Notes: generated by a model from the sequence alone, not told the origin. 64,000 bases of DNA from an uncultured Bacteroidaceae bacterium (GCA_905236065.1 CAJONZ010000087.1:1-64000); one strand, 5' to 3'. Positions 1 to 64,000 are shown, counted from the first letter of the stretch. Numbers and translations are program-made.

Positions 1-1198
1 TCATGATTAAAATCGGATTGGTGCCGCAGACATCGAGGATGCTCAATGCCAACCGCTCGGCGATGCCCGTCTTCTGGATGGCCAGACCGAGGACGACGCT
101 GGCGGCGAAGACGATGAGGATGTCCCAGTTGATGGATTTCATGGCTTGGTCGGGCGAGCAGCAGCGGAACGCGAGCATGGCGGCAGCGGCAATCAGGGCA
201 CACTGCAGCAGCGGCATGATGCCGAGCGCCGACACGACTACCATCGCTATCATGATGAGCGACGAGATGAGTGTACCGTGTCCCACGTTGATGACCTCGT
301 CGCCGAGAATCAGTCCGTGGGTCTTGGCCAGTTCCACGACGGCCTTGGTCTGTCCCGCGTAGGTCAGGTGGTCGCCGCCCATCAGAAATTCATTCTCGCT
401 GACAGGCACGGGTGCATCGTCGAAATGGCGCCATTTCAACAGGCGGCAGCCCTCCACGTTGAACATGCCGGCCTTGCCTATCGTCTTGGCAATAAACTTA
501 TGGGTTGAGGGTACAATCAACTCCACGGTGTAGTCCGTCGTCTCTTCTGTCGTGTCTTCGGGAGCCTTGCGGTCGGGCAGCAGGCGGCGCATGGCGATGA
601 CCGAGAGCACACCGACGGCGAGGCAGAACAGGCCGGGGATGGTTGTGGCCAGAATGTTCATCGTCACGCCCGTCTTGTCAGTATAGAGTCCGCTGATAAT
701 CATGTTTGGCGGGGTTCCGATGAGGGTGCAGACACCGCCCATGCCTGAGGCGTAGCTCAGGGGAATGAGCAGTTTCGAGGGTGACACGCCAAGTTTCTTC
801 GACCACATCTTGACAATGTTCACGAAGAGAGCTACGACGGTGGTGTTGCTGAGGAACGAACTGAGCACGGCTACAGGCAGCATCAAGCGTGTGACCGCCT
901 TCGAGTACGAGCTGGGTGTGCCGAGCAGGTTTTTCACAATCCACTGCAGTACACCCGTGTACATCAATCCGGCAACGACCACGAACAACACGCCAATGAC
1001 CACCACCGACGTGCTACTGAAGCCCGAAAAAGCCTCCTTGGCATCGAGCACACCCGTCACGCACAGGATGCTGATGGCACCAAGGAACACCAGGTCGGTG
1101 CGCAACTTGGTCGTCAGCAGCACCGTGAACATACCCAGCACCGTGACGATGGTAATCCAGGCATCCATGCTAAAGCCTAAGAACATAAATGAGTCCAT
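1..1198 (-). CDS. SLC13/DASS-family anion:sodium symporter with internal RCK_C-like (TrkA-C) segment, 3' end outside window
   Basis: Open minus-strand frame reading off the window edge, absent from the ORF track because it has no stop; starts MDSFMFLGFSMDAWITIVTVLGMFTVLLLTTKLRTDLVFLGAISIL, contains LSNTTVVALFVNIV and GTPPNMIISGLY. Confidence 0.85.
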   Translation of the reverse strand, partial: MDSFMFLGFSMDAWITIVTVLGMFTVLLTTKLRTDLVFLGAISILCVTGVLDAKEAFSGFSSTSVVVIGVLFVVVAGLMYTGVLQWIVKNLLGTPSSYSKAVTRLMLPVAVLSSFLSNTTVVALFVNIVKMWSKKLGVSPSKLLIPLSYASGMGGVCTLIGTPPNMIISGLYTDKTGVTMNILATTIPGLFCLAVGVLSVIAMRRLLPDRKAPEDTTEETTDYTVELIVPSTHKFIAKTIGKAGMFNVEGCRLLKWRHFDDAPVPVSENEFLMGGDHLTYAGQTKAVVELAKTHGLILGDEVINVGHGTLISSLIMIAMVVVSALGIMPLLQCALIAAAAMLAFRCCSPDQAMKSINWDILIVFAASVVLGLAIQKTGIAERLALSILDVCGTNPILIM

Positions 1199-1230
1199 TT
1201 CCTTACTTTACTTGATTTCCTTTCTTGTAT

Positions 1231-1533
1231 TTATTTGAACTCGAAGATGTTGTTGAATCCTGTGATGGCGAAGACGCCACGGACATCTTCGTTGATGTTA
1301 CTGATATAGACGTGCCCACCCTTTTCTTCGGCATTCTGTAGGATGCCAAGGAAGATGCGCAGACCGGCAGAAGAAATGTACTCCAGACCTGTGCAGTCGA
1401 TGATGATGTCTTTCCCCTCCACGTCGTTCAGGGGACTCATTGCTTTTTCGGTTTCGGGGGCTGCTGCTGTGTCGAGACTGCCCTCCAGAATGGCAACCAT
1501 GTTGCAGTCTTGCTCTTGAATAGTTGTTTTCAT
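1231..1533 (-). CDS. STAS-domain anti-sigma-factor antagonist-like protein
   Basis: 100 aa; IIIDCTGLEYISSAGLRIFLGILQNAEEKGGHVYISNINEDVRGVFAITGF is a typical STAS motif with the phosphorylatable SSAGLR serine. Confidence 0.9.
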   Translation of the reverse strand: MKTTIQEQDCNMVAILEGSLDTAAAPETEKAMSPLNDVEGKDIIIDCTGLEYISSAGLRIFLGILQNAEEKGGHVYISNINEDVRGVFAITGFNNIFEFK

Positions 1534-3476
1534 TGTTGCTTATTATTAATATATTGTATAGCCATCATCGTCAGGTCGTCACTCTGCTCGGCATCGCCCA
1601 CGAACTGTCGGACGGCATCGGTCATCTGCTCGATGAGCTGCTTGGGTTCCTGCTTCCCTTGGGAGAGGGCTTGGGATGCCACCTCGTTCACACGTTTCAT
1701 CTGGAACTGGGCTTTGGTGGCATCCATGGCCTCGGACAGTCCGTCGGTGAAGAGTAGGATGGTGGTGCCGGTAAAGATTTGCACCTCCTGCAACGAGTAT
1801 TTCCATTTGGGCCTGAAGCCTATGGGGATGTTCGCATCACAGGGCAGTTCGCTGACATCTGGGCCGACCAGCAGCGGAGCGTCGTGACCGGCATTGCTGT
1901 AGTGCAGACGGCCCGTAGGCAGGTCGAGCACACCGACGAAGAGCGTGACGAACATGTGGTTCTTGTTCATGTCGGCGATGGTCTGGTTCATGACGGTCAC
2001 GATGCGGTCGGGCTGCGACTCATGGGCCGACACCGTGCGGAAAGCAGAACGGGTGACTGCCATGAAGAGCGAGGCGGGTACCCCCTTGCCCGAGACGTCG
2101 CCGATGCAAAAGAAAAGCTTTTCGTCACGGAAATAGAAGTCGAACAGGTCGCCGCCCACCTCCTTGGCGGGGGTCAGTGAGGCATAGAGCTGCACGTCGT
2201 CACGCTCGGCCTTCGTGGGGAATTTATCGGGCAGCATACCCATCTGTATGCTGTTGGCAATGCGGAGGTCGCTCTCTATCGATGCCTTCTGGGCCGTGGT
2301 ATCCTTCAGTTCCTCAATGTATTTTACGAGCGACTGCTGCATGTTGCCGAACGAGTGGCTCAATTGGCCTATCTCATCAATACGCTGAAGGTCGGGCAGT
2401 TCGGCATCCAATTTTCCAGAGGCGATGACTTCTGCCTCCTCGGCCAAATGCTGCAGGGGGGTCAGTTCGCGGGTAATGATGCGGATAAAGGTATAGAGCA
2501 TCAGCAGCAGACCGAAGGCAACGATGCTGATGACGATGCGGCGCAAGTGGTCAAAACCGCTGAAAATGTCGCTTTCGGGGCAGACGATGGCCATTGAACA
2601 GCCCGAATTGCCGAGGGGCTTGTAGAACACGTAGCAGTCCTCTTGGCCCATCTTCATCTGCTTCATGCCCTCCTCGCCGTGCTGCATGGCATGGCCCAGG
2701 GCGATGATTGCCGTGTCGGGATGCTCCAAGGTCTGGGTGAAGATGGTCTGGCGGGTAATCTTGGCCGTGTCTGGATGCACGAAGAATGTACCTCCACGGC
2801 CTACCATGATACTGTAAGAGTGGGGATAGGGTTTGATGGCAGAGATGGTCTGCGAAAGCCAAGTGATGGAGAGGCTGGTGTTGATGACACCAATCATCTT
2901 TCCCTGCTTATCCTTGATGGCCTGGCAATAGCTGGTCACCATCTCATTCGTGTTGGTGGCTACGTCATAATCAAAATAGGGTTCCGTCCAGCAAGGATGC
3001 CCCAACAACGAGGGCATGAGATACCAGTCCATGTAGAAGTACTGGTAGTTGTCGCTACCTCCCTGTATGGTGCGGATGCTGTCGCCGACATACTTGGTGT
3101 AGGCAGAGAAGTAGCGGCCCTTATCCTTGAAATAGTAGGGCTCAAAGGCAATGGAACAATTGTAGAAGTCGGGATTATTCTGCAACATGCCCTGGCTATA
3201 GACAAACATCGAGTCGGCCTTGTCGGGATGGCGCTCAACGAGCCATTTGGTCATGTTTGAGGCTACTTCCACGCGGTTCAGGATGCCCTCAATCCGCAGC
3301 GAGGTCTTGTCCAGAATTTGCGTGGCGTGGTTGAAGGCTTCCTTGCACACGGCCTCGCGGGCCTGGATGAACAGGAAACCGAGGGCCACATGGAAGATGA
3401 TGGCTGCAAAAAAGACCACCCACAGGCTGACCCTGACAGACAACTTCCGGCGGATATATTCTATGATTTTCTTCAT
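1530..3476 (-). CDS. Membrane PP2C/SpoIIE-type serine phosphatase with extracellular Cache-like sensor and HAMP
   Basis: N-terminal TM, Cache-like ectodomain (WTEPYFDYDVATNTNEMVTSYCQAI), second TM, HAMP-like region, then ...TPAKEVGGDLFDFYF...IGDVSGKGVPASLFMA...; alternative start at 3494. Confidence 0.9.
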   Translation of the reverse strand: MKKIIEYIRRKLSVRVSLWVVFFAAIIFHVALGFLFIQAREAVCKEAFNHATQILDKTSLRIEGILNRVEVASNMTKWLVERHPDKADSMFVYSQGMLQNNPDFYNCSIAFEPYYFKDKGRYFSAYTKYVGDSIRTIQGGSDNYQYFYMDWYLMPSLLGHPCWTEPYFDYDVATNTNEMVTSYCQAIKDKQGKMIGVINTSLSITWLSQTISAIKPYPHSYSIMVGRGGTFFVHPDTAKITRQTIFTQTLEHPDTAIIALGHAMQHGEEGMKQMKMGQEDCYVFYKPLGNSGCSMAIVCPESDIFSGFDHLRRIVISIVAFGLLLMLYTFIRIITRELTPLQHLAEEAEVIASGKLDAELPDLQRIDEIGQLSHSFGNMQQSLVKYIEELKDTTAQKASIESDLRIANSIQMGMLPDKFPTKAERDDVQLYASLTPAKEVGGDLFDFYFRDEKLFFCIGDVSGKGVPASLFMAVTRSAFRTVSAHESQPDRIVTVMNQTIADMNKNHMFVTLFVGVLDLPTGRLHYSNAGHDAPLLVGPDVSELPCDANIPIGFRPKWKYSLQEVQIFTGTTILLFTDGLSEAMDATKAQFQMKRVNEVASQALSQGKQEPKQLIEQMTDAVRQFVGDAEQSDDLTMMAIQYINNKQQ

Positions 3477-3483
3477 GTCTTTT

Positions 3484-4491
3484 TCACCTATCACTGACGA
3501 GTTCCTCGTACTTTACTTCGCGGCTCAACATCTGGTTCTCCACCATCAGGCGGCTGGCCAGCCGCACCATGTCGGGGCGAAGGCGGAACTCGCGCTTCTT
3601 CGATTCTCGATCCACTTGCAGGCGTAGCACCTCCAGGAGCATCAGCCGCTGCATCACGCGGTTAGTCGCAATGCGGTTGCGCTCTACGTACTCCATCACG
3701 ATGTCAAGCGTCTCGTCGGGATGCTGGACGGCCCACTCCCAGCCCTTCCGGCAGGCTTGGGCAAACTTCTTGGCCTGGTCGCGGTGATTCTCGTAGTAGT
3801 CACGGGGCATATAGACACCGTCCTCCTGCACGTTATAGCCGTGCTCGCGGAACCGATAGACGTTCTTCTCGGTCAGCACGATGCCCGCCTGCACCAGCTG
3901 GTAGAACTCGTTGTAACTCATGGCTAACGTGGCATCCAATGCGCCGGCCACGAAGAGGTTGGTGTTCTGGGCGAAGCGAACCCACTGGTAGTCCAGGTGC
4001 TCCTTGTTGCTCATGCAGATGGCCAACTGCCCGAATCCCACACTCCAGATGCCCACTTTGTCTCCCTTCTGTGTCAGCGGGTCCTTGCCTCGTGCCGACA
4101 CGATGACCATTGCGTTATTCATGGAGGTCTGCAGGATGTTGACCAGGGGTATGCCGTTGTCCACAATCTCCATTGCCTGGCAAAGTTGCAGGGTCGTAGC
4201 CTGGCACTGGTTGTTGCGCAGGCGGCTCATGGCCGACTGGGTGGCCGTCGGGTGTTCAATCTTCACCTTCACGCCCGCCTCGCGGAAGAAGCCCTTCACC
4301 TCTGCCACATAATAGCCGGCAAACTGCGCCTGCGCCGTCCATTGGGGAGTAAACACGAGGGTGTCCGACGTATCGTCACCCATCCCCGCATCTCGTCCGC
4401 CTACCTGTTGCCTTTCCTGTGCCGCCGTGGTCTGTATCATGCAGCAACACAGGAGGATTGCAGTGAATATATATAGGATTCTTTTATACAT
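3484..4491 (-). CDS. NMT1/THI5-like ABC transporter substrate-binding protein
   Basis: FTPQWTAQAQFAGYYVAEVKGFFREAGVKVKIEHP is the THI5/NMT1-type start; signal peptide MYKRILYIFTAILLCCCMIQTTAAQ supports start at 4491 rather than the ORF-track 4620. Confidence 0.85.
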   Translation of the reverse strand: MYKRILYIFTAILLCCCMIQTTAAQERQQVGGRDAGMGDDTSDTLVFTPQWTAQAQFAGYYVAEVKGFFREAGVKVKIEHPTATQSAMSRLRNNQCQATTLQLCQAMEIVDNGIPLVNILQTSMNNAMVIVSARGKDPLTQKGDKVGIWSVGFGQLAICMSNKEHLDYQWVRFAQNTNLFVAGALDATLAMSYNEFYQLVQAGIVLTEKNVYRFREHGYNVQEDGVYMPRDYYENHRDQAKKFAQACRKGWEWAVQHPDETLDIVMEYVERNRIATNRVMQRLMLLEVLRLQVDRESKKREFRLRPDMVRLASRLMVENQMLSREVKYEELVSDR

Positions 4492-4530
4492 TTCTATATC
4501 TATGCTTTCGTCTTCCTTGCATTGACGTTG

Positions 4531-4538
4531 CAAAGGTA
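4531..4538 (-). promoter_or_regulatory. Candidate Bacteroidetes -7 box (TACCTTTG) for the NMT1-SpoIIE-STAS-SLC13 cluster
   Basis: Minus-strand TACCTTTG about 40 nt upstream of the 4491 start. Confidence 0.5.
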
Positions 4539-4680
4539 GCAAATTCTCTCCGAAAAATTTGTAATGATTATCTGCAAAATTCAAAAACAGTGCCATTGTC
4601 GTCGGAAAAGTCATGAACATTTAGCACGATTCGGCAGCGGAGCGCTCCCCATGCTTTGCTGAAAATCTTCTGAACCTTCG

Positions 4681-4829
4681 CTGGATTTTTCATCACGCTT
4701 CGGTGTAAAAGATTATTCTCGTCGCCATACTTAATATTCTCGTCGGGAATATTAAGTATGGCGACGATATATTTTTTATTCCCGACGAGAATATTTTTGT
4801 ACACTTCGGCGTGGAAAGATTTTTAGCCC
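4681..4829. repeat. 149-bp dispersed intergenic palindromic element, copy A
   Basis: Aligns end to end with 38838..38986; contains a perfect 21-bp inverted repeat 4719..4739 / 4747..4767. Confidence 0.85.
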
Positions 4830-4870
4830 AATTTTGTTTTGTGGAACGTGCTGGATAAGGATTTTTTATA

Positions 4871-4878
4871 TACCTTTG
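4871..4878 (+). promoter_or_regulatory. Candidate -7 box (TACCTTTG) upstream of the GH8 gene
   Basis: TATACCTTTGCAAC about 35 nt upstream of the ATG. Confidence 0.5.
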
Positions 4879-4913
4879 CAACAGATAAGCAAATCTAAAC
4901 ACAAGACAAAGAC

Positions 4914-6209
4914 GTGAAAAAAGCAATCATCCTCACCTCCCTGCTGATGCTGACAACCAGCGCAATGGCCCTCAAACCTTGGAAGAAAGGGGCTTTTGAG
5001 ACAGGCCGCTACCGTAACCTCTTCGTCGAAATGGGCTATGCACCTTCCGATGTCGATGCCAAGCTTCGGGAAGTGTTCAACGACGTGTTCCATGGCCCCA
5101 ACAAAGTCTATTTTGAGGTGGGCGACACGATGGGATACATCTCAGACATCAAAAACCACGATGCCCGCACGGAGGGCATGTCGTATGGCATGATGATAGC
5201 CGTGCAGTTCGGCGAGAAAGACATCTTCGACCGCCTGTGGCGTTGGAGCAAGCACTATATGCAGCACAAGGACGGGTCGCAACGGGGCTACTTTGCCTGG
5301 AGTTGCAAGACCGACGGCACCCACAATGCCGAGGGGGCTGCCAGCGACGGTGAGCTATATTATATCACGGCCTTGCTCTTCGCCTCGAATCGCTGGGGCA
5401 ACGATACGGGCATCAACTACAAGGCCGAGGCGCAATACATCCTCGACTGCATACAGCCGAGAACCGTGGAGGCACCCAGCCCTGCAACCATGTACCTCAT
5501 TGATCCAGAGACGCAGCTCATCACCTTCACGCCCGACGGATTCGGCCAGCGTTTCACCGACCCCAGCTACCACATTCCCGCCTTCTACGAAGTGTGGGCA
5601 CGCTGGGCCGACGACGGACGCAGCGACTACTGGTGGCAGTGTGCCGTGAAGAGCCGTGAGTTTCTTCATAAGTGTATCAACAGGAAGACGGGCCTGAATC
5701 CCGATATGTGCAACTACGACGGCACCGAGCTTCAGTTCCCACAGCGTCCGGGCATGCCGCAACGCCCACGCCGCAACGGAGGCAGTAACTTTCGTTACGA
5801 CTCCTGGCGTGTGCCCATGAATATTGCGCTTGACTATGAGTGGAGCTGTGCCGACGGAAAATGGCAGCGACGCTATGGCGAGACCCTGCAGGACTTCTTC
5901 TATGCGCAGGGACTCGACACGTTCGTTGACCAATACCGCGTGGATGGCACCCTGCCCGAAGGAGACGAAATCCTTCAGGCGGGTGGGTTCCGCAAACTGC
6001 GCCACAGCATCGGACTGGTGGCCACGACCGCAGCGGCCTCCCTGATGTGTGGCCACAAAAAGAGTAGGGAGTTTGTCGATGCTCTCTGGAATGCCCGGCA
6101 CGAGCCTTTCGACGATGGTTACTTCGATGCCTACTACGACGGCTTGCTCCGCCTCTTTGCCTTCATGCACCTCAGCGGAAACTACCGGATTATTTTGCCT
6201 CGCCAATAA
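4914..6209 (+). CDS. Glycoside hydrolase family 8, probable reducing-end xylose-releasing exo-oligoxylanase-like
   Basis: Signal peptide; DARTEGMSYGMMIAVQFGEKDIFDRLWRW and FAWSCKTDGTHNAEGAASDGELYYITALLFA are GH8 signatures. Confidence 0.9.
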   Translation: MKKAIILTSLLMLTTSAMALKPWKKGAFETGRYRNLFVEMGYAPSDVDAKLREVFNDVFHGPNKVYFEVGDTMGYISDIKNHDARTEGMSYGMMIAVQFGEKDIFDRLWRWSKHYMQHKDGSQRGYFAWSCKTDGTHNAEGAASDGELYYITALLFASNRWGNDTGINYKAEAQYILDCIQPRTVEAPSPATMYLIDPETQLITFTPDGFGQRFTDPSYHIPAFYEVWARWADDGRSDYWWQCAVKSREFLHKCINRKTGLNPDMCNYDGTELQFPQRPGMPQRPRRNGGSNFRYDSWRVPMNIALDYEWSCADGKWQRRYGETLQDFFYAQGLDTFVDQYRVDGTLPEGDEILQAGGFRKLRHSIGLVATTAAASLMCGHKKSREFVDALWNARHEPFDDGYFDAYYDGLLRLFAFMHLSGNYRIILPRQ

Positions 6210-9200
6210 CGACGTTCGTCGAGCCTCTCACCTCAGCCTGGTTGCCACCACCGTAGATGTTGCCGCGGATGTCGGCACCCTTCACCGGCACGTTTGTGCG
6301 TGGCTGAGTGTCAGTAGCGTCCCTGTCTTTGGTCACAAAGTCAATCGTGCCTTGAGTTGCCACGTTGACATGTGTGGAGCCAATGACCTTGGCAGCATTG
6401 CCGCCACCAAACACTTTGTCGATGGCACCTATCATACCCTTGGCATGAGCCGGCAAGACAACCTCGTGGTCACCGACTGTAATCGTTTTACCCTTAAAGC
6501 CTGTCTCGTCATAATCGGAGTTGTTCTCACCAGTGGTGGCGAACTTGCCCACAACCTCGTTGATGTTCACCGACGGATTGCCCACCATCGTAGCACCGCT
6601 ACCATAGCCACCGCCATAGATTGTACCGATGCTGGTAAACGACTTGACATTGACTTGGGGGTCGTCATAAGGAGTCTCGGGACCTGTGCCACTGTCGTCA
6701 GCAGACTCACGTGGCCTCCAGACCTTCTTTTCATTTTCCATCACTTCTTTGTAGCCATAGACAGAGTAACCAGCCTGATTGCCGCCACCATAGAGCTCGC
6801 CAATAACGATAGGCCGACAACCTGTTTCTTCGACATTTACGGTGATGGCACCACGTATGGTTCCGCTCAAGTTATTGCCTCCGAATACACGCTTGAACGT
6901 GCCGTTGGTGATGTTCAGCGTTACGTTGTCATTGATGTCTGCATCCTCTGCACCGCCATAGACGGCTTGCAGACCAGGAATACATGCCATCAGCAACTGA
7001 GCCTCCGCATCCATAGATGCACTCTTGCCACCACCGTATGCCTCGTCGATGCAGAAATCACATAAGCCCATATCGTCAAGCAGCGTTACAGCCGTCTCGC
7101 GCACATTACCCTTTGTGTTGGAGCCGCCAAAGACACGGTGAATCTTACCGGCATAGATATTTATTGAAGCCCTGCCAGAACCATAGACGTATGGCGAATT
7201 TTCTGCCTGTCTCTCTTCTTTGGTGTCAGCATCCGTGTTATCAACCCATTTATTCAGCTCCGAATTATACGTAGAATAGTTCTTGTAACCGACATTGGCA
7301 CCAGGATTGGCCATCGTGACATTATTGATGGTGATATCATCCAATCCATTACCACCGCCAAAGAGCTCCTCAATCTCGTATGTGCCGTTGACGGTGACGT
7401 TGGTAGCAGGCACAGAAGCCGCATTACCACCACCATATACCTGACGGATGCTGGTCATGTCACAGCCGTCGATGATGACGCGAGCCTGAACAGTATCAAC
7501 TACGGATTTCACATCAGGCATAAAGGCTGACAAATCGCCGCCGCCATAGACTGCTGACATGTGGTAGGTATGGTCTGCCTTGTTGTCACTGTCCAACTTG
7601 TCGCTTGCTGTTCCTTCATGGCCTTCATACCCTACCGTCTTATAGATGTGAACGGTAACCGCATGTTGCGGGCTGCCGTTGAGATTGTTGCAACCAAAGA
7701 TATTACCTTTCACCACACAGTTGTCAGGCCACGTCACAGTTCCACCTTCGCCTGTCACCTTCTTACCATTCAGTTCCACCAGCACATCGCCATAGACCTT
7801 GGCTTCCACTGCTGAAAGTGGCTCGACAGCCGGTTGGTAGCCTTCCTGTCCCTCTGTCCCGACGGCATCCTTGCCCGCCCGTGCCTGGCGACCCAGTCCG
7901 CCACCATAGACATTATGGCTGATAGTGCCTCCGTGCAGATTCACCGTCGTGTTAAAGGTCTTGGCAGAGGCGTCGTCAGTCACATCGGTATTGGTGTTGG
8001 CCAGTGCGCCGCCGCCATAGATGTCGATTCCTACGGTGCCACCGAGCATGTTGACCTCAACCTTTTCTTTGACGATACCGGCCTCGCCGCCGCCATAGAC
8101 GCTGCCCCAGACAGTGGCTCCAGGATTGATGTTGACCAGGGTCTGCCGGGCATGGGCAACGGTCTCGGTGTCGTCGAGGTTGCCCTTGGGGCCGCCATAG
8201 ACATTGCCGTAACTGCCGCCGTCGGTACCAACCTGTCCGCCATTGATGTTAATCGTGGTCTTGCCCGCATCCACAACGCTAAGGCTTCCTCCCATGGAAC
8301 CCATGGAGCCGCCACCATAGATGTTTCGCAGTATGTGGCCGCCATTGATGGTGACCTCGGAGGTGCCACGCACAAGCCCCGCCGTGGGGTTGTGATGTTT
8401 CGTCGGATCTTCACCAACGGTATAGGTGTCGGTACCACAACCGGCACCATAGATGTTGCCGCAGTCGTAGTTGCCCGTTGCACTGGCATTACCGAGGGTT
8501 CCTCCATAGACCTTAACCTGCGAATTTTGCAGGTTATGACCATTCTCTCCACCTCCAAAGACGGAACCCAAGATTCTTACCGAAGCACTGGTGTTCTCTT
8601 CTTCGCTATCTCCATTCTTACCAATCTCGACCAAGGTGTTTTTAACCCATGCCACACGGTCGAGGTTCGGTGTAGTGTTAGGATTGCCTTCTCCGCCACG
8701 TGAAGCACCGCTCACCATACCGTTGTCGTGGCCGTTGATACCAATCAGACCACCTATAATCTTCACGGTAGCCGTACCGGTGTTGGCATCAGCCATTTCT
8801 GTCGGCATCGAATAGGCATCATAGGTGAAGGTACCCACAGAACCCAGGGCACCGCCGCCATAGATGTTATGATAGATTTTAGTCGTTTCGGTTGTGCCGC
8901 TAATCGTGACATCGGCATTGCCCGTGACCAGACCCGCCTTGACATCATCAAGACTGCCCTTACCGCCACCAAAGACGTTGCCCATGCGGTAGCCGCCAAA
9001 CTTTGTGTACCCGCCTTCTTTCAGTTCGTTCTTGCCTATCTCTCCAGCACTGACCGTAACCTGTGTGCTGCCATCTACCCAAGCCAGTTCACCACCGCCA
9101 TAGACGCTGGCCCATACATGGCCTGTAGTAGATTCGCCACTCTTCATTTCAACCAGAGTGCCGCCCTTCACACGACCGGCCCATTCTTTCACGCCGACTG

Positions 9201-12200
9201 CGTTCGCTTCCTCAACAGTAGGATAGGTTTCTGCCACATTGGCATCACTACCATATCCGCCTCCGAAGACACTGCCGAAGGTATATTGCGTAGCACCTGT
9301 ACCAACCTCAGTACCGATGGTTCCGCCTGTGACGGTGATTTTCGTTCCGTTCATCACAGCGCCTAACTCACCTCCGCCATAGACATTACTCTTAATGGTG
9401 CCGCCACTGATAGTAACCTCTGTCTGCTTGGCCTTGCCAAGGTCAGCGCAATGATTGAGCACTGTCGATCCATCCAGCGCATAGAGACGTCCCATAGCTC
9501 CGGCAAACACGTTGCCGCCCTTGGTATGCATCAGACGGTTCTTGTCAGTATCACTCGTACCGAACTCAGTATTTGGAATATGATTATCAGTCTTCCACGT
9601 ATTCCAATCAGTTGCAACCCAGCTGTCAGTGTTTTCAGGAATGATATATTCATGGCTGTTACCGATGGTGCCGCCGCTAACGTTAATGGTTATATGGCCG
9701 TGAGTCACACCCGTTGCATCAACAGGTGTACCAAAGTTACTGTCAGATGTATCCCAGTTTTGATAATCCTGATTTTTTTCATCAGGAATCAGCTTGCCAT
9801 AATTTGTATGATTTGCAGGAACAAGATAAGTTCCTACTGAACCTAAACGTCCACCGCCATATATACTTCCCAACATGGTACCACCGCTGATGGTAACAGC
9901 TACATTTCCCTGAACGACACCAGCTGTCAGGGCATCACCACCGAAACCACGACCACCACCGAACACATTACCATCGACATACGAAGTACCCCATGTTCCG
10001 ATATGACCACCGCTAACCGCCACATTCACATTTCCAAGTACGTGACCGTCCTCACCGCCGCCGAAGACGGAACCAAAGATAGTTCCACCAGAGATGTTGA
10101 CATCCGCAGCCCCAACATTGGTGAAGGTATTAAAGTGGATACGCTGGTCACCCTTGCCGGCTCCAAAGAGGTAGCAGGTCACGGGATGCCCAGCAATCTG
10201 AGTCAAAGTACGCGGCACACCAAGCGTACCTCCTGTCATCTTTATATAACAAGTACCGTTCACGTCAGTCAATTCATTTCCGCCATAGACAGAAGTCAGG
10301 ATATGCCCTCCGGTAATCGTCACATGGGTATCACCTTCTACCAGTCCGGAAGACCTTAGCCATTCGTGCACATTCTCTCCTGTATAAGCGAAATATCCAG
10401 AACCGCCACCAAACACATTACCATAGAACGTATGACCATCGTAACCTGTTGTTGAGGCTGCTCCCATTGTCGTCGCATCATAATTAGCATCATCGGCATG
10501 CATATCATACGGCAGTGCATCATGAGGAGAAGTAGGATCGTACGTCCAGCTATTACACTCCGGCATGGCTTGTGCGGCAGCAGAAATACCGCTTGCAGAA
10601 CCCGTAGTAACAGCAGTTACAGCATCAGTCCATTGTGCTTCAGAATATGCTTTCGTTTGTCCGCTACCTAAGCCTATCTGTCCACCATATATCCTTACAT
10701 CAGTATTATTACCCACACGGCCTGCCTCACTACCGCCATACACACCACCACAGATAAGAGGTGCCTTGGTGATATGATTTATGGAGTCGTTTGCTGTTGC
10801 ATAACCTTCCTCATAAGTATTCTTGATGATTACCCGTGTGTCATGGACGTAGGTCTTGAAATCGACATCCACATCAACGTTCGGGTCAGCTGTCTCACCT
10901 CGACCTGCACCAAACACATAGCCGTAGTCATCAGGCATTACCATTCCTAATGGACCTACCTGACCACCACTCATGGTAACCACACATCTTCCGGTATTAG
11001 CCGTCCATGAGTCTGGCTTACCCATACAATCGCCAGCATGAGTATGACCTGAATCTGTTTTAGACTTTCTGGTGAATGTACCCACATTACCCAGCTTACC
11101 ACCACCATATATACGGTTTCTTACATAGCCGCCAGCCATGTTGACTGCGGTATTTCCCTTCACATCGGCATTGTTACCGCCGCCAAATACCATACCAGTG
11201 ATATAGGCTCCCTTTGCAGCCACCTCGTACATACCCTTGTGGGGGTCGTCATCGTCTGTAATCTCCGTATAATTACCAACTCCCAAATAGGTGGGTTCTG
11301 TAGTGAAATAGGCTTTTTCTGCAGTACCGATGTTGACCGTAGTATTACCTTCGGTATTAGCCTCATCACCACCACCGAAGACATTACCGATAATACCTAA
11401 ATGGTTGGCATTAGCATATTCTGAGGTTTGAAGTCCCAACTCCGTCATCATGGCAGGAACGCCTATGGTTTCATTATCGCCATACAAACCCTTAACCATA
11501 TTGATGTTCACCGTCGGATTAGCATACATCACACCACCTTCTCCCAAACCACCACCGAAGACATTACCGATATAGGTACAAGAGATGATGTTCAATTCGG
11601 GCTGAGCGTATGGGAATGTGTGGGTCGCGTCTGTTGCGGGATTGGCCACAGCAGGATTTGAGTCATCGGCTGATGTTCTCGGCTTCAGAATCTTCTTGCC
11701 AGTTTCTGGATGAACCTCATCACTTTCGTAATAGCCGAAGATGGAGTAGGCGGCCTCGTTACTACCCAGATAGAGATTGTCAATCTTGATGGGCTGACAA
11801 CCCGTTTCCTCCACGTTCACCGTAATCTTACCCTTGATGGCACCGCCCAGGTTGTTACCACCAAATACCTTGCCGAAGTGGCCGTTGGTGATGTTCAGCG
11901 TGATGTTACCATTCACGTTGGCCTCGTCGGCACCAGCAAACAGCAAATCAACTTTTTTATTTGGTTGACAGCCCAAGGTTATGTTTACATCGCCATCGAT
12001 GTCCGCATACTTGCCGGCACCCACAACCTTCGTCACCTCCAGTTCGCAATACTTAGGGTCTTCAGGGTCTTTAGGATCACTCGTCTGGTTGATGGAACCC
12101 TTGATGACACCCTTCTGGTTGCTGCCACCATAAACTTCGTGAATCAGTCCACCACACAACCACGTGTTTGCATTACCCGTACCATAGGTCGTAGTGCCGT

Positions 12201-15200
12201 GGTCGAGCGTACCCACATCGGCACCCGGATTTTCTCCGTAGCTCGTAGCATCCTTACCATTACCACCACCGAAGACGTTGTATATCTCGTAGGTTCCATA
12301 AATCTCAATGTTTGTCTCTGGCACAGCGGCTGCATTGCCACCGCCGTAAACAGTGTTGATGCTGGTGCGGTCACAACCGTCGATGATGACCAGGGTCTTA
12401 GAACCTGTACTTCCGTCGTATGGAGTTTCGGGCACATAAGCCGCCTCGTTGCCACCACCATAGACTGCCGTGACATCATAGCGTCCTTCTACCTTAGCAT
12501 TCTCCACAAGTGGTTCTGCAGTATTTGCTATCTGTGTAGCCGCAGCGTTCTGCGTAGCATATACATGCACCATTACATCGCCCTTGGGCGTTCCGTTGAT
12601 GTTATTACAACCGAATACCCTTCCAACAACACAACCACTTGCATTAGGTGTTGGCGTACCGGTTGTTTCAGGTTTATGGGTTGTGCCGTTTATATTAGTC
12701 GTACCGTTCAAGTCTACCAACACATCACCCCAGACGTATGCAGGTTTTCCTGTTGGATTCAACTCTGTACCAGCTTCGCCCAAGGCACCGCCAAAAATCT
12801 CTTCCACGACACGTCCGCCAGTTGCACGGACGGTTGTCGTTGCACTTGCAGAAGTTTTTCCAGCAGCCCAGCCTCCAGCACCTTCATTTGCAGAAGCGTC
12901 CCAGTTGCTTGTCTGAGTATCAGCCAACGCACCACCGCCATAGACGTCTTTCAAAATCAGACCACCCGTCATGTTTACGGCTACACTCTCCTTGACTGTA
13001 CCTGACTCACCACCGCCAAAGACTGAGCCCGTGATAAGCTGTACCGTCTTTTCTCCATTATCTGCAGTAGGTGTTGTTGCGTAACTGATGTTAACCTCTG
13101 TCTCTCTGACGTTAGCAAGACCAGAAGCGGCAATACTAATTCCATACTCACCACGAGCGGCACCAAATACATGTCCATTTCCGTCACCATCATAGCCGAT
13201 ACGACCACCAGTGATGTTCACAGTTGTCTTACCACTATTTGCAACAGCGTCAGTACCTACAGAACCCATGGCACCAGCACCGTAGACATTATGAACCACA
13301 TAACCACCACTGACAGTCACGGTTGTATTTCCATAGACAACACCAGCCAATGGGTTGTAAGAGTCACCCTCGCCATCTGTAGCAGAATGACCTTCAGGTA
13401 TCGCACCTGTATAATATTTATCCGTACCGCAACCGGCACCATATACATTACCGCGATAAGGATATGCTGCGCCACCATCTGAATCTTCCGCGTTGTCTAT
13501 ACCAATCTTACCGCTGTAAATGTAAACTTCGGCATCGTTGAAGACATGTCCGTTTTCACCACCACCATATACAGAGCCTTTAATGGTTGGAGTTGTAAAA
13601 TCAGTGCCGGAGCCTGATGTTCCAATCTTTACTTCAGTATCATATACCCAAGCCAGCTTATCATGAACAGATTCTGGAGCACCCACGTCACCACGAGACG
13701 AACCGAATACCATTCCGTTATTCTTACCCGTTGTTCCGATAGTACCGCCGGTAATGGTGACAGAACAAGCACCCGTATTTTCGGTTGCTAAGGCAGTAGG
13801 CATCCCCGAGGCATCATAGGTAAACATACCCACTGAACCATACGCGCCTCCACCATACACATTATGCAGGATGGTTCCGTTACTTATATTAATATTTGTA
13901 TTGCCCTTGACCAGACCGGCAGCAACATATTTCTGAGCGGCACCATTATGTTCAGCGTCACCCTTACCGCCACCATAGACGTTACCGAAATATGCACCAC
14001 CATTTCCAGCTGTTCCGATGGTACCACCGGTAACCTTCACGTCTGTATCATCTTGTACATAACCGCTCTCGCTACCGCCAAAGACTGAGCCTTTGATTAC
14101 AGCACTTCCGCCGATGGTTACATCGGTTCCGGTAACCAGGGCAAGTGATTGCAGGAACTCTAAATATTTGTCCTCTGTGGTAAAATATTCCCAGACATAG
14201 GCGTGGTTATCTTCATAATAATTCCAAGTAGTTCCTGGTTCACCCGTATGCTTCGAGCTATTATAGTCAACCATACGCTTAGACCAGGTCGTACTAGCGC
14301 CTGAGTTGTAAACATAATTAGGTACTACTCCCTTACCGGCACCAAACACGTGGCCTACAGACTGTATTGCTCCTTCATCCGGTCCGATTAAAGCACTACC
14401 CTGAACGACGACGGTACATTTTCCTCCACGTCTCGTCTTATAAGGCATTTCATCAGGCAAACTTTCAGGAGCGGTAGGCACTTCTGATTCGACACCAGTA
14501 CAAAGATCAGTAGGAATGCCTTTTACCCAATATCTACCCACGGTTGCTTCCTCACCACCACCATATACATTACCTCTTACCTTACTACTACCTTGAACAG
14601 TTACACTACTATTACCACGCACCAAAGCGCCATATCCATGTGTCTTTACACCGGCACCGCCACCAAATACGTCATGTTTGATTTCAGGTGCAAACGGACC
14701 TTCTTCTTCTCCTACTCCTACTCCAATCTTCACCTGAGTATTCCATTCAACACGACCAACCTCACCTCCACCATAGACACTACCATTCACAGTACCGTTA
14801 CTGATGGTAACCATTGTTCCTCTATCCTTATTCTCTTCTGAACCAGGATCTTCGCATTTGCCGGCATCATTAATACCCACCATAGCCTTAGCGCAGGTGA
14901 ATTCATCAGCTTTACCCTTACCACCACCATAGACGTTCTCAGTAATGGTACCACCACTGATATTCACTCGCGTATTTCCACTAACATTCGACTCATCTCC
15001 ACCGCCATAGATGCTCTTGCCCACGGTGGTGGTACCGTTGATGGTAAGTATTACATCACCGCTAACAGCTCCCAGGTTGACAAGAGGTATCTCTGTGTAG
15101 AAATAGTTCTTTCCGTCACCATTGGGGTTTAATATTGCTGGCGATGAAGTACTGAGGGTAGTTGTGCCAAATTCTGTTTCATTAGTCCAGTAATACTTTG

Positions 15201-18200
15201 TGGATGTTCCACCCGACTGCGGTTTGATCATGCCAGTATAAGTGTTAGCCACAGGTGGAACCTTGTCTATGTTGCTGATAGAAACTGTGCCTGCCGAAGC
15301 CGAGTAGCCAGCTCCAAAAACAGAACCTGCAACGGCGCAATTGTTCAGGGTGGAGGTGACACTGCCTGTGACACCACCAAGGAATCCACCACCATAGAAA
15401 TTGGTGTTAATGGTGCAGCCTATCAATGTATTGGAGACGTCACCGGTGTTGGTGGTTGCGAACTGGGCAGAATAGTAGTAGCTACGATTGACAACTCGTC
15501 CATTCAAGTCACCCGTAGAGGTGTTAATCACCTCAATGTCGTAGTCTGCTTTGTAGTCATGAGCTGAACTGCGGTATTCTTTCGGGGTATAATTAGAGCT
15601 GACGGTAGTTCCCCACCAACTTGAAGTTTGTGGACCTTTCGTGGCATCATCAGTGCTGGTATACTGCACGTAGTTGGTACCGCCGTTGCCGGCACCGAAA
15701 TATTGGTTAAAGGTGGTGCCTGTTGCACTGGTGGTAACGGTCTTGCCAGACACCATGTCGCCGAACTTGGGACCACCACAGTATTTGTCCACGATGCTGT
15801 TGTCGATAACCACGTCAATACAGCCTTTCACTATCTTGTAATTATCACCATCAGCTTGGGACATGACGCCGCCGCCGTAGAACTCACCGATGAGCGCATG
15901 ATTGATACGCCAGGTGACATCACCTGAGATGCCTTCCTTATAGGCTGCGGCGATGGTGCCGAAACGTCCACCGTCAATATAGCAGTGGGGGTTGTCTTCG
16001 TAAGGTGTGATTCCCTCGTTAAAGCCACCAGTAAGATAGAAACTGGTGAAATTGCCGCCAAGGGCATTAACGGCGCAGTGACGTGTTTGGTATAGGGCTT
16101 TGTTATAGACGTGGGCGCCAGGGGTAAACGATGGCATAACGACATGACCGCCAAGGATAACATAGGTTATATGTTGATTGGTTTCACCATTACGGCCACG
16201 GCAGTACTGGTCGTAGATACCGCCATTGAGAATAATAGGTCCTTCGTCTCGGGTACCAAGTTCAAACTCAAACTGTCCAAAGCGGATGAAAGAGGTCTCG
16301 GTAACCTCAAAGTGCCCTTGGGAACGATAACAGCCAAGGGAGAAGAACTGAGTTGAATTATGCAGTTTGCCCGCGATACCCAACTCGACCACAGGGAGAA
16401 AATCAAAGCGTATAGGTGAGATGACCTGACGTCCCATTTCAGCACCGAGCTGCCATTCAAGACAATAGTCGGGTTCATCGTCGAAATCGAGGTCAACACT
16501 CATGATAGTGAAACCGCGATAGCCTGAAGCCGTTTTGACATCGTTTTTACCGACAGACTCCTGCACGTTGCCCACCAAGACAAGTGCATAGTCATAAACG
16601 GTCTTCTTCGCATCGACATTTGCCAGTGCACCTCTTATTGATGTATTGACCGTAGCACCGTTGATATTATCATCCCGCGTACCAGCAGGAGCGAAAGCGG
16701 AGCCTGTATTGCCTAAGGTGATGTTGACACGGTCGTAATAGTCGCCATCATTTCTGACATAGATTGCTTTGCCCCAATAGGCATCGATAGTGATGGCTGT
16801 AACACCGTCAGGTACATAATAATTACCACCTTGTGCAAAGACACGACCGCTGACGCTGTAGAGGTCTTTGTCAGTACATTTTCGGTCAGCAAAGTTATAG
16901 CCGTCCTGCCAATCGGCAACAAAGGTACCTTTTGTGCCGCCGCTGACTGCAGTAATCTTCCAACCTGTTACAACTTGGTCGGTATAGTTGCCAGCATACT
17001 TTTTTTCCCAAGTATCACCATCAGGGTCGCCGAATACGGTGTTATAGTAGGGTAACTGTATTTTGCGGTAGCCGAAGTCATGGTGTAGCGTGTCCATGTC
17101 GGTGATGGGGATGTATAGTGTCCGGACCCCGTGACTACCCGAGTTAACGGTGACAGTCAATGTACCGAGTTTCTTGCCCTCGTATGGATTGGCCATATCA
17201 CGATCAAACCAAGGAGTACCAGTGTTGCCGTTGACAATAGAAGGATATTTACCAAAGGGCTTCAATATCGGATAGGGAGCAACGTTGGGGTCAACAACCC
17301 ACTTATACATCAGTGAGGCATCCTTCGGAATGGCCTGCACCTGAGCGGTAGTCAGGGTACTCGGTGCTACATCAGACCCAACCCACCAGCCGCAGAGTTC
17401 ACGGTTGCTATTCAGGAGGCTGCGGTGGAACTCCACCTGGGTCAGATAACGCTCCTCAGCAGGGAAGGAGCAATTGTAGGCTGTAGGTTCTCCAGAGGTT
17501 GTAGTGAAAGTAGAACCGTTGCTGTAATAGTTGTAGCTGCTGATGCCTGTTGCTTCGGCATTGGTAATCAGAGTACCTCCATATACTCCATACTGATTGG
17601 TTCCGCCCGTGATGTTGCCATAGAACATGCAATTGACTATGGCGGTGCGGAGTTTGGTGTATTTGCCGTCCGACTCTTCGGCGGTGCTGGCAAAGGTATT
17701 CTCTCCTACAATGCCTGCCGCTGTGGTTGAAGCACTTACATCGGCATAGCTAAAACAATTGATGACGCGAGAATCTCCATCCAACTTACCCACAATGCCT
17801 CCAGCGCAGGTTCCACCATTGACGGTAGGATGAGTGCCTTCGGGGAACGTTGCATCATTAGGCAGAATTCCACAGTTATAAATACGGCTATAGCCCTGAG
17901 CTATACCAGCGATGGCACCTACATAATCCTCAGAACTGCTGATAGCAACATTCTTGAGCGTGACATTCTTTACCACACCACCATCGACAGTGTTGAAAAG
18001 GGGTTGAGTAAGACCACTTATGGTGTATCCGTTTCCGTCAAAAGTTCCAGTAAATGGTGTGCTGACAGCCGTGTTGCCACTTATGGTAAAATTATCTATC
18101 ACCTTATACTTGTCACCAGCACCCGTAGCGTTTGCCATGGTCACAAATTTCTCAAAGTCGCCAGCCGAGGCAATTAAGTAATAGCCATCATCCTGCGTCA

Positions 18201-21174
18201 GTTCTTGGGTAATGGTCTCTTCGGCAAGTGAAGACTCATTATAACCATCTGCTCTGGCAATAGCCTTAACGGTAACAGGATATGTCGCTATAGATACAGG
18301 TCCTTCATACAAGGTTGCGGGGTCGCCGCTACCGGTGGTGTAATAGATATATACTCCTTCAGTAGGGAAGCCACACGAGATAGTGAAGGTATTGCCAATC
18401 CCGCGACGAATGACAGGCATGGCACACTGCAAGGAGATGGGACCCTCGGAACCTCCTATATCAGAAGTTATCCAACCGTTCTTCACAGCAATGGCCTTGA
18501 TAACTTTACCCACCACATTATTTAAAAGAGACGTATAAGGAGTGGAGGAAGTGGTAGGAGTGGCCACACTGCTTGCATCGTCACCAATCTCATAGTAGAT
18601 AGTAACCCCAGGCGTGGCGCTCGTCAACTTCACCTTACCGTCGCTTGTTACATCAATGACTGGTGCTACAACCTTGTCAATTATTGCAGGCTGCACTGCC
18701 GAAGGTGTGAATCCCTCCTTGACAGCAACGGCTTTGATGTACGTCTTATCACTGATGGGGAAGGTAATCGGACTTGAGCCATGAGTGACACTTTCGTTTA
18801 CAGTAGGATCTGCAGGATCGGTTGAGCCGTACGCATAGTAGATGGTAGCTCCAGTCAAAGAGGCAATGGTGACTGTGTTCGTAGCGTTGTCGAAAGTAAT
18901 CGCTGGAGATGCAAGGGAAGAAAGAGCGTACTCAACACCCCCCGAAACGATACTATGGTTACCCTTGATGGCTGCTTTTGCCTTAATCTTCGTCGTACCA
19001 AGAGGAGGCAGGAATGCTCCATTGTATTTAAATGTCGGCGCAACAGGGTTGTTACCTACGGCGGGTATTACCGGTTCGGTAGTGCCATCAATGGTATAAT
19101 AAAAGTCACAGGCATTCGTAGGATGGGTAATCGTAACATAACCGTTTTCATCCTGTGTGATGACAGGGTCAAGATAGAAACTAAGAGGAGTCTTCTCATT
19201 AAAAGTCCATTTAACATTATTGGCTGTAGAAGATCTACTCCAAATAGTTTTTAAGACATCGGTATTTGCTTCATCATACCATATACCATAATATTGGCTA
19301 TTCCGAAAGTTATTAGTATAACCTTTTGGAACAATATAGCAGGCATCGGCGGTCGTAGTCCATGCTAAAATAAACTGGTATTTCTCCTCTGTTGCATTGG
19401 TGCTTTCTGAGATGTCCTTCATAGAGAAGGCATTGGCATACTCACTGGTCAGGCTATTACCGCCATTGAAATACATGTACTTTCCTGTGGCAGCATTGAT
19501 GATGTGGTAATAGGTAAGCCAGTTGTCCGATGCTGCTTCTTTAATGACCCAAGGCACATCAGCGTAATCTCCACTTGTATTGGAAATGGCGACATAGCCG
19601 TCAGGATCACTGGGCGGGATAATATAATAGCCCTCTTTTCCTACGTTCTGAATATGATAAAAATGTGTCTCATCATCATCTGACACAGTGAGTGGCGGGG
19701 CAAGGAACAGACTCTTCTTGTCTGCTATATCTGAAGACACTAAAGTCCATTTTGCAGTAGCCTTAGTACCAGCATCAATGCCGATATTATTATTAGCAAC
19801 ATTTCCGTTAGTTTTATTAAGACATTTATCCATCACATCTTTGGGATAGATGTTATAAGTGCCATCAGTGTTTTGCCTAAGATAGAATTTGTAACCATCC
19901 TCCGTTGGTAATTTGCTGGAAGCGTTCTGCACATAAATGGCGTTGACAGTTCGGTAAAGATAATTGTTTGTGGTACTATTACTGGTGGATTTATTGGCAA
20001 TATAATAATATTGTAAGCCGTTGACAACTCCTGCATTCCTGAGAAGCCATTCCATTTTCTCATTTGCAATACTGCTGGTATTGGCGGGGATATTTCCTGA
20101 ATTCACGGGGCCAGGCATCATGTAATAGGCTGTACACTCCTGATTTTGGAATAAGTATGGAATACCATTTCCTACGGTGTAGGTAGTCACATTGCTCACG
20201 TCACCATTCACAACAGCAATGGCTTTGATGGTTTCGATGCCTGTGATATTAATAGGGGCTGTATACTGGGTGCTGCCCGTAGTAGGCTCTGTCGTCCCGT
20301 CTGTGGTGTAATAATAAGTAGCACTCGCACTGAAAGATGAAATTACAGCGTTTCCGTCGCTATTGATACTCACAGTTGGGGTTTCAACGATGTCCTCAAG
20401 AAACCATAATCCGGTTTTGTCATTTTCATCATAATGGCCTATCAAACCACCACATTGTGTGGAACTACCAGGAAAAGCCTCTGCTCCAATATTACTAGTA
20501 CCATAATAATCGTTCGAGTTGGCTTTTGCAGGATTGAGCGAGGCCCCATTTGTACGAGAATTTTCTGCTTTGGGACATATATTTATGAAATTCTTATATT
20601 GTTTATTATAACCCTGCTTCAAGAAAAACAGATTATTCTCATCTGTAGCATCTTTATCTGCTTGAAGATGATACCTAATACGAGCCTCTTTACCACTTAT
20701 CACAATGCCATGATGTACTATATACTTTTCATTACCATCTGGAGAAACATATTTAATGTAATAGTAATCAACACCGTCAGTCGTTGTTGAGTATTCAATC
20801 TTCCATTTTGCTATTGGTTCTGTTGGCCTGTTCGTTGGATCAGGCTTATGTGTAGTAAGGTATGGCTTTTGGTTAGGTGGTGTGCCATTATAATCGTAAT
20901 AGTTCATAGCGGGACACAAATAGAAATTGTCCGAATTACTTGTAGCACTATATCCTCCATCATTATAGTTTGCAATATAGTATGTTCCTGTATAATTCCT
21001 TTCTATCTGTCCCCATACATTACCAATGCCAGTACCCAACAAAACAAAAAGGAGCAGAAGGGTGCGGACTGGCGCGACGAGCCGTAATCTCGTTGCAAGT
21101 GAGCCATAATCTCGTTGGAAACGAGCCATAATCTCGTTTATCTTATTGCGATATGTATTATTCTTGCTTTTCAT
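6190..21174 (-). CDS. Giant (4994 aa) secreted/surface Gly-rich solenoid-like protein: chitobiase-C-like repeats, GLUG-like region, then long array of YGGG turns; no T9SS-like C-terminal domain seen
   Basis: Uninterrupted ORF; hydrophobic signal segment TLLLLFVLLGTGIGNVWGQ; many G[NS]V[YF]GGG...T.V.[IV].GG units; N-terminal YYTTDGTTEPTT...IKAIAV units; ends GNIYGGGNQAEVRGSTNVVIGEAK*. Confidence 0.85.
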   Translation of the reverse strand: MKSKNNTYRNKINEIMARFQRDYGSLATRLRLVAPVRTLLLLFVLLGTGIGNVWGQIERNYTGTYYIANYNDGGYSATSNSDNFYLCPAMNYYDYNGTPPNQKPYLTTHKPDPTNRPTEPIAKWKIEYSTTTDGVDYYYIKYVSPDGNEKYIVHHGIVISGKEARIRYHLQADKDATDENNLFFLKQGYNKQYKNFINICPKAENSRTNGASLNPAKANSNDYYGTSNIGAEAFPGSSTQCGGLIGHYDENDKTGLWFLEDIVETPTVSINSDGNAVISSFSASATYYYTTDGTTEPTTGSTQYTAPINITGIETIKAIAVVNGDVSNVTTYTVGNGIPYLFQNQECTAYYMMPGPVNSGNIPANTSSIANEKMEWLLRNAGVVNGLQYYYIANKSTSNSTTNNYLYRTVNAIYVQNASSKLPTEDGYKFYLRQNTDGTYNIYPKDVMDKCLNKTNGNVANNNIGIDAGTKATAKWTLVSSDIADKKSLFLAPPLTVSDDDETHFYHIQNVGKEGYYIIPPSDPDGYVAISNTSGDYADVPWVIKEAASDNWLTYYHIINAATGKYMYFNGGNSLTSEYANAFSMKDISESTNATEEKYQFILAWTTTADACYIVPKGYTNNFRNSQYYGIWYDEANTDVLKTIWSRSSTANNVKWTFNEKTPLSFYLDPVITQDENGYVTITHPTNACDFYYTIDGTTEPVIPAVGNNPVAPTFKYNGAFLPPLGTTKIKAKAAIKGNHSIVSGGVEYALSSLASPAITFDNATNTVTIASLTGATIYYAYGSTDPADPTVNESVTHGSSPITFPISDKTYIKAVAVKEGFTPSAVQPAIIDKVVAPVIDVTSDGKVKLTSATPGVTIYYEIGDDASSVATPTTSSTPYTSLLNNVVGKVIKAIAVKNGWITSDIGGSEGPISLQCAMPVIRRGIGNTFTISCGFPTEGVYIYYTTGSGDPATLYEGPVSIATYPVTVKAIARADGYNESSLAEETITQELTQDDGYYLIASAGDFEKFVTMANATGAGDKYKVIDNFTISGNTAVSTPFTGTFDGNGYTISGLTQPLFNTVDGGVVKNVTLKNVAISSSEDYVGAIAGIAQGYSRIYNCGILPNDATFPEGTHPTVNGGTCAGGIVGKLDGDSRVINCFSYADVSASTTAAGIVGENTFASTAEESDGKYTKLRTAIVNCMFYGNITGGTNQYGVYGGTLITNAEATGISSYNYYSNGSTFTTTSGEPTAYNCSFPAEERYLTQVEFHRSLLNSNRELCGWWVGSDVAPSTLTTAQVQAIPKDASLMYKWVVDPNVAPYPILKPFGKYPSIVNGNTGTPWFDRDMANPYEGKKLGTLTVTVNSGSHGVRTLYIPITDMDTLHHDFGYRKIQLPYYNTVFGDPDGDTWEKKYAGNYTDQVVTGWKITAVSGGTKGTFVADWQDGYNFADRKCTDKDLYSVSGRVFAQGGNYYVPDGVTAITIDAYWGKAIYVRNDGDYYDRVNITLGNTGSAFAPAGTRDDNINGATVNTSIRGALANVDAKKTVYDYALVLVGNVQESVGKNDVKTASGYRGFTIMSVDLDFDDEPDYCLEWQLGAEMGRQVISPIRFDFLPVVELGIAGKLHNSTQFFSLGCYRSQGHFEVTETSFIRFGQFEFELGTRDEGPIILNGGIYDQYCRGRNGETNQHITYVILGGHVVMPSFTPGAHVYNKALYQTRHCAVNALGGNFTSFYLTGGFNEGITPYEDNPHCYIDGGRFGTIAAAYKEGISGDVTWRINHALIGEFYGGGVMSQADGDNYKIVKGCIDVVIDNSIVDKYCGGPKFGDMVSGKTVTTSATGTTFNQYFGAGNGGTNYVQYTSTDDATKGPQTSSWWGTTVSSNYTPKEYRSSAHDYKADYDIEVINTSTGDLNGRVVNRSYYYSAQFATTNTGDVSNTLIGCTINTNFYGGGFLGGVTGSVTSTLNNCAVAGSVFGAGYSASAGTVSISNIDKVPPVANTYTGMIKPQSGGTSTKYYWTNETEFGTTTLSTSSPAILNPNGDGKNYFYTEIPLVNLGAVSGDVILTINGTTTVGKSIYGGGDESNVSGNTRVNISGGTITENVYGGGKGKADEFTCAKAMVGINDAGKCEDPGSEENKDRGTMVTISNGTVNGSVYGGGEVGRVEWNTQVKIGVGVGEEEGPFAPEIKHDVFGGGAGVKTHGYGALVRGNSSVTVQGSSKVRGNVYGGGEEATVGRYWVKGIPTDLCTGVESEVPTAPESLPDEMPYKTRRGGKCTVVVQGSALIGPDEGAIQSVGHVFGAGKGVVPNYVYNSGASTTWSKRMVDYNSSKHTGEPGTTWNYYEDNHAYVWEYFTTEDKYLEFLQSLALVTGTDVTIGGSAVIKGSVFGGSESGYVQDDTDVKVTGGTIGTAGNGGAYFGNVYGGGKGDAEHNGAAQKYVAAGLVKGNTNINISNGTILHNVYGGGAYGSVGMFTYDASGMPTALATENTGACSVTITGGTIGTTGKNNGMVFGSSRGDVGAPESVHDKLAWVYDTEVKIGTSGSGTDFTTPTIKGSVYGGGENGHVFNDAEVYIYSGKIGIDNAEDSDGGAAYPYRGNVYGAGCGTDKYYTGAIPEGHSATDGEGDSYNPLAGVVYGNTTVTVSGGYVVHNVYGAGAMGSVGTDAVANSGKTTVNITGGRIGYDGDGNGHVFGAARGEYGISIAASGLANVRETEVNISYATTPTADNGEKTVQLITGSVFGGGESGTVKESVAVNMTGGLILKDVYGGGALADTQTSNWDASANEGAGGWAAGKTSASATTTVRATGGRVVEEIFGGALGEAGTELNPTGKPAYVWGDVLVDLNGTTNINGTTHKPETTGTPTPNASGCVVGRVFGCNNINGTPKGDVMVHVYATQNAAATQIANTAEPLVENAKVEGRYDVTAVYGGGNEAAYVPETPYDGSTGSKTLVIIDGCDRTSINTVYGGGNAAAVPETNIEIYGTYEIYNVFGGGNGKDATSYGENPGADVGTLDHGTTTYGTGNANTWLCGGLIHEVYGGSNQKGVIKGSINQTSDPKDPEDPKYCELEVTKVVGAGKYADIDGDVNITLGCQPNKKVDLLFAGADEANVNGNITLNITNGHFGKVFGGNNLGGAIKGKITVNVEETGCQPIKIDNLYLGSNEAAYSIFGYYESDEVHPETGKKILKPRTSADDSNPAVANPATDATHTFPYAQPELNIISCTYIGNVFGGGLGEGGVMYANPTVNINMVKGLYGDNETIGVPAMMTELGLQTSEYANANHLGIIGNVFGGGDEANTEGNTTVNIGTAEKAYFTTEPTYLGVGNYTEITDDDDPHKGMYEVAAKGAYITGMVFGGGNNADVKGNTAVNMAGGYVRNRIYGGGKLGNVGTFTRKSKTDSGHTHAGDCMGKPDSWTANTGRCVVTMSGGQVGPLGMVMPDDYGYVFGAGRGETADPNVDVDVDFKTYVHDTRVIIKNTYEEGYATANDSINHITKAPLICGGVYGGSEAGRVGNNTDVRIYGGQIGLGSGQTKAYSEAQWTDAVTAVTTGSASGISAAAQAMPECNSWTYDPTSPHDALPYDMHADDANYDATTMGAASTTGYDGHTFYGNVFGGGSGYFAYTGENVHEWLRSSGLVEGDTHVTITGGHILTSVYGGNELTDVNGTCYIKMTGGTLGVPRTLTQIAGHPVTCYLFGAGKGDQRIHFNTFTNVGAADVNISGGTIFGSVFGGGEDGHVLGNVNVAVSGGHIGTWGTSYVDGNVFGGGRGFGGDALTAGVVQGNVAVTISGGTMLGSIYGGGRLGSVGTYLVPANHTNYGKLIPDEKNQDYQNWDTSDSNFGTPVDATGVTHGHITINVSGGTIGNSHEYIIPENTDSWVATDWNTWKTDNHIPNTEFGTSDTDKNRLMHTKGGNVFAGAMGRLYALDGSTVLNHCADLGKAKQTEVTISGGTIKSNVYGGGELGAVMNGTKITVTGGTIGTEVGTGATQYTFGSVFGGGYGSDANVAETYPTVEEANAVGVKEWAGRVKGGTLVEMKSGESTTGHVWASVYGGGELAWVDGSTQVTVSAGEIGKNELKEGGYTKFGGYRMGNVFGGGKGSLDDVKAGLVTGNADVTISGTTETTKIYHNIYGGGALGSVGTFTYDAYSMPTEMADANTGTATVKIIGGLIGINGHDNGMVSGASRGGEGNPNTTPNLDRVAWVKNTLVEIGKNGDSEEENTSASVRILGSVFGGGENGHNLQNSQVKVYGGTLGNASATGNYDCGNIYGAGCGTDTYTVGEDPTKHHNPTAGLVRGTSEVTINGGHILRNIYGGGSMGSMGGSLSVVDAGKTTININGGQVGTDGGSYGNVYGGPKGNLDDTETVAHARQTLVNINPGATVWGSVYGGGEAGIVKEKVEVNMLGGTVGIDIYGGGALANTNTDVTDDASAKTFNTTVNLHGGTISHNVYGGGLGRQARAGKDAVGTEGQEGYQPAVEPLSAVEAKVYGDVLVELNGKKVTGEGGTVTWPDNCVVKGNIFGCNNLNGSPQHAVTVHIYKTVGYEGHEGTASDKLDSDNKADHTYHMSAVYGGGDLSAFMPDVKSVVDTVQARVIIDGCDMTSIRQVYGGGNAASVPATNVTVNGTYEIEELFGGGNGLDDITINNVTMANPGANVGYKNYSTYNSELNKWVDNTDADTKEERQAENSPYVYGSGRASINIYAGKIHRVFGGSNTKGNVRETAVTLLDDMGLCDFCIDEAYGGGKSASMDAEAQLLMACIPGLQAVYGGAEDADINDNVTLNITNGTFKRVFGGNNLSGTIRGAITVNVEETGCRPIVIGELYGGGNQAGYSVYGYKEVMENEKKVWRPRESADDSGTGPETPYDDPQVNVKSFTSIGTIYGGGYGSGATMVGNPSVNINEVVGKFATTGENNSDYDETGFKGKTITVGDHEVVLPAHAKGMIGAIDKVFGGGNAAKVIGSTHVNVATQGTIDFVTKDRDATDTQPRTNVPVKGADIRGNIYGGGNQAEVRGSTNVVIGEAK
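21079..21138 (-). repeat. 22-bp-period tandem repeat (3 units of gagccRtaatctcgtt on + strand) in the signal-peptide n-region coding sequence of the 4994-aa protein
   Basis: Units start at 21079, 21101 and 21123, each 22 nt apart; encodes NEIMARFQRDYGSLATRL in three successive frames. Confidence 0.9.
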
Positions 21175-21192
21175 ATTTCGTGGGTTTCGTTG

Positions 21193-22599
21193 CTATTTGT
21201 TTTTCCCAGCGGGCGAAGCGCTGGGTACCGTGGAGGCGGGAGATTGTGACGCCACACTTTGACCGCTGGGCGCCGTGGGGGCGGGAGAAGCGCTGGGCGC
21301 ATTTTTCCACCAATTATCCTTGAGGCGGCAGAGAGCCTGAGCTACACAGTTCATTGTCTTGCAGAAAGGAACGGAAATGGTTTCTTTCTTCGGACGGTAT
21401 TGGTATTGCCACGGGGTGACAAAGAGGAGGCGACCTTCAGCACAAAGCTTGAGGCGTTCTTCTGAGGGATGGAAACGCTCGGCGAAGCCGTTGTCGGGGA
21501 TGAGAACCACGGGGAAGCCGCGGCTTATAGCCTCATCAATGATTTCTTGTTCGCCCTTGGCAATGCGTGGGGAGACAAGGATGGCTCCGTTACCCGCCTC
21601 AGCCAAACATCTGACTTTCTGCTCGGAGAAACGAGCCGCATCCTTACGATGGCAGATGACAGGGAGGAGGCGGTGAGCGAGTAGAGAGCGGTCACCGTAG
21701 GTGTCGCAGGTGATTTTCCTTTCTGTCATGAGCAGTTGGTTTTGGATGGCGGTGAGCGTTTCAGGCGTGCAGAGGGAAGGAAGGCACTCACGCTTCAGAT
21801 AGCCACAGAGGGCCGAGAACGTGAGGGCGGTATCAATGCCCTCGCGCTGGGCTTTCAGCCATGCGGGGTTGGAGGAGCGAAGGAGCCGGCTCCGTGGGTT
21901 CTGTCGGATATATCGACGCTGCCTATCAAGCTGGCCGCGACGGAGGGGCATCACATCGGTAAAGCCATAGGCGAAGAGAGGGGTGCGCCCGGTGGAAGCG
22001 GAGGAGGGGATTTTGGAGGGGGCTTGCGGAGTGGAGGCTTGCGGGGAAACCGCAAGGGGGCGAACCCCAACAGAAGGGGCAAAGCCAACCCCAACAGAAG
22101 GGGCAAAGCCAACCCCAGCAGAAGGGGCAGGGCCAACCGTAGAAGGGGCAGGGCTATGGGCATTGGAAGCATCAGGTTTTCCCTGATTCACCTCTTGATG
22201 TGTCAGCGCCCAGTAGTGGCGGTTGCAGCCTTTCTTAAAACCACCAATGACTTGCCCTAAGGGCATCGTCTTTCCGTTACGGCTCACGAGGGGACTATGC
22301 ACTTCGATGATGAAGTGCATGTGCTCAGGCATAATCACGTAGTCCTGCACCTCCACCATGGGATAGTGGGTAGGAATGCTCTTCAGCAGTTCCTCTTTCA
22401 CCATCTGGCCGACGGGGGACAGCTCAACGCGAGGTGCATTGGGCTGCCCATCCTCTTGATGAATATCACCTACCACACGTCCCAAGGGCTGACCCAAGCT
22501 CTCTGTCACCTCAAAAGTGATGTGATAGATGCCTGGAGCAGAATAGTCGTGCGCAGGACAGCGACCCTTCATGGTGGGTGTGGTTGGTTGATTATTCAT
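21193..22599 (-). CDS. Y1_Tnp/HUH transposase-like (RAYT-like) protein with Pro/Ala/Ser linker and C-terminal Rossmann/DprA-like domain
   Basis: YHITFEVTE...VEVQDYVIMPEHMHFIIEV (HxH) ...IGGFKKGCNRHYW... YIRQNPRSRLL; C-terminal NGAILVSPRIAKGEQEIIDEAISRGFPVVLIPDNGF...RLLFVTPW. Confidence 0.75.
   Translation of the reverse strand: MNNQPTTPTMKGRCPAHDYSAPGIYHITFEVTESLGQPLGRVVGDIHQEDGQPNAPRVELSPVGQMVKEELLKSIPTHYPMVEVQDYVIMPEHMHFIIEVHSPLVSRNGKTMPLGQVIGGFKKGCNRHYWALTHQEVNQGKPDASNAHSPAPSTVGPAPSAGVGFAPSVGVGFAPSVGVRPLAVSPQASTPQAPSKIPSSASTGRTPLFAYGFTDVMPLRRGQLDRQRRYIRQNPRSRLLRSSNPAWLKAQREGIDTALTFSALCGYLKRECLPSLCTPETLTAIQNQLLMTERKITCDTYGDRSLLAHRLLPVICHRKDAARFSEQKVRCLAEAGNGAILVSPRIAKGEQEIIDEAISRGFPVVLIPDNGFAERFHPSEERLKLCAEGRLLFVTPWQYQYRPKKETISVPFCKTMNCVAQALCRLKDNWWKNAPSASPAPTAPSGQSVASQSPASTVPSASPAGKNK
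22064..22140 (-). repeat. 24-bp in-frame tandem repeat encoding APSVGVGF units in the RAYT-like protein linker
   Basis: ccaaccccaacagaaggggcaaag repeated about 3 times; translation ...GPAPSAGVGFAPSVGVGFAPSVGV... Confidence 0.85.
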
Positions 22600-22602
22600 A
22601 TC

Positions 22603-25600
22603 TTACTTTACTGCAATTTTCTTTTGATACTTGCCGTCATCGGTACGGACGATGAAGACGCCAGACATCGGCACAGGGGTCTCGATGGCCTCACCTGGCT
22701 CTATGCGGAAGCGGGTGAGGGTGATGCCGGCGGTGTTGATAATCCGTACCTCGGTGGCCTCGGAGAGCGATGATACCACGACAATCTTCTTCCGCTTGGT
22801 ATAGATGTTGAGGCTGCCGACCTGCTCGTCGTCGAGGTCGCGGTCGTCATGGCCCTTCAGCTCCGACGGTTCGTAGCTGAAGACGATGCTGCGGGTGTAA
22901 CGCTGTTTGCCGCCGCCTCCACTTACGACGAAGTAGGGACGGAAGGCACCGACATTGTCCGTGTCGCCTGCGTCAATCTTCTCGTACTGGCTGCCATCCG
23001 ACTTCAGCGTGTAGGCATCGGAAATGTTCTTGTTCAGGTAGCTCGGTCGGTAGGTGTAGCCATCGAATGTGACAGCCTTTGCTTCCAGCTCTGTGTCGCT
23101 CACGCTTATTCCGATTCCTGTCTTGGAAGCAAAGGTGATGACCTGTGCATCCAGTTTTTCGGGAACAGGCGTGGATGTGTGCAACGGCGTGAACCGACCG
23201 CTGAGGTCGAACTCATAGTACGTCTCGCTCGGGAAGCCTATCAGGTAAGGTGTGCCCTCCGTGAGACGAGGATAGGCTGCGTATTCGCGGGCATCCTTGT
23301 AGTACGTGTTCACGGCATCGTTCTCCTGGTAGTCGTCGAGGTTCTCATCGTCGTACCCGTTGAAGGAGTAATAGTAGTCCCAAAGGAAGGTGTTGGTGTA
23401 GGTCTTCTTGCCGTCCTCGCCGTTGGGATCGGGGAACTGGAAGGAGGCCTTGAAGACGCTGCCTTCGGTCGTGCCACCCTTGAATTCCCGCAGCCAGTAT
23501 TCGTGGCCATACGTGCTACCCTTATAGAAGTGGGTCAGCTCACCCTTCTGCTGCGTGGTGACGATTTCGGCCTTGAATGGGATGCTGATGCCTTCCCAGC
23601 CTGTTGCGCGGCTGACGAAATTGCCGGGCTGGCGCTGGTACCACATACGCTTGTCTTCCTCAAAGGTGTAGGCGATAGGTGCGTTGAAGTCCTGCTTGTC
23701 GATGAGGAGGTGGTCGTTCTGTGCTATATATTTGCTGCCCGTCTCCGTCCACTGTACCCAGTGACCGTGTGCATTCTTCCAGTGGGCATAGGTGTCCCAT
23801 GGGGCCACGGTGCGGTAGGTCTCAGTGTTCGTCTCCTCGTAGGGGAAGTCGTGGAGGATGTCGCTGACCACGGCGTCGGTCTTCTTGGCGGCGTCGGTCG
23901 TAGTCATGGTGTAGGCCAGCAGGTTCTTCGTCAGTCCGATGTTACGGAAGCTGGTCAGTCCGTTGTCGTCGAGCAGTGGTGGGAAGAATGCACCATTTTC
24001 CACATGGTTGTAAGGTGCCGTGGTCAGGATTCCTTGTTTGTATCCGCCGCTGACATCGCCGTTGCCACCCGTGAAGTCGATGGCCGTCATGTTCTTGTGG
24101 ACGGACAGGGTCTGGTCGCTGTTCTCTTTGGCAAAGACGGCGTTGGGGTTGAAGTGGGCCACCTGTATATGGCTGTTTTGGAAGTAAGCCGGAGCGCGGA
24201 AAACACGGTTGTCCAGGGCGTTGGTGAGCAGTCGTCCCTCAATCTTGTTGATGACGGCGGGCAGTGGCTGGTGCGTATGCCCTTCGACATGGCCGTAGGT
24301 CAGCTTCTGGCCGAAGAACAGGTAGTCGTCAGGCCAGATAGGTGCCCAGGTGATGTCGATGGCCTTGTCATCTTCATCATCGATGTATTCGTGCTCCTGT
24401 CGGCGGATGTTGAACGTCTCGGGGATGGTGCCGTCGGCATAGCGGAAGTCACCGTCGTAGTAGCGATGCTCCACATAGCCCAGGCGTGGGGTCAGCCGGG
24501 TGCTCTGAGGCAGGTAAACCGCATAGCCAGACGGATAGGAGGTTAGGGTAGTCACAGCTTGGGTGCTTTCGGCGTTTTGGGGCAGGGTGCCGTCGGCGTT
24601 GGCGAGGATGTAGTCATACTCATTCTTCGTGCCTTCCCATTCCGTGTTGTGGTCGTAGTAGCGCTTGTTGAGGTAGAAACCGTTCAGGTTGTAGGCCACC
24701 TCGCCGTCGTAGAATGCCTTTTCGGGCATCTTGCGGGCGTTGCCACGGTCATGAGGCGTCTCGCTGTAGGCGTTGTTCTCCGGGTAGTAGCAGTTGACGA
24801 GCTGTGTGCCTTCGAGGCGTGACGGGTTGCCAAACACGGCCTTGGTGCCAGCGGTTGGTGTACCCGTAGTCTTTACCCAGCAGTTCTCCACGTAGCCCTC
24901 GCCTGTCTCGGCGACTCCTGCTCCCGCAAACGAGCCGGTGACGCCCAGGTTATAGACGTTGCCGCAGAGTTTGTTGAAGAGCGACTGGGTGAGACCGCTA
25001 ATGGTGTGGCCGTCGCCGTGCAGCGTACCTCCGAAGCAGGTGCTTGCGCCGATGGATGTCCAATCAGAGCCGCTGTGGTCGAGGTCGGTGCGCAGGATGA
25101 TGTCCAGGTTGCTGCAGCCGTTGATGTAGCTTCCTAGTGCGGTATGGTCATCCATTGACGTACCGATGCTCAGGTCGTATAGCGCCTTCAACTCATCAAG
25201 GCCGTTCTTACCCTTGCGGGCGTCGTCGTCGGGAAGGGTGGAGTAGTTGTTGATGTAAATCTTGCATGGGCGATCCACGTCGGCACGGTCGATGTAGAGG
25301 TGGTTGTCCTTATGACGCTCCATGATGTCGGCCAGGTCGTGGTAGTTGGCCACGCTGAGAGGCACGTAGTTGGAGTAGGTCTTGCCAAGATAGGTCTTCG
25401 AATAGAAGGCGATGTAGTGGTCGCGGTTCTGATACCAATAAACGGGGGTGCTGTTGTTGGTGAAGGGCACGCCGTTGCGGTGGTGGTCGGCATCGTCTTT
25501 GTTGTCGAAGATTTCCCATCCGTTGGTCAGCACCTCGTAGGCACCGGGTGTTACCTCTGGAGCCTTCAGACCCACGGCGTTGCCCGGCAGTACGGTCGGC

Positions 25601-28600
25601 GGGTTCTCCAGGGTGCCGATGGTGGGCACACCGCTTTCCAGCTGCAAGTGTACGTTCACGACATGCAGCTCGTTGGTGAGCCTGATGTCGCCGTCGTCGT
25701 CGGTCTCGTAGTAGGTATATTGATAGACTACGGTGATAATCTTCTCCTTCGTCACGTCCTTGATGTCGCTCTCTCTGGTTACGTAGAGGGTCGTGGTCTC
25801 TTCGGGCTCCTTACCTTGGATGACGAAGTATTTTTGGTCATCGGTCAGGGCCTTGTAGGCATCCTCGCTGATTTGCGTGCCCTTTGCCACAGATGTATTT
25901 CCTTCTTCGTGCGCTTCGTAGCAATAGTAGAATTTGTCTGCGTTCTGGGTGGGTACTACCTGATCCACGTCACTCGTCCTGTGCTGATAGACATCGTGGC
26001 TGACTACCTGACCTGTACCATATGGCGTACCGTCGTAAACGAAGTTCTTGTTGGCTACGTAGAAATAGGTCTCATCGTCAATTGTGTAGAAGTCGGAGAT
26101 TCTGTTTACATGGGTATAGTAACGCTTGTCGTTACGCACGTAAGTCTCGAAGTCGGTGTTGGTCATGCTCTGCCCGTCAGTCAGGGTGATGGTGCCGTTG
26201 TTATAGGTGTAGCTCGTTTTATCACTGGTTGCCTTGAACACGGCACGGTACTCCACGCTCACCTCGTCGCTATAGGGTTGGTGGTAGGCCGTCTTTGTGC
26301 TCTTCGCATCGTCGTTGGAGTCGGGGTCAACCGAGTAGTTGGGGTCGGCGAGGAGGTTGAGGGCATCGTAGTTGAACGTAAAGTATGCACGATCGGTTTC
26401 CGACAGTGAGCACCACGATTGGATGGCACTGTAGTTAGTGTTGCTGAGATATTTCCGTCCACCACACTCTTCGTCCTTTGTACAGATGTAGGCATTGGTC
26501 ATGGCATCGTCAATCTCGCTGGACAGGCTGGAGTAGGTAGTCTTCAGCGTCGCAATCTCTGTGTCGGACAGCAGGTCGCCTTTAATCAGATATTTTTCTT
26601 CGGCCAGCTTCACGGTCTTTGCACAGACGCGGGCTACGGCGAAGGCTGTCTTCTCCTCTGCGGTGAGGCTGTTGTATTCCGACTGGGAGATGGCTGTTCC
26701 TGGATTGATGGTCTTCACGACGCTCACGTTTTGATCGTTTTCGTCCTGATAGGTGTAGGTATAGCGTATCGTTCGGTTGGCCACGTAGGCTGTCTCGAAG
26801 TATTCCTTGTGGGCATCGGTGTCACTTCCGTCTATTTGGTCGTATTCAGCCTCGGTGAGTATCTGGCCCTCGGTATATTGGCGATGGCCCAGCACTTTCG
26901 TCTCCTTGGGGCTGAAGGTCGGCCCTTCGGTATATCCGTCGATGATGGCTTGTCGGGCGGCTTCGTCGGCAGCATTCTTCAGCAGGGTTTTGTATTCCGA
27001 TGCCTTTATCTTCTCATTGACATGACCTTCCGTATCGGTGGTCACTGTATAGTAGTCGTTCCACACCTCTGGCGTGTCCATGTCGAAGGTGAGCACATAG
27101 CCTGTGTTGTGGCTCACGTTGTTTGAGCTGCGGAACAGGTCATCGATGAGGGCGGCATTGGTGGTATATTTATTGCCATCCTTGTCCGTCAGTTCGTTCC
27201 CCTCATAATCAGTGATGGTATGGTTGGCAGCTTTGAAAGCTGTAATATCTGTAGGCAGCATGACGTATTCTCCAGTGGAGTATTTCACACCGTCCACTTG
27301 ACATGCCATGCAGTTGACGTAGGTCTCTTCGACAAAGAATGCTTGCTCGCTTTCGGGCAGGTTCTGCCAGTCCCACCAAGTGATGACGTCGTTCAGTTCG
27401 TAGGCATCGGCCTGCTGGTTCACCCACACTTTCTTGTCTTCTGCGTTCTCGCCTGTTCCAATTACTCCACCAGTCTTATAGTAGTAGGCATAGCGGTTGG
27501 GCTTCACGTTGAGCAGTTTCAACTGTCCGTTGGCGGCGGCGGTGATGGTCAGTGGCAGGTGTACGGTCTTCGAGTAGGCTGTGGCAGAGCCGGTGTAGGC
27601 CGATACCACCTGGTCATAGACATAGACCGAGCCCTTGATGTACCAGTAGTGTGCCTCCGAGCGTCCGTCATCGGCCATCAGGTATCGGTTGTTCACAGGG
27701 TAGCAGTCATCCACGATGCGCTTGCTGTGATGGATGAAGTTGCCCGAAGTCTGTATTTCTTTTTCGGTGTATTCCTTCCCTGTTTCGGCTACAAAGCCTC
27801 CGGAGGCAGGCCAGCTTTCCGCATTCACGGGTTTGGCATCTGCGGCATAGCGGTAGCGTTTAAAGGTCTTTGCTGCGTCGCGCACACCGTCCTTGTCCTG
27901 GTTGTACTCTGAGAGTATCACGTAGTCCATGTCTTCGTAGAACACAGGCAGACGGTGCTCGTTCTTGGCATAGACGAAACCACCACCCTCGATTTCGCGC
28001 TTCACGTTGATGAGGTCCAGTTCCACCACGCCCGTGATGTAGCCGTAGTCCTTATGCTCCGGCGTACTGTTCTCCGTGGTCAGTTCCAGGAACACGCCCG
28101 AAGCCAGGGCCACCTGGTTGTGGCAGGTGCCTCGGTTACGCCAGGTGCCCTTGGGCTGTGGTTCCTTGTAGGTGTAGAAGGACTTGCTTGGGTCTTCAAT
28201 CCCATCCTGGTCGATGTATTTGCTGACAAAGCGCACGTCGCTGGTCATGTTGCCCAAGTAGTGTACGATGGAGTAGATGCCGAAGTAGTTGCCGTGTACG
28301 GCATCATCGCCTGTATCACCGGCCAGTGACACCTGTTTGTTGAGCGACAGCTCGCCCACGCGGTTGATGGTGTAATCCACCTTCTCGCCCACCTCGGCCA
28401 CACGGTCTTTGGCTCCCTGCAGCACCATGCGCGAGCCATACACGCCGCAGAGGTCAGCACGCTGGATGGTGTTCAGCAGGCGACCGGCATAGATGGAACA
28501 GAAGCCGTACTGCTTCCAGTACGTCTCGCTTTTGTGGGTCGTATCCAGTTTGTGGTAGTCTTCCTCGCTGATTTTATCGCCCACGTGGTAGGTCTTGCTG

Positions 28601-31600
28601 CCGACGGTGTACTCCGTGACGCACTCATATTCCAGTTTGAAGTAGGCACGTTCGCGGTTCGACAGGTTGTGATACTCCTGCAGGGTGATGCGCGACTGCA
28701 GGTTGTAGTAGTCCGTGCCGTAGTTCGTGACGTTCAGTTCGCGGTAGCCATCGACCATCGAAAGGTTGCCACCACCGTAAAGACCACCTACGTGCTCCGT
28801 GCCCACGGTGATGAAGTCGCGGTGATACACGTCGTAGAGCGTGGCCGTGGTATTGCCGTACACCGTGGTGGCATTGGCATAGTGCGTATCGGTGTTCGAT
28901 GCCACATTGCCGCCGCCGAATACCGCATTGTGAATTTGTACGCCACGTTCCCCCTTGGCATCCTCCGTGACGAGGTTGGTCCATTTGGCGTCGGCCTTGT
29001 TCTTCGGCAGTGTGTTCAGATAGTCGGTCGGCACGTATTCATAGGGCTTATACTCTCGGTTGTTGTAACTGACGTTCGTACCGTCCGCCTTGATTTGCAG
29101 GTAGGGGGCAATGACCACCTTGCAGTCCTCAATCAGATGGTCGCCCGTACCATCATTATAATAATAGTAATAGTGGCCAGGCGACCCTGTGGTCACGCCG
29201 TTGGCCTTGTCGGCTTTCGTCTTCGCGTTCTCGTAGCCCTTGCTATACACATAGCCCAGGTCGCCGCCGCCGAACACGTTGCCATAGCCTTCGGCCATGC
29301 CCGCCTCGGTGCCCACTTCGCCACCGTGGATATACACCTCCGTCTGTCCGAAGGTATAGCCGTCGGTGTAGAGGTCGCTGTTGCTGCCGTAGCCCAGAAG
29401 GTTGTAGCCCTTGCCGCCGCCGAACACGTTACGGCCAACGTGGCCGTTGTACATCTCGATGTGCGTTTTTCCCACCTTGTAGATTTCCTGGAACTCACGC
29501 ACGTGGTTGGCTGCGCCGCTCTCTTTCGTGGAACCACGGCCAATGGTGGCAATCTCGCCGCCGCCATGTAGGCTGCCGCGTATCTCGCCACCCCAAATGG
29601 TGATGTAGCTCTCATCCACACTACTGCGGGCATCGTAGCCGCCGCCAAACACGTTGCCACAGTCGCGCAAGCGGTTGTCACCGGCATATTTCTCGTTCTC
29701 GAAGTACGTCTCGTCGTTTATCTTCTCCTCAAACTTTTCCGTGTCCGTATTATACGCATAGCCGATGTAGCCGTTGTTCAGCGTCAGGTATGCTTTTCCA
29801 TACACTGCACCGCCCTCGCCGCCGCCGTAGGCATTGCGCTGTACGGTGGGCAGACCGCAGTAGAAGCCATAGTCCGCCAACGTTGCATCCGCCTTCACCT
29901 TTCTCATTTCTGCCAGCAGGTCGGCATCGCTCTGGTCCCTGCGTATGCCGATGACCACGTGCGTCTCGCCGCCGATGTCGTTTGTCGCCGGGTCGTGAAT
30001 GTCCGCATCCACTTCCACATCCTTTCCTTCTATGGTGACCGTCTTCTTGTGTCGGCCCACGCTGCCCTTCCATCCGCCGCCATAGACATTGCGGACGGTT
30101 CCTCCGGCAATGTAGGCATTGGCCGAGGCCATAAAACCGCTTCGGTTCTCGCTTGAATAATCCTTTGCTCCATGAAGGTCCTGCACGGCACCGCTCGTGC
30201 CCGCCGCATAGATGTCCTTCTTCACCGTGCCGCCCAGCAGGGCAATGTACGTGGTGCCAGCCACCACGGCATCCTCACCCAGACCGCCGCCGTAGGCATA
30301 GTTCTCCACCGTGGCTCCCTTGTTGATGATGACGTTCGTACAATATTTATAATGTACCAACGCCAAGTCCTCCTCTGACAGGTCGCCGAAGTCTCGGTCG
30401 TCCATCTCGGCCACTCTCGCCAGCTCGTTGGCAAGGTTGGTATTGGTGTTTTCCCAATAAGTGGTGATTTTCGGTTTCTTAGTTATGGGGTCGATGACGG
30501 GATTGCCAGTCCCTGGGTCGATAATGGGTTGGGGGTCATAGCCGCCGCCTAATACCCAGGCCGCTTTCCAGTCCTCATCCGAAAGCGGTTCCCCTGCTTT
30601 CGCCGTACCTGCAGGCCATGTGTACGTAGGCGTTGGTAAGTCCATGTACGTCTGTACGCTCTCCGCATTATGCACCTTGCCAGCCTGTCCACCACCATAC
30701 ACCTCATACACCTGTGCACCGTTGTTCAGGAGGATTTCCGTATATTCCGCCCACGTGTTTGCACCGTGCCCAGCACCGTATGCTGTGCCCAGCGTCATGC
30801 CATACTTCCAGTGCCTTTGCTTCATCGGAGCGTCAATCAGGATGTGCCCATAGACCGTGCGTCGCTCATTGTTGTTTCCACCATAGATGGCACCCGTCAG
30901 TCGGTCGTCTCCGACCTCCTTTTCCGTCGATTCGTCGATTCTTAGCGGGTCGCATCGCAAGACTGCATCCGCACTGTGCCAGTTGACGTTGGACTCATAG
31001 ACATCACAGGGGCAGTACGTGTTCGTGCCATACGCTCCACCGAAGATACTGCCAATCTGGATGGTGCTGCCCGTTGGCACATTGACCACCGTGCGACGGG
31101 TGACACCCTCCTGGTAGCTACCACCATACGCGGCAGCTATCTGTCCGCGAATCAGGTCGATCACCGCCGAAACCGTTTCGGGCGCGGCCTTTGCCGCTTC
31201 GGGCGACTTGCTCATGCCCAGTCCGCTCCACGCACCTGCGCCAAACACGTCCATGTGTTGGTAATTCTCCATTTCCTGCGGAATGTCGATGAGTATGTAG
31301 CTGCGTTCCTGCATCACGTCACGGTCGGCATCGGCAGGGTAGCCCTGTCCGGCACCATAGACGAGGTTTACCTTGTTGTTCGGATTGCTTTTCAGGGCAC
31401 TGCTCAAGGTGGGGCGGAAATTGACGAAAGCGGCACCCATGCGAGGCTTCGAGTAGCCCTCCTGGGCCGAACCGTCTTCATCGAAGTAGGCCCTGTATGT
31501 TTCGTCCTTGTAGTCGTAGGTACCATAGCAGCCGCCGAAGATTCCCTCGGCACGACCCTGGGTATATTCCATGTAGGCCGACACGTTCTTGGCCACGTCT

Positions 31601-34551
31601 GCGCTGTGTATCTTCGAGGCCACTTCGCTGCGAATGTGGTCAGCTGTGTTGAAGTCTGCCTTGCCAAGAATCTTGCCGCCGAGGTCGTTGCCGCCGTATG
31701 TATAGTCGCGGATGTAGGGGAAGCCCTCGCCCACGCTGCCGTCGTCGCCGATGTGTCGTCCGACGTAGGTCTCGGTGTGGCCCAGGATGTCGGCGTTACA
31801 AGAGCCGGCGAAGGTGTCGAACACACGCCCTTTGCCCAGGTTGATGGTGGTATTGCCGCAGATGGGGCCTAAGAAGCCGCCGCCGTAGATAAACTCTGCC
31901 TCGGCCATGTTCTCGCTATGGTCAGCCTGCTTCGACACACCGTCGTAAGGGCCTCTCAGGTTGACGGTACAGCTGTATTTGGGATTGTACTTGTAGGTCT
32001 TCCCATTGAACGTGTAGGGGTCGCCCTCGCCGTCGTCAGATTTGCCGATGACTCCCTCCTCGCTGCCGCCGAATATCTGGAACACGTAACCCTTGTTGAG
32101 GTTGATGGTGGTGCTGCCCCATATTTCGGTCTCCTTACCCTTGCCGCCTCCATAGACGTTCAGGCCCTCGCCAAGTACGTCCATGCCTTGCTCGTCAAGG
32201 ATGACACCTGTGCGCCGTTCTTCAATATGGTAGTCTTCCAGCGCAAAAATATCCTCTCCATAGAGGATGGCTTCGCCCATTTCGTCCTCCTTGACCTTGT
32301 CGAAGAGTACGTTACGGTCCATCAGCGTCGCATTGATATTGAGGGTGATGTTGCCGTTGACGATGCCACTGGTATAGCAGCCGCCATAGATGTTGCCTCC
32401 CTTCAAGCGGCGTTTCAGGTCGGCGGCATCGCTCGTTTCCGTGGTTTTCCCTTCGTCGGGCACCAAAGTGGTTACAGGGGGAGTGTCTTCGCCCGTGGAG
32501 GAGGAGATGGTGTTCCACTCCAGGAGTTTCGACTTGTCATCCTTGTCTTTCCAGCGCATGGGGCGCATCTCCAAACCGGAGAGGTTCAGCGTCAGTTTGT
32601 TGCCACTGGCGTCAGGGTCGCCGATGACACCCCCTACGTATCTGGCGTTGTAGGTGCCTTCTGGGACGATGGCGCTGTTGCAGCCGCCTACCAGCTTTTC
32701 GAAAATGATGACAGAGTGGTTGAAATTAATGGTGCTTAGGCCGTTGGTTTTGATGCTACCCACGTTTCCGCCGCAGTAGAACGAGCCAAAATAGGCCGTG
32801 TATTTTTCATAGTCTGGGTCGAACACCACCTCGGGCTCGATGTCCAGTTCACAGCCCTGCATGTAGGTGGCGAACTGGGTGGGGTCGGCCTTCAGTTCCA
32901 TCTTGTTGAAATCGTAGGAAATCCCCTCTATCGTCACGTTGCCGGCTATCTTGCTCAACAAGGCCTCCCCAATCATGTTTTCACCGTTATTGCCTAAGAA
33001 TACCTTGTCGGCATAGACGTAGGCACCAATCTTCAGCTGGGCTGTGGCCTCACCGTTCTCTGAGCGCAGGGTGGCACTGTTGCCTCCACAATAGACAGAG
33101 CCGCCGATGAAGGTGGGCTTTAACTCCGTTCCAATCAATCGGACGGACACCGCCTCGGCGTTGGGGCGGAACTTGCAAAGGGCTTCTGCCGACTGCTGGC
33201 CCGTAAATGCAGTGCCTTCCGGCAGGCCTAAAATCTCGTTGACATCGTAGAAATAGTCGCCGTAGAGGAGGGTCGATTTCTCGTTGGCATTCTCGGCTGT
33301 CGGCTTGAACAGGGTGTTGTCGGTGTAGGAGTATGATCCGTTTCCACCGCCATAAACGTCGCCGAGGATGCTGCTGTGGATGCCTACGGCGGTGCCGCCA
33401 TAGACGGTGCCGCTGATGTCGTTGCCACCATAGACGTTGTTGATGGTGCCATCGCCGATGTGTACGCGGGCGGCATAGCCTGGGGGGCAGAGCACACCTT
33501 CAATGGTCTCTTCCTGAATGAGTTTCCCTGGGTTTACGTCGGCCATGCGGCAGCCGCCAAAGACGTTGTTTACCTCCATGTCGGCAGATACGATGGGGAG
33601 GTAGAGACCCTTCTCGTAGGTCATGGCTCCACGGTTACCGCCGCTGTAGAGGTTACGTATCATTCCTTTTTTCAGGTGCCAACGGGGACGAATGCTCATT
33701 TCAGCCTTGTTGTTGCCGCCGAAGACACGCGAGAACTGGTAGTCGGGACTCGTGGCCACGTTCGCGCCGATACCACCCGCACCGCCTAGTTCGTAGATAC
33801 CCATGTTCAAGAGGCGCTGGTTGGTCAGCTTGCTGATGGGCTTGTTTTCCCCATCTTTTTTGAAGGAGCCGTCCTCGTTCCTCTCATAGATGTTAAAGGT
33901 AACCGCACTCGCATTGTCAATGCAGATGTCGGTGGCCTCTGTAACCGTTGCGTTGTTGCCGCCGCCGTAGAGTAGCACGCAAGAGCCGCCGCGCATCTCA
34001 ATGTAAGCTTTCCCCACTTCGGGGCGAACCATGCCCTTGTAGGGACTGTCGTCCGAAACGTAGTCATAGTCGCCGTTGCCGCCGCCGAACAATTGCCCGA
34101 TGTAGGCACAATAGGGCTGCGTGGTGGCAGGGGCTCCCGGTTCGGGGTCGGTGACGGCCTCAGTCCTCTCTTTCGTGGTGAGTACGAAGGAGTTGTAAGT
34201 ATGGTCAATGCCGTTTTCTGTGGTTTCCGTCAGTCCGGCGGGGAAGTTGATGGCGTCCGTGCCGATGGTTCCTGCAATGTCGTTGCCGCCATACACGTAG
34301 TTGATGAGGATGTCGCCACTCATGTGTTCGCCGTCGATGTTGACGAACGACCACCCGCCGACGTTGGCTTGCCGCGCCCCTCCAAAGACACTGCCGTCGA
34401 TGTCGGCAGAGCGAATCACCACGCTGGAGTTGCCACTCGTCGGGCCTTCATTACCACCGCCATACACGTTGCCGCCAATGAGTATCTGTCCCTGCACTGC
34501 CGTGGCAATGAGGAACATCATCAAACTTACTATGTGTGCTCTAATCTTCAT
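22603..34551 (-). CDS. Giant (3982 aa) surface Gly-rich solenoid-like protein with a second repeat type, GLUG-like region and T9SS type A-like C-terminal sorting domain
   Basis: Signal peptide MKIRAHIVSLMMFLIATAVQGQ followed at once by GGNVYGGGNEG...; C-terminus LNIYTKRKKIVVVSSLSEATEVRIINTAGITLTRFRIEPGEAIETPVPMSGVFIVRTDDGKYQKKIAVK*. Confidence 0.85.
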   Translation of the reverse strand: MKIRAHIVSLMMFLIATAVQGQILIGGNVYGGGNEGPTSGNSSVVIRSADIDGSVFGGARQANVGGWSFVNIDGEHMSGDILINYVYGGNDIAGTIGTDAINFPAGLTETTENGIDHTYNSFVLTTKERTEAVTDPEPGAPATTQPYCAYIGQLFGGGNGDYDYVSDDSPYKGMVRPEVGKAYIEMRGGSCVLLYGGGNNATVTEATDICIDNASAVTFNIYERNEDGSFKKDGENKPISKLTNQRLLNMGIYELGGAGGIGANVATSPDYQFSRVFGGNNKAEMSIRPRWHLKKGMIRNLYSGGNRGAMTYEKGLYLPIVSADMEVNNVFGGCRMADVNPGKLIQEETIEGVLCPPGYAARVHIGDGTINNVYGGNDISGTVYGGTAVGIHSSILGDVYGGGNGSYSYTDNTLFKPTAENANEKSTLLYGDYFYDVNEILGLPEGTAFTGQQSAEALCKFRPNAEAVSVRLIGTELKPTFIGGSVYCGGNSATLRSENGEATAQLKIGAYVYADKVFLGNNGENMIGEALLSKIAGNVTIEGISYDFNKMELKADPTQFATYMQGCELDIEPEVVFDPDYEKYTAYFGSFYCGGNVGSIKTNGLSTINFNHSVIIFEKLVGGCNSAIVPEGTYNARYVGGVIGDPDASGNKLTLNLSGLEMRPMRWKDKDDKSKLLEWNTISSSTGEDTPPVTTLVPDEGKTTETSDAADLKRRLKGGNIYGGCYTSGIVNGNITLNINATLMDRNVLFDKVKEDEMGEAILYGEDIFALEDYHIEERRTGVILDEQGMDVLGEGLNVYGGGKGKETEIWGSTTINLNKGYVFQIFGGSEEGVIGKSDDGEGDPYTFNGKTYKYNPKYSCTVNLRGPYDGVSKQADHSENMAEAEFIYGGGFLGPICGNTTINLGKGRVFDTFAGSCNADILGHTETYVGRHIGDDGSVGEGFPYIRDYTYGGNDLGGKILGKADFNTADHIRSEVASKIHSADVAKNVSAYMEYTQGRAEGIFGGCYGTYDYKDETYRAYFDEDGSAQEGYSKPRMGAAFVNFRPTLSSALKSNPNNKVNLVYGAGQGYPADADRDVMQERSYILIDIPQEMENYQHMDVFGAGAWSGLGMSKSPEAAKAAPETVSAVIDLIRGQIAAAYGGSYQEGVTRRTVVNVPTGSTIQIGSIFGGAYGTNTYCPCDVYESNVNWHSADAVLRCDPLRIDESTEKEVGDDRLTGAIYGGNNNERRTVYGHILIDAPMKQRHWKYGMTLGTAYGAGHGANTWAEYTEILLNNGAQVYEVYGGGQAGKVHNAESVQTYMDLPTPTYTWPAGTAKAGEPLSDEDWKAAWVLGGGYDPQPIIDPGTGNPVIDPITKKPKITTYWENTNTNLANELARVAEMDDRDFGDLSEEDLALVHYKYCTNVIINKGATVENYAYGGGLGEDAVVAGTTYIALLGGTVKKDIYAAGTSGAVQDLHGAKDYSSENRSGFMASANAYIAGGTVRNVYGGGWKGSVGRHKKTVTIEGKDVEVDADIHDPATNDIGGETHVVIGIRRDQSDADLLAEMRKVKADATLADYGFYCGLPTVQRNAYGGGEGGAVYGKAYLTLNNGYIGYAYNTDTEKFEEKINDETYFENEKYAGDNRLRDCGNVFGGGYDARSSVDESYITIWGGEIRGSLHGGGEIATIGRGSTKESGAANHVREFQEIYKVGKTHIEMYNGHVGRNVFGGGKGYNLLGYGSNSDLYTDGYTFGQTEVYIHGGEVGTEAGMAEGYGNVFGGGDLGYVYSKGYENAKTKADKANGVTTGSPGHYYYYYNDGTGDHLIEDCKVVIAPYLQIKADGTNVSYNNREYKPYEYVPTDYLNTLPKNKADAKWTNLVTEDAKGERGVQIHNAVFGGGNVASNTDTHYANATTVYGNTTATLYDVYHRDFITVGTEHVGGLYGGGNLSMVDGYRELNVTNYGTDYYNLQSRITLQEYHNLSNRERAYFKLEYECVTEYTVGSKTYHVGDKISEEDYHKLDTTHKSETYWKQYGFCSIYAGRLLNTIQRADLCGVYGSRMVLQGAKDRVAEVGEKVDYTINRVGELSLNKQVSLAGDTGDDAVHGNYFGIYSIVHYLGNMTSDVRFVSKYIDQDGIEDPSKSFYTYKEPQPKGTWRNRGTCHNQVALASGVFLELTTENSTPEHKDYGYITGVVELDLINVKREIEGGGFVYAKNEHRLPVFYEDMDYVILSEYNQDKDGVRDAAKTFKRYRYAADAKPVNAESWPASGGFVAETGKEYTEKEIQTSGNFIHHSKRIVDDCYPVNNRYLMADDGRSEAHYWYIKGSVYVYDQVVSAYTGSATAYSKTVHLPLTITAAANGQLKLLNVKPNRYAYYYKTGGVIGTGENAEDKKVWVNQQADAYELNDVITWWDWQNLPESEQAFFVEETYVNCMACQVDGVKYSTGEYVMLPTDITAFKAANHTITDYEGNELTDKDGNKYTTNAALIDDLFRSSNNVSHNTGYVLTFDMDTPEVWNDYYTVTTDTEGHVNEKIKASEYKTLLKNAADEAARQAIIDGYTEGPTFSPKETKVLGHRQYTEGQILTEAEYDQIDGSDTDAHKEYFETAYVANRTIRYTYTYQDENDQNVSVVKTINPGTAISQSEYNSLTAEEKTAFAVARVCAKTVKLAEEKYLIKGDLLSDTEIATLKTTYSSLSSEIDDAMTNAYICTKDEECGGRKYLSNTNYSAIQSWCSLSETDRAYFTFNYDALNLLADPNYSVDPDSNDDAKSTKTAYHQPYSDEVSVEYRAVFKATSDKTSYTYNNGTITLTDGQSMTNTDFETYVRNDKRYYTHVNRISDFYTIDDETYFYVANKNFVYDGTPYGTGQVVSHDVYQHRTSDVDQVVPTQNADKFYYCYEAHEEGNTSVAKGTQISEDAYKALTDDQKYFVIQGKEPEETTTLYVTRESDIKDVTKEKIITVVYQYTYYETDDDGDIRLTNELHVVNVHLQLESGVPTIGTLENPPTVLPGNAVGLKAPEVTPGAYEVLTNGWEIFDNKDDADHHRNGVPFTNNSTPVYWYQNRDHYIAFYSKTYLGKTYSNYVPLSVANYHDLADIMERHKDNHLYIDRADVDRPCKIYINNYSTLPDDDARKGKNGLDELKALYDLSIGTSMDDHTALGSYINGCSNLDIILRTDLDHSGSDWTSIGASTCFGGTLHGDGHTISGLTQSLFNKLCGNVYNLGVTGSFAGAGVAETGEGYVENCWVKTTGTPTAGTKAVFGNPSRLEGTQLVNCYYPENNAYSETPHDRGNARKMPEKAFYDGEVAYNLNGFYLNKRYYDHNTEWEGTKNEYDYILANADGTLPQNAESTQAVTTLTSYPSGYAVYLPQSTRLTPRLGYVEHRYYDGDFRYADGTIPETFNIRRQEHEYIDDEDDKAIDITWAPIWPDDYLFFGQKLTYGHVEGHTHQPLPAVINKIEGRLLTNALDNRVFRAPAYFQNSHIQVAHFNPNAVFAKENSDQTLSVHKNMTAIDFTGGNGDVSGGYKQGILTTAPYNHVENGAFFPPLLDDNGLTSFRNIGLTKNLLAYTMTTTDAAKKTDAVVSDILHDFPYEETNTETYRTVAPWDTYAHWKNAHGHWVQWTETGSKYIAQNDHLLIDKQDFNAPIAYTFEEDKRMWYQRQPGNFVSRATGWEGISIPFKAEIVTTQQKGELTHFYKGSTYGHEYWLREFKGGTTEGSVFKASFQFPDPNGEDGKKTYTNTFLWDYYYSFNGYDDENLDDYQENDAVNTYYKDAREYAAYPRLTEGTPYLIGFPSETYYEFDLSGRFTPLHTSTPVPEKLDAQVITFASKTGIGISVSDTELEAKAVTFDGYTYRPSYLNKNISDAYTLKSDGSQYEKIDAGDTDNVGAFRPYFVVSGGGGKQRYTRSIVFSYEPSELKGHDDRDLDDEQVGSLNIYTKRKKIVVVSSLSEATEVRIINTAGITLTRFRIEPGEAIETPVPMSGVFIVRTDDGKYQKKIAVK

Positions 34552-34585
34552 TTAGGTGAGGGGTTATGGGGTGAGAGGTGAGGGG

Positions 34586-35635
34586 TTATGGTTTGATTGT
34601 CGGGTCTTGTGCATCGGAATCATCCAACACATAGACATAGGTGGAATTGATGGAAATCTTGACCGTCCGCTTCTGTCCGTACGTCAGTCCGCCAATGCGC
34701 GTCAGGCGGTTCTCTGCCGTGCGGTCTTTACTGATCAGCTTCGTGCCGTCGGAAGTATAGATGTCGTAACGGCAGGTCAATGTCAGATAGTCAGCTTCCG
34801 TGAACACAGGGGCGAACTGGGCATCGACCAGGCTTGCGTAGCTAGTTGTCAGCCACTGTCCTTGTTCTTTCAAATAGATGATCTGCTCTTGGTTGCCGCT
34901 AGTGGAGATCCAGCCAACATTCGTGATGGGGTTTTCGCCCGTGTCGTTGCCTCTGACTTGCAGGTGGGCACTGACCGTCTCCACTTGGTGGGTCGTAAGC
35001 CTTATCTCCTTCAGCTTGATTTTCCTCAGTGTGCTGTACTCGGCATCCACCTTGAACTGGAAGTCGAGGCCGGCATAGAAGTGGTCGAACAGCAGGTAGA
35101 TATAGTTGCCGTTGGCCGATGTCTCTCCCACGTAGTCGAACTTCCCGCGTCGGATGTCCGTACCGCCGATGGGCCCCGTGTCCTTGTCGCCTTGCAGTAC
35201 ACCCGTGATGACGCAGGGGTCGTTACCGACCAGCGGACTTAGGTTGTTCAGCGTCAGGTTAATGCCATTGTCTGTGTACGCGACGCTATGATTGGTGCCC
35301 GCCTTCTGCATGTAGCCATAGACTTTATACGACTTGCCTGCCTCCAGTTCGAGGGAAGAGCGCCATTTCCCACTTGTGCGGTCGTAATTCAGCGTACCCG
35401 CGGTTTCCTGTTCGCCCGAAGTTAGGAACAGCTCGATTTGCATGTTTTCGTCCGGCACAAGGGCCTCATAGCCAGGAGGCAAGGCACGAGTAGTCCCTTG
35501 CTCCACATCTTTGAATGCCTGGACGTATGGCACGACATATACTTCCGTCACCTTTTCCGGCTCCGGAGTCTCATCTGCCGTGCATCCAACCAGTAGCACT
35601 GCTATCAGGAAATATATATAGCGTTTAAACATCAT
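34586..35635 (-). CDS. Mfa2/FimB-like fimbrial anchor lipoprotein
   Basis: Lipobox LLVGC; LYLLFDHFYAGLDFQFKV-type segment and SINSTYVYVLDD-type ending; adjacent to a fimbrillin-like gene. Confidence 0.6.
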   Translation of the reverse strand: MMFKRYIYFLIAVLLVGCTADETPEPEKVTEVYVVPYVQAFKDVEQGTTRALPPGYEALVPDENMQIELFLTSGEQETAGTLNYDRTSGKWRSSLELEAGKSYKVYGYMQKAGTNHSVAYTDNGINLTLNNLSPLVGNDPCVITGVLQGDKDTGPIGGTDIRRGKFDYVGETSANGNYIYLLFDHFYAGLDFQFKVDAEYSTLRKIKLKEIRLTTHQVETVSAHLQVRGNDTGENPITNVGWISTSGNQEQIIYLKEQGQWLTTSYASLVDAQFAPVFTEADYLTLTCRYDIYTSDGTKLISKDRTAENRLTRIGGLTYGQKRTVKISINSTYVYVLDDSDAQDPTIKP

Positions 35636-35638
35636 TCT

Positions 35639-36883
35639 TTACCAATTATACACCTCATGTTCCAGGTCTTCGGCCTGTTCCCAAGGGCCGGTGGCCATCT
35701 GCACACCGTCAATCAGGAAGCCTTCCACCTCGGGCTCTGTGCCCGTTCCACCAATCCAGGCGTTGATATACAGGTGCTTGCCGTGCTGGTAACCCTGTGG
35801 GTAGTCGCTCAGTGTGAAGGTATGGGTGCGGGCGTTCGACAGCGGCTCCTCGCCGCCACTGACCGTCACTGTGAATTCTATGGAAATCTGCGCCGTCTGC
35901 AAGTGCCCGTAAAGATGTTCCGGGATGAAGAACACGCCGTGGCCGGTGTCTGTCCAAGGCTCCACCGTTTCTTGCTCGGTGGTGCGGTGGTACAGGGTGG
36001 CGGGCAGTCCTTCCGTCAGCGTGACCGACCGCACGGTGGTCGTGGTTCCGTCCTGCAATTGCCAGTTCGGGTCGTCGGTCTCATTCCAAAGCACCAGCCG
36101 TCCCCGCTCGGTCAAGGTGTAGTCAAGGCTCACCTTCGTGAGCTGAACCGTCATTTCCGTATAGCCATGAGCCGTCCATTGTTCCTGGAGCCAGGTGACA
36201 AAGTCGCCGCCACATCGCAGGGTGACACGGTCGCCGATGCATCCCAAGGCATGGTAGAAAATCATCAACAGGTGCTCGTTGACGGCCTGCTTTTTCTGGT
36301 CGAGCAACGGTCGGGCATAGAGCAAATCTACCTGGCTGTTGACATCTGGGTGCAGCCGGTATTCAAGCCAGGGGTTTCCCTTCTCTTTCTGCGTGCTGAA
36401 GCGATACAGGCACACGTCGGGCGCACTGCGGTAGGGAGCGTAGCCCATGAAACTTACGTAGTGCGGAATTTCGCCCGTGTTGATGTTCGGATTGATGTTT
36501 CCCTTTCCGTTGGGCCAGTATTTCACAGGGGAATAGACCCACGCATCCTTATCTTCGCTCCACGACACATGCTCGTTGTACATGTAATCGGGATTGACGT
36601 TGCTTTCCAGGTATCTGTACAGACCCGTGTAGCAGGCATATACGCCAAAGCCACCGGCGTCCTTGAGGGCATTAGTGCTGTTAATAGCATTAAAGGCGCG
36701 GGTGCTTCCAACGCCATCATCAGCCATGCTTGCCGTAAAAACTACGGCATCTTCGGGACTTGGTTCCAGTCCCTCGTTGTCGTTAGCACAGGCCGCAAAC
36801 AACAGGCAGGCTGCTATATATACAACACTTATTTTTAACTTGTCTTCAAACGTACACTGCATAGCATCCATTATAGCATCCAC
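35639..36883 (-). CDS. Fimbrillin-family (Mfa-like) lipoprotein
   Basis: Lipoprotein signal LLFAACAND; STRAFNAIN...FGVYACYTG...WSEDKDAWVYSPVKYWPN...VSFMGYAPY is typical of Bacteroidales fimbrillins. Confidence 0.8.
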   Translation of the reverse strand: MDAIMDAMQCTFEDKLKISVVYIAACLLFAACANDNEGLEPSPEDAVVFTASMADDGVGSTRAFNAINSTNALKDAGGFGVYACYTGLYRYLESNVNPDYMYNEHVSWSEDKDAWVYSPVKYWPNGKGNINPNINTGEIPHYVSFMGYAPYRSAPDVCLYRFSTQKEKGNPWLEYRLHPDVNSQVDLLYARPLLDQKKQAVNEHLLMIFYHALGCIGDRVTLRCGGDFVTWLQEQWTAHGYTEMTVQLTKVSLDYTLTERGRLVLWNETDDPNWQLQDGTTTTVRSVTLTEGLPATLYHRTTEQETVEPWTDTGHGVFFIPEHLYGHLQTAQISIEFTVTVSGGEEPLSNARTHTFTLSDYPQGYQHGKHLYINAWIGGTGTEPEVEGFLIDGVQMATGPWEQAEDLEHEVYNW

Positions 36884-36938
36884 TGCACTTCGTGCAATCG
36901 TTGGGGGGATAACAAATTAAACATAATCAACAGAGCGG

Positions 36939-36946
36939 CAAAGTTA
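36939..36946 (-). promoter_or_regulatory. Candidate -7 box (TAACTTTG) for the fimbrillin-giant locus
   Basis: Minus-strand TAACTTTG about 55 nt upstream of the 36883 start. Confidence 0.5.
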
Positions 36947-37010
36947 CACATATTTAATAATATCCCCATAATTTTTTAAGCTTTTTTTACAAAAAGCGGA
37001 TTAAAAAGCA

Positions 37011-37047
37011 CAAAACCGCCGGGGCATCGCTATGGATGTCCCGGCGG
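37011..37047 (-). terminator. Rho-independent terminator after the AAA/PD-(D/E)XK gene
   Basis: 12-bp hairpin ccgccggggcat/atgtcccggcgg (one mismatch) followed on the minus strand by a T-run. Confidence 0.7.
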
Positions 37048-37070
37048 ATATTCATGTCTTCGGGGAGATT

Positions 37071-38681
37071 TTACCCCTGTTTTACGGCCTTCCAGTCGGT
37101 GATGTTGCGCTCCTCGCTGGAGAAACTGATGCCGACTTTGATGATGGGGCGACCGTCCAGCGCGTACTTGTCGGCATAGCCCTTGCGGTCAATCTGGTCG
37201 AGGGCGGCATCCACCGTGTCGTTATACTTGATTTCCATCACGTAGATACCCTTCGGCATGAACATCGTAAGGTCGCTGCAACCCTTGGCTGTCGGCTCCT
37301 TGGCGCGGATGTTGGCACCGAAGGCCGTGAGCAAGGTGTAGAGCAGTGCGTGGTAGTAGTGCTCGTTTTTATTATCCTTCTCCCACTGGTAAGGCACACC
37401 GGCATAGAATGTCTTGATGGCGGCGATGAACGGCACGAGGTCGTCGTCGCGGCGGAACACCTTGAAGGCCCTGACCAGGCTTGTCTCTGTGGGACGGCTG
37501 CCCCATGAGGCGGTGACGTGTTTGTAGAGGCACTGCGCAAAGCCTTGGCGCACCTCTTGATTGGGGAAGCCTAGACGGAACTCTTTGAATTCGCGGTCGT
37601 AGTCCTTGATGGTCAGGTAGCCACTCTGGTAGAGGATGGGCAGTGGATCGTCGAAGGTCTGGAACGGCTGGTCGAACATGGTGCTGTCGTAGGTCTCGTC
37701 CTCGATGGCGGTGGTATCTACGGGCGGCATCTGTGCCAGCAGGTTGAGCAGGGCGCCGCTGGTGCCGCGGTCGAACCAGTAGTCTGTGACGTCACCGGAA
37801 AAGAAAGCGTTGACCAGACTGAAAGGGTTGTACATGTCTTGCATCGCATGGCTGAAATGGTAGCCGTCGTAGTGGGCTTTCATCTGCGCGAACATGTCCT
37901 CGAAAGTGGTATGGTTGCGCTCGGCCATCAGTTCGATGTCGGGACGCATCTGCGTGAGTAACTCCTCCTCGCTGATGCCACAGAGGCTCTCATAAGCAGG
38001 ATTCATCGAGATGTTGTTCAGGTTGTTAAGCTTCGAGAAGATGCCCATCTGCGAAAACTTCGAGATGCCGGTGATGAAGGCGAATTGCAGGTGATCGTCC
38101 TCGGCCTTCAGCGGGCCGAACACGTTCTGAAACCGTTGGCGGGCCTGCGCCACCTTTTCGTCGTCGCCTAAAGCATGGAGGATGAAATTGTCGTATTCAT
38201 CGACGAGCACCACCAAGCGTTTGCCAGTTTCCTTGTGCAGGGTGCGCATCAGGTTCACCATGCGGACGTTGGCGTCTTCTGATGGTGGTGTGATGTTGTA
38301 CTCTTGTTCGTAGCTTCTCAGCGTGAAATCAATCAGCGTGTCAAGTTGCTCGATGGTCGTGAGGTCGCCCGCACTGAAGTCGAACTTTATCACAGGGTAT
38401 TTCTCCCATTTCCAGTCCGTTGTGGCGATGAACAGCTGCGGCTGCTCAATGCCGTAGTCCGTGGTGAACGCCTCGAACAACTCGCGGCGGCCTTCGAACA
38501 CGGCTGCCAATGTCGAGACGAGCAGTGACTTGCCGAAGCGACGGGGACGACTCAAGAAGTAGGGCTTGCCCTCGGTAATCATCTTGTAGATGAGTGGGGT
38601 CTTGTCGATATAGAGGTATCCGTCCTGACGAATGCTCTCGAAGCTCTGGATGCCTACGGGGTACTTTCTTTTCATTGCCAT
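37071..38681 (-). CDS. AAA-ATPase-like / PD-(D/E)XK nuclease superfamily protein
   Basis: PVGIQSFESIRQDGYLYIDKTPLIYKMI...FLSRPRRFGKSLLVSTL at N-terminus; C-terminal GIYVMEIKYNDTVDAALDQIDRKGYADKY. Confidence 0.9.
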   Translation of the reverse strand: MAMKRKYPVGIQSFESIRQDGYLYIDKTPLIYKMITEGKPYFLSRPRRFGKSLLVSTLAAVFEGRRELFEAFTTDYGIEQPQLFIATTDWKWEKYPVIKFDFSAGDLTTIEQLDTLIDFTLRSYEQEYNITPPSEDANVRMVNLMRTLHKETGKRLVVLVDEYDNFILHALGDDEKVAQARQRFQNVFGPLKAEDDHLQFAFITGISKFSQMGIFSKLNNLNNISMNPAYESLCGISEEELLTQMRPDIELMAERNHTTFEDMFAQMKAHYDGYHFSHAMQDMYNPFSLVNAFFSGDVTDYWFDRGTSGALLNLLAQMPPVDTTAIEDETYDSTMFDQPFQTFDDPLPILYQSGYLTIKDYDREFKEFRLGFPNQEVRQGFAQCLYKHVTASWGSRPTETSLVRAFKVFRRDDDLVPFIAAIKTFYAGVPYQWEKDNKNEHYYHALLYTLLTAFGANIRAKEPTAKGCSDLTMFMPKGIYVMEIKYNDTVDAALDQIDRKGYADKYALDGRPIIKVGISFSSEERNITDWKAVKQG

Positions 38682-38706
38682 ACGCCTTTATGAACTTTTT
38701 GGTGCG

Positions 38707-38714
38707 CAAAGATA
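38707..38714 (-). promoter_or_regulatory. Candidate -7 box (TATCTTTG) for the AAA/PD-(D/E)XK gene
   Basis: Minus-strand TATCTTTG about 25 nt upstream of the start. Confidence 0.5.
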
Positions 38715-38837
38715 GTCAATTTAAATGATTATCCACAAGAATACCACCAATTTTTAAAGTTCCGCTGAGCTCTTAGGTTCTGTGTAACCGAAAAAAAAGT
38801 CTCACTTTCTGTGCATAGATAGAAAAGGAAAACAGCA

Positions 38838-38986
38838 CTGAATTTTTCTTCACGCTTCGGTGAAAAAGATTATTCTCGTCGCCATATTTTTTATTCTCGC
38901 CGAGAATATTAAATATATCGTCGTCATATTTTTTATTCTCGTCGAGAATATTTATTTGTAGTTTGGCGTGGAAAAAGTTTTATCCC
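38838..38986. repeat. 149-bp dispersed intergenic palindromic element, copy B
   Basis: Aligns with 4681..4829 over its full length; contains ttattctcgYcgagaatat palindromes. Confidence 0.85.
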
Positions 38987-39053
38987 TTCGTGAGAAAATT
39001 TATACGATTCGTAAAGAAATCGGTCGTATCTTTGCGGATAATCAGATTTTTTA

Positions 39054-39061
39054 TACCTTTG
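39054..39061 (+). promoter_or_regulatory. Candidate -7 box (TACCTTTG) upstream of cobJ-cbiC; a second TATCTTTG lies at 39027..39034
   Basis: TATACCTTTGCAACCAATATG places the motif 9 nt before the ATG. Confidence 0.45.
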
Positions 39062-39069
39062 CAACCAAT

Positions 39070-40509
39070 ATGGGAAAGATTATCGTAGCGGGCATTGGAC
39101 CCGGCAGTAAAGAAGACATCACTCCTGCCGTGCTGGAAGCAGTGCGGGAGGCAGATGCCGTTGTGGGATATAAGTATTATTTCCAGTTTGTTGAGGCGTA
39201 TGTGAAGCCGGGATGCGTGTGCATCGACACGGGCATGAAGAAGGAGCGCGAACGGGCCGAGCAGGCTTTCCTGCTGGCCGAGGAAGGAAAGACTGTCGTG
39301 GTGATTTCCTCGGGCGATGCGGGTTTGTATGGCATGGCCCCGCTGGTCTGGGAGATGGCTCAAAAACGAGCCTCTGGCATTGAGGTCGTGACCTTGCCCG
39401 GTATTTCGGCGTTCCAGAAGGCGGCCTCGTTGTTGGGGGCACCCATCGGCCATGATTTGTGCATCCTTTCGCTGTCAGACCTGATGACGCCCTGGGAAGT
39501 GATAGAACGGCGTATCAAGGCGGCGGCGACGGGCGATTTCGTGACGGCTGTCTATAATCCCAAGTCGCATGGGCGGTACTGGCAACTGTATCGGTTGCAG
39601 GAGCTGTTTCTCATGGAGCGTTCACCCGAAACGCCCGTGGGGTATGTCCGTCAGGCCGGACGGGACGACGAGCAGGTGACGGTCACGACGTTAGGTGCGT
39701 TCGACCCGGAGGAGGTGGATATGTTTACGGTCGTTCTCATCGGTAATTCGCAGTCGTATGTCGCTGCAGGCAAGATGATTACGCCGAGAGGGTATTATGG
39801 AGGGGAAAAGTTAGAGGTGAGAGGTGAGGGGTTAGAGGTGAGAGGTGAGAGGATGGAAATCAAGGCGGGACAGCAGATTATGATGGAGTCGTTCCGCACG
39901 ATTGCCGGTGAGCTGAAGCGGAAGGACTATCCTTTAGACCACAAATGGGCGTTGTTACATGCCATCCATACCACGGCAGATTTTGACATGGAGGAACTTC
40001 TCTACACGGACAAGGGAGCCGTGGAGACATTATATAATAAGGTGGCGACAGGTGAGCTGAAAACCATCGTGACGGACGTGACGATGGTGATGAGTGGCAT
40101 CCGAAAAGGTGCCTTGCAACGGTTGGGCATGGAGGCGAAGTGCTATCTGTCCGACCCGCGTGTGGCGGAGATGGCCCGTGCGGAGGATATCACGCGCACC
40201 CAGGCTGGCATCCGGCTGGCGGTGGAGGAGCATCCCGATGCGCTGTTTGCCTTTGGCAATGCCCCTACGGCGTTGATGGAGTTGTGTGGGTTGGTTCGAC
40301 GGGGCAAGGCCCGTCCTGCCGGCATCATTGTCGCCCCGGTGGGCTTTGTGCATGTGCGGGAGTCGAAGCACATGGTGAAGCCTTTCAAGGACATCCCCAA
40401 GGTGATTGTGGAGGGACGGAAGGGTGGTTCGAACCTTGCGGCCACGCTGTGCAACGCCATCCTGACGTTTGATGATGCGGAACAATTGAAACCAGGAAGG
40501 GATTTGTGA
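39070..40509 (+). CDS. cobJ-cbiC: Precorrin-3B C17-methyltransferase (CobJ/CbiH) fused to precorrin-8X methylmutase (CobH/CbiC)
   Basis: MGKIIVAGIGPGSKEDITPAVLEAV...; C-terminal FRTIAGEL...RLAVEEHPDALFAFGNAPTALMEL...GFVHVRESK; start at 39070 preferred over 38968. Confidence 0.92.
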   Translation: MGKIIVAGIGPGSKEDITPAVLEAVREADAVVGYKYYFQFVEAYVKPGCVCIDTGMKKERERAEQAFLLAEEGKTVVVISSGDAGLYGMAPLVWEMAQKRASGIEVVTLPGISAFQKAASLLGAPIGHDLCILSLSDLMTPWEVIERRIKAAATGDFVTAVYNPKSHGRYWQLYRLQELFLMERSPETPVGYVRQAGRDDEQVTVTTLGAFDPEEVDMFTVVLIGNSQSYVAAGKMITPRGYYGGEKLEVRGEGLEVRGERMEIKAGQQIMMESFRTIAGELKRKDYPLDHKWALLHAIHTTADFDMEELLYTDKGAVETLYNKVATGELKTIVTDVTMVMSGIRKGALQRLGMEAKCYLSDPRVAEMARAEDITRTQAGIRLAVEEHPDALFAFGNAPTALMELCGLVRRGKARPAGIIVAPVGFVHVRESKHMVKPFKDIPKVIVEGRKGGSNLAATLCNAILTFDDAEQLKPGRDL

Positions 40510-40601
40510 ATGAAGAATGAAAAATGAAGAATGAAGAATTTGCTGCCGCCATCCCATTTCCTCCCCTATAGGGGGGAGGTTAGGAGGGGGCTGAATTAAG
40601 A
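40510..40601. repeat. Composite spacer repeat (AATGAAGAATG-type plus cctcccctataggggggaggttaggagggggctg)
   Basis: Similar in inverted orientation to 48945..49063. Confidence 0.7.
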
Positions 40602-41828
40602 ATGAAGAAACGGTTTATTGTTATTGGTATAAGTGACCATCCGCAGCCGTTCTTTCCGCCGGAGGTGCTGGAGATAATCGGAAAGGGGAGGGTCTTCTCA
40701 GGTGGCAAGCGTCACCATGAGATTGTTGCGCCGTTGTTGCCCGACGAGGCCCTGTGGATTGATATCACGGTGCCGCTGGAGAAGGTCTTTGAACAGTATG
40801 ACCATCAATTTTCTGTCTCTCCTCTTCAAACCATCATTGTCTTTGCCAGTGGTGACCCGCTGTTCTTTGGTTTTGCCAATACCATCAGGCGGCTGCTGCC
40901 CGAGGCGGAGGTCGTGGTCTATCCCTCGTTCAATTCCTTGCAGCTGTTGGCGCACCGCTTGGTGATGCCTTACCACGATATGCGGATTGTCTCGTTGACA
41001 GGCCGTCCGTGGCATGAGTTTGACAGGGCAATGATAGAACGGGCCAGGAAGGTCGGTGTGCTGACCGACCGTGAACATACGCCTGCTGCGATTGCGGAGA
41101 GAATGCTGGAATATGGATATGCTGGTTACAGCATGTACGTGGGTGAGCACTTAGGGAATCCTGCGCAAGAGCGGGTGACATCGCTCCCGCTGGAAGAAGC
41201 GGCACGACGTGACTTTACCCAGCCGAACTGCGTGATACTCACGGAGAAGGAACCGTTGCCAGCCACACCCTTCGGCATTCCCGACGGGGACTTTGCCTTG
41301 CTCGACGGGCGGGAGAAGATGATTACGAAGATGCCCATCCGCCTGCTGACCCTTCAAGCCCTCGACCTGAGGGGACGGCATGTGCTGTGGGACATCGGTT
41401 TCTGTACGGGCAGCGTCTCGATCGAGGCACGTTTGCAGTTCCCCCATTTGCACGTCTGCGCCTTTGAGGTGCGTCCGGCGTGTGAGGCGATTATCAGAGA
41501 GAATGCCCGCCGTTTCGGTACACCGGGCATCGAGGTGCATATCGGTGACTTCCTCGATACGGACGTCAGCGGGCTTCCCCGTCCCGATGCCGTGTTCATC
41601 GGCGGTCATGGCGGGCGGTTGAAGGACATCATGGCCAAGGTGTTGACGGTACTCAATCCTGACGGGCTCATGGTGTTCAACAGCGTCACCAGCCCAAAAG
41701 TTCCTGTCAACAGTCGGCAACTGTGGGACGAAGCCTGCATGGCCTTGGGACTGAAGCAGGACCGTCCCCTGAGCATACAATTAAACGATTATAACCCCAT
41801 AGAGATATTACGATGCAGAAGAAGATAG
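40602..41828 (+). CDS. cobL: Precorrin-6Y C5,15-methyltransferase (CobL; CbiE-CbiT fusion)
   Basis: CbiE-like N-terminus IIVFASGDPLFFGFANTIRRLLP; CbiT-like GRHVLWDIGFCTGSVSIEARLQFP. Confidence 0.92.
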   Translation: MKKRFIVIGISDHPQPFFPPEVLEIIGKGRVFSGGKRHHEIVAPLLPDEALWIDITVPLEKVFEQYDHQFSVSPLQTIIVFASGDPLFFGFANTIRRLLPEAEVVVYPSFNSLQLLAHRLVMPYHDMRIVSLTGRPWHEFDRAMIERARKVGVLTDREHTPAAIAERMLEYGYAGYSMYVGEHLGNPAQERVTSLPLEEAARRDFTQPNCVILTEKEPLPATPFGIPDGDFALLDGREKMITKMPIRLLTLQALDLRGRHVLWDIGFCTGSVSIEARLQFPHLHVCAFEVRPACEAIIRENARRFGTPGIEVHIGDFLDTDVSGLPRPDAVFIGGHGGRLKDIMAKVLTVLNPDGLMVFNSVTSPKVPVNSRQLWDEACMALGLKQDRPLSIQLNDYNPIEILRCRRR

Positions 41829-43585
41829 CCATTATACAGATTAGCAAGGAAGGCGAGGCCGTGGCCCAAGTGTTGCAGCGGCAACTGGATGCGGCGGTGA
41901 TTGAACGACAGTCGGTTGGCGACCAATGGGCGCAGTTCGATGCGTTCGTCTTCATCGGTGCCTTGGGCATTTGTGTCCGAACGATAGCCCCATTCGTCGA
42001 AGACAAGCACACGGACCCTGCCGTGGTCTGCGTGGATAGCTTGGGACGCAATGCCATTGCCGTATTGAGCGGTCATGTCGGCGGTGCCAACGACCTGGCA
42101 CGACGGGTGGCCGACGTGTTGGGTGCCTCGCCCGTCATCACCACCCAAAGCGACAATGCGGGGCTTTGGCCGCTCGACACGTTAGGCAAGCGTTTCGGCT
42201 GGACGCTGAACGAGGAGCGGGGGCTGAACGGGTGTATCTTTGCGTTCGTCCACCGTCAGCCTACGGCCCTGTTGCTAAAAGCTTACGACGAGGGTACGGA
42301 CTATTTGCTGAGTACGTTGCCCAGCCATGTCACGGTGGTCAACAGCCTTGACGAGGTAGATGAAAACAAATACAAACTCCTCCTCGTCGTTTCCCCCTTC
42401 AGGGAGAATCTACCCACCGCCGTCCAGACCCTGCAATACGTCCCGGCGGTTGCCACCATCGGTTTCGGACTGGCTCATCAGGCTGCACCTGCCGAGACCA
42501 TCTATCAGGAAATCGGGCAAACCCTTCAGGCACACGGCTTCCATCCCCATGCCCGCCAGTGGTGTACCATTGACGTGAAGGCCGACGAGCCGTTTGTCCA
42601 TTTGCTGCGTCAGCGGGGCGAGACTGTCCGCTTCTTCACTGCCGAGGAATTGGCAGCGGTCGAAGTGCCCCATCCCAGCGACACGGTGGCCCGCCATGTG
42701 GGTACGCCCAGTGTTTGCGAGGCGGCAGCCATTTTGGGTTCCAATCACGGAAAGCTGCTGATGCAGAAGGAGAAAGGGCAGAATTGGACGGCGGCACTGG
42801 CCATTGCCCACGAAGCCCTACACCGTCGGCAGGGACACATCGAGATTGTCGGTGCGGGTCCCGGAGACCCCGACCTGGTGAGTGTCCGGGGACGGAAGAT
42901 GCTGGAGCGGGCAGACCTTATCTTGTATGCCGGTTCGCTGGTGCCCCGGGCCTTGACGGAATGTCACAAGCCTGGAGCCGTGGTTCGCAGCAGTGCCGAC
43001 ATGAACCTGGAAGAGCAATGCCAACTGATGAAGGAGCATTATGAGCAGGGACATTTCATCGTCCGCCTGCATACCGGCGACCCCTGCATCTTCGGTGCCA
43101 TTCAGGAGCAGATGGCCTTCTTCGACCGTGAGGGCATGTCGTACCACATCACGCCGGGCATCTCCTCCTTCCTGGCCGCCGCTGCCGAGTTGCGGAGCCA
43201 GTTTACCATCCCAGAGCGGACACAGACCATCATCCTGACCCGTGGTGAGGGACGTACCCTGATGCCGGAACGGGAACAATTGCACCTGTTGGCCAAGAGC
43301 CAGAGTACCATGTGTATCTTCCTCAGTGCCGCCATCGTGGATGACGTGCAGCAGGAATTGTTGCAGGAATACCCAGCAGACACACCCGTGGCTGCCTGCT
43401 ATCACCTGACGTGGCCCGACCAACGCATCTATCGGGGGGTGTTGAAAGACCTTGCAAAGCTCGTCCACGACAACCACCTGACGCTGACCACCATGCTCGT
43501 CGTCGGCGAAGCCATCGACAACCGGCAGGGATTGTCGGAACTCTATAATAAGAACTTCACTCACCTTTTCAGGAAAGGCCAATGA
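41813..43585 (+). CDS. cbiG-cbiF: CbiG (cobalt-precorrin-5A hydrolase) fused to CobM/CbiF (precorrin-4 C11-methyltransferase)
   Basis: VFIGALGICVRTIAPFVEDKHTDPAVVCVDSLGRNAIAVLSGHVGGAN (CbiG); IEIVGAGPGDPDLVSVRGRKMLERADLILYAGSLVP (CbiF). Confidence 0.92.
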   Translation: MQKKIAIIQISKEGEAVAQVLQRQLDAAVIERQSVGDQWAQFDAFVFIGALGICVRTIAPFVEDKHTDPAVVCVDSLGRNAIAVLSGHVGGANDLARRVADVLGASPVITTQSDNAGLWPLDTLGKRFGWTLNEERGLNGCIFAFVHRQPTALLLKAYDEGTDYLLSTLPSHVTVVNSLDEVDENKYKLLLVVSPFRENLPTAVQTLQYVPAVATIGFGLAHQAAPAETIYQEIGQTLQAHGFHPHARQWCTIDVKADEPFVHLLRQRGETVRFFTAEELAAVEVPHPSDTVARHVGTPSVCEAAAILGSNHGKLLMQKEKGQNWTAALAIAHEALHRRQGHIEIVGAGPGDPDLVSVRGRKMLERADLILYAGSLVPRALTECHKPGAVVRSSADMNLEEQCQLMKEHYEQGHFIVRLHTGDPCIFGAIQEQMAFFDREGMSYHITPGISSFLAAAAELRSQFTIPERTQTIILTRGEGRTLMPEREQLHLLAKSQSTMCIFLSAAIVDDVQQELLQEYPADTPVAACYHLTWPDQRIYRGVLKDLAKLVHDNHLTLTTMLVVGEAIDNRQGLSELYNKNFTHLFRKGQ

Positions 43586-45288
43586 TACTGGTTTTCGGAG
43601 GAACGACGGAAGGCCGCAGGGCTGTGGAGGTGCTGGAAGAGGCGGGTACCCCCTTTTATTACAGCACGAAGACGGGCGAACAGGAGGTGCCGCTCCATCA
43701 TGGTGTGGCCATCAGCGGGGCCATGGACGTTGCGGCCATGACCACTTTCTGCCGTTTAAACCGAGTGGAATTGCTGGTCGATGCCGCCCATCCGTTTGCG
43801 ACGGTGCTACACCGAACGGTGGCAGAAGTGGCGGAGTGCATGGGCATTCCCGCCATACGGTTTGAGCGCATCTATCCCCCTCGTGAGCCCGACATTATTT
43901 GGTGCGACGACCTGGACGATGCCCTCCGCAAAATTGACTGCAAAGTGCTGCTCTCGACCATTGGTGTGCAGGGCATCTCCCGACTGAAACCCTTGGAAGC
44001 CCGTGGCCAGACCATCCTCTACCGCATCCTGAAACGGGAGAGTAGCATTCGGCTGGCCCACCAGCAGGGAGCCAGCGATGCCCAGTTGTGTTTCTACCCC
44101 GACACGGCAGAAGCCGACGGCGTGTTGATGAAAGAAAGTGGAACGTCGGGCGGATTTACGGAAAAAGTGGAAGAAGCCAGAAGAATGGGCATGAAAATCT
44201 ATGCCATCAAACGCCCCGAAACATCCAGTATCTTCCACTGCGTCAACGGTCCCCACGGCTTGCGTCGTGCCGTCGAACACCTTTTGCCTCCGTTCTTTCC
44301 CCTGCACAGTGGACTGACGACCGGCACCTGTGCCACAGCCGCAGCCGTTGCTGCCACCCTCCGATTGCTCAAGGGGGAGACACCCGGCCAGGTTCCTGTT
44401 TTTTTGCCTGATGGGGAAACCATCAGTGTGCCTGTGGCTTACGGCCCAGACTATGCCGCTTGCATCAAGGAGGCAGGCGACGACCCCGACGTAACCAATG
44501 GCTTGGAAATTAGGGCTCGTGTGAAACTCGCAGGCCAGTTTGAGATTCATGGTGGCGAGGGCGTTGGCCGTTTCACCCTCCCCGGCTTCGACTATCCTCC
44601 CGGCGAGGCAGCCATCAACAAAGGCCCCCGCGAGATGATACGGCAGAACGTGTGTCGGTTCGCATACTCCACGCACCTGTCAATTACCATCAGTGTTCCC
44701 GGCGGCGCGGAGATTGCAAAAAAAACCTTCAATCCCCGTCTGGGCATTGAAGGTGGCATCAGCATCATCGGGGTCAGCGGCATTGTGAAGCCGTTCAGCG
44801 AGGAAGCCTTCATCGAGAGCATCCGCAAATGTATGGAGGTGGCCAAGGCCAGCGGCACAGGCCACGTGGTCATCCACAGCGGTGCGAAGAGTGAGCAATA
44901 CCTTCGCCAACGCTACCCCGAACTGCCCCAGCAGGCTTTTGTGGAATACGGAAACTACATTGGTGAAACCCTGCGGATGGCCGACCAATTCGGCATTCCT
45001 GCTGTCACCCTCGGTATCATGTTGGGCAAGGCCGTGAAATTGGCAGCAGGTCATCTGGACACTCATAGCCGCAAGACCGTGATGGACAAGGATTTCGTCC
45101 GGCAAATGCTTGGCGAGGCGGGTTGCGACCTTGACATCAGCGACATCACATTGGCACGGGAGCTTTGGGACAGGATACCTTCCGAACGACTGCCTGACTT
45201 TGTGCATACGGTCGTCCGGCACTGCCTGGAACATTGCACCCCGCTCCTGCCCAACGGCAAGCTGGAAATCTTGTTAGTTAAAAATTAA
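43582..45288 (+). CDS. cbiJ-cbiD: Precorrin-6A reductase (CbiJ/CobK) fused to CbiD
   Basis: MILVFGGTTEGRRAVEVLEEAGTPFYYSTKTGEQ (CbiJ); LTTGTCATAAAVAATLRLL...FNPRLGIEGGISIIGVSGIVKPFSEEA (CbiD). Confidence 0.92.
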   Translation: MILVFGGTTEGRRAVEVLEEAGTPFYYSTKTGEQEVPLHHGVAISGAMDVAAMTTFCRLNRVELLVDAAHPFATVLHRTVAEVAECMGIPAIRFERIYPPREPDIIWCDDLDDALRKIDCKVLLSTIGVQGISRLKPLEARGQTILYRILKRESSIRLAHQQGASDAQLCFYPDTAEADGVLMKESGTSGGFTEKVEEARRMGMKIYAIKRPETSSIFHCVNGPHGLRRAVEHLLPPFFPLHSGLTTGTCATAAAVAATLRLLKGETPGQVPVFLPDGETISVPVAYGPDYAACIKEAGDDPDVTNGLEIRARVKLAGQFEIHGGEGVGRFTLPGFDYPPGEAAINKGPREMIRQNVCRFAYSTHLSITISVPGGAEIAKKTFNPRLGIEGGISIIGVSGIVKPFSEEAFIESIRKCMEVAKASGTGHVVIHSGAKSEQYLRQRYPELPQQAFVEYGNYIGETLRMADQFGIPAVTLGIMLGKAVKLAAGHLDTHSRKTVMDKDFVRQMLGEAGCDLDISDITLARELWDRIPSERLPDFVHTVVRHCLEHCTPLLPNGKLEILLVKN

Positions 45289-45367
45289 AAGTTAAAAATT
45301 AAAATGCCATCCGGCACATTTGAGCATTGCGCCAGCCCATTTTAACTTTTAACTTTTAACTTTTAAC
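45277..45367. terminator. A/T-rich inverted repeat between convergent cbiD(+) and btuC-like(-), candidate bidirectional terminator or spacer repeat
   Basis: gttaaaaattaaaagttaaaaattaaaatg ... cattttaacttttaacttttaacttttaac; the stem includes the cbiD stop codon. Confidence 0.5.
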
Positions 45368-45374
45368 CTGTACG

Positions 45375-46409
45375 TTATTCTTCCCTTCTTCCGAAAAGGA
45401 TGGCAGCCACAACCGGGGCACCGACCAACGCCGTGACGGAGTTGACAGGCAGTGCCCCTTCAAATCCCGGCATACGGGCCACGAAGTTGCAAAACAGGGC
45501 AAGCACTGCCCCGCAAAGTGCCGTGGCCGGCATGATGATGCGATGGTCGGAGGTGCGAAAGAGGGTGCGCGTCAGATGAGGAACGGCCAAGCCGATGAAC
45601 ATGATGGGGCCGCAATAGGCCGTGACAATGGCAACCAGTATGCCCGACGACAGTATCACCAACAAGCGGCTGCGACGGATGTTCAGTCCAAGGTTCGCTG
45701 CATACAAGTCGCCCAAGAGCATCAGGTTCATGGGTTTGGCCAACAGGCAAGCCAAAGGTATCAGTATGCACATCAACACGATGAAAAGCATCATCTCGTC
45801 GCCGGAAACCCTGGAGAACGAGCCTAATCCCCAAACGACGAACGCCTTCACGTCCTCCTCGGGCGATAGGAATTTCAATACACCGATGATGGCATTGGCC
45901 AAATAGCCGATCATCACACCAATAATCAGCAACGTGACGTTTCCCTTCACCTTCTGCGACATCCACAGGATGAGCAGCATCACGGCCAAGGCTCCAGCGA
46001 TGGCGGCCACGCTCATGGCGGCATCGCCCAAATAGCCCAGCCGGCTGAGTGCCACCCCGCCAATGCGCCCCGAAAGCAACACGACGAAGGCAACGCCCAG
46101 TGCCGAGCCATTGCTGATGCCCAAGACGGAAGGGCCTGCCAACGGATTGCGAAAGACGGTTTGCATCTGCAAGCCACTAATGGCAAGTCCAGCACCGGCA
46201 AAGACCGCCGTCAACGCTTGTGGCAGTCGGCTGCTGAAAACAATATTCGTCCAAATCTCGTTGGAGTCATCCCCCATCAAAATGCGGCACACCTCTTTGA
46301 CGGGAATGTGGATGGAGCCAATGAGGAGGTTGACAATCAGCAACACCACGATGGCAACGAAGAGGATGATGAACTTAGAAACTTTCATTTTTCGCTTTCC
46401 ATTTTTCAT
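45375..46409 (-). CDS. FecCD-family ABC permease (BtuC-like)
   Basis: PQALTAVFAGAGLAISGLQMQTVFRNPLAGPSVLGISNGSALGVA and GPIMFIGLAVPHLTR. Confidence 0.9.
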   Translation of the reverse strand: MKNGKRKMKVSKFIILFVAIVVLLIVNLLIGSIHIPVKEVCRILMGDDSNEIWTNIVFSSRLPQALTAVFAGAGLAISGLQMQTVFRNPLAGPSVLGISNGSALGVAFVVLLSGRIGGVALSRLGYLGDAAMSVAAIAGALAVMLLILWMSQKVKGNVTLLIIGVMIGYLANAIIGVLKFLSPEEDVKAFVVWGLGSFSRVSGDEMMLFIVLMCILIPLACLLAKPMNLMLLGDLYAANLGLNIRRSRLLVILSSGILVAIVTAYCGPIMFIGLAVPHLTRTLFRTSDHRIIMPATALCGAVLALFCNFVARMPGFEGALPVNSVTALVGAPVVAAILFGRREE

Positions 46410-47554
46410 TTCAGCAATCGGTAGTATCGGGGTTCGTAACCGGGTTCCACAAGCTCAGGATGGAAGATGGCCACGAAATCCTTCAGCAAGACATCGGGCT
46501 GGACGGGCGAAATCTCGTAGTAGGCTTGCTGCTTCATGTTGCAGTAAATGACCTTCTTCTCCTTGAATGCTTGGAACAGTTCGTTGCGAGGCTCCGAGGC
46601 TTTCAGGGCCTCATACGAGAACTCGCCGGGGAAACTGTTCAGGATGCGCCAGTAGTCGGCCTTGGCAGCCAGGGCATACATCTTCTCGAACTCCAAATCC
46701 TCGCCTGCAGTCTCGTCGTCGTCAATGACATACTTTGCACCGGCATCACGGAAAATCTGGGCCAGGTAGTTCCTCCCTCCCACGGCGTGCCAGTTCCCAT
46801 AGTGCATCTCGCCGCTGAAGACGGTGGGAAGAGGTGAGGGGGAAGAGGTGAGAGGTGAGGGGTGAGCGGTGAGGGAATCCACTTTCGCTTTCAGGTCGTT
46901 ATAGCGTTTTTCGATGCCCGCGAACACTTCATTGGCTTCGCGCTCCTTACCGATAAACATGCCCACGAACTTCACCCATTCGGCCTGCCCCAGCGGATGG
47001 AGTTCCTGGTAGCCCAAATGGGGCACCAGCGTGATGCCCGTCTCCTTGATGGCATCGTAGCCGCCGCGTTTGGAGGGCGAGATGAAAATCACGTCGGGGT
47101 TGGCGGCCAGTACCATTTCCGGGTCGAAATTGCCCTCCATGCCAATCTTCACGATGCGGCCTTCCTTCACCCGCGACAAGATGTCCTCGTTGAACAGGTT
47201 TTTCGTGCCCGTCAGCCCCTTCACCACGTCGTGGGCATCCAACACCGTGAAGTTAGACAGTTGCAAAGCCGTCATGCAAAGGGTACGCTGGATGGGCACC
47301 CGCACCTTCGTATAGCCTTCGGGTACGACGGCAGAATCGCTATGAACCAATGCAAAGCGGTCGTTCCTACCGACATTCACCAAACGAACGTCGGCAGAGT
47401 CGCACACACTGAACCCCGTGGCATACTTCACTTCGATGGAAGCCATTGTATCGACAGCGGCAGAAGTTCCATCCTCTTTCTGTTCCTTTCCTCCTTTGCC
47501 TGAACAGGCGCAGAACACCACCATGCAGGCAATCGTCCAAACCGATTTCTTCAT
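46406..47554 (-). CDS. ABC transporter substrate-binding lipoprotein (BtuF/FepB-like)
   Basis: Lipobox VVFCACSG; VGMEGNFDPEMVLAANPDVIFISPSKRGGYDAIKETGITLVPHLGYQELHPLGQAEWVKFVG. Confidence 0.85.
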   Translation of the reverse strand: MKKSVWTIACMVVFCACSGKGGKEQKEDGTSAAVDTMASIEVKYATGFSVCDSADVRLVNVGRNDRFALVHSDSAVVPEGYTKVRVPIQRTLCMTALQLSNFTVLDAHDVVKGLTGTKNLFNEDILSRVKEGRIVKIGMEGNFDPEMVLAANPDVIFISPSKRGGYDAIKETGITLVPHLGYQELHPLGQAEWVKFVGMFIGKEREANEVFAGIEKRYNDLKAKVDSLTAHPSPLTSSPSPLPTVFSGEMHYGNWHAVGGRNYLAQIFRDAGAKYVIDDDETAGEDLEFEKMYALAAKADYWRILNSFPGEFSYEALKASEPRNELFQAFKEKKVIYCNMKQQAYYEISPVQPDVLLKDFVAIFHPELVEPGYEPRYYRLLK

Positions 47555-47593
47555 ATTTCACTCTTCATTCTTCATTTTTCACTTTTCTGTCTG

Positions 47594-47601
47594 CAAAGTT
47601 A
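47594..47601 (-). promoter_or_regulatory. Candidate -7 box (TAACTTTG) for btuF-btuC-like genes
   Basis: Minus-strand TAACTTTG 40 nt upstream of the start, divergent to 47615..47622. Confidence 0.45.
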
Positions 47602-47614
47602 GGGAGATTTTTTG

Positions 47615-47622
47615 TACTTTTG
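47615..47622 (+). promoter_or_regulatory. Candidate -7 box (TACTTTTG) for cobS
   Basis: TACTTTTG about 32 nt upstream of the cobS ATG. Confidence 0.45.
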
Positions 47623-47653
47623 CATAATGAAAACCGAGAATATGTAAAAGAAA

Positions 47654-48436
47654 ATGGAACAGACCCGGCTTTATGACCGTATTTGGGCGGCATTTATCTT
47701 CTTTACCCGCCTTCCGTTTTGGCGGTTGCATGAACCTCCGAAAGCCTGTTATAAGGCTGTGGTGGAGCATTGGCCATTGACGGGGTGGCTGACAGGAGGA
47801 CTGATGGCGGCCACGCTGTGGGCGGGCATTCAGGTCTTCTCCTATCCCGTCGCCGTCTTGGTCGCCATTGCGGTGAGGATGCTTGTGACGGGTGCCTTGC
47901 ACGAAGACGGCCTGGCCGACTTCTTCGACGGCTTCGGGGGTGGAGCTGGCAACCGTGAGCGCATCCTTGCCATCATGAAGGATTCGCACATCGGAACGTT
48001 TGGCGTACTCGCCCTCGTTCTCTACCTCTTGCTGCTTGCCGCCACGCTTTGCTCCATTCCCCCTCACTTCGCCCCCCTCGCCATCCTGGCCGCAGACCCC
48101 TATGCCAAAATGGTGACAGCCCAACTGGTGACGCTGATGCCCTACGCACGGAGCGAGGAGGAAGCCAAGGCCAAAACCGTTTACCGAGAAATGAGTTGGC
48201 AGCAGCAGGTCAGCCTTACGATTCAGGGCTTGCTCCCGATGGCGGTGTTCCTCTGGCTGACACATACGCCGTGGTGGCCCGTCATTCTTTTCCCTTACCT
48301 GGTGATGCTTTTCCTCAGCCATCATATCAGGAAGGCGTTGAACGGCTACACCGGTGATTGCTGCGGGGCCGTCTGTCTGTTGGTTGAATTGACTGTTTAT
48401 TTAGTGATATGTGTCCTATCAAAAGAATTATCTTGA
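47654..48436 (+). CDS. cobS: Adenosylcobinamide-GDP ribazoletransferase (cobalamin synthase)
   Basis: FFTRLPFWRL...GALHEDGLADFFDGFGGG...ILAIMKDSHIGTFGVLAL...GYTGDCCGA. Confidence 0.95.
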   Translation: MEQTRLYDRIWAAFIFFTRLPFWRLHEPPKACYKAVVEHWPLTGWLTGGLMAATLWAGIQVFSYPVAVLVAIAVRMLVTGALHEDGLADFFDGFGGGAGNRERILAIMKDSHIGTFGVLALVLYLLLLAATLCSIPPHFAPLAILAADPYAKMVTAQLVTLMPYARSEEEAKAKTVYREMSWQQQVSLTIQGLLPMAVFLWLTHTPWWPVILFPYLVMLFLSHHIRKALNGYTGDCCGAVCLLVELTVYLVICVLSKELS

Positions 48437-50100
48437 TAACGGGTGGGCAACGCTCTGGCAAGAGTGAGAAAGCCGAGGAACTGGCGTTGGCGCTGAGTGC
48501 CAACCCTGTCTATCTCGCCACCGCCCACGTGTGGGATGAAGAGTTTGCCCATCGTGTCCGTCGCCATCAGGAGCGGCGGGGTCCTCAGTGGACCAACATA
48601 GAAGAGGAAATCAACCTGAGCTGTCACGACCTGACAGGCCGGGTCGTCGTCATTGACTGTGTGACCCTCTGGCTCACCAACATCTTCTTTGCAAACAACT
48701 CGGACACAGACCAATCGCTTGCGTTGGCGAAGGCCGAGTTCGACCAATTTACCATCCCTGATGCCACCTACATTTTCGTAACCAATGAGATAGGCTTGGG
48801 TGGGGTTAGCGACAACGTCCTTCAGCGCCACTTTACCGATCTGCAAGGCTGGATGAACCAGTACATCGCCCAAAAAGCCGACGAGGTCATTCTCATGGTA
48901 AGTGGAACACCCGTGAAGGTTAAAGGCCCCAGCCTGTCCTCATCCAGCCCCCTCCTAACCTCCCCCCATAGGGGAGGGACGCCATCCGGATGGACGCACT
49001 CTTTGGGAGGTGATGGGCCTCAGGGGCCGATTCTTCATTCTTTATTTTCCATTCTTCATTTTGATATACAACCCCTTGACAGGTCGTTGCAAACGGCGAT
49101 ACAAGAGAAGATTGACAACCTGAACAAGCCGAAGGGCTCATTGGGCAGGCTGGAGGAACTGGCCATGCAGGTATGCTTGGTGCAAGGAACCCTCACACCG
49201 AGCCTTCAGCATCCTTGCCACTTGCTTTTAGGCGGTGACCATGGAATTGAGCGTGAGGGAGTCAGCGTGTCCCCCCGCGAAGTAACCTGGCAACAGATGA
49301 TAAACTTCACCCACGGAGGCGGCGGCGTGAACATGTTCTGTCGGCAACATGGCTTCAAGCTCCGCATTGTCGATGTGGGGGTTGATTACGATCTGTCGTC
49401 CGTCCCTGGGATTTTCGACCGAAAAATCGCCCGTGGCACGAAGAACTTCTTGTACGAGCCCGCCATGAGCGAGGAGGAATTTGACCGAGCCATCCAAATT
49501 GGCTCCGACCTTGTGGATGACTGCATTGCCGAGGGCTGCCGCATTCTGAGCATCGGAGAAATGGGCATCGGCAATACGTCCCCCTCCAGCATCTGGATGC
49601 ACCTCTATGGCAACATACCTCTGGATGAATGCATCGGTGCGGGGGCAGGACTTGATACGCCCGGAATCCGGCACAAATGCGAGGTGCTGGCGCAGGCAGT
49701 GGAGAGGTATCGCAGACTTTATGGGGCTGATGCGCCGGCCATTGTACCGATTCGCTATTTTGGCGGTTTCGAGATGGTTGTCGCCATCGGGGCAATGCTC
49801 CGTGCAGCCGAGCAACACCTTATTATATTAATAGACGGATTTATCATGACAGCCTGTGCCGTGGCAGCCATCAAACTTTATCCCGCTGTCCAGGATTACA
49901 TGATTTTCACCCACTGCGGTGATGAGAGTGGCCATAAACGGATGCTTGACATCGTTGGTGCCAAGCCGTTGCTTTCCCTTGGCCTGAGACTTGGCGAAGG
50001 AACGGGTGCCCTCTGCGCCTTTCCCCTGGTTGATTCAGCCGTTCGCATGATGAACGAGATGAACAACTTCGACAATGCGAAGATTACAAGATACTTCTAA
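48409..50100 (+). CDS. cobU-cobT: CobU (adenosylcobinamide kinase/guanylyltransferase) fused to CobT (DMB phosphoribosyltransferase)
   Basis: ILITGGQRSGKSEKAEELA (CobU P-loop); IQEKIDNLNKPKGSLGRLEELAMQVCLVQGT and GEMGIGNTSPSS (CobT). Confidence 0.92.
   Translation: MCPIKRIILITGGQRSGKSEKAEELALALSANPVYLATAHVWDEEFAHRVRRHQERRGPQWTNIEEEINLSCHDLTGRVVVIDCVTLWLTNIFFANNSDTDQSLALAKAEFDQFTIPDATYIFVTNEIGLGGVSDNVLQRHFTDLQGWMNQYIAQKADEVILMVSGTPVKVKGPSLSSSSPLLTSPHRGGTPSGWTHSLGGDGPQGPILHSLFSILHFDIQPLDRSLQTAIQEKIDNLNKPKGSLGRLEELAMQVCLVQGTLTPSLQHPCHLLLGGDHGIEREGVSVSPREVTWQQMINFTHGGGGVNMFCRQHGFKLRIVDVGVDYDLSSVPGIFDRKIARGTKNFLYEPAMSEEEFDRAIQIGSDLVDDCIAEGCRILSIGEMGIGNTSPSSIWMHLYGNIPLDECIGAGAGLDTPGIRHKCEVLAQAVERYRRLYGADAPAIVPIRYFGGFEMVVAIGAMLRAAEQHLIILIDGFIMTACAVAAIKLYPAVQDYMIFTHCGDESGHKRMLDIVGAKPLLSLGLRLGEGTGALCAFPLVDSAVRMMNEMNNFDNAKITRYF
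48945..49063. repeat. Composite spacer repeat lying in frame inside cobU-cobT (encodes the interdomain linker)
   Basis: cagccccctcctaacctccccccataggggaggg ... attcttcattctttattttccattcttcatttt, inverted relative to 40510..40601. Confidence 0.75.
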
Positions 50101-51061
50101 CAACAAGGCTGGTTGCGGTCAGCATGACCATGAGAACTTCTGCCGTTCTGTTTATCAGGACGGCTTTTTTCATGTCTGAGGTCGTGAGAGGACGGTCGTT
50201 GTCGCCAATATAGGGCTTGTCGAAGCATTGGCCAAAGTAGTAATGGGGGCCACCGAAACGGCAGTTGAGGATACCAGCGAGGGCCGCTTCGGGGTAGCCG
50301 CTATTGGGGGAAGCGTGATTGCGACCGTTTTTACGAACAAAAAGAAAATGCTTTCCCCTGCCGGGGGAGGACACCACCATCAGCAGCGCCGTAAGCCGGG
50401 CGGGAATAAAATTGGCAACGTCATCAATGCGGGCGGCCCAGCAACCAAAATCACGATAGCGGTCGGTGCGGTAGCCTATCATCGAGTCGAGCGTGTTCAC
50501 CATCTTGTAGGCCAACATGCCGGGCGTACCCAACAGCATGAACCAGAAGAGCGGGGCAATGACGCCATCGCTCAGATTTTCGGCCAAGGTTTCGAGTGCG
50601 GCGGTGCGAACCTCCTGGGCGGAGAGTTCAGAGGTGTCGCGGCCCACGATACGGGCTACCTGCTTGCGCCCCTCATCGAGCGAGCGGTCAAGGGCGAGGA
50701 AAACAGCGCGAACTTCACGGATGAGAGTGGTGCCGGCAAGGCAATAGAAGATGATGATGGTGTCGAAGGGGATGCAGAGTGCATGGTTCAGAAGGCATAA
50801 TTGACAGCGTAGGAACTGTATGGTACAGAAAACAAGGAGAATGAGGAAGACCGCCATGATGGCACCCTTCGCCTTGCGATGCTTCCCTTTATTCAACCTT
50901 TTCTCTCCGAAGGAAATGAGGCGACCGAAGCCTACGACCGGGTGGGGAAGCCATGCAGGGTCGCCCAAGAGCAGGTCGAGCAACCAGGCAATGAGCAAGG
51001 GGAGGATAGAGGTGAGGGGGGAGAGGTGAGAGGGGAAAACTAAAAAAATTGCTTCCGTCAT
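50084..51061 (-). CDS. cbiB: Adenosylcobinamide-phosphate synthase
   Basis: AWLLDLLLGDPAWLPHPVVGFGRLI...; GRDTSELSAQEVRTAALETLAENLSDGVIAPLFW; NSGYPEAALAGILNCRFGG. Confidence 0.95.
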   Translation of the reverse strand: MTEAIFLVFPSHLSPLTSILPLLIAWLLDLLLGDPAWLPHPVVGFGRLISFGEKRLNKGKHRKAKGAIMAVFLILLVFCTIQFLRCQLCLLNHALCIPFDTIIIFYCLAGTTLIREVRAVFLALDRSLDEGRKQVARIVGRDTSELSAQEVRTAALETLAENLSDGVIAPLFWFMLLGTPGMLAYKMVNTLDSMIGYRTDRYRDFGCWAARIDDVANFIPARLTALLMVVSSPGRGKHFLFVRKNGRNHASPNSGYPEAALAGILNCRFGGPHYYFGQCFDKPYIGDNDRPLTTSDMKKAVLINRTAEVLMVMLTATSLVVRSIL

Positions 51062-52041
51062 TGTTTCTTATTGTTTTTTGAATCCATGAATTGTTTGATG
51101 GCTTCCACGAGTGCGTCGTTCTCTTCTGGAGTCTGGGCTGCAATGCGGAAGTGACGGGGTGTGAGTCCACGAAAATTGGAGGCATCGCGGATCAGCATCT
51201 TGTGTTCCTGTGCAAGGTATTCCTTCAGGACGGCAGCAGTGGAAACGTCGAGCTGGCAAAGCATGAAATTGGTGTCTGTGGGCAGGACGCTCACTCCCTC
51301 AATCTCGCTGAGGCGTTTTTGGAGTCGCAACACCTCGGAATGGTCGGGATGGCAGATGAGTTCATCGTGCCGTAGCAGGAACTTCCCGGCTTCTATGGCA
51401 AGGGCCGACACACTCCAGGGGCGCATTTGCCGGCGTAGGGCGGCAGCATGTCGGCGGGAGGTGACGATATACCCCAGTCGCAGACCGGGGACGGCGTAGG
51501 TTTTGGTCATGGAATGGATTTGGACGATGTTGCCATGCCGTAAGGCGGCCTTGGCCGACAGGATGTGTCGGTGGGTGTAGTGTTCGTAGGATTGGTCGAT
51601 GATGACCAAATCGTAGTTCCTTACCATTTCGCCAAGGACGTTCCGAGGTGTGACCCTTCCCGTGGGATTATTGGGATTGCACAGCCAGATGGCGGTGTGC
51701 GTGAGGTCTTGTGGCGGAAACAATCGGATGGCATCGTCGTACTCGCTGAAACTGGTTGCTGGAACAACGTGCTTCATTCGGAAGGTCTGGGCTATCAGGT
51801 AGATGGCCTCAGTGGCTCCGCTGGTCACGATGACGCAACGAGGGTCTATGCCGTGACGTTCGGCAATCATCGCTTCCAGTGTCCATGCCTCTGGCTCAGG
51901 GTAATGGGTGATAAGTTCGGGATGAAGGAATAGGTGCTTCCTCAGCGCGTCGTGTTGGTGGAAGGGCGTACAGATGTTGGAGGAGAAGTCGCTCCTGATG
52001 TCGTCGTATTGGTAAGCGTCGTCGCCGTGTCCGTGAATCAT
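51058..52041 (-). CDS. cobD: Threonine-phosphate decarboxylase-like PLP aminotransferase
   Basis: MIHGHGDDAYQYDDIRSDFSSNICTP; TSGATEAIYLIAQTF; NPNNPTGR; SMTKTYAVPGLRLGY; start at 52041 gives a 4-nt ATGA overlap. Confidence 0.9.
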   Translation of the reverse strand: MIHGHGDDAYQYDDIRSDFSSNICTPFHQHDALRKHLFLHPELITHYPEPEAWTLEAMIAERHGIDPRCVIVTSGATEAIYLIAQTFRMKHVVPATSFSEYDDAIRLFPPQDLTHTAIWLCNPNNPTGRVTPRNVLGEMVRNYDLVIIDQSYEHYTHRHILSAKAALRHGNIVQIHSMTKTYAVPGLRLGYIVTSRRHAAALRRQMRPWSVSALAIEAGKFLLRHDELICHPDHSEVLRLQKRLSEIEGVSVLPTDTNFMLCQLDVSTAAVLKEYLAQEHKMLIRDASNFRGLTPRHFRIAAQTPEENDALVEAIKQFMDSKNNKKQ

Positions 52042-53513
52042 GGGGCTTGGAGTATTTGGTAAATGCGGTCGATGTCCACATGCTTTCGCACATGGTCGGC
52101 GAGGCGGTTGTATTGTTCTTCCTTGAAAGCTTGGTAGTCGAATGGCTTCACGTCTCCAGTCATTTTCTGGGCGAAGGGGCGAAGCAGGAACTCGACAAAG
52201 TCGGCATTGTCGAGAATGCCGTGAACGTAGGTACCCATACATTTGTCGTCGAGAAGATAGCCATCCTCCCGACCATCGCTCAGATGCAGAAGGGGAGAGG
52301 CTTTTGCTTCGCCAAGAGGTGTGGTCTGGCCCATGTGGATTTCATAGCCGGTTCCATACTGACAGGCTACCTGACGGGTAATCTTTTCACCATTCATCGT
52401 CGTGGTGACAGGCAGGAGGCCCAGACCGGGCAGGCGGTCGATGTCCCCCTCCACACGTTCCGGGTCGAGAACTTCCGCACCCATCATTTGGTAACCGCCG
52501 CAGATGCCCAACACCGATGCACCGTCGCGGTGGGCTCGGATGATGGCTTGCGCACAACCATTGTGACGCAACTCATAGAGGTCGTGAAGCGTCGATTTGG
52601 TTCCTGGCAAGATGATGATGTCTGCCTGACGGATGTCCTCGACGTTGTTGGTATAGAACAGGTGGATGCGAGGGTCTTGTTCCAGTGCGTCGAAGTCGGT
52701 GTAGTTGGAAAGGTGTTGCAACATGATGACGGCAACGTTGACCTTGCCTTGCTGCATCATGAAGGACTTCTTAGCCAGGGCCACGGAGTCCTCCTCCTCA
52801 ATATGGATGTCTTTATAATAGGGGATCACGCCAAAGACGGGTACGCCGCAAATCTCTTCAAGCATCCGTCTGCCTTCGTCGAAGAGGCGGAGGTCGCCGC
52901 GAAACTTGTTGATGAGGATGCCTTTGATGAGTTGCTTGTCTTCCGGGGTTTGCAGGGCGATGCTGCCATAGACGGAGGCAAACACGCCGCCTCGGTCGAT
53001 GTCGGCCACCAAGATGACGGCGGCCTGGGCATGGCGGGCCATCGACATGTTTACCAAGTCGCGGTCTTTCAGGTTGATTTCGGCAATACTGCCGGCCCCC
53101 TCCATGACGATGGGGTTGTAGCGCAGGGCGAGACGATTGAAGGCGTTGCACACTTCTTTGCGGAAATCGATGTCCGACGTTCCACGCCGCCAATAGTCAT
53201 ACGCATCCTTGTTGCCGATGGGCTTGCCATGGAGCACCACTTGTGAGGTGTGGTCGCTCTGCGGTTTCAGGAGCAGCGGGTTCATGTCGGTATGGCAGGG
53301 TATGCCTGCGGCCTCGGCCTGCACGGCCTGGGCGCGGCCAATTTCCAGACCCTCTGGCGTGGCGTATGAGTTCAGGGCCATGTTCTGCGCCTTGAAGGGG
53401 GCTGGGGCGTAGCCGTCCTGACGGAAGATGCGGCAAAAGGCTGCGGCCACGATGCTTTTACCCACGTCGCTGCCTGTGCCGGCGAACATGATGGGGCGTA
53501 ACACTTTTCTCAT
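52038..53513 (-). CDS. cbiP: Cobyric acid synthase
   Basis: LRPIMFAGTGSDVGKSIVAAAFCRIFRQDGYAPAPFKAQNMALNSYATPEGLEIGRAQAVQAEAA; C-terminal GICGGYQMMG. Confidence 0.95.
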   Translation of the reverse strand: MRKVLRPIMFAGTGSDVGKSIVAAAFCRIFRQDGYAPAPFKAQNMALNSYATPEGLEIGRAQAVQAEAAGIPCHTDMNPLLLKPQSDHTSQVVLHGKPIGNKDAYDYWRRGTSDIDFRKEVCNAFNRLALRYNPIVMEGAGSIAEINLKDRDLVNMSMARHAQAAVILVADIDRGGVFASVYGSIALQTPEDKQLIKGILINKFRGDLRLFDEGRRMLEEICGVPVFGVIPYYKDIHIEEEDSVALAKKSFMMQQGKVNVAVIMLQHLSNYTDFDALEQDPRIHLFYTNNVEDIRQADIIILPGTKSTLHDLYELRHNGCAQAIIRAHRDGASVLGICGGYQMMGAEVLDPERVEGDIDRLPGLGLLPVTTTMNGEKITRQVACQYGTGYEIHMGQTTPLGEAKASPLLHLSDGREDGYLLDDKCMGTYVHGILDNADFVEFLLRPFAQKMTGDVKPFDYQAFKEEQYNRLADHVRKHVDIDRIYQILQAP

Positions 53514-54010
53514 AACGTTTCGTTGGCTAAGATAAAAAGATAATCGGAAAGGCGGTTCATCATGACCAATATCTCTTCGTCAACCGCGTATTGACGACGG
53601 AGTGACCAAAGCCTTCTTTCCACCGTGCGGGTCTGTGTACGAGCCAAATGGATGACGGCGGAACAGGTACTTCCATCGCCGGGAATGACAAACCCACCGC
53701 CCGTTCGTCCCTTGTCGATGGCCTCTTCCATCCGTGACGTCAACTCCTTGCAGTGCAGTTCCCTCGGATTCGTCAGCCCTTCGGGGGTCGCCACGTGGCT
53801 CATGATGGTCATCAGGGTACGTTGGATGTTTTCTATGAAGACGCGGCTTTCTGCCTGGGGAGGCATCATGGAGCGTACCACTCCCAACAAGGCGTTCAGA
53901 TGGTCTATCTCTCCGTTTGTCTCAATGCGCACATCGTCCTTGGGTACCCGCACACCGTTGCGCAGGCTGGTCTCTCCCTGGTCGCCTGTCTTCGTGTAAA
54001 TCTGTTTCAT
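53510..54010 (-). CDS. PduO-type ATP:cob(I)alamin adenosyltransferase
   Basis: MKQIYTKTGDQGETSLRNGVRVPKDDVRIETNGEIDHLNALLG; CKELTSRMEEAID...GGFVIPGDGSTCSAVIHLARTQTRTVERRLW. Confidence 0.93.
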   Translation of the reverse strand: MKQIYTKTGDQGETSLRNGVRVPKDDVRIETNGEIDHLNALLGVVRSMMPPQAESRVFIENIQRTLMTIMSHVATPEGLTNPRELHCKELTSRMEEAIDKGRTGGGFVIPGDGSTCSAVIHLARTQTRTVERRLWSLRRQYAVDEEILVMMNRLSDYLFILANETL

Positions 54011-54564
54011 ATCTGGTACAAATGGGTGTAGCTGGCTAAGACGTTCTTATATCTGAGTATGGGGGTGGGGACGGGATTTCCCTTGGCATCATAGACCTGA
54101 ACGACGCTGTCGGGCCATGTGCCTGCAAACTGCGTATAATGAAATTCATGTCCACGGTACTCCCTGCCGTCCAGCGTAAATCGGCGGTAACCCAAAGAGA
54201 GTTTCCGGTCGGCCTTTCTCGCCGTAATGGTGTAGGGGAACACGCCACATGCGGGAAATTCGCCCTCGTCGCTGACGATGCTTTTGCAAAGATACATCAT
54301 TCCACCACATTCTGCCACAATCCTGCCTCCCCGTTCGGCATAATCCCTGATGGCATGACGACAAGCTTCATTGGCGGCCAATGCCTCCAAGTGCCTTTCG
54401 GGATAGCCGCCGGGCAAGTAGAGCAGGTCGGTATGGTTTAATTGGGGCGTTTCGGTTTCAGGGTCGAAGAATGATACACGGCCCAGACGGTCGATGTTCT
54501 CCTGATAGATGAAGGAGAAGGATTCTCCGTTTCGTGCAATCAGCGTGTTAAGAGGCTTTTCCAT
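54007..54564 (-). CDS. cbiA (C-terminal part): C-terminal (glutamine amidotransferase) half of a split CbiA
   Basis: MEKPLNTLIARNGESFSFIYQENIDRLGRVSFFDPE...YLPGGYPERHLEALAAN...IVAECGGMMYL; start at 54564. Confidence 0.8.
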   Translation of the reverse strand: MEKPLNTLIARNGESFSFIYQENIDRLGRVSFFDPETETPQLNHTDLLYLPGGYPERHLEALAANEACRHAIRDYAERGGRIVAECGGMMYLCKSIVSDEGEFPACGVFPYTITARKADRKLSLGYRRFTLDGREYRGHEFHYTQFAGTWPDSVVQVYDAKGNPVPTPILRYKNVLASYTHLYQI

Positions 54565-55193
54565 GCAATATGTTTTTCTATCATTTGGGTCAGTGTCGTG
54601 CAGTCGGTCGCTTCTGAGAAGTCGAGTCCCAGGTAGCGTGTACCTTGTTCGATGTGGCTGTCGCGGGGCAGACAGCCCAGGCACGTCAGGTTTAAATCCT
54701 CGCACACTTGGCGGAGCATCTGGATGTGTTTCTCCGATCCTACCTTATTAAATATTACGCCCGCAAAGCGGACATCTTCCCTGAAACGGATAAAGCCGGA
54801 AAGCAATGCAGCCATCGAATAGCCTGAAGAGCGGGCATCGACCACCAACACCACGGGTATGTCGAGTAGGCGGGCAATCTCCGCCGACGAGCCTCGGTCG
54901 CGGTCATACCCGTCAAAAAGCCCCATCATGCCCTCCACGATGCAGATGTCGGCATCGGCCCCATATTGTGCAAAGAGTTCCCGGACATGTTCGGGCGTGG
55001 TCATGAAGGTGTCGAGGTTGATGCTTGGTCTTCCACATACGGCTTCATGAAACTTTGTGTCGATATAGTCTGGGCCACACTTGAAGGGTTGCACACGATA
55101 TCCCTTGTTTGTCAGCAGTGCCATCAGCCCCCGTGCAAGGGTTGTCTTGCCCGAGCCGCTGGTGGGTGCTGCGATGAGGAATTGAGATTTCAT
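54540..55193 (-). CDS. cbiA (N-terminal part): N-terminal (ATPase) half of a split CbiA, cobyrinate a,c-diamide synthase
   Basis: MKSQFLIAAPTSGSGKTTLARGLMALL...FKCGPDYIDTKFHEAVCGRPSINLD; ends ...MIEKHIAWKSLLTR*. Confidence 0.85.
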   Translation of the reverse strand: MKSQFLIAAPTSGSGKTTLARGLMALLTNKGYRVQPFKCGPDYIDTKFHEAVCGRPSINLDTFMTTPEHVRELFAQYGADADICIVEGMMGLFDGYDRDRGSSAEIARLLDIPVVLVVDARSSGYSMAALLSGFIRFREDVRFAGVIFNKVGSEKHIQMLRQVCEDLNLTCLGCLPRDSHIEQGTRYLGLDFSEATDCTTLTQMIEKHIAWKSLLTR

Positions 55194-55197
55194 GCTG

Positions 55198-55205
55198 CAA
55201 AAGTA
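55198..55205 (-). promoter_or_regulatory. Candidate -7 box (TACTTTTG) for the cbiA-pduO-cbiP-cobD-cbiB operon
   Basis: TACTTTTGCAGCATG on the minus strand, 4 nt before the ATG. Confidence 0.4.
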
Positions 55206-55278
55206 CTCATTTTTGCATTATTTTGCACGGCGACAGCAAATTTTTCACTTTTCGCTCTTCATTTTTCGCTTTATTCCT

Positions 55279-55286
55279 TATCTTTG
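55279..55286 (+). promoter_or_regulatory. Candidate -7 box (TATCTTTG) directly upstream of the cobalamin riboswitch
   Basis: ccttaTATCTTTGcgcc-like context (ttaTCTTTGcgcc) just before the riboswitch 5' end. Confidence 0.5.
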
Positions 55287-55290
55287 CGCC

Positions 55291-55475
55291 GAAAATGGTA
55301 ATCGGAGCGGAAAGACCGTCCCGATGTAAGGGAAGCCGGTGAGAGTCCGGAACTGTACCTGCAGCTGTAATCCTCTTTTTAGGGTCTGCTTGTAGAACAC
55401 CACTGGAAGAATGGAAAATTCCGGGAAGGTAAGCAGGCCGAGGAGAGTCAGAAGACCTGCCAGAAACACTTGAGT
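55291..55475 (+). ncRNA. Cobalamin (AdoCbl) riboswitch
   Basis: Conserved core gggaagccggtgagagtccggaactgtacctgcagctgtaa and B12-box-like gagagtcagaagacctgcc, upstream of a TonB receptor. Confidence 0.92.
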
Positions 55476-55520
55476 ACGCCTCGTACAGGAAAATACGGTG
55501 CGGAAAAGAAGGATTTTTTT

Positions 55521-57683
55521 ATGGGAAACAGACAGAAATGGGCGCTTGGCCTTTGGCTGGTGTTTGTTTGTGCGTTTGCTCAAAACCAGAAACGTACGGA
55601 CGTAAACCTGCAGGAGGTGGTGGTGACGGGCACGGGTACGCAGCATTTGTTGAAAGACGCACCTGTGCAGACGGAGGTCATCAGCCATCGCCAGCTACAG
55701 CAATATGCGGGACGAAGCATTGAGGACATTCTTTCAGGGCTGACTTCCAGCTTCGATTTCAATGAGAATGACATGGGGTCGCACTTGCAAATGAACGGTC
55801 TCGGCAACAGCTATGTGCTCATCTTGATTGACGGTCGCCGTCTGCATGGGGATAATGGCGGAGAGAACGACCTCTCACTCATCGACCCGCAGAATATAGA
55901 GCGGATAGAGGTGGTGAAAGGAGCGTCTTCGGCCCTCTATGGTAGCGATGCCATAGCCGGTGTCATCAACATCATCACCCGACGGCACACCAGCCAAGGA
56001 CTGATGCTGGAGAATACAAGTCGTGTGGGCAGTTATGGCGATGTGCGGCAACACAATGGCCTGGCCTTGAACTACGGAAGGGTATCAAGCTACACGAATT
56101 TCCAGTTGCAACACAGCGACGGGTGGCAGAACACATCCGAAGAGGCTCCCTCGCAGACGGAGTATCACATTACCGATTCGCGGAACCAGACGGTGAACCG
56201 ACATACCAATTGGCAGGTGGCCGAACGCTTGACCTATCAGCCGACGCGCCAGCTTGAGTTTTATGCCGACGGAAGTCTTTACCGCAAACGCATTTACCGC
56301 CCCTGCGGGCATCATCGGGGCGTCGATGTGAAGACTTACGACCTGCAATACAACAACGCCTCGCTCTCGGCGGGTGGCAAGTGGAAAATCAATGACGACA
56401 ACTTCATCACGCTCGATGCGGACTGGAAGCGCCATGCCTACAACTATGCCTACACGGACACGACCCTGACGGACGGCTACATCAAGGGGCGCTTTACCAA
56501 CTACTATCCTTATTTCCCAGGTGACAGGGAGTTGCAGAGTGACCAGCGTTTGGTCAACGTTTTGCTGAAGGGGGTTTTCTCGCTCCCTTACGAGCAACGT
56601 CTCAGCGCGGGTTTTGAATACCGCTACGACTGGTTGAAAGCACCGATGCGGGTGGCTGATGGCAAGGCCACGGACAACACCGAGGCACTCTACGTGCAGG
56701 ACGAGTTCTCACTGCTTTCGCCACTTTACCTCACCGCCGGTCTGCGCCTCACTCGTAATGAGGGCTTCGGCACTCGTCTCACCCCCAAGGTTTCGGCCAT
56801 GCTGAAATTAGGCGATTTCCGCATCCGTGCCACATGGAGCCAAGGCTACAAGACCCCCACACCCAAGGAACTCCATTATCAATACGTCCGCAACATGAAC
56901 GGAGTCTATCTCTACCTTGGCAACGAGAACCTGAAGGCACAAACCTCCAACTACTTCGGCTTGAGTGGCGAATATAGTATCGGGCATCTGACGCTGACCG
57001 TCGCCCCCTATTATAATAAGGTGGAAAACATGATTGCCTTGGTCACCATTCCCACCCGTGAGGCTCCGGGCAGCCTGCTTACGAAATACGACCCCATCCG
57101 GGTGCGTCAGTATCAGAACATCGAGGACGCCAAGACGTGGGGCGTGGATGTCACCGTGCGCTACCAGTCCCGCCACTTCACTGTGGGAGGCTCCTACAGC
57201 TACCTTGACACTGAGGCCAACCAATATAGTTCCGAGGACGAGAAGCAGGCAAAGAAAAAAAGAAAGGAGGAACAGGCCACCGAGCCAGCCATGCGGCGGG
57301 TGACCATCGACGGCATGGCTCACCACAAGGCCAACGTGTATGTCACTTGGAACCATGATTTCTCCAAGTGTTACCAGTTGGGCGTGGGACTCTACGGACG
57401 CTTCTCCTCCAAACGCTACTATCAGATTGACGGCGACGGCAAGGGCTATCAGCTGTGGCGCCTCTCGACCACCCACCAGTTTGGCGAGCATTTCCGCTTG
57501 GAGGCTGGCGTAGATAACCTCTTCAACTATGTCGATCGTACCCCCCACGGTCTGCACCTCGGCACGACGACGCCAGGTCGCACCTTCTACACCTCGCTGA
57601 CCGTGCGTCTCAACAAAGGCAAGAAACTTACCAACAAATATAAGTCTAACTTTAAATCAAACCAAAACGATGAACAAGATTAA
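55521..57683 (+). CDS. TonB-dependent outer-membrane receptor, BtuB-like
   Basis: Riboswitch-linked; VNLQEVVVTGTGTQHLLKDAPVQTEVISHRQLQQYAGRSIEDILSGL plug; ASSALYGSDAIAGVINIITRR; start at 55521 (ORF-track start 55470 is a TTG inside the riboswitch tail). Confidence 0.9.
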   Translation: MGNRQKWALGLWLVFVCAFAQNQKRTDVNLQEVVVTGTGTQHLLKDAPVQTEVISHRQLQQYAGRSIEDILSGLTSSFDFNENDMGSHLQMNGLGNSYVLILIDGRRLHGDNGGENDLSLIDPQNIERIEVVKGASSALYGSDAIAGVINIITRRHTSQGLMLENTSRVGSYGDVRQHNGLALNYGRVSSYTNFQLQHSDGWQNTSEEAPSQTEYHITDSRNQTVNRHTNWQVAERLTYQPTRQLEFYADGSLYRKRIYRPCGHHRGVDVKTYDLQYNNASLSAGGKWKINDDNFITLDADWKRHAYNYAYTDTTLTDGYIKGRFTNYYPYFPGDRELQSDQRLVNVLLKGVFSLPYEQRLSAGFEYRYDWLKAPMRVADGKATDNTEALYVQDEFSLLSPLYLTAGLRLTRNEGFGTRLTPKVSAMLKLGDFRIRATWSQGYKTPTPKELHYQYVRNMNGVYLYLGNENLKAQTSNYFGLSGEYSIGHLTLTVAPYYNKVENMIALVTIPTREAPGSLLTKYDPIRVRQYQNIEDAKTWGVDVTVRYQSRHFTVGGSYSYLDTEANQYSSEDEKQAKKKRKEEQATEPAMRRVTIDGMAHHKANVYVTWNHDFSKCYQLGVGLYGRFSSKRYYQIDGDGKGYQLWRLSTTHQFGEHFRLEAGVDNLFNYVDRTPHGLHLGTTTPGRTFYTSLTVRLNKGKKLTNKYKSNFKSNQNDEQD

Positions 57684-58875
57684 GAATCTGATGCTGGGTC
57701 TGGCGACCCTCATCCTCTGTGCAGCAGTCACAGCTTGTAGTAAAGATGACAAAGAGAACAACAGCGCCAACGGCGGAGCGAACGAACCAGCTTCACGCTT
57801 CGAGCAGTATCAGCAGGCTGTCAACAACATTGTCAACAGTCAGAAAAGGAGCGACAAAGTCATTCTTCTCGTAGCCTTTGGTTCTACCTGGGAGCAGGCC
57901 TACGACACCTTCGACAAGGTAATCGATGACTACAAGAAAGATTTAAGATTTCAGGGCTGGGATGTCTTTCTCTCCTTCTCCTCGGCCATCTGTATCAACA
58001 ATGCCCGTGCGGGTGAGAATGTGGCTCCAAAGGATTTCTACGACCCCGAGCACTTCCTCACGGCTATCGGTAAGGCTGGCTACAAGAAGATTGTCGTACA
58101 GTCACTGCAAGTCATCCCCGGCGAGGAATACCGCCGTGTGCGTGACAGCTACGTGAAAGACTTCATGAACAACCGTAACGGCGACTTCACCGATGCTTAC
58201 ATGAAGAGCATCGACCGTCAGGTCGCTATCGGCACTCCGCTTATGGCTGAGGAGAGCGACGCACAGACGCTGGCCACCACCCTGAACGACGAACCCGATG
58301 TGCAGGCTGCCGTCCAGCAGGGCATCGTCGCCTTCATGGGTCACGGTAATCCTGTGGGCTACGACTACTATGGCGGCAACATCCGCTACCTGCAGTTGGA
58401 GAAGTACCTCCGTGCTATTCCTACAGTTGGACAGAACTACTACGTAGGTACTGTTGATATGGCCGACACTTATGCTGAGAACGTACTTGAGCACATCGCA
58501 GGTGGTACCTTCACCTACCAGGTTGGTTCTCTGGCTGAGACCGTCACCTATCCTACAAACAATGCAACCCAAGCCCAGCTCTTCGTGCTGATGTCCATTG
58601 CCGGTGACCATGCCCACAACGACATGGCCGATCCCGAGGACCCTGAAAGTTGGTTCAGCCTCTTCAATGCGGCTGGCATCACCACAAAGGCAGAAGAAAC
58701 CAATTTCACTGAAATCTGCTGGAAGAATTACGATCCCACTCAGGAAGGCTACATTCCCGGTCTCGCCGAGCGTTCTGCCGTTCGTGCATTGTGGATGAAA
58801 CACACATGGAATGCTATTATGACCCTCGGTACTGATAAGGCACTTTCCACACCTACAACGGAACCAGCTGAATAA
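57670..58875 (+). CDS. Lipoprotein CbiK-type chelatase-fold protein (sirohydrochlorin cobaltochelatase or IhtB-like)
   Basis: Lipobox AVTAC; KVILLVAFGSTWEQAYDTFDKVIDDYKK; VVQSLQVIPGEEYRRVRD; VAFMGHGNPVGYDYYGGN; SIAGDHAHNDMADPEDPESW. Confidence 0.85.
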   Translation: MNKIKNLMLGLATLILCAAVTACSKDDKENNSANGGANEPASRFEQYQQAVNNIVNSQKRSDKVILLVAFGSTWEQAYDTFDKVIDDYKKDLRFQGWDVFLSFSSAICINNARAGENVAPKDFYDPEHFLTAIGKAGYKKIVVQSLQVIPGEEYRRVRDSYVKDFMNNRNGDFTDAYMKSIDRQVAIGTPLMAEESDAQTLATTLNDEPDVQAAVQQGIVAFMGHGNPVGYDYYGGNIRYLQLEKYLRAIPTVGQNYYVGTVDMADTYAENVLEHIAGGTFTYQVGSLAETVTYPTNNATQAQLFVLMSIAGDHAHNDMADPEDPESWFSLFNAAGITTKAEETNFTEICWKNYDPTQEGYIPGLAERSAVRALWMKHTWNAIMTLGTDKALSTPTTEPAE

Positions 58876-58886
58876 TAACGCAATCC

Positions 58887-60995
58887 ATGAAGCTATTCAT
58901 ACGCACGATGTGCCTTATGGCAGCACTCTCTTCCTTGGAGGGTGCTGCCTTTGCGCAAATCCACACACCGATTGAAGCGCAAGAGCGTACCACCTCTGAA
59001 CGGAATCTCACCTCTTCCCCCTCACCTCTCCCCTCCCAAACCCTGAACCCCGTGGTCGTTACGGGTTCGGGCCATCACCAACGCCTGAAGAGTACGGCCA
59101 CGCCCGTCCATGTCCTGACGGCACAGGAGATTCATGAGCAAGGCATCACGAACTTCGGCGACGCACTGACACGAATGCTGCCCCAGGTGTCCATGGCTCC
59201 CAACTCCATGGGGTCGTTTCTCCGCCTGAACGGACTCGGCAACAAATACATCCTCATCCTCATCAACGGACAGAAACTGTCGGGCGACATTTCCAACAAC
59301 GTTGAGCTTTCCCGCGTGAACATGGCCCGTGTCAAACGGATTGAGATTCTGGACGGTGCCGCCTCTTCGCTCTATGGTAGCGATGCCATCGGCGGTGTCA
59401 TCAACATCATCACCGACCAGCCCACGCAGCAATTGATCGGCCTGACCAGCGACACAAGGGTCTCGGGGCATGGCCAACTCACGGAGGCCGTCACGCTCGA
59501 CATCTACAAAAGCGGCTTCGGCTCCTATACGTCCTATACCCACGACCGTGCCGACAGCTACCAGAATACGGATTTGGAATATAAGAAGGACTCGGAGACG
59601 GAGACGCAGCGGACGATTGCCCCGCTCTTTACAGGCTACCGTTCCCATGTCCTGGGACAGAAATTCACCTATTCCGCCGGGAAGCACTGGGCACTGAATG
59701 CCGGACTGGACTATTCCGACAAGCTGACCGACCGTCCCGAAACCCATCCCGACCTGCCGGGAGGCACTGACTACGAAATGCGCTACAAGGGGCTTCGTTG
59801 GACGGCTGGCGGCATCTACAAATTCTCGGCAAAGAACTCCTTGCAGGCCACCTTCACCGGCGACCGTTTCCGCTATGGCAAGGAGTATGACGTGGCCACC
59901 AAGACGAATGCCATAGGCGACTACGTGCAGTCGAAGGAGCAACGCACCCTGGAAGGCGACCTGAAGGCCATCCTCTCCCTCGTGGAGGGCGGTACCACCA
60001 TTTTTGGTGCCAATGGGCGGAAGGACTGGCTGACGGCCACTTCTGGCGACATCGACCAGCATGTCTATACCCTCGCTGCCTATGCCCAGCACGAACAGCG
60101 GTTCCTGCGCTGCATGACGGCGACCCTTGGTCTGCGCTACACCAACCACGAGACTTTTGGCAGCCAGCTGACCCCAAAAGCCGTGCTGATGGCTTCCCCT
60201 GGCGACTTCCGTCTGCGAGCCACCTATTCCGCAGGTTTCCGCGCTCCGGGGCTTGACGAAATCTACTATCGCTACTTCTCCGTCAACCGAGGGAAGGCGC
60301 AAATCATTTTCGGAAACCGCGACCTCAAGCCTGAGCGCAGCCATTACGTCTCGCTGAATGCCGAATACCGCAGCGATGCCGTGGCCGTGAGCCTTACGGG
60401 ATTCATCAACCGCATCAACAACATGGTGGTGCGGCAGGACATCCCCGTCGATGAGGCTTCACGCACTGCGCTCCGTCAGGAGTTTCCCGAAATGACAGAA
60501 CGGCAGGCCGACAAGCTCGAACGCTATTCCCACTATCAGAACAGCGACCTTGGCGATGTCAAGGGACTGCAAGTCAACGTCTCTGCAAACATCTTCAGGG
60601 GCTTCAACCTCTCGGCTAATTACGCCTACACCTACGCCCGTACCAAGACTGGTGGCGAGTGGGTCACGATGGAGCGCAGCATCCGCAACGTTGCCACGAT
60701 TGCTGCCAACTGGCACCACACTTGGGGAGCTTACAGCCTTCACGTCAACCTCAACGGACGGTTGCAGTCGGAAACCTATTACACCGCCTACGAGGATGCC
60801 CCTGGCTTCGGTATCTGGAATCTCAACACCACCCATACCTTCCGTGCCTGCAAATGGGCTGTCATAGAGCCCTCCATCGGCATCGACAACCTGTTCGACC
60901 GCGTGGATCGTCGCATCGACTCTGCCAACCGCAAATATGCCCTCTACTCCCCTGGCCGTATGCTTGTGGCCGGCTTGAGGATACAATTTAAATAA
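58887..60995 (+). CDS. TonB-dependent outer-membrane receptor (second, paralogous)
   Basis: NPVVVTGSGHHQRLKSTATPVHVLTAQEI; GAASSLYGSDAIGGVINIITDQ; C-terminal YSPGRMLVAGLRIQFK. Confidence 0.9.
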   Translation: MKLFIRTMCLMAALSSLEGAAFAQIHTPIEAQERTTSERNLTSSPSPLPSQTLNPVVVTGSGHHQRLKSTATPVHVLTAQEIHEQGITNFGDALTRMLPQVSMAPNSMGSFLRLNGLGNKYILILINGQKLSGDISNNVELSRVNMARVKRIEILDGAASSLYGSDAIGGVINIITDQPTQQLIGLTSDTRVSGHGQLTEAVTLDIYKSGFGSYTSYTHDRADSYQNTDLEYKKDSETETQRTIAPLFTGYRSHVLGQKFTYSAGKHWALNAGLDYSDKLTDRPETHPDLPGGTDYEMRYKGLRWTAGGIYKFSAKNSLQATFTGDRFRYGKEYDVATKTNAIGDYVQSKEQRTLEGDLKAILSLVEGGTTIFGANGRKDWLTATSGDIDQHVYTLAAYAQHEQRFLRCMTATLGLRYTNHETFGSQLTPKAVLMASPGDFRLRATYSAGFRAPGLDEIYYRYFSVNRGKAQIIFGNRDLKPERSHYVSLNAEYRSDAVAVSLTGFINRINNMVVRQDIPVDEASRTALRQEFPEMTERQADKLERYSHYQNSDLGDVKGLQVNVSANIFRGFNLSANYAYTYARTKTGGEWVTMERSIRNVATIAANWHHTWGAYSLHVNLNGRLQSETYYTAYEDAPGFGIWNLNTTHTFRACKWAVIEPSIGIDNLFDRVDRRIDSANRKYALYSPGRMLVAGLRIQFK

Positions 60996-61028
60996 TCATT
61001 GTTTCTCGGACAAAACGGATAGATGTAA

Positions 61029-61072
61029 TCCGCCGGGTCTCCTTGCAGAGGCTCGGCGGATAAATCTTTTTT
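61029..61072 (+). terminator. Rho-independent terminator after the second TonB receptor
   Basis: tccgccgggtctc ... gaggctcggcgga hairpin followed by taaatctttttt. Confidence 0.7.
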
Positions 61073-61078
61073 GGGGGA

Positions 61079-61245
61079 TTAGTCGTGCATGTTCTGTGCA
61101 TGGCAAGCATCAATCACCTTTATAGTGTCCCCCTCTATCGTGTAGGCATAGTACCATTTGTCGGTGTTCGCCATGTGGTAGTCCGCCCATCGGCTGATGG
61201 TGGGGCGGCGGTGCGCTTGGTGTAGAAGTACTTATACTGCTGCAT
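61079..61245 (-). pseudogene. Possible frameshifted small toxin-like ORF partner of 61232..61495
   Basis: MQQYKYFYTKRTAAPP in one frame continues as TISRWADYHMANTDKWYYAYTIEGDTIKVIDACHAQNMHD* in another; length 167 nt is not a multiple of 3. Confidence 0.45.
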
Positions 61246-61495
61246 CTTCGTAGATAGCCTTGATGTCCTTCATCGTCAGTTCGTATGCCTCTTCGGGGGT
61301 ATAAAGTTCCTTGTCCATGTCGGGGAACTCCTCCTCCTGCGGTATGTCAGCCAGCGGTTTCGTCCTTATGGGTTTCACGCTCTCCATGAGCATCGTCACC
61401 AACTGTAGTTTTTGGTTGTCATCCAAATCCTTCACCAGCCCCCAGTAGTGTGTGATGGGACGAGTGGTGCGTCTTCTTGTTGTTATAGCTGCCAT
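61232..61495 (-). CDS. Small hypothetical protein, antitoxin-like position
   Basis: 87 aa; its 3' end overlaps the ATG of the downstream degenerate ORF by 14 nt. Confidence 0.5.
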   Translation of the reverse strand: MAAITTRRRTTRPITHYWGLVKDLDDNQKLQLVTMLMESVKPIRTKPLADIPQEEEFPDMDKELYTPEEAYELTMKDIKAIYEDAAV

Positions 61496-61691
61496 AGTCG
61501 TTGTTGTCTATGTGAATACGGCTGCAAATATACATGAATTTTCTCAGACGCAAGCCGGTCTAATAAAGATTTTTCATTTTCTTTAGAGGAATGGTACAAC
61601 TTTTTTGGAATTACACTGCAAAAATTCGCTATTTTTTTAGGCTCACCCATCATTTGGCTCGGTTTCTGGCAGTACGCAGGACTTTTGCTGC

Positions 61692-61755
61692 GATGACGCA
61701 GAACTCTATTCGTCAGTAGAGTACTGCGTGAAATCGAGTAGAGTACTGCGTCATC
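61692..61755. repeat. Imperfect inverted repeat with nested tagagtactgcgt direct repeats
   Basis: gatgacgcagaactcta (61692..61708) / tagagtactgcgtcatc (61739..61755), one mismatch. Confidence 0.7.
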
Positions 61756-61791
61756 TCCGATAGAGTTCAGCGTGATTTTAGCGTTTTATTA

Positions 61792-61832
61792 TTTCTACGG
61801 AGCCCTCCTTTTCCTCCTTGGCTCCGTAGAAA
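61792..61832. repeat. Perfect 13-bp inverted repeat, stem-loop
   Basis: tttctacggagcc (61792..61804) / ggctccgtagaaa (61820..61832), 15-nt pyrimidine loop. Confidence 0.8.
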
Positions 61833-61934
61833 AATTGTTACGCAGAAAGAGGGCAATCGCGGATAGCCATGAAAAGCTTTACGTCTGCCTGAGGAACAGT
61901 TTCAGGGTGAAACAGGAAAGTTTTTGGGCTTTGC

Positions 61935-61966
61935 TTTGGTGGTTTGGCGGAAGTGGCGTAATTTTG
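61935..61966 (+). promoter_or_regulatory. Bacteroidetes-type promoter for metF-metH
   Basis: TTTG (61935) - 20 nt - TAATTTTG (61959..61966), matching TTTG-N19-21-TAnnTTTG. Confidence 0.6.
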
Positions 61967-61990
61967 CAGAGGAAAAATAAATAAAAGAAA

Positions 61991-62947
61991 ATGAGAAGTG
62001 TAACAGAAATCTTGCAGCAGACGGACAGGACGCTTTTTTCGTTTGAGGTGCTGCCGCCGTTGCGAGGAAAAAGCATAGAACAAATTTACGGCACGATTGA
62101 CCGCCTACTGCCGTTTGATCCTGCGTTCATTGAAGTGACAACCCATCGTTCGGACTTTGTCTATAAGGAAGTGGGCAACGGGCAATACCAGCGGGTGGAG
62201 GAGCGACTGCGTCCGGGCACCGTGGCCATTGCCTACGCCATCCGGCAGAAGTACGACGTGCCAGTGGTGCCACACGTGATTTGCAGTGGCTACAGCCAGC
62301 AGGAGACGGAGTACGAGCTTTTGGATCTTTCGTTCCTGGATTTGAAGGACTTGCTCGTGCTGCGGGGCGACAAGTCGAAGCAGGATGCGCGTTTCATTCC
62401 GAAGGAGGGCGGCCTGCGGTATGCCTCGGAGCTGTGCGAACAGATTAACCGCTTCAACCAGGGGCTGTTGCTCTTCGGTGAGCAGCATGAGCTGTGTGGG
62501 GAACGTCCCTTCAGCTACGGCGTGGCAGGCTACCCGGAGAAGCATGAGGAGGCCATGAGCATGGCCAGCGACCTGCGGGCCCTGAAGCGCAAGGTGGAAC
62601 TGGGTGCGGGCTATGTCGTCACGCAGATGTTTTTCGACAACGAGAAGTATTTCCAGTTTGTGGAACGGTGTCGTGAGGCGGGCATCAACGTGCCCATCGT
62701 GCCTGGCCTGAAGCCACTGGGCACCCTGAACCACTGCACGGCATTGCCCCGCACGTTCAGGGTCGATTTCCCCGAGGAACTGGCCAACCGCCTGGAGAAG
62801 TGCCGGACGAACGAGGACGTGAAAGCCGTGGGCACGGAGTGGTGCATCCGCCAGTGCCGGGAACTGAAGAGCCGGGACGTGCCCTGCCTGCATTTCTACA
62901 CGATGAATGCTGCCACGCAGATTGAACACATTATGAAGGAAGTATGA
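61991..62947 (+). CDS. metF: Methylenetetrahydrofolate reductase
   Basis: FSFEVLPPLRGKSIEQIYGTIDRLLPFDPAFIEVTTHRSD; QMFFDNEKYFQFVERCREAGINVPIVPGLKPL. Confidence 0.95.
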   Translation: MRSVTEILQQTDRTLFSFEVLPPLRGKSIEQIYGTIDRLLPFDPAFIEVTTHRSDFVYKEVGNGQYQRVEERLRPGTVAIAYAIRQKYDVPVVPHVICSGYSQQETEYELLDLSFLDLKDLLVLRGDKSKQDARFIPKEGGLRYASELCEQINRFNQGLLLFGEQHELCGERPFSYGVAGYPEKHEEAMSMASDLRALKRKVELGAGYVVTQMFFDNEKYFQFVERCREAGINVPIVPGLKPLGTLNHCTALPRTFRVDFPEELANRLEKCRTNEDVKAVGTEWCIRQCRELKSRDVPCLHFYTMNAATQIEHIMKEV

Positions 62948-64000
62948 AAGAGACGCTAAGAGAGGCTTTGGGAAAACGGTTGCTGCTGTTGGACGGCGGG
63001 ACGGGTTCGGTGCTGATGCACGGCAATAACGACGAGCTGAACCTGACCGACCCGGAGGCCGTGAGGGGGCTGCACCGCCAATATTTGGAAGCGGGAGCCG
63101 ACATCGTGACGACCAACACGTTCAGCGGTCAGCGGATTTCGCAGCGGGAGTACCATCTGGAGGACCGGGTGCGGGAGCTGAACCTCGCCGCCGCCCGCAT
63201 TGCCCGCGAGGAGGCCGACCGCATGACCACCCTGACGCCGGAGCGTCCGCGCTACGTGTTGGGCGACGTGGGGCCGACGAACAAGATGCTGTCGATGAGC
63301 GAGGACGTGAACGACCCCGCTGCCCGCAGCATCACGTTCGACGAACTGGAAAGCGCCTACCTGGAACAGATACTGGCCCTGCTGGAGGGTGGCGTGGATG
63401 GCATCCTGGTGGAGACCATCTTCGACACGCTGAATGCGAAAGCGGCCATCTCGGCGTTTGTAAAAGCAAAAGAACAGAATCGAGCGGCGGGCCCGGAAGG
63501 CCGGCCTACGCCGGAGATTCTGCTCAGTATGACCATCAGCGACAGCAGTGGCAGGACGTTGAGCGGACAGACGGTGACGGCCTTCGTCACGTCGGTACGC
63601 CATGCCGACCCGCTTGCCGTGGGCCTGAACTGCGGGCTGGGTGCCAGCGGCATGTTAAACTACCTGCGGGAGATGGCGGCCTGCGCCCCCTGCTATGTGA
63701 GCTGTCACCCCAATGCGGGACTGCCGAACCAGACGGGTGGATACGACGACACGCCCGAAGAGATGTGTCGCCAGATGCAGGTGTTCCTGGACGAGCGGCT
63801 GACGAACATCATCGGCGGCTGCTGCGGTACGACTCCGGCTCACATTGCCGCCATGCGGCAGATGATTGATGCCTCGGAGACCGCCATCCGCCAACCCGTG
63901 AAGGCCGAGAACAAATTGCAGCTGAGTGGACTGGAACGCTTTGCCTTTGGCAAGGAGGATTTTGTCTGCGTGGGTGAGCGGTGCAACGTGGCCGGTTCGC
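62944..64000 (+). CDS. metH: Cobalamin-dependent methionine synthase, 3' end outside window
   Basis: LLLDGGTGSVLM...GADIVTTNTFSGQRISQREYHLEDRVRELN; IIGGCCGTTPAHIAAM; VGERCNVAGS; ATGA overlap with metF; open at the window edge so absent from the ORF track. Confidence 0.95.
   Translation, partial: MKETLREALGKRLLLLDGGTGSVLMHGNNDELNLTDPEAVRGLHRQYLEAGADIVTTNTFSGQRISQREYHLEDRVRELNLAAARIAREEADRMTTLTPERPRYVLGDVGPTNKMLSMSEDVNDPAARSITFDELESAYLEQILALLEGGVDGILVETIFDTLNAKAAISAFVKAKEQNRAAGPEGRPTPEILLSMTISDSSGRTLSGQTVTAFVTSVRHADPLAVGLNCGLGASGMLNYLREMAACAPCYVSCHPNAGLPNQTGGYDDTPEEMCRQMQVFLDERLTNIIGGCCGTTPAHIAAMRQMIDASETAIRQPVKAENKLQLSGLERFAFGKEDFVCVGERCNVAGS

Follow-up and report, generated by a model that had tools for sequence, protein, structure and literature searches.

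Hosts of RAYT (TnpA-REP) genes usually hold more than 100 REP copies. RAYTs are Y1-HUH proteins of low copy number that spread vertically as well as horizontally, and in some genomes REPs flank the gene. In subclass 2.4, REP units are also found inside tnpA itself, between the HUH motif and the catalytic tyrosine (PMC6006769). The operons of Mfa1/FimA-type fimbriae of Bacteroidales, a second point of comparison, contain fimbrillin-like and Mfa2-like lipoproteins, usually with minor tip components. DprA/SMF proteins and ShosA, the latter part of a defence system, have a Rossmann/SLOG-like core of ≈140 residues. The locus described here resembles each of these: a RAYT-like protein with a DprA-like C-terminal domain, referred to in the following as RAYT-DprA, is encoded between two giant genes of a fimbrillin-type operon.

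The stretch analyzed, referred to as the window, comprises 64,000 nt (GC ≈54%) of a 2.73-Mb draft genome (130 contigs, 88% complete) from an uncultured Bacteroidaceae bacterium, a Prevotella-like inhabitant of gut or rumen. Its relevant features are:

37071–38681, AAA-ATPase(-like) and PDDEXK_9 gene, upstream of the fimbrillin gene, with its own box at 38714
37016–37047, minus strand, terminator-like hairpin CCGCCGGG...CCCGGCGG plus TTTT, between the AAA-ATPase/PDDEXK_9 gene and the fimbrillin unit (from sequence)
36939–36946, minus strand, promoter-like −7 box TAACTTTG ahead of the fimbrillin gene (sequence scan)
35639–36883, minus strand, fimbrillin-like lipoprotein (FIM), PF13149 Mfa_like_1, lipobox LFAAC
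34586–35635, minus strand, Mfa2-like anchor lipoprotein, homologues of which lie directly before GIANT1 in relatives
22603–34551, minus strand, GIANT1, secreted protein of 3982 aa with YGGG-type repeats and a weak T9SS sorting domain
21193–22599, minus strand, RAYT-DprA, 468 aa, Y1-HUH transposase domain plus DprA-like C-terminal domain
6190–21174, minus strand, GIANT2, 4994 aa, CHB_HEX_C/Fn3-associated domains followed by YGGG beta-solenoid-like repeats, natural C-terminus

The original prediction had read the five minus-strand genes, with their very short gaps, as one apparent transcription unit. All five ORFs were present, in the order FIM, Mfa2-like, GIANT1, RAYT-DprA, GIANT2, separated by 3, 34, 3 and 18 nt; the gaps of 3, 3 and 18 nt agreed with those predicted, and the 34-nt gap between the Mfa2-like gene and GIANT1 was missing from the earlier list. 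This gap (34552–34585) is filled by a CCCCTCACCTCTCACC repeat, which is resembled by an 890-nt non-coding, CTCACCTCTCACC-repeat-rich region between GIANT1 and RAYT in a relative (L169, 9110–10004). The predicted single promoter-like box, TAACTTTG, fits the Bacteroidetes −7 consensus TAnnTTTG and was the sole intergenic match to it between 6190 and 37015. A TAnnTTTG scan from 36939 to 6190 gave no second intergenic box, and the remaining matches within 6190–36883 were all intragenic, in about the number expected by chance. Since the upstream AAA-ATPase/PDDEXK_9 gene has its own box and is followed by the hairpin and T-run (37047–37016), it is plausible that the fimbrillin gene is the first of the unit. 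The box, the hairpin and the absence of other intergenic boxes make a single transcript of ≈31 kb, from fimbrillin through GIANT2, plausible.

The fimbrillin matched PF13149 with E=1.4e-6 (29 bits, cut-off 27). Homologues of the Mfa2-like protein, 28–33% identical, lie directly before GIANT1 in six genomes (G127, G233, G155, G010, G235, G113). GIANT1, whose orthologues are 36–56% identical, matched the T9SS type-A CTD weakly (14.7 bits, below the cut-off). The last 20 nt of GIANT2 overlap a convergent GH8 gene; a truncation or frameshift at this point was ruled out, since the same terminal repeat, GNVYGGGN.A.VTG.T.V.IGK, closes the protein in relatives, and GIANT2 is therefore complete. Its C-terminus was confidently modelled as all-beta and had no significant match in a structure search against the PDB. 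Judging by family membership, the fimbrillin, the Mfa2-like protein and the two giants probably form a surface operon that combines a Bacteroidales pilus-like anchor with two giant secreted proteins. The operon is like those of Mfa1/FimA-type fimbriae in its two lipoproteins, but where minor tip components would usually follow it encodes two giant secreted repeat proteins, and its anchor protein matches no Pfam family, Mfa2 included.

Within RAYT-DprA, the following elements could be placed:

22315–22323, minus strand, HUH motif H93-x-H95 (MPEHMH)
22171–22187, minus strand, REP-like palindrome ATCAGGGAAAACCTGAT, reverse orientation, 6-bp stem, HUH–Tyr linker
22038–22056, minus strand, REP-like palindrome CTTGCGGTTTCCCCGCAAG, forward orientation, 7-bp stem, HUH–Tyr linker
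21910–21912, minus strand, predicted catalytic tyrosine Y230 (YIRQNPR)
21325–21717, minus strand, DprA/SLOG-like C-terminal domain, residues ≈295–425, from Foldseek (pLDDT of the AlphaFold model mostly >90)

The window copy scored weakly by sequence: it reached 20 of 80 bits (E=4.6e-4, below cut-off) against NCBIfam REP_Tyr_transpos, did not match Pfam Y1_Tnp, and found no PDB sequence either as a single sequence or through its family profile. Its identity was secured despite these scores by the family profile, the AlphaFold model and Foldseek. Relatives occur in 89 of 301 genomes of the family. Pfam Y1_Tnp matched 11 of 21 family members (best E=3e-4), and the 21-member profile recovered two-domain relatives across the order together with ordinary Bacteroidales Y1 proteins of ≈200 aa (MPNHIH, WQ, YIxNNP), to which it ties RAYT-DprA over positions 5–214. 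In the AlphaFold model (pLDDT 78, core >90, disordered linker 141–201), the N-terminal part resembled the IS608/ISDra2 transposases and TnpA-REP 4ER8 by Foldseek, and the last 140 residues resembled H. pylori and S. pneumoniae DprA (E=6e-4) and ShosA (E=1.7e-4), both with probability 1.00; the DprA match covers a partial fold, with a TM of ≈0.4 by target length. Pfam DNA_processg_A gave only E=0.12, in one member. H93, H95 and Y230, the last equivalent to the YIxxNP tyrosine of known RAYTs (PMC6006769), were invariant in 38/38 members, and by its motifs the protein appears catalytically intact. A dN/dS of 0.12–0.32 indicates that it is maintained as a protein. The predicted domesticated type of HUH/Y1 protein is thus borne out by intact motifs and purifying selection. 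The IS200/IS605 hallmarks of terminal hairpins outside the ORF and multiple near-identical copies were lacking, since the neighbouring genes are only 3 and 18 nt away and the genome has a single intact copy. Elsewhere in the window genome (L074, G000:C85:34113–34610) is an internally deleted RAYT-DprA remnant without the Tyr part. A Pfam Y1_Tnp match on contig C10 was rejected as a sister copy because its YIIHQKEHH motif fits subclass 1.2.

No family in Pfam, NCBIfam, PADLOC or PHROG covers the combination of HUH and DprA-like domains, a BFVD search with the RAYT model found nothing, and DprA is absent from the main Y1-HUH survey (PMC6006769); by a literature search limited to open PMC papers, the fusion is apparently an undescribed domain architecture. 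RAYT-DprA has the Y1-HUH fold and the PxHxH and YIxxNP motifs in common with known RAYTs, especially subclass 2.4 and the Bacteroidetes subclass 2.6 (PMC6006769), and its lineage likewise combines low copy number with vertical and horizontal spread. It differs from them in the added C-terminal domain, in having LF..GYCD in place of the conserved Trp (WQ), in a palindrome foot of GTGC/GTGT rather than the canonical GTAG/GTGG, and in the low number of REPs in the window genome. The C-terminus has a core like that of DprA/SMF and ShosA, and to the eye its S-x-R-I-A-x-G-E segment is similar to SGxAxGID of DprA. Unlike DprA and ShosA, however, the domain is fused to an HUH enzyme, and nothing in these results points to a role in transformation.

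As in subclass 2.4, the window ORF carries REP-like palindromes, here an inverted pair, between the HUH motif and the tyrosine; they lie between alphaC and beta4, whereas the variable part of subclass 2.4 lies between beta3 and alphaC. Perfect hairpins with a stem of at least 7 bp were counted in the linker that joins the HUH and Tyr helices; one or more were present in 65 of 77 members, compared to ≈7 expected from codon shuffling. Hairpin density was 4.8/kb in the linker and 0.9/kb elsewhere in the ORF, and an inverted pair was the commonest arrangement (25/77). The hairpin types of the lineage include CTTGCGGTTTCCCCGCAAG, the window's own, and CAGCGGTTCACCCGCTG. As with known RAYTs, REPs flank the gene in some genomes: tandem copies of AGTGCCCAGCGGTTCACCCGCTGG... 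surround it in L164 and L170, in L167 and L168 hairpins of the same type lie on either side, and the tandem copies are absent from the related empty sites L114, L117 and L119. The window gene has embedded palindromes only. The core GCGGTTYNCCCGC was present in 1–32 copies in nine relative genomes (6–32 in eight of them; reversed control, 0–1) and in two copies in the window genome, one of them inside RAYT itself, so that no active REP population is visible there, although these counts rest on a search with a single core sequence that would miss divergent REPs. Two other candidates for the genomic REP were discarded. A 24-nt tandem repeat in the RAYT linker was found nowhere but in the gene itself. 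A palindromic REPIN/MITE-like element of ≈126 bp with TTCTCGNCGAGAATA cores, two copies of which bracket the operon (4681–4795 and 38827–38952), occurs at ≈25 places in the window genome and in none of 30 relatives; nothing supports it as RAYT's REP, since it is confined to this genome and its sequence has no relation to the ORF palindromes.

The adjacency recurs in other genomes. GIANT1–RAYT–GIANT2 was found in G010, G235, G166 (g11), G139 (g13), G173 (g21) and the window (g1), that is, in genus groups g1, g11, g13 and g21, and probably in G086 (g21), where a contig breaks; in G127 (g1), RAYT lies one junction further on, between two GIANT2-type genes. The original prediction had also suggested that RAYT is a fixed member of the operon, a view it regarded as incompatible with absence from the closest relatives, and this part was not supported. 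The giants most similar to those of the window (G233, G155) are directly adjacent, ≈30 and 4 nt apart, with no RAYT between them. In many genomes the giant–giant slot is empty or holds unrelated genes, and the RAYT lineage is also found at many other loci, which shows that RAYT is not fixed. Of 79 loci classified in named GTDB genomes, 19 adjoin a giant, 8 lie beside ubiE (ubiE–aroE) and the rest are scattered, in a set biased to the window's own sequence because it comprises the best 80 of 527. Many of the scattered copies have their own intergenic region, which does not favour a general preference for insertion inside operons. One recurrent address, between ubiE and aroE (L040, 9374–10681; also G081, G113, G155 and others), is vertically kept in many species of the window's genus.

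On the RAYT tree, the basal branches of which are poorly resolved, a giant-operon root was favoured by 7.4 log units (log-likelihood −19.5 versus −26.9), making the giant operon most likely the ancestral home of this lineage. RAYT presence required 10 changes on the GIANT1 tree (shuffled labels: mean 13, minimum 8), and RAYT and GIANT1 distances were modestly correlated (Mantel r=0.37, p=0.0016).

In two genome pairs, RAYT and a short flank form a sharp island of 84–99% identity between diverged giants or flanks (33–69%). For L164/L170, RAYT plus flanks were 84–95% identical within surroundings of 33–69%, and the RAYT dS of 0.23 was far below that of housekeeping genes (0.75–1.57), which indicates that RAYT moved between species. 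Between L164 and L167, dS was 0.06 for RAYT and 0.28 for GIANT1, both younger than housekeeping genes (0.7–1.1, L164/L168), indicating movement of a block. In L169/L182, RAYT (0.05) was close to housekeeping (0.13) and GIANT1 had diverged (1.74), which indicates that the giants were exchanged around a stable RAYT. By these comparisons giants and RAYT both recombine, and neither is simply the insert.

We consider it probable that an operon for a pilus and giant adhesins, itself mosaic and horizontally exchanged, has long carried the RAYT-DprA gene, selected and with its catalytic motifs intact, as a dispensable passenger. Fold and motifs, recurrence together with patchiness, embedded REPs, the identity island and purifying selection are the observations behind this reading. 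Because the synteny recurs and the nearest giants lack RAYT, "conserved but dispensable resident" is a fair description of it. Counted against a passenger are the REP core present only twice in the window genome, the divergent palindrome foot, the replaced WQ, and the L169/L182 pair, in which the giants and not RAYT were exchanged.

Could RAYT-DprA instead be a fixed functional member that serves the surface system, for example by diversifying or regulating the giants through inserted REP hairpins? The old, recurrent adjacency, the tight gaps and the ancestral home in the giant operon speak for this, as do basal RAYTs inside or at the end of what appear to be other fimbrillin-type operons of rumen Prevotellaceae (L173, 5546–18410; L180, 482–11371), a call made by eye, as these operons gave no fimbrillin Pfam match. 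The original prediction had suggested that RAYT acts on the repeat-rich giants. In the window this found no support: the longest exact DNA repeats in the giants are 18 and 25 nt, there are no long tandem arrays, giant repeats did not differ between genomes with and without RAYT, and recombination of DNA repeats by RAYT was rejected on these grounds; repeat shuffling is likewise unsupported, since the window's giants show no excess of hairpins or palindromes. A weaker form of the claim survives in a related lineage, where GIANT1 carries RAYT's own REP-type palindromes in frame: in L164, L167 and L168, five sites contain them or decayed versions of them, share a single frame and encode VPSGSPA-like peptides, and L170 has one at a different site. 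Gaps in the alignment with L170 suggest insertion rather than loss as the direction. This supports a spread of REPs into the neighbouring GIANT1 in one lineage, not a general mechanism. That RAYT-DprA is an in-operon diversification device, copying REP units in frame into the adjacent giant adhesin, strikes us as quite improbable; if true, a domesticated transposase would tune a surface protein. Fixed membership in general is only slightly less doubtful, given the nearest giants without RAYT, the 10 changes on the GIANT1 tree compared to 13 with shuffled labels, and the same lineage at housekeeping loci.

It is similarly unlikely that the gene is accessory or defence cargo, a solitary DNA-acting gene carried for an anti-phage or genome-conflict benefit. 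Other occupants of the slot, at the GIANT1–GIANT2 junction or a neighbouring one, lend this some support: DUF1016/YhcG (G096, and after RAYT in L151), HU-HIG (G141), AAA-PDDEXK_9 (G157) and, at the next junction, Abi_2 (G104). In three genomes from other Bacteroidales families (L232, L234, L238), distant two-domain relatives lie within type I restriction-modification loci or next to them, and the DprA-like domain also resembles ShosA. On the other hand, RAYT-DprA has no PADLOC or PHROG match, the REPs in the ORF and its flanks point to RAYT biology, and the close clade is mostly found outside defence islands. The slot also holds an Lnb-like membrane protein (G119, and G133 by similarity), a GxGYxYP protein (G152) and a 23S-IVP-like protein (G208, below cut-off). 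Occupants so varied indicate that the site is permissive, and tight gaps by themselves therefore carry less weight as an argument. A chimeric gene in which a DUF1016 N-terminal stretch is fused to an Lnb-like membrane protein lies between RAYT and GIANT2 in L147 (2488–3834).

The fragmented draft and the patchy slot might suggest an ordinary insertion of recent date, or an assembly accident, without any biological link. This is very improbable, given that about eight genomes from four genus groups, each assembled separately, share the gene order, that 19 of the 79 classified GTDB loci adjoin a giant, and that the ORF is intact and under selection.

For a long-term passenger, the following course would fit. 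The RAYT-DprA gene would be read from the transcript of the giant operon, and its product would recognize, cleave and rejoin single-stranded DNA at its cognate REP hairpins, which also occur within the ORF, with the DprA-like part perhaps binding or handing over the single strand. To spread, the gene would rely chiefly on horizontal exchange, in which a small unit of gene plus flank enters either the same slot or a new one; in some relatives, REPs presumably mobilized by it would have multiplied around RAYT and inside GIANT1. RAYT-DprA may also have a function in pilus or giant biology.

New are the fusion of RAYT and DprA-like domains, with REPs embedded in the gene, and the long-standing link of this gene to an operon for fimbrillin and giant proteins. 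The architecture is widespread in rumen Prevotellaceae, and named records with related genes come from rumen or gut members of that family. It provides a rare case of a RAYT lineage that has long had a favoured genomic address within an operon for surface proteins. Clade members are present in the non-MAG genomes of Xylanibacter brevis ATCC 19188 and Prevotellaceae bacterium MN60, and in such named relatives the host role of domesticated RAYTs becomes testable.
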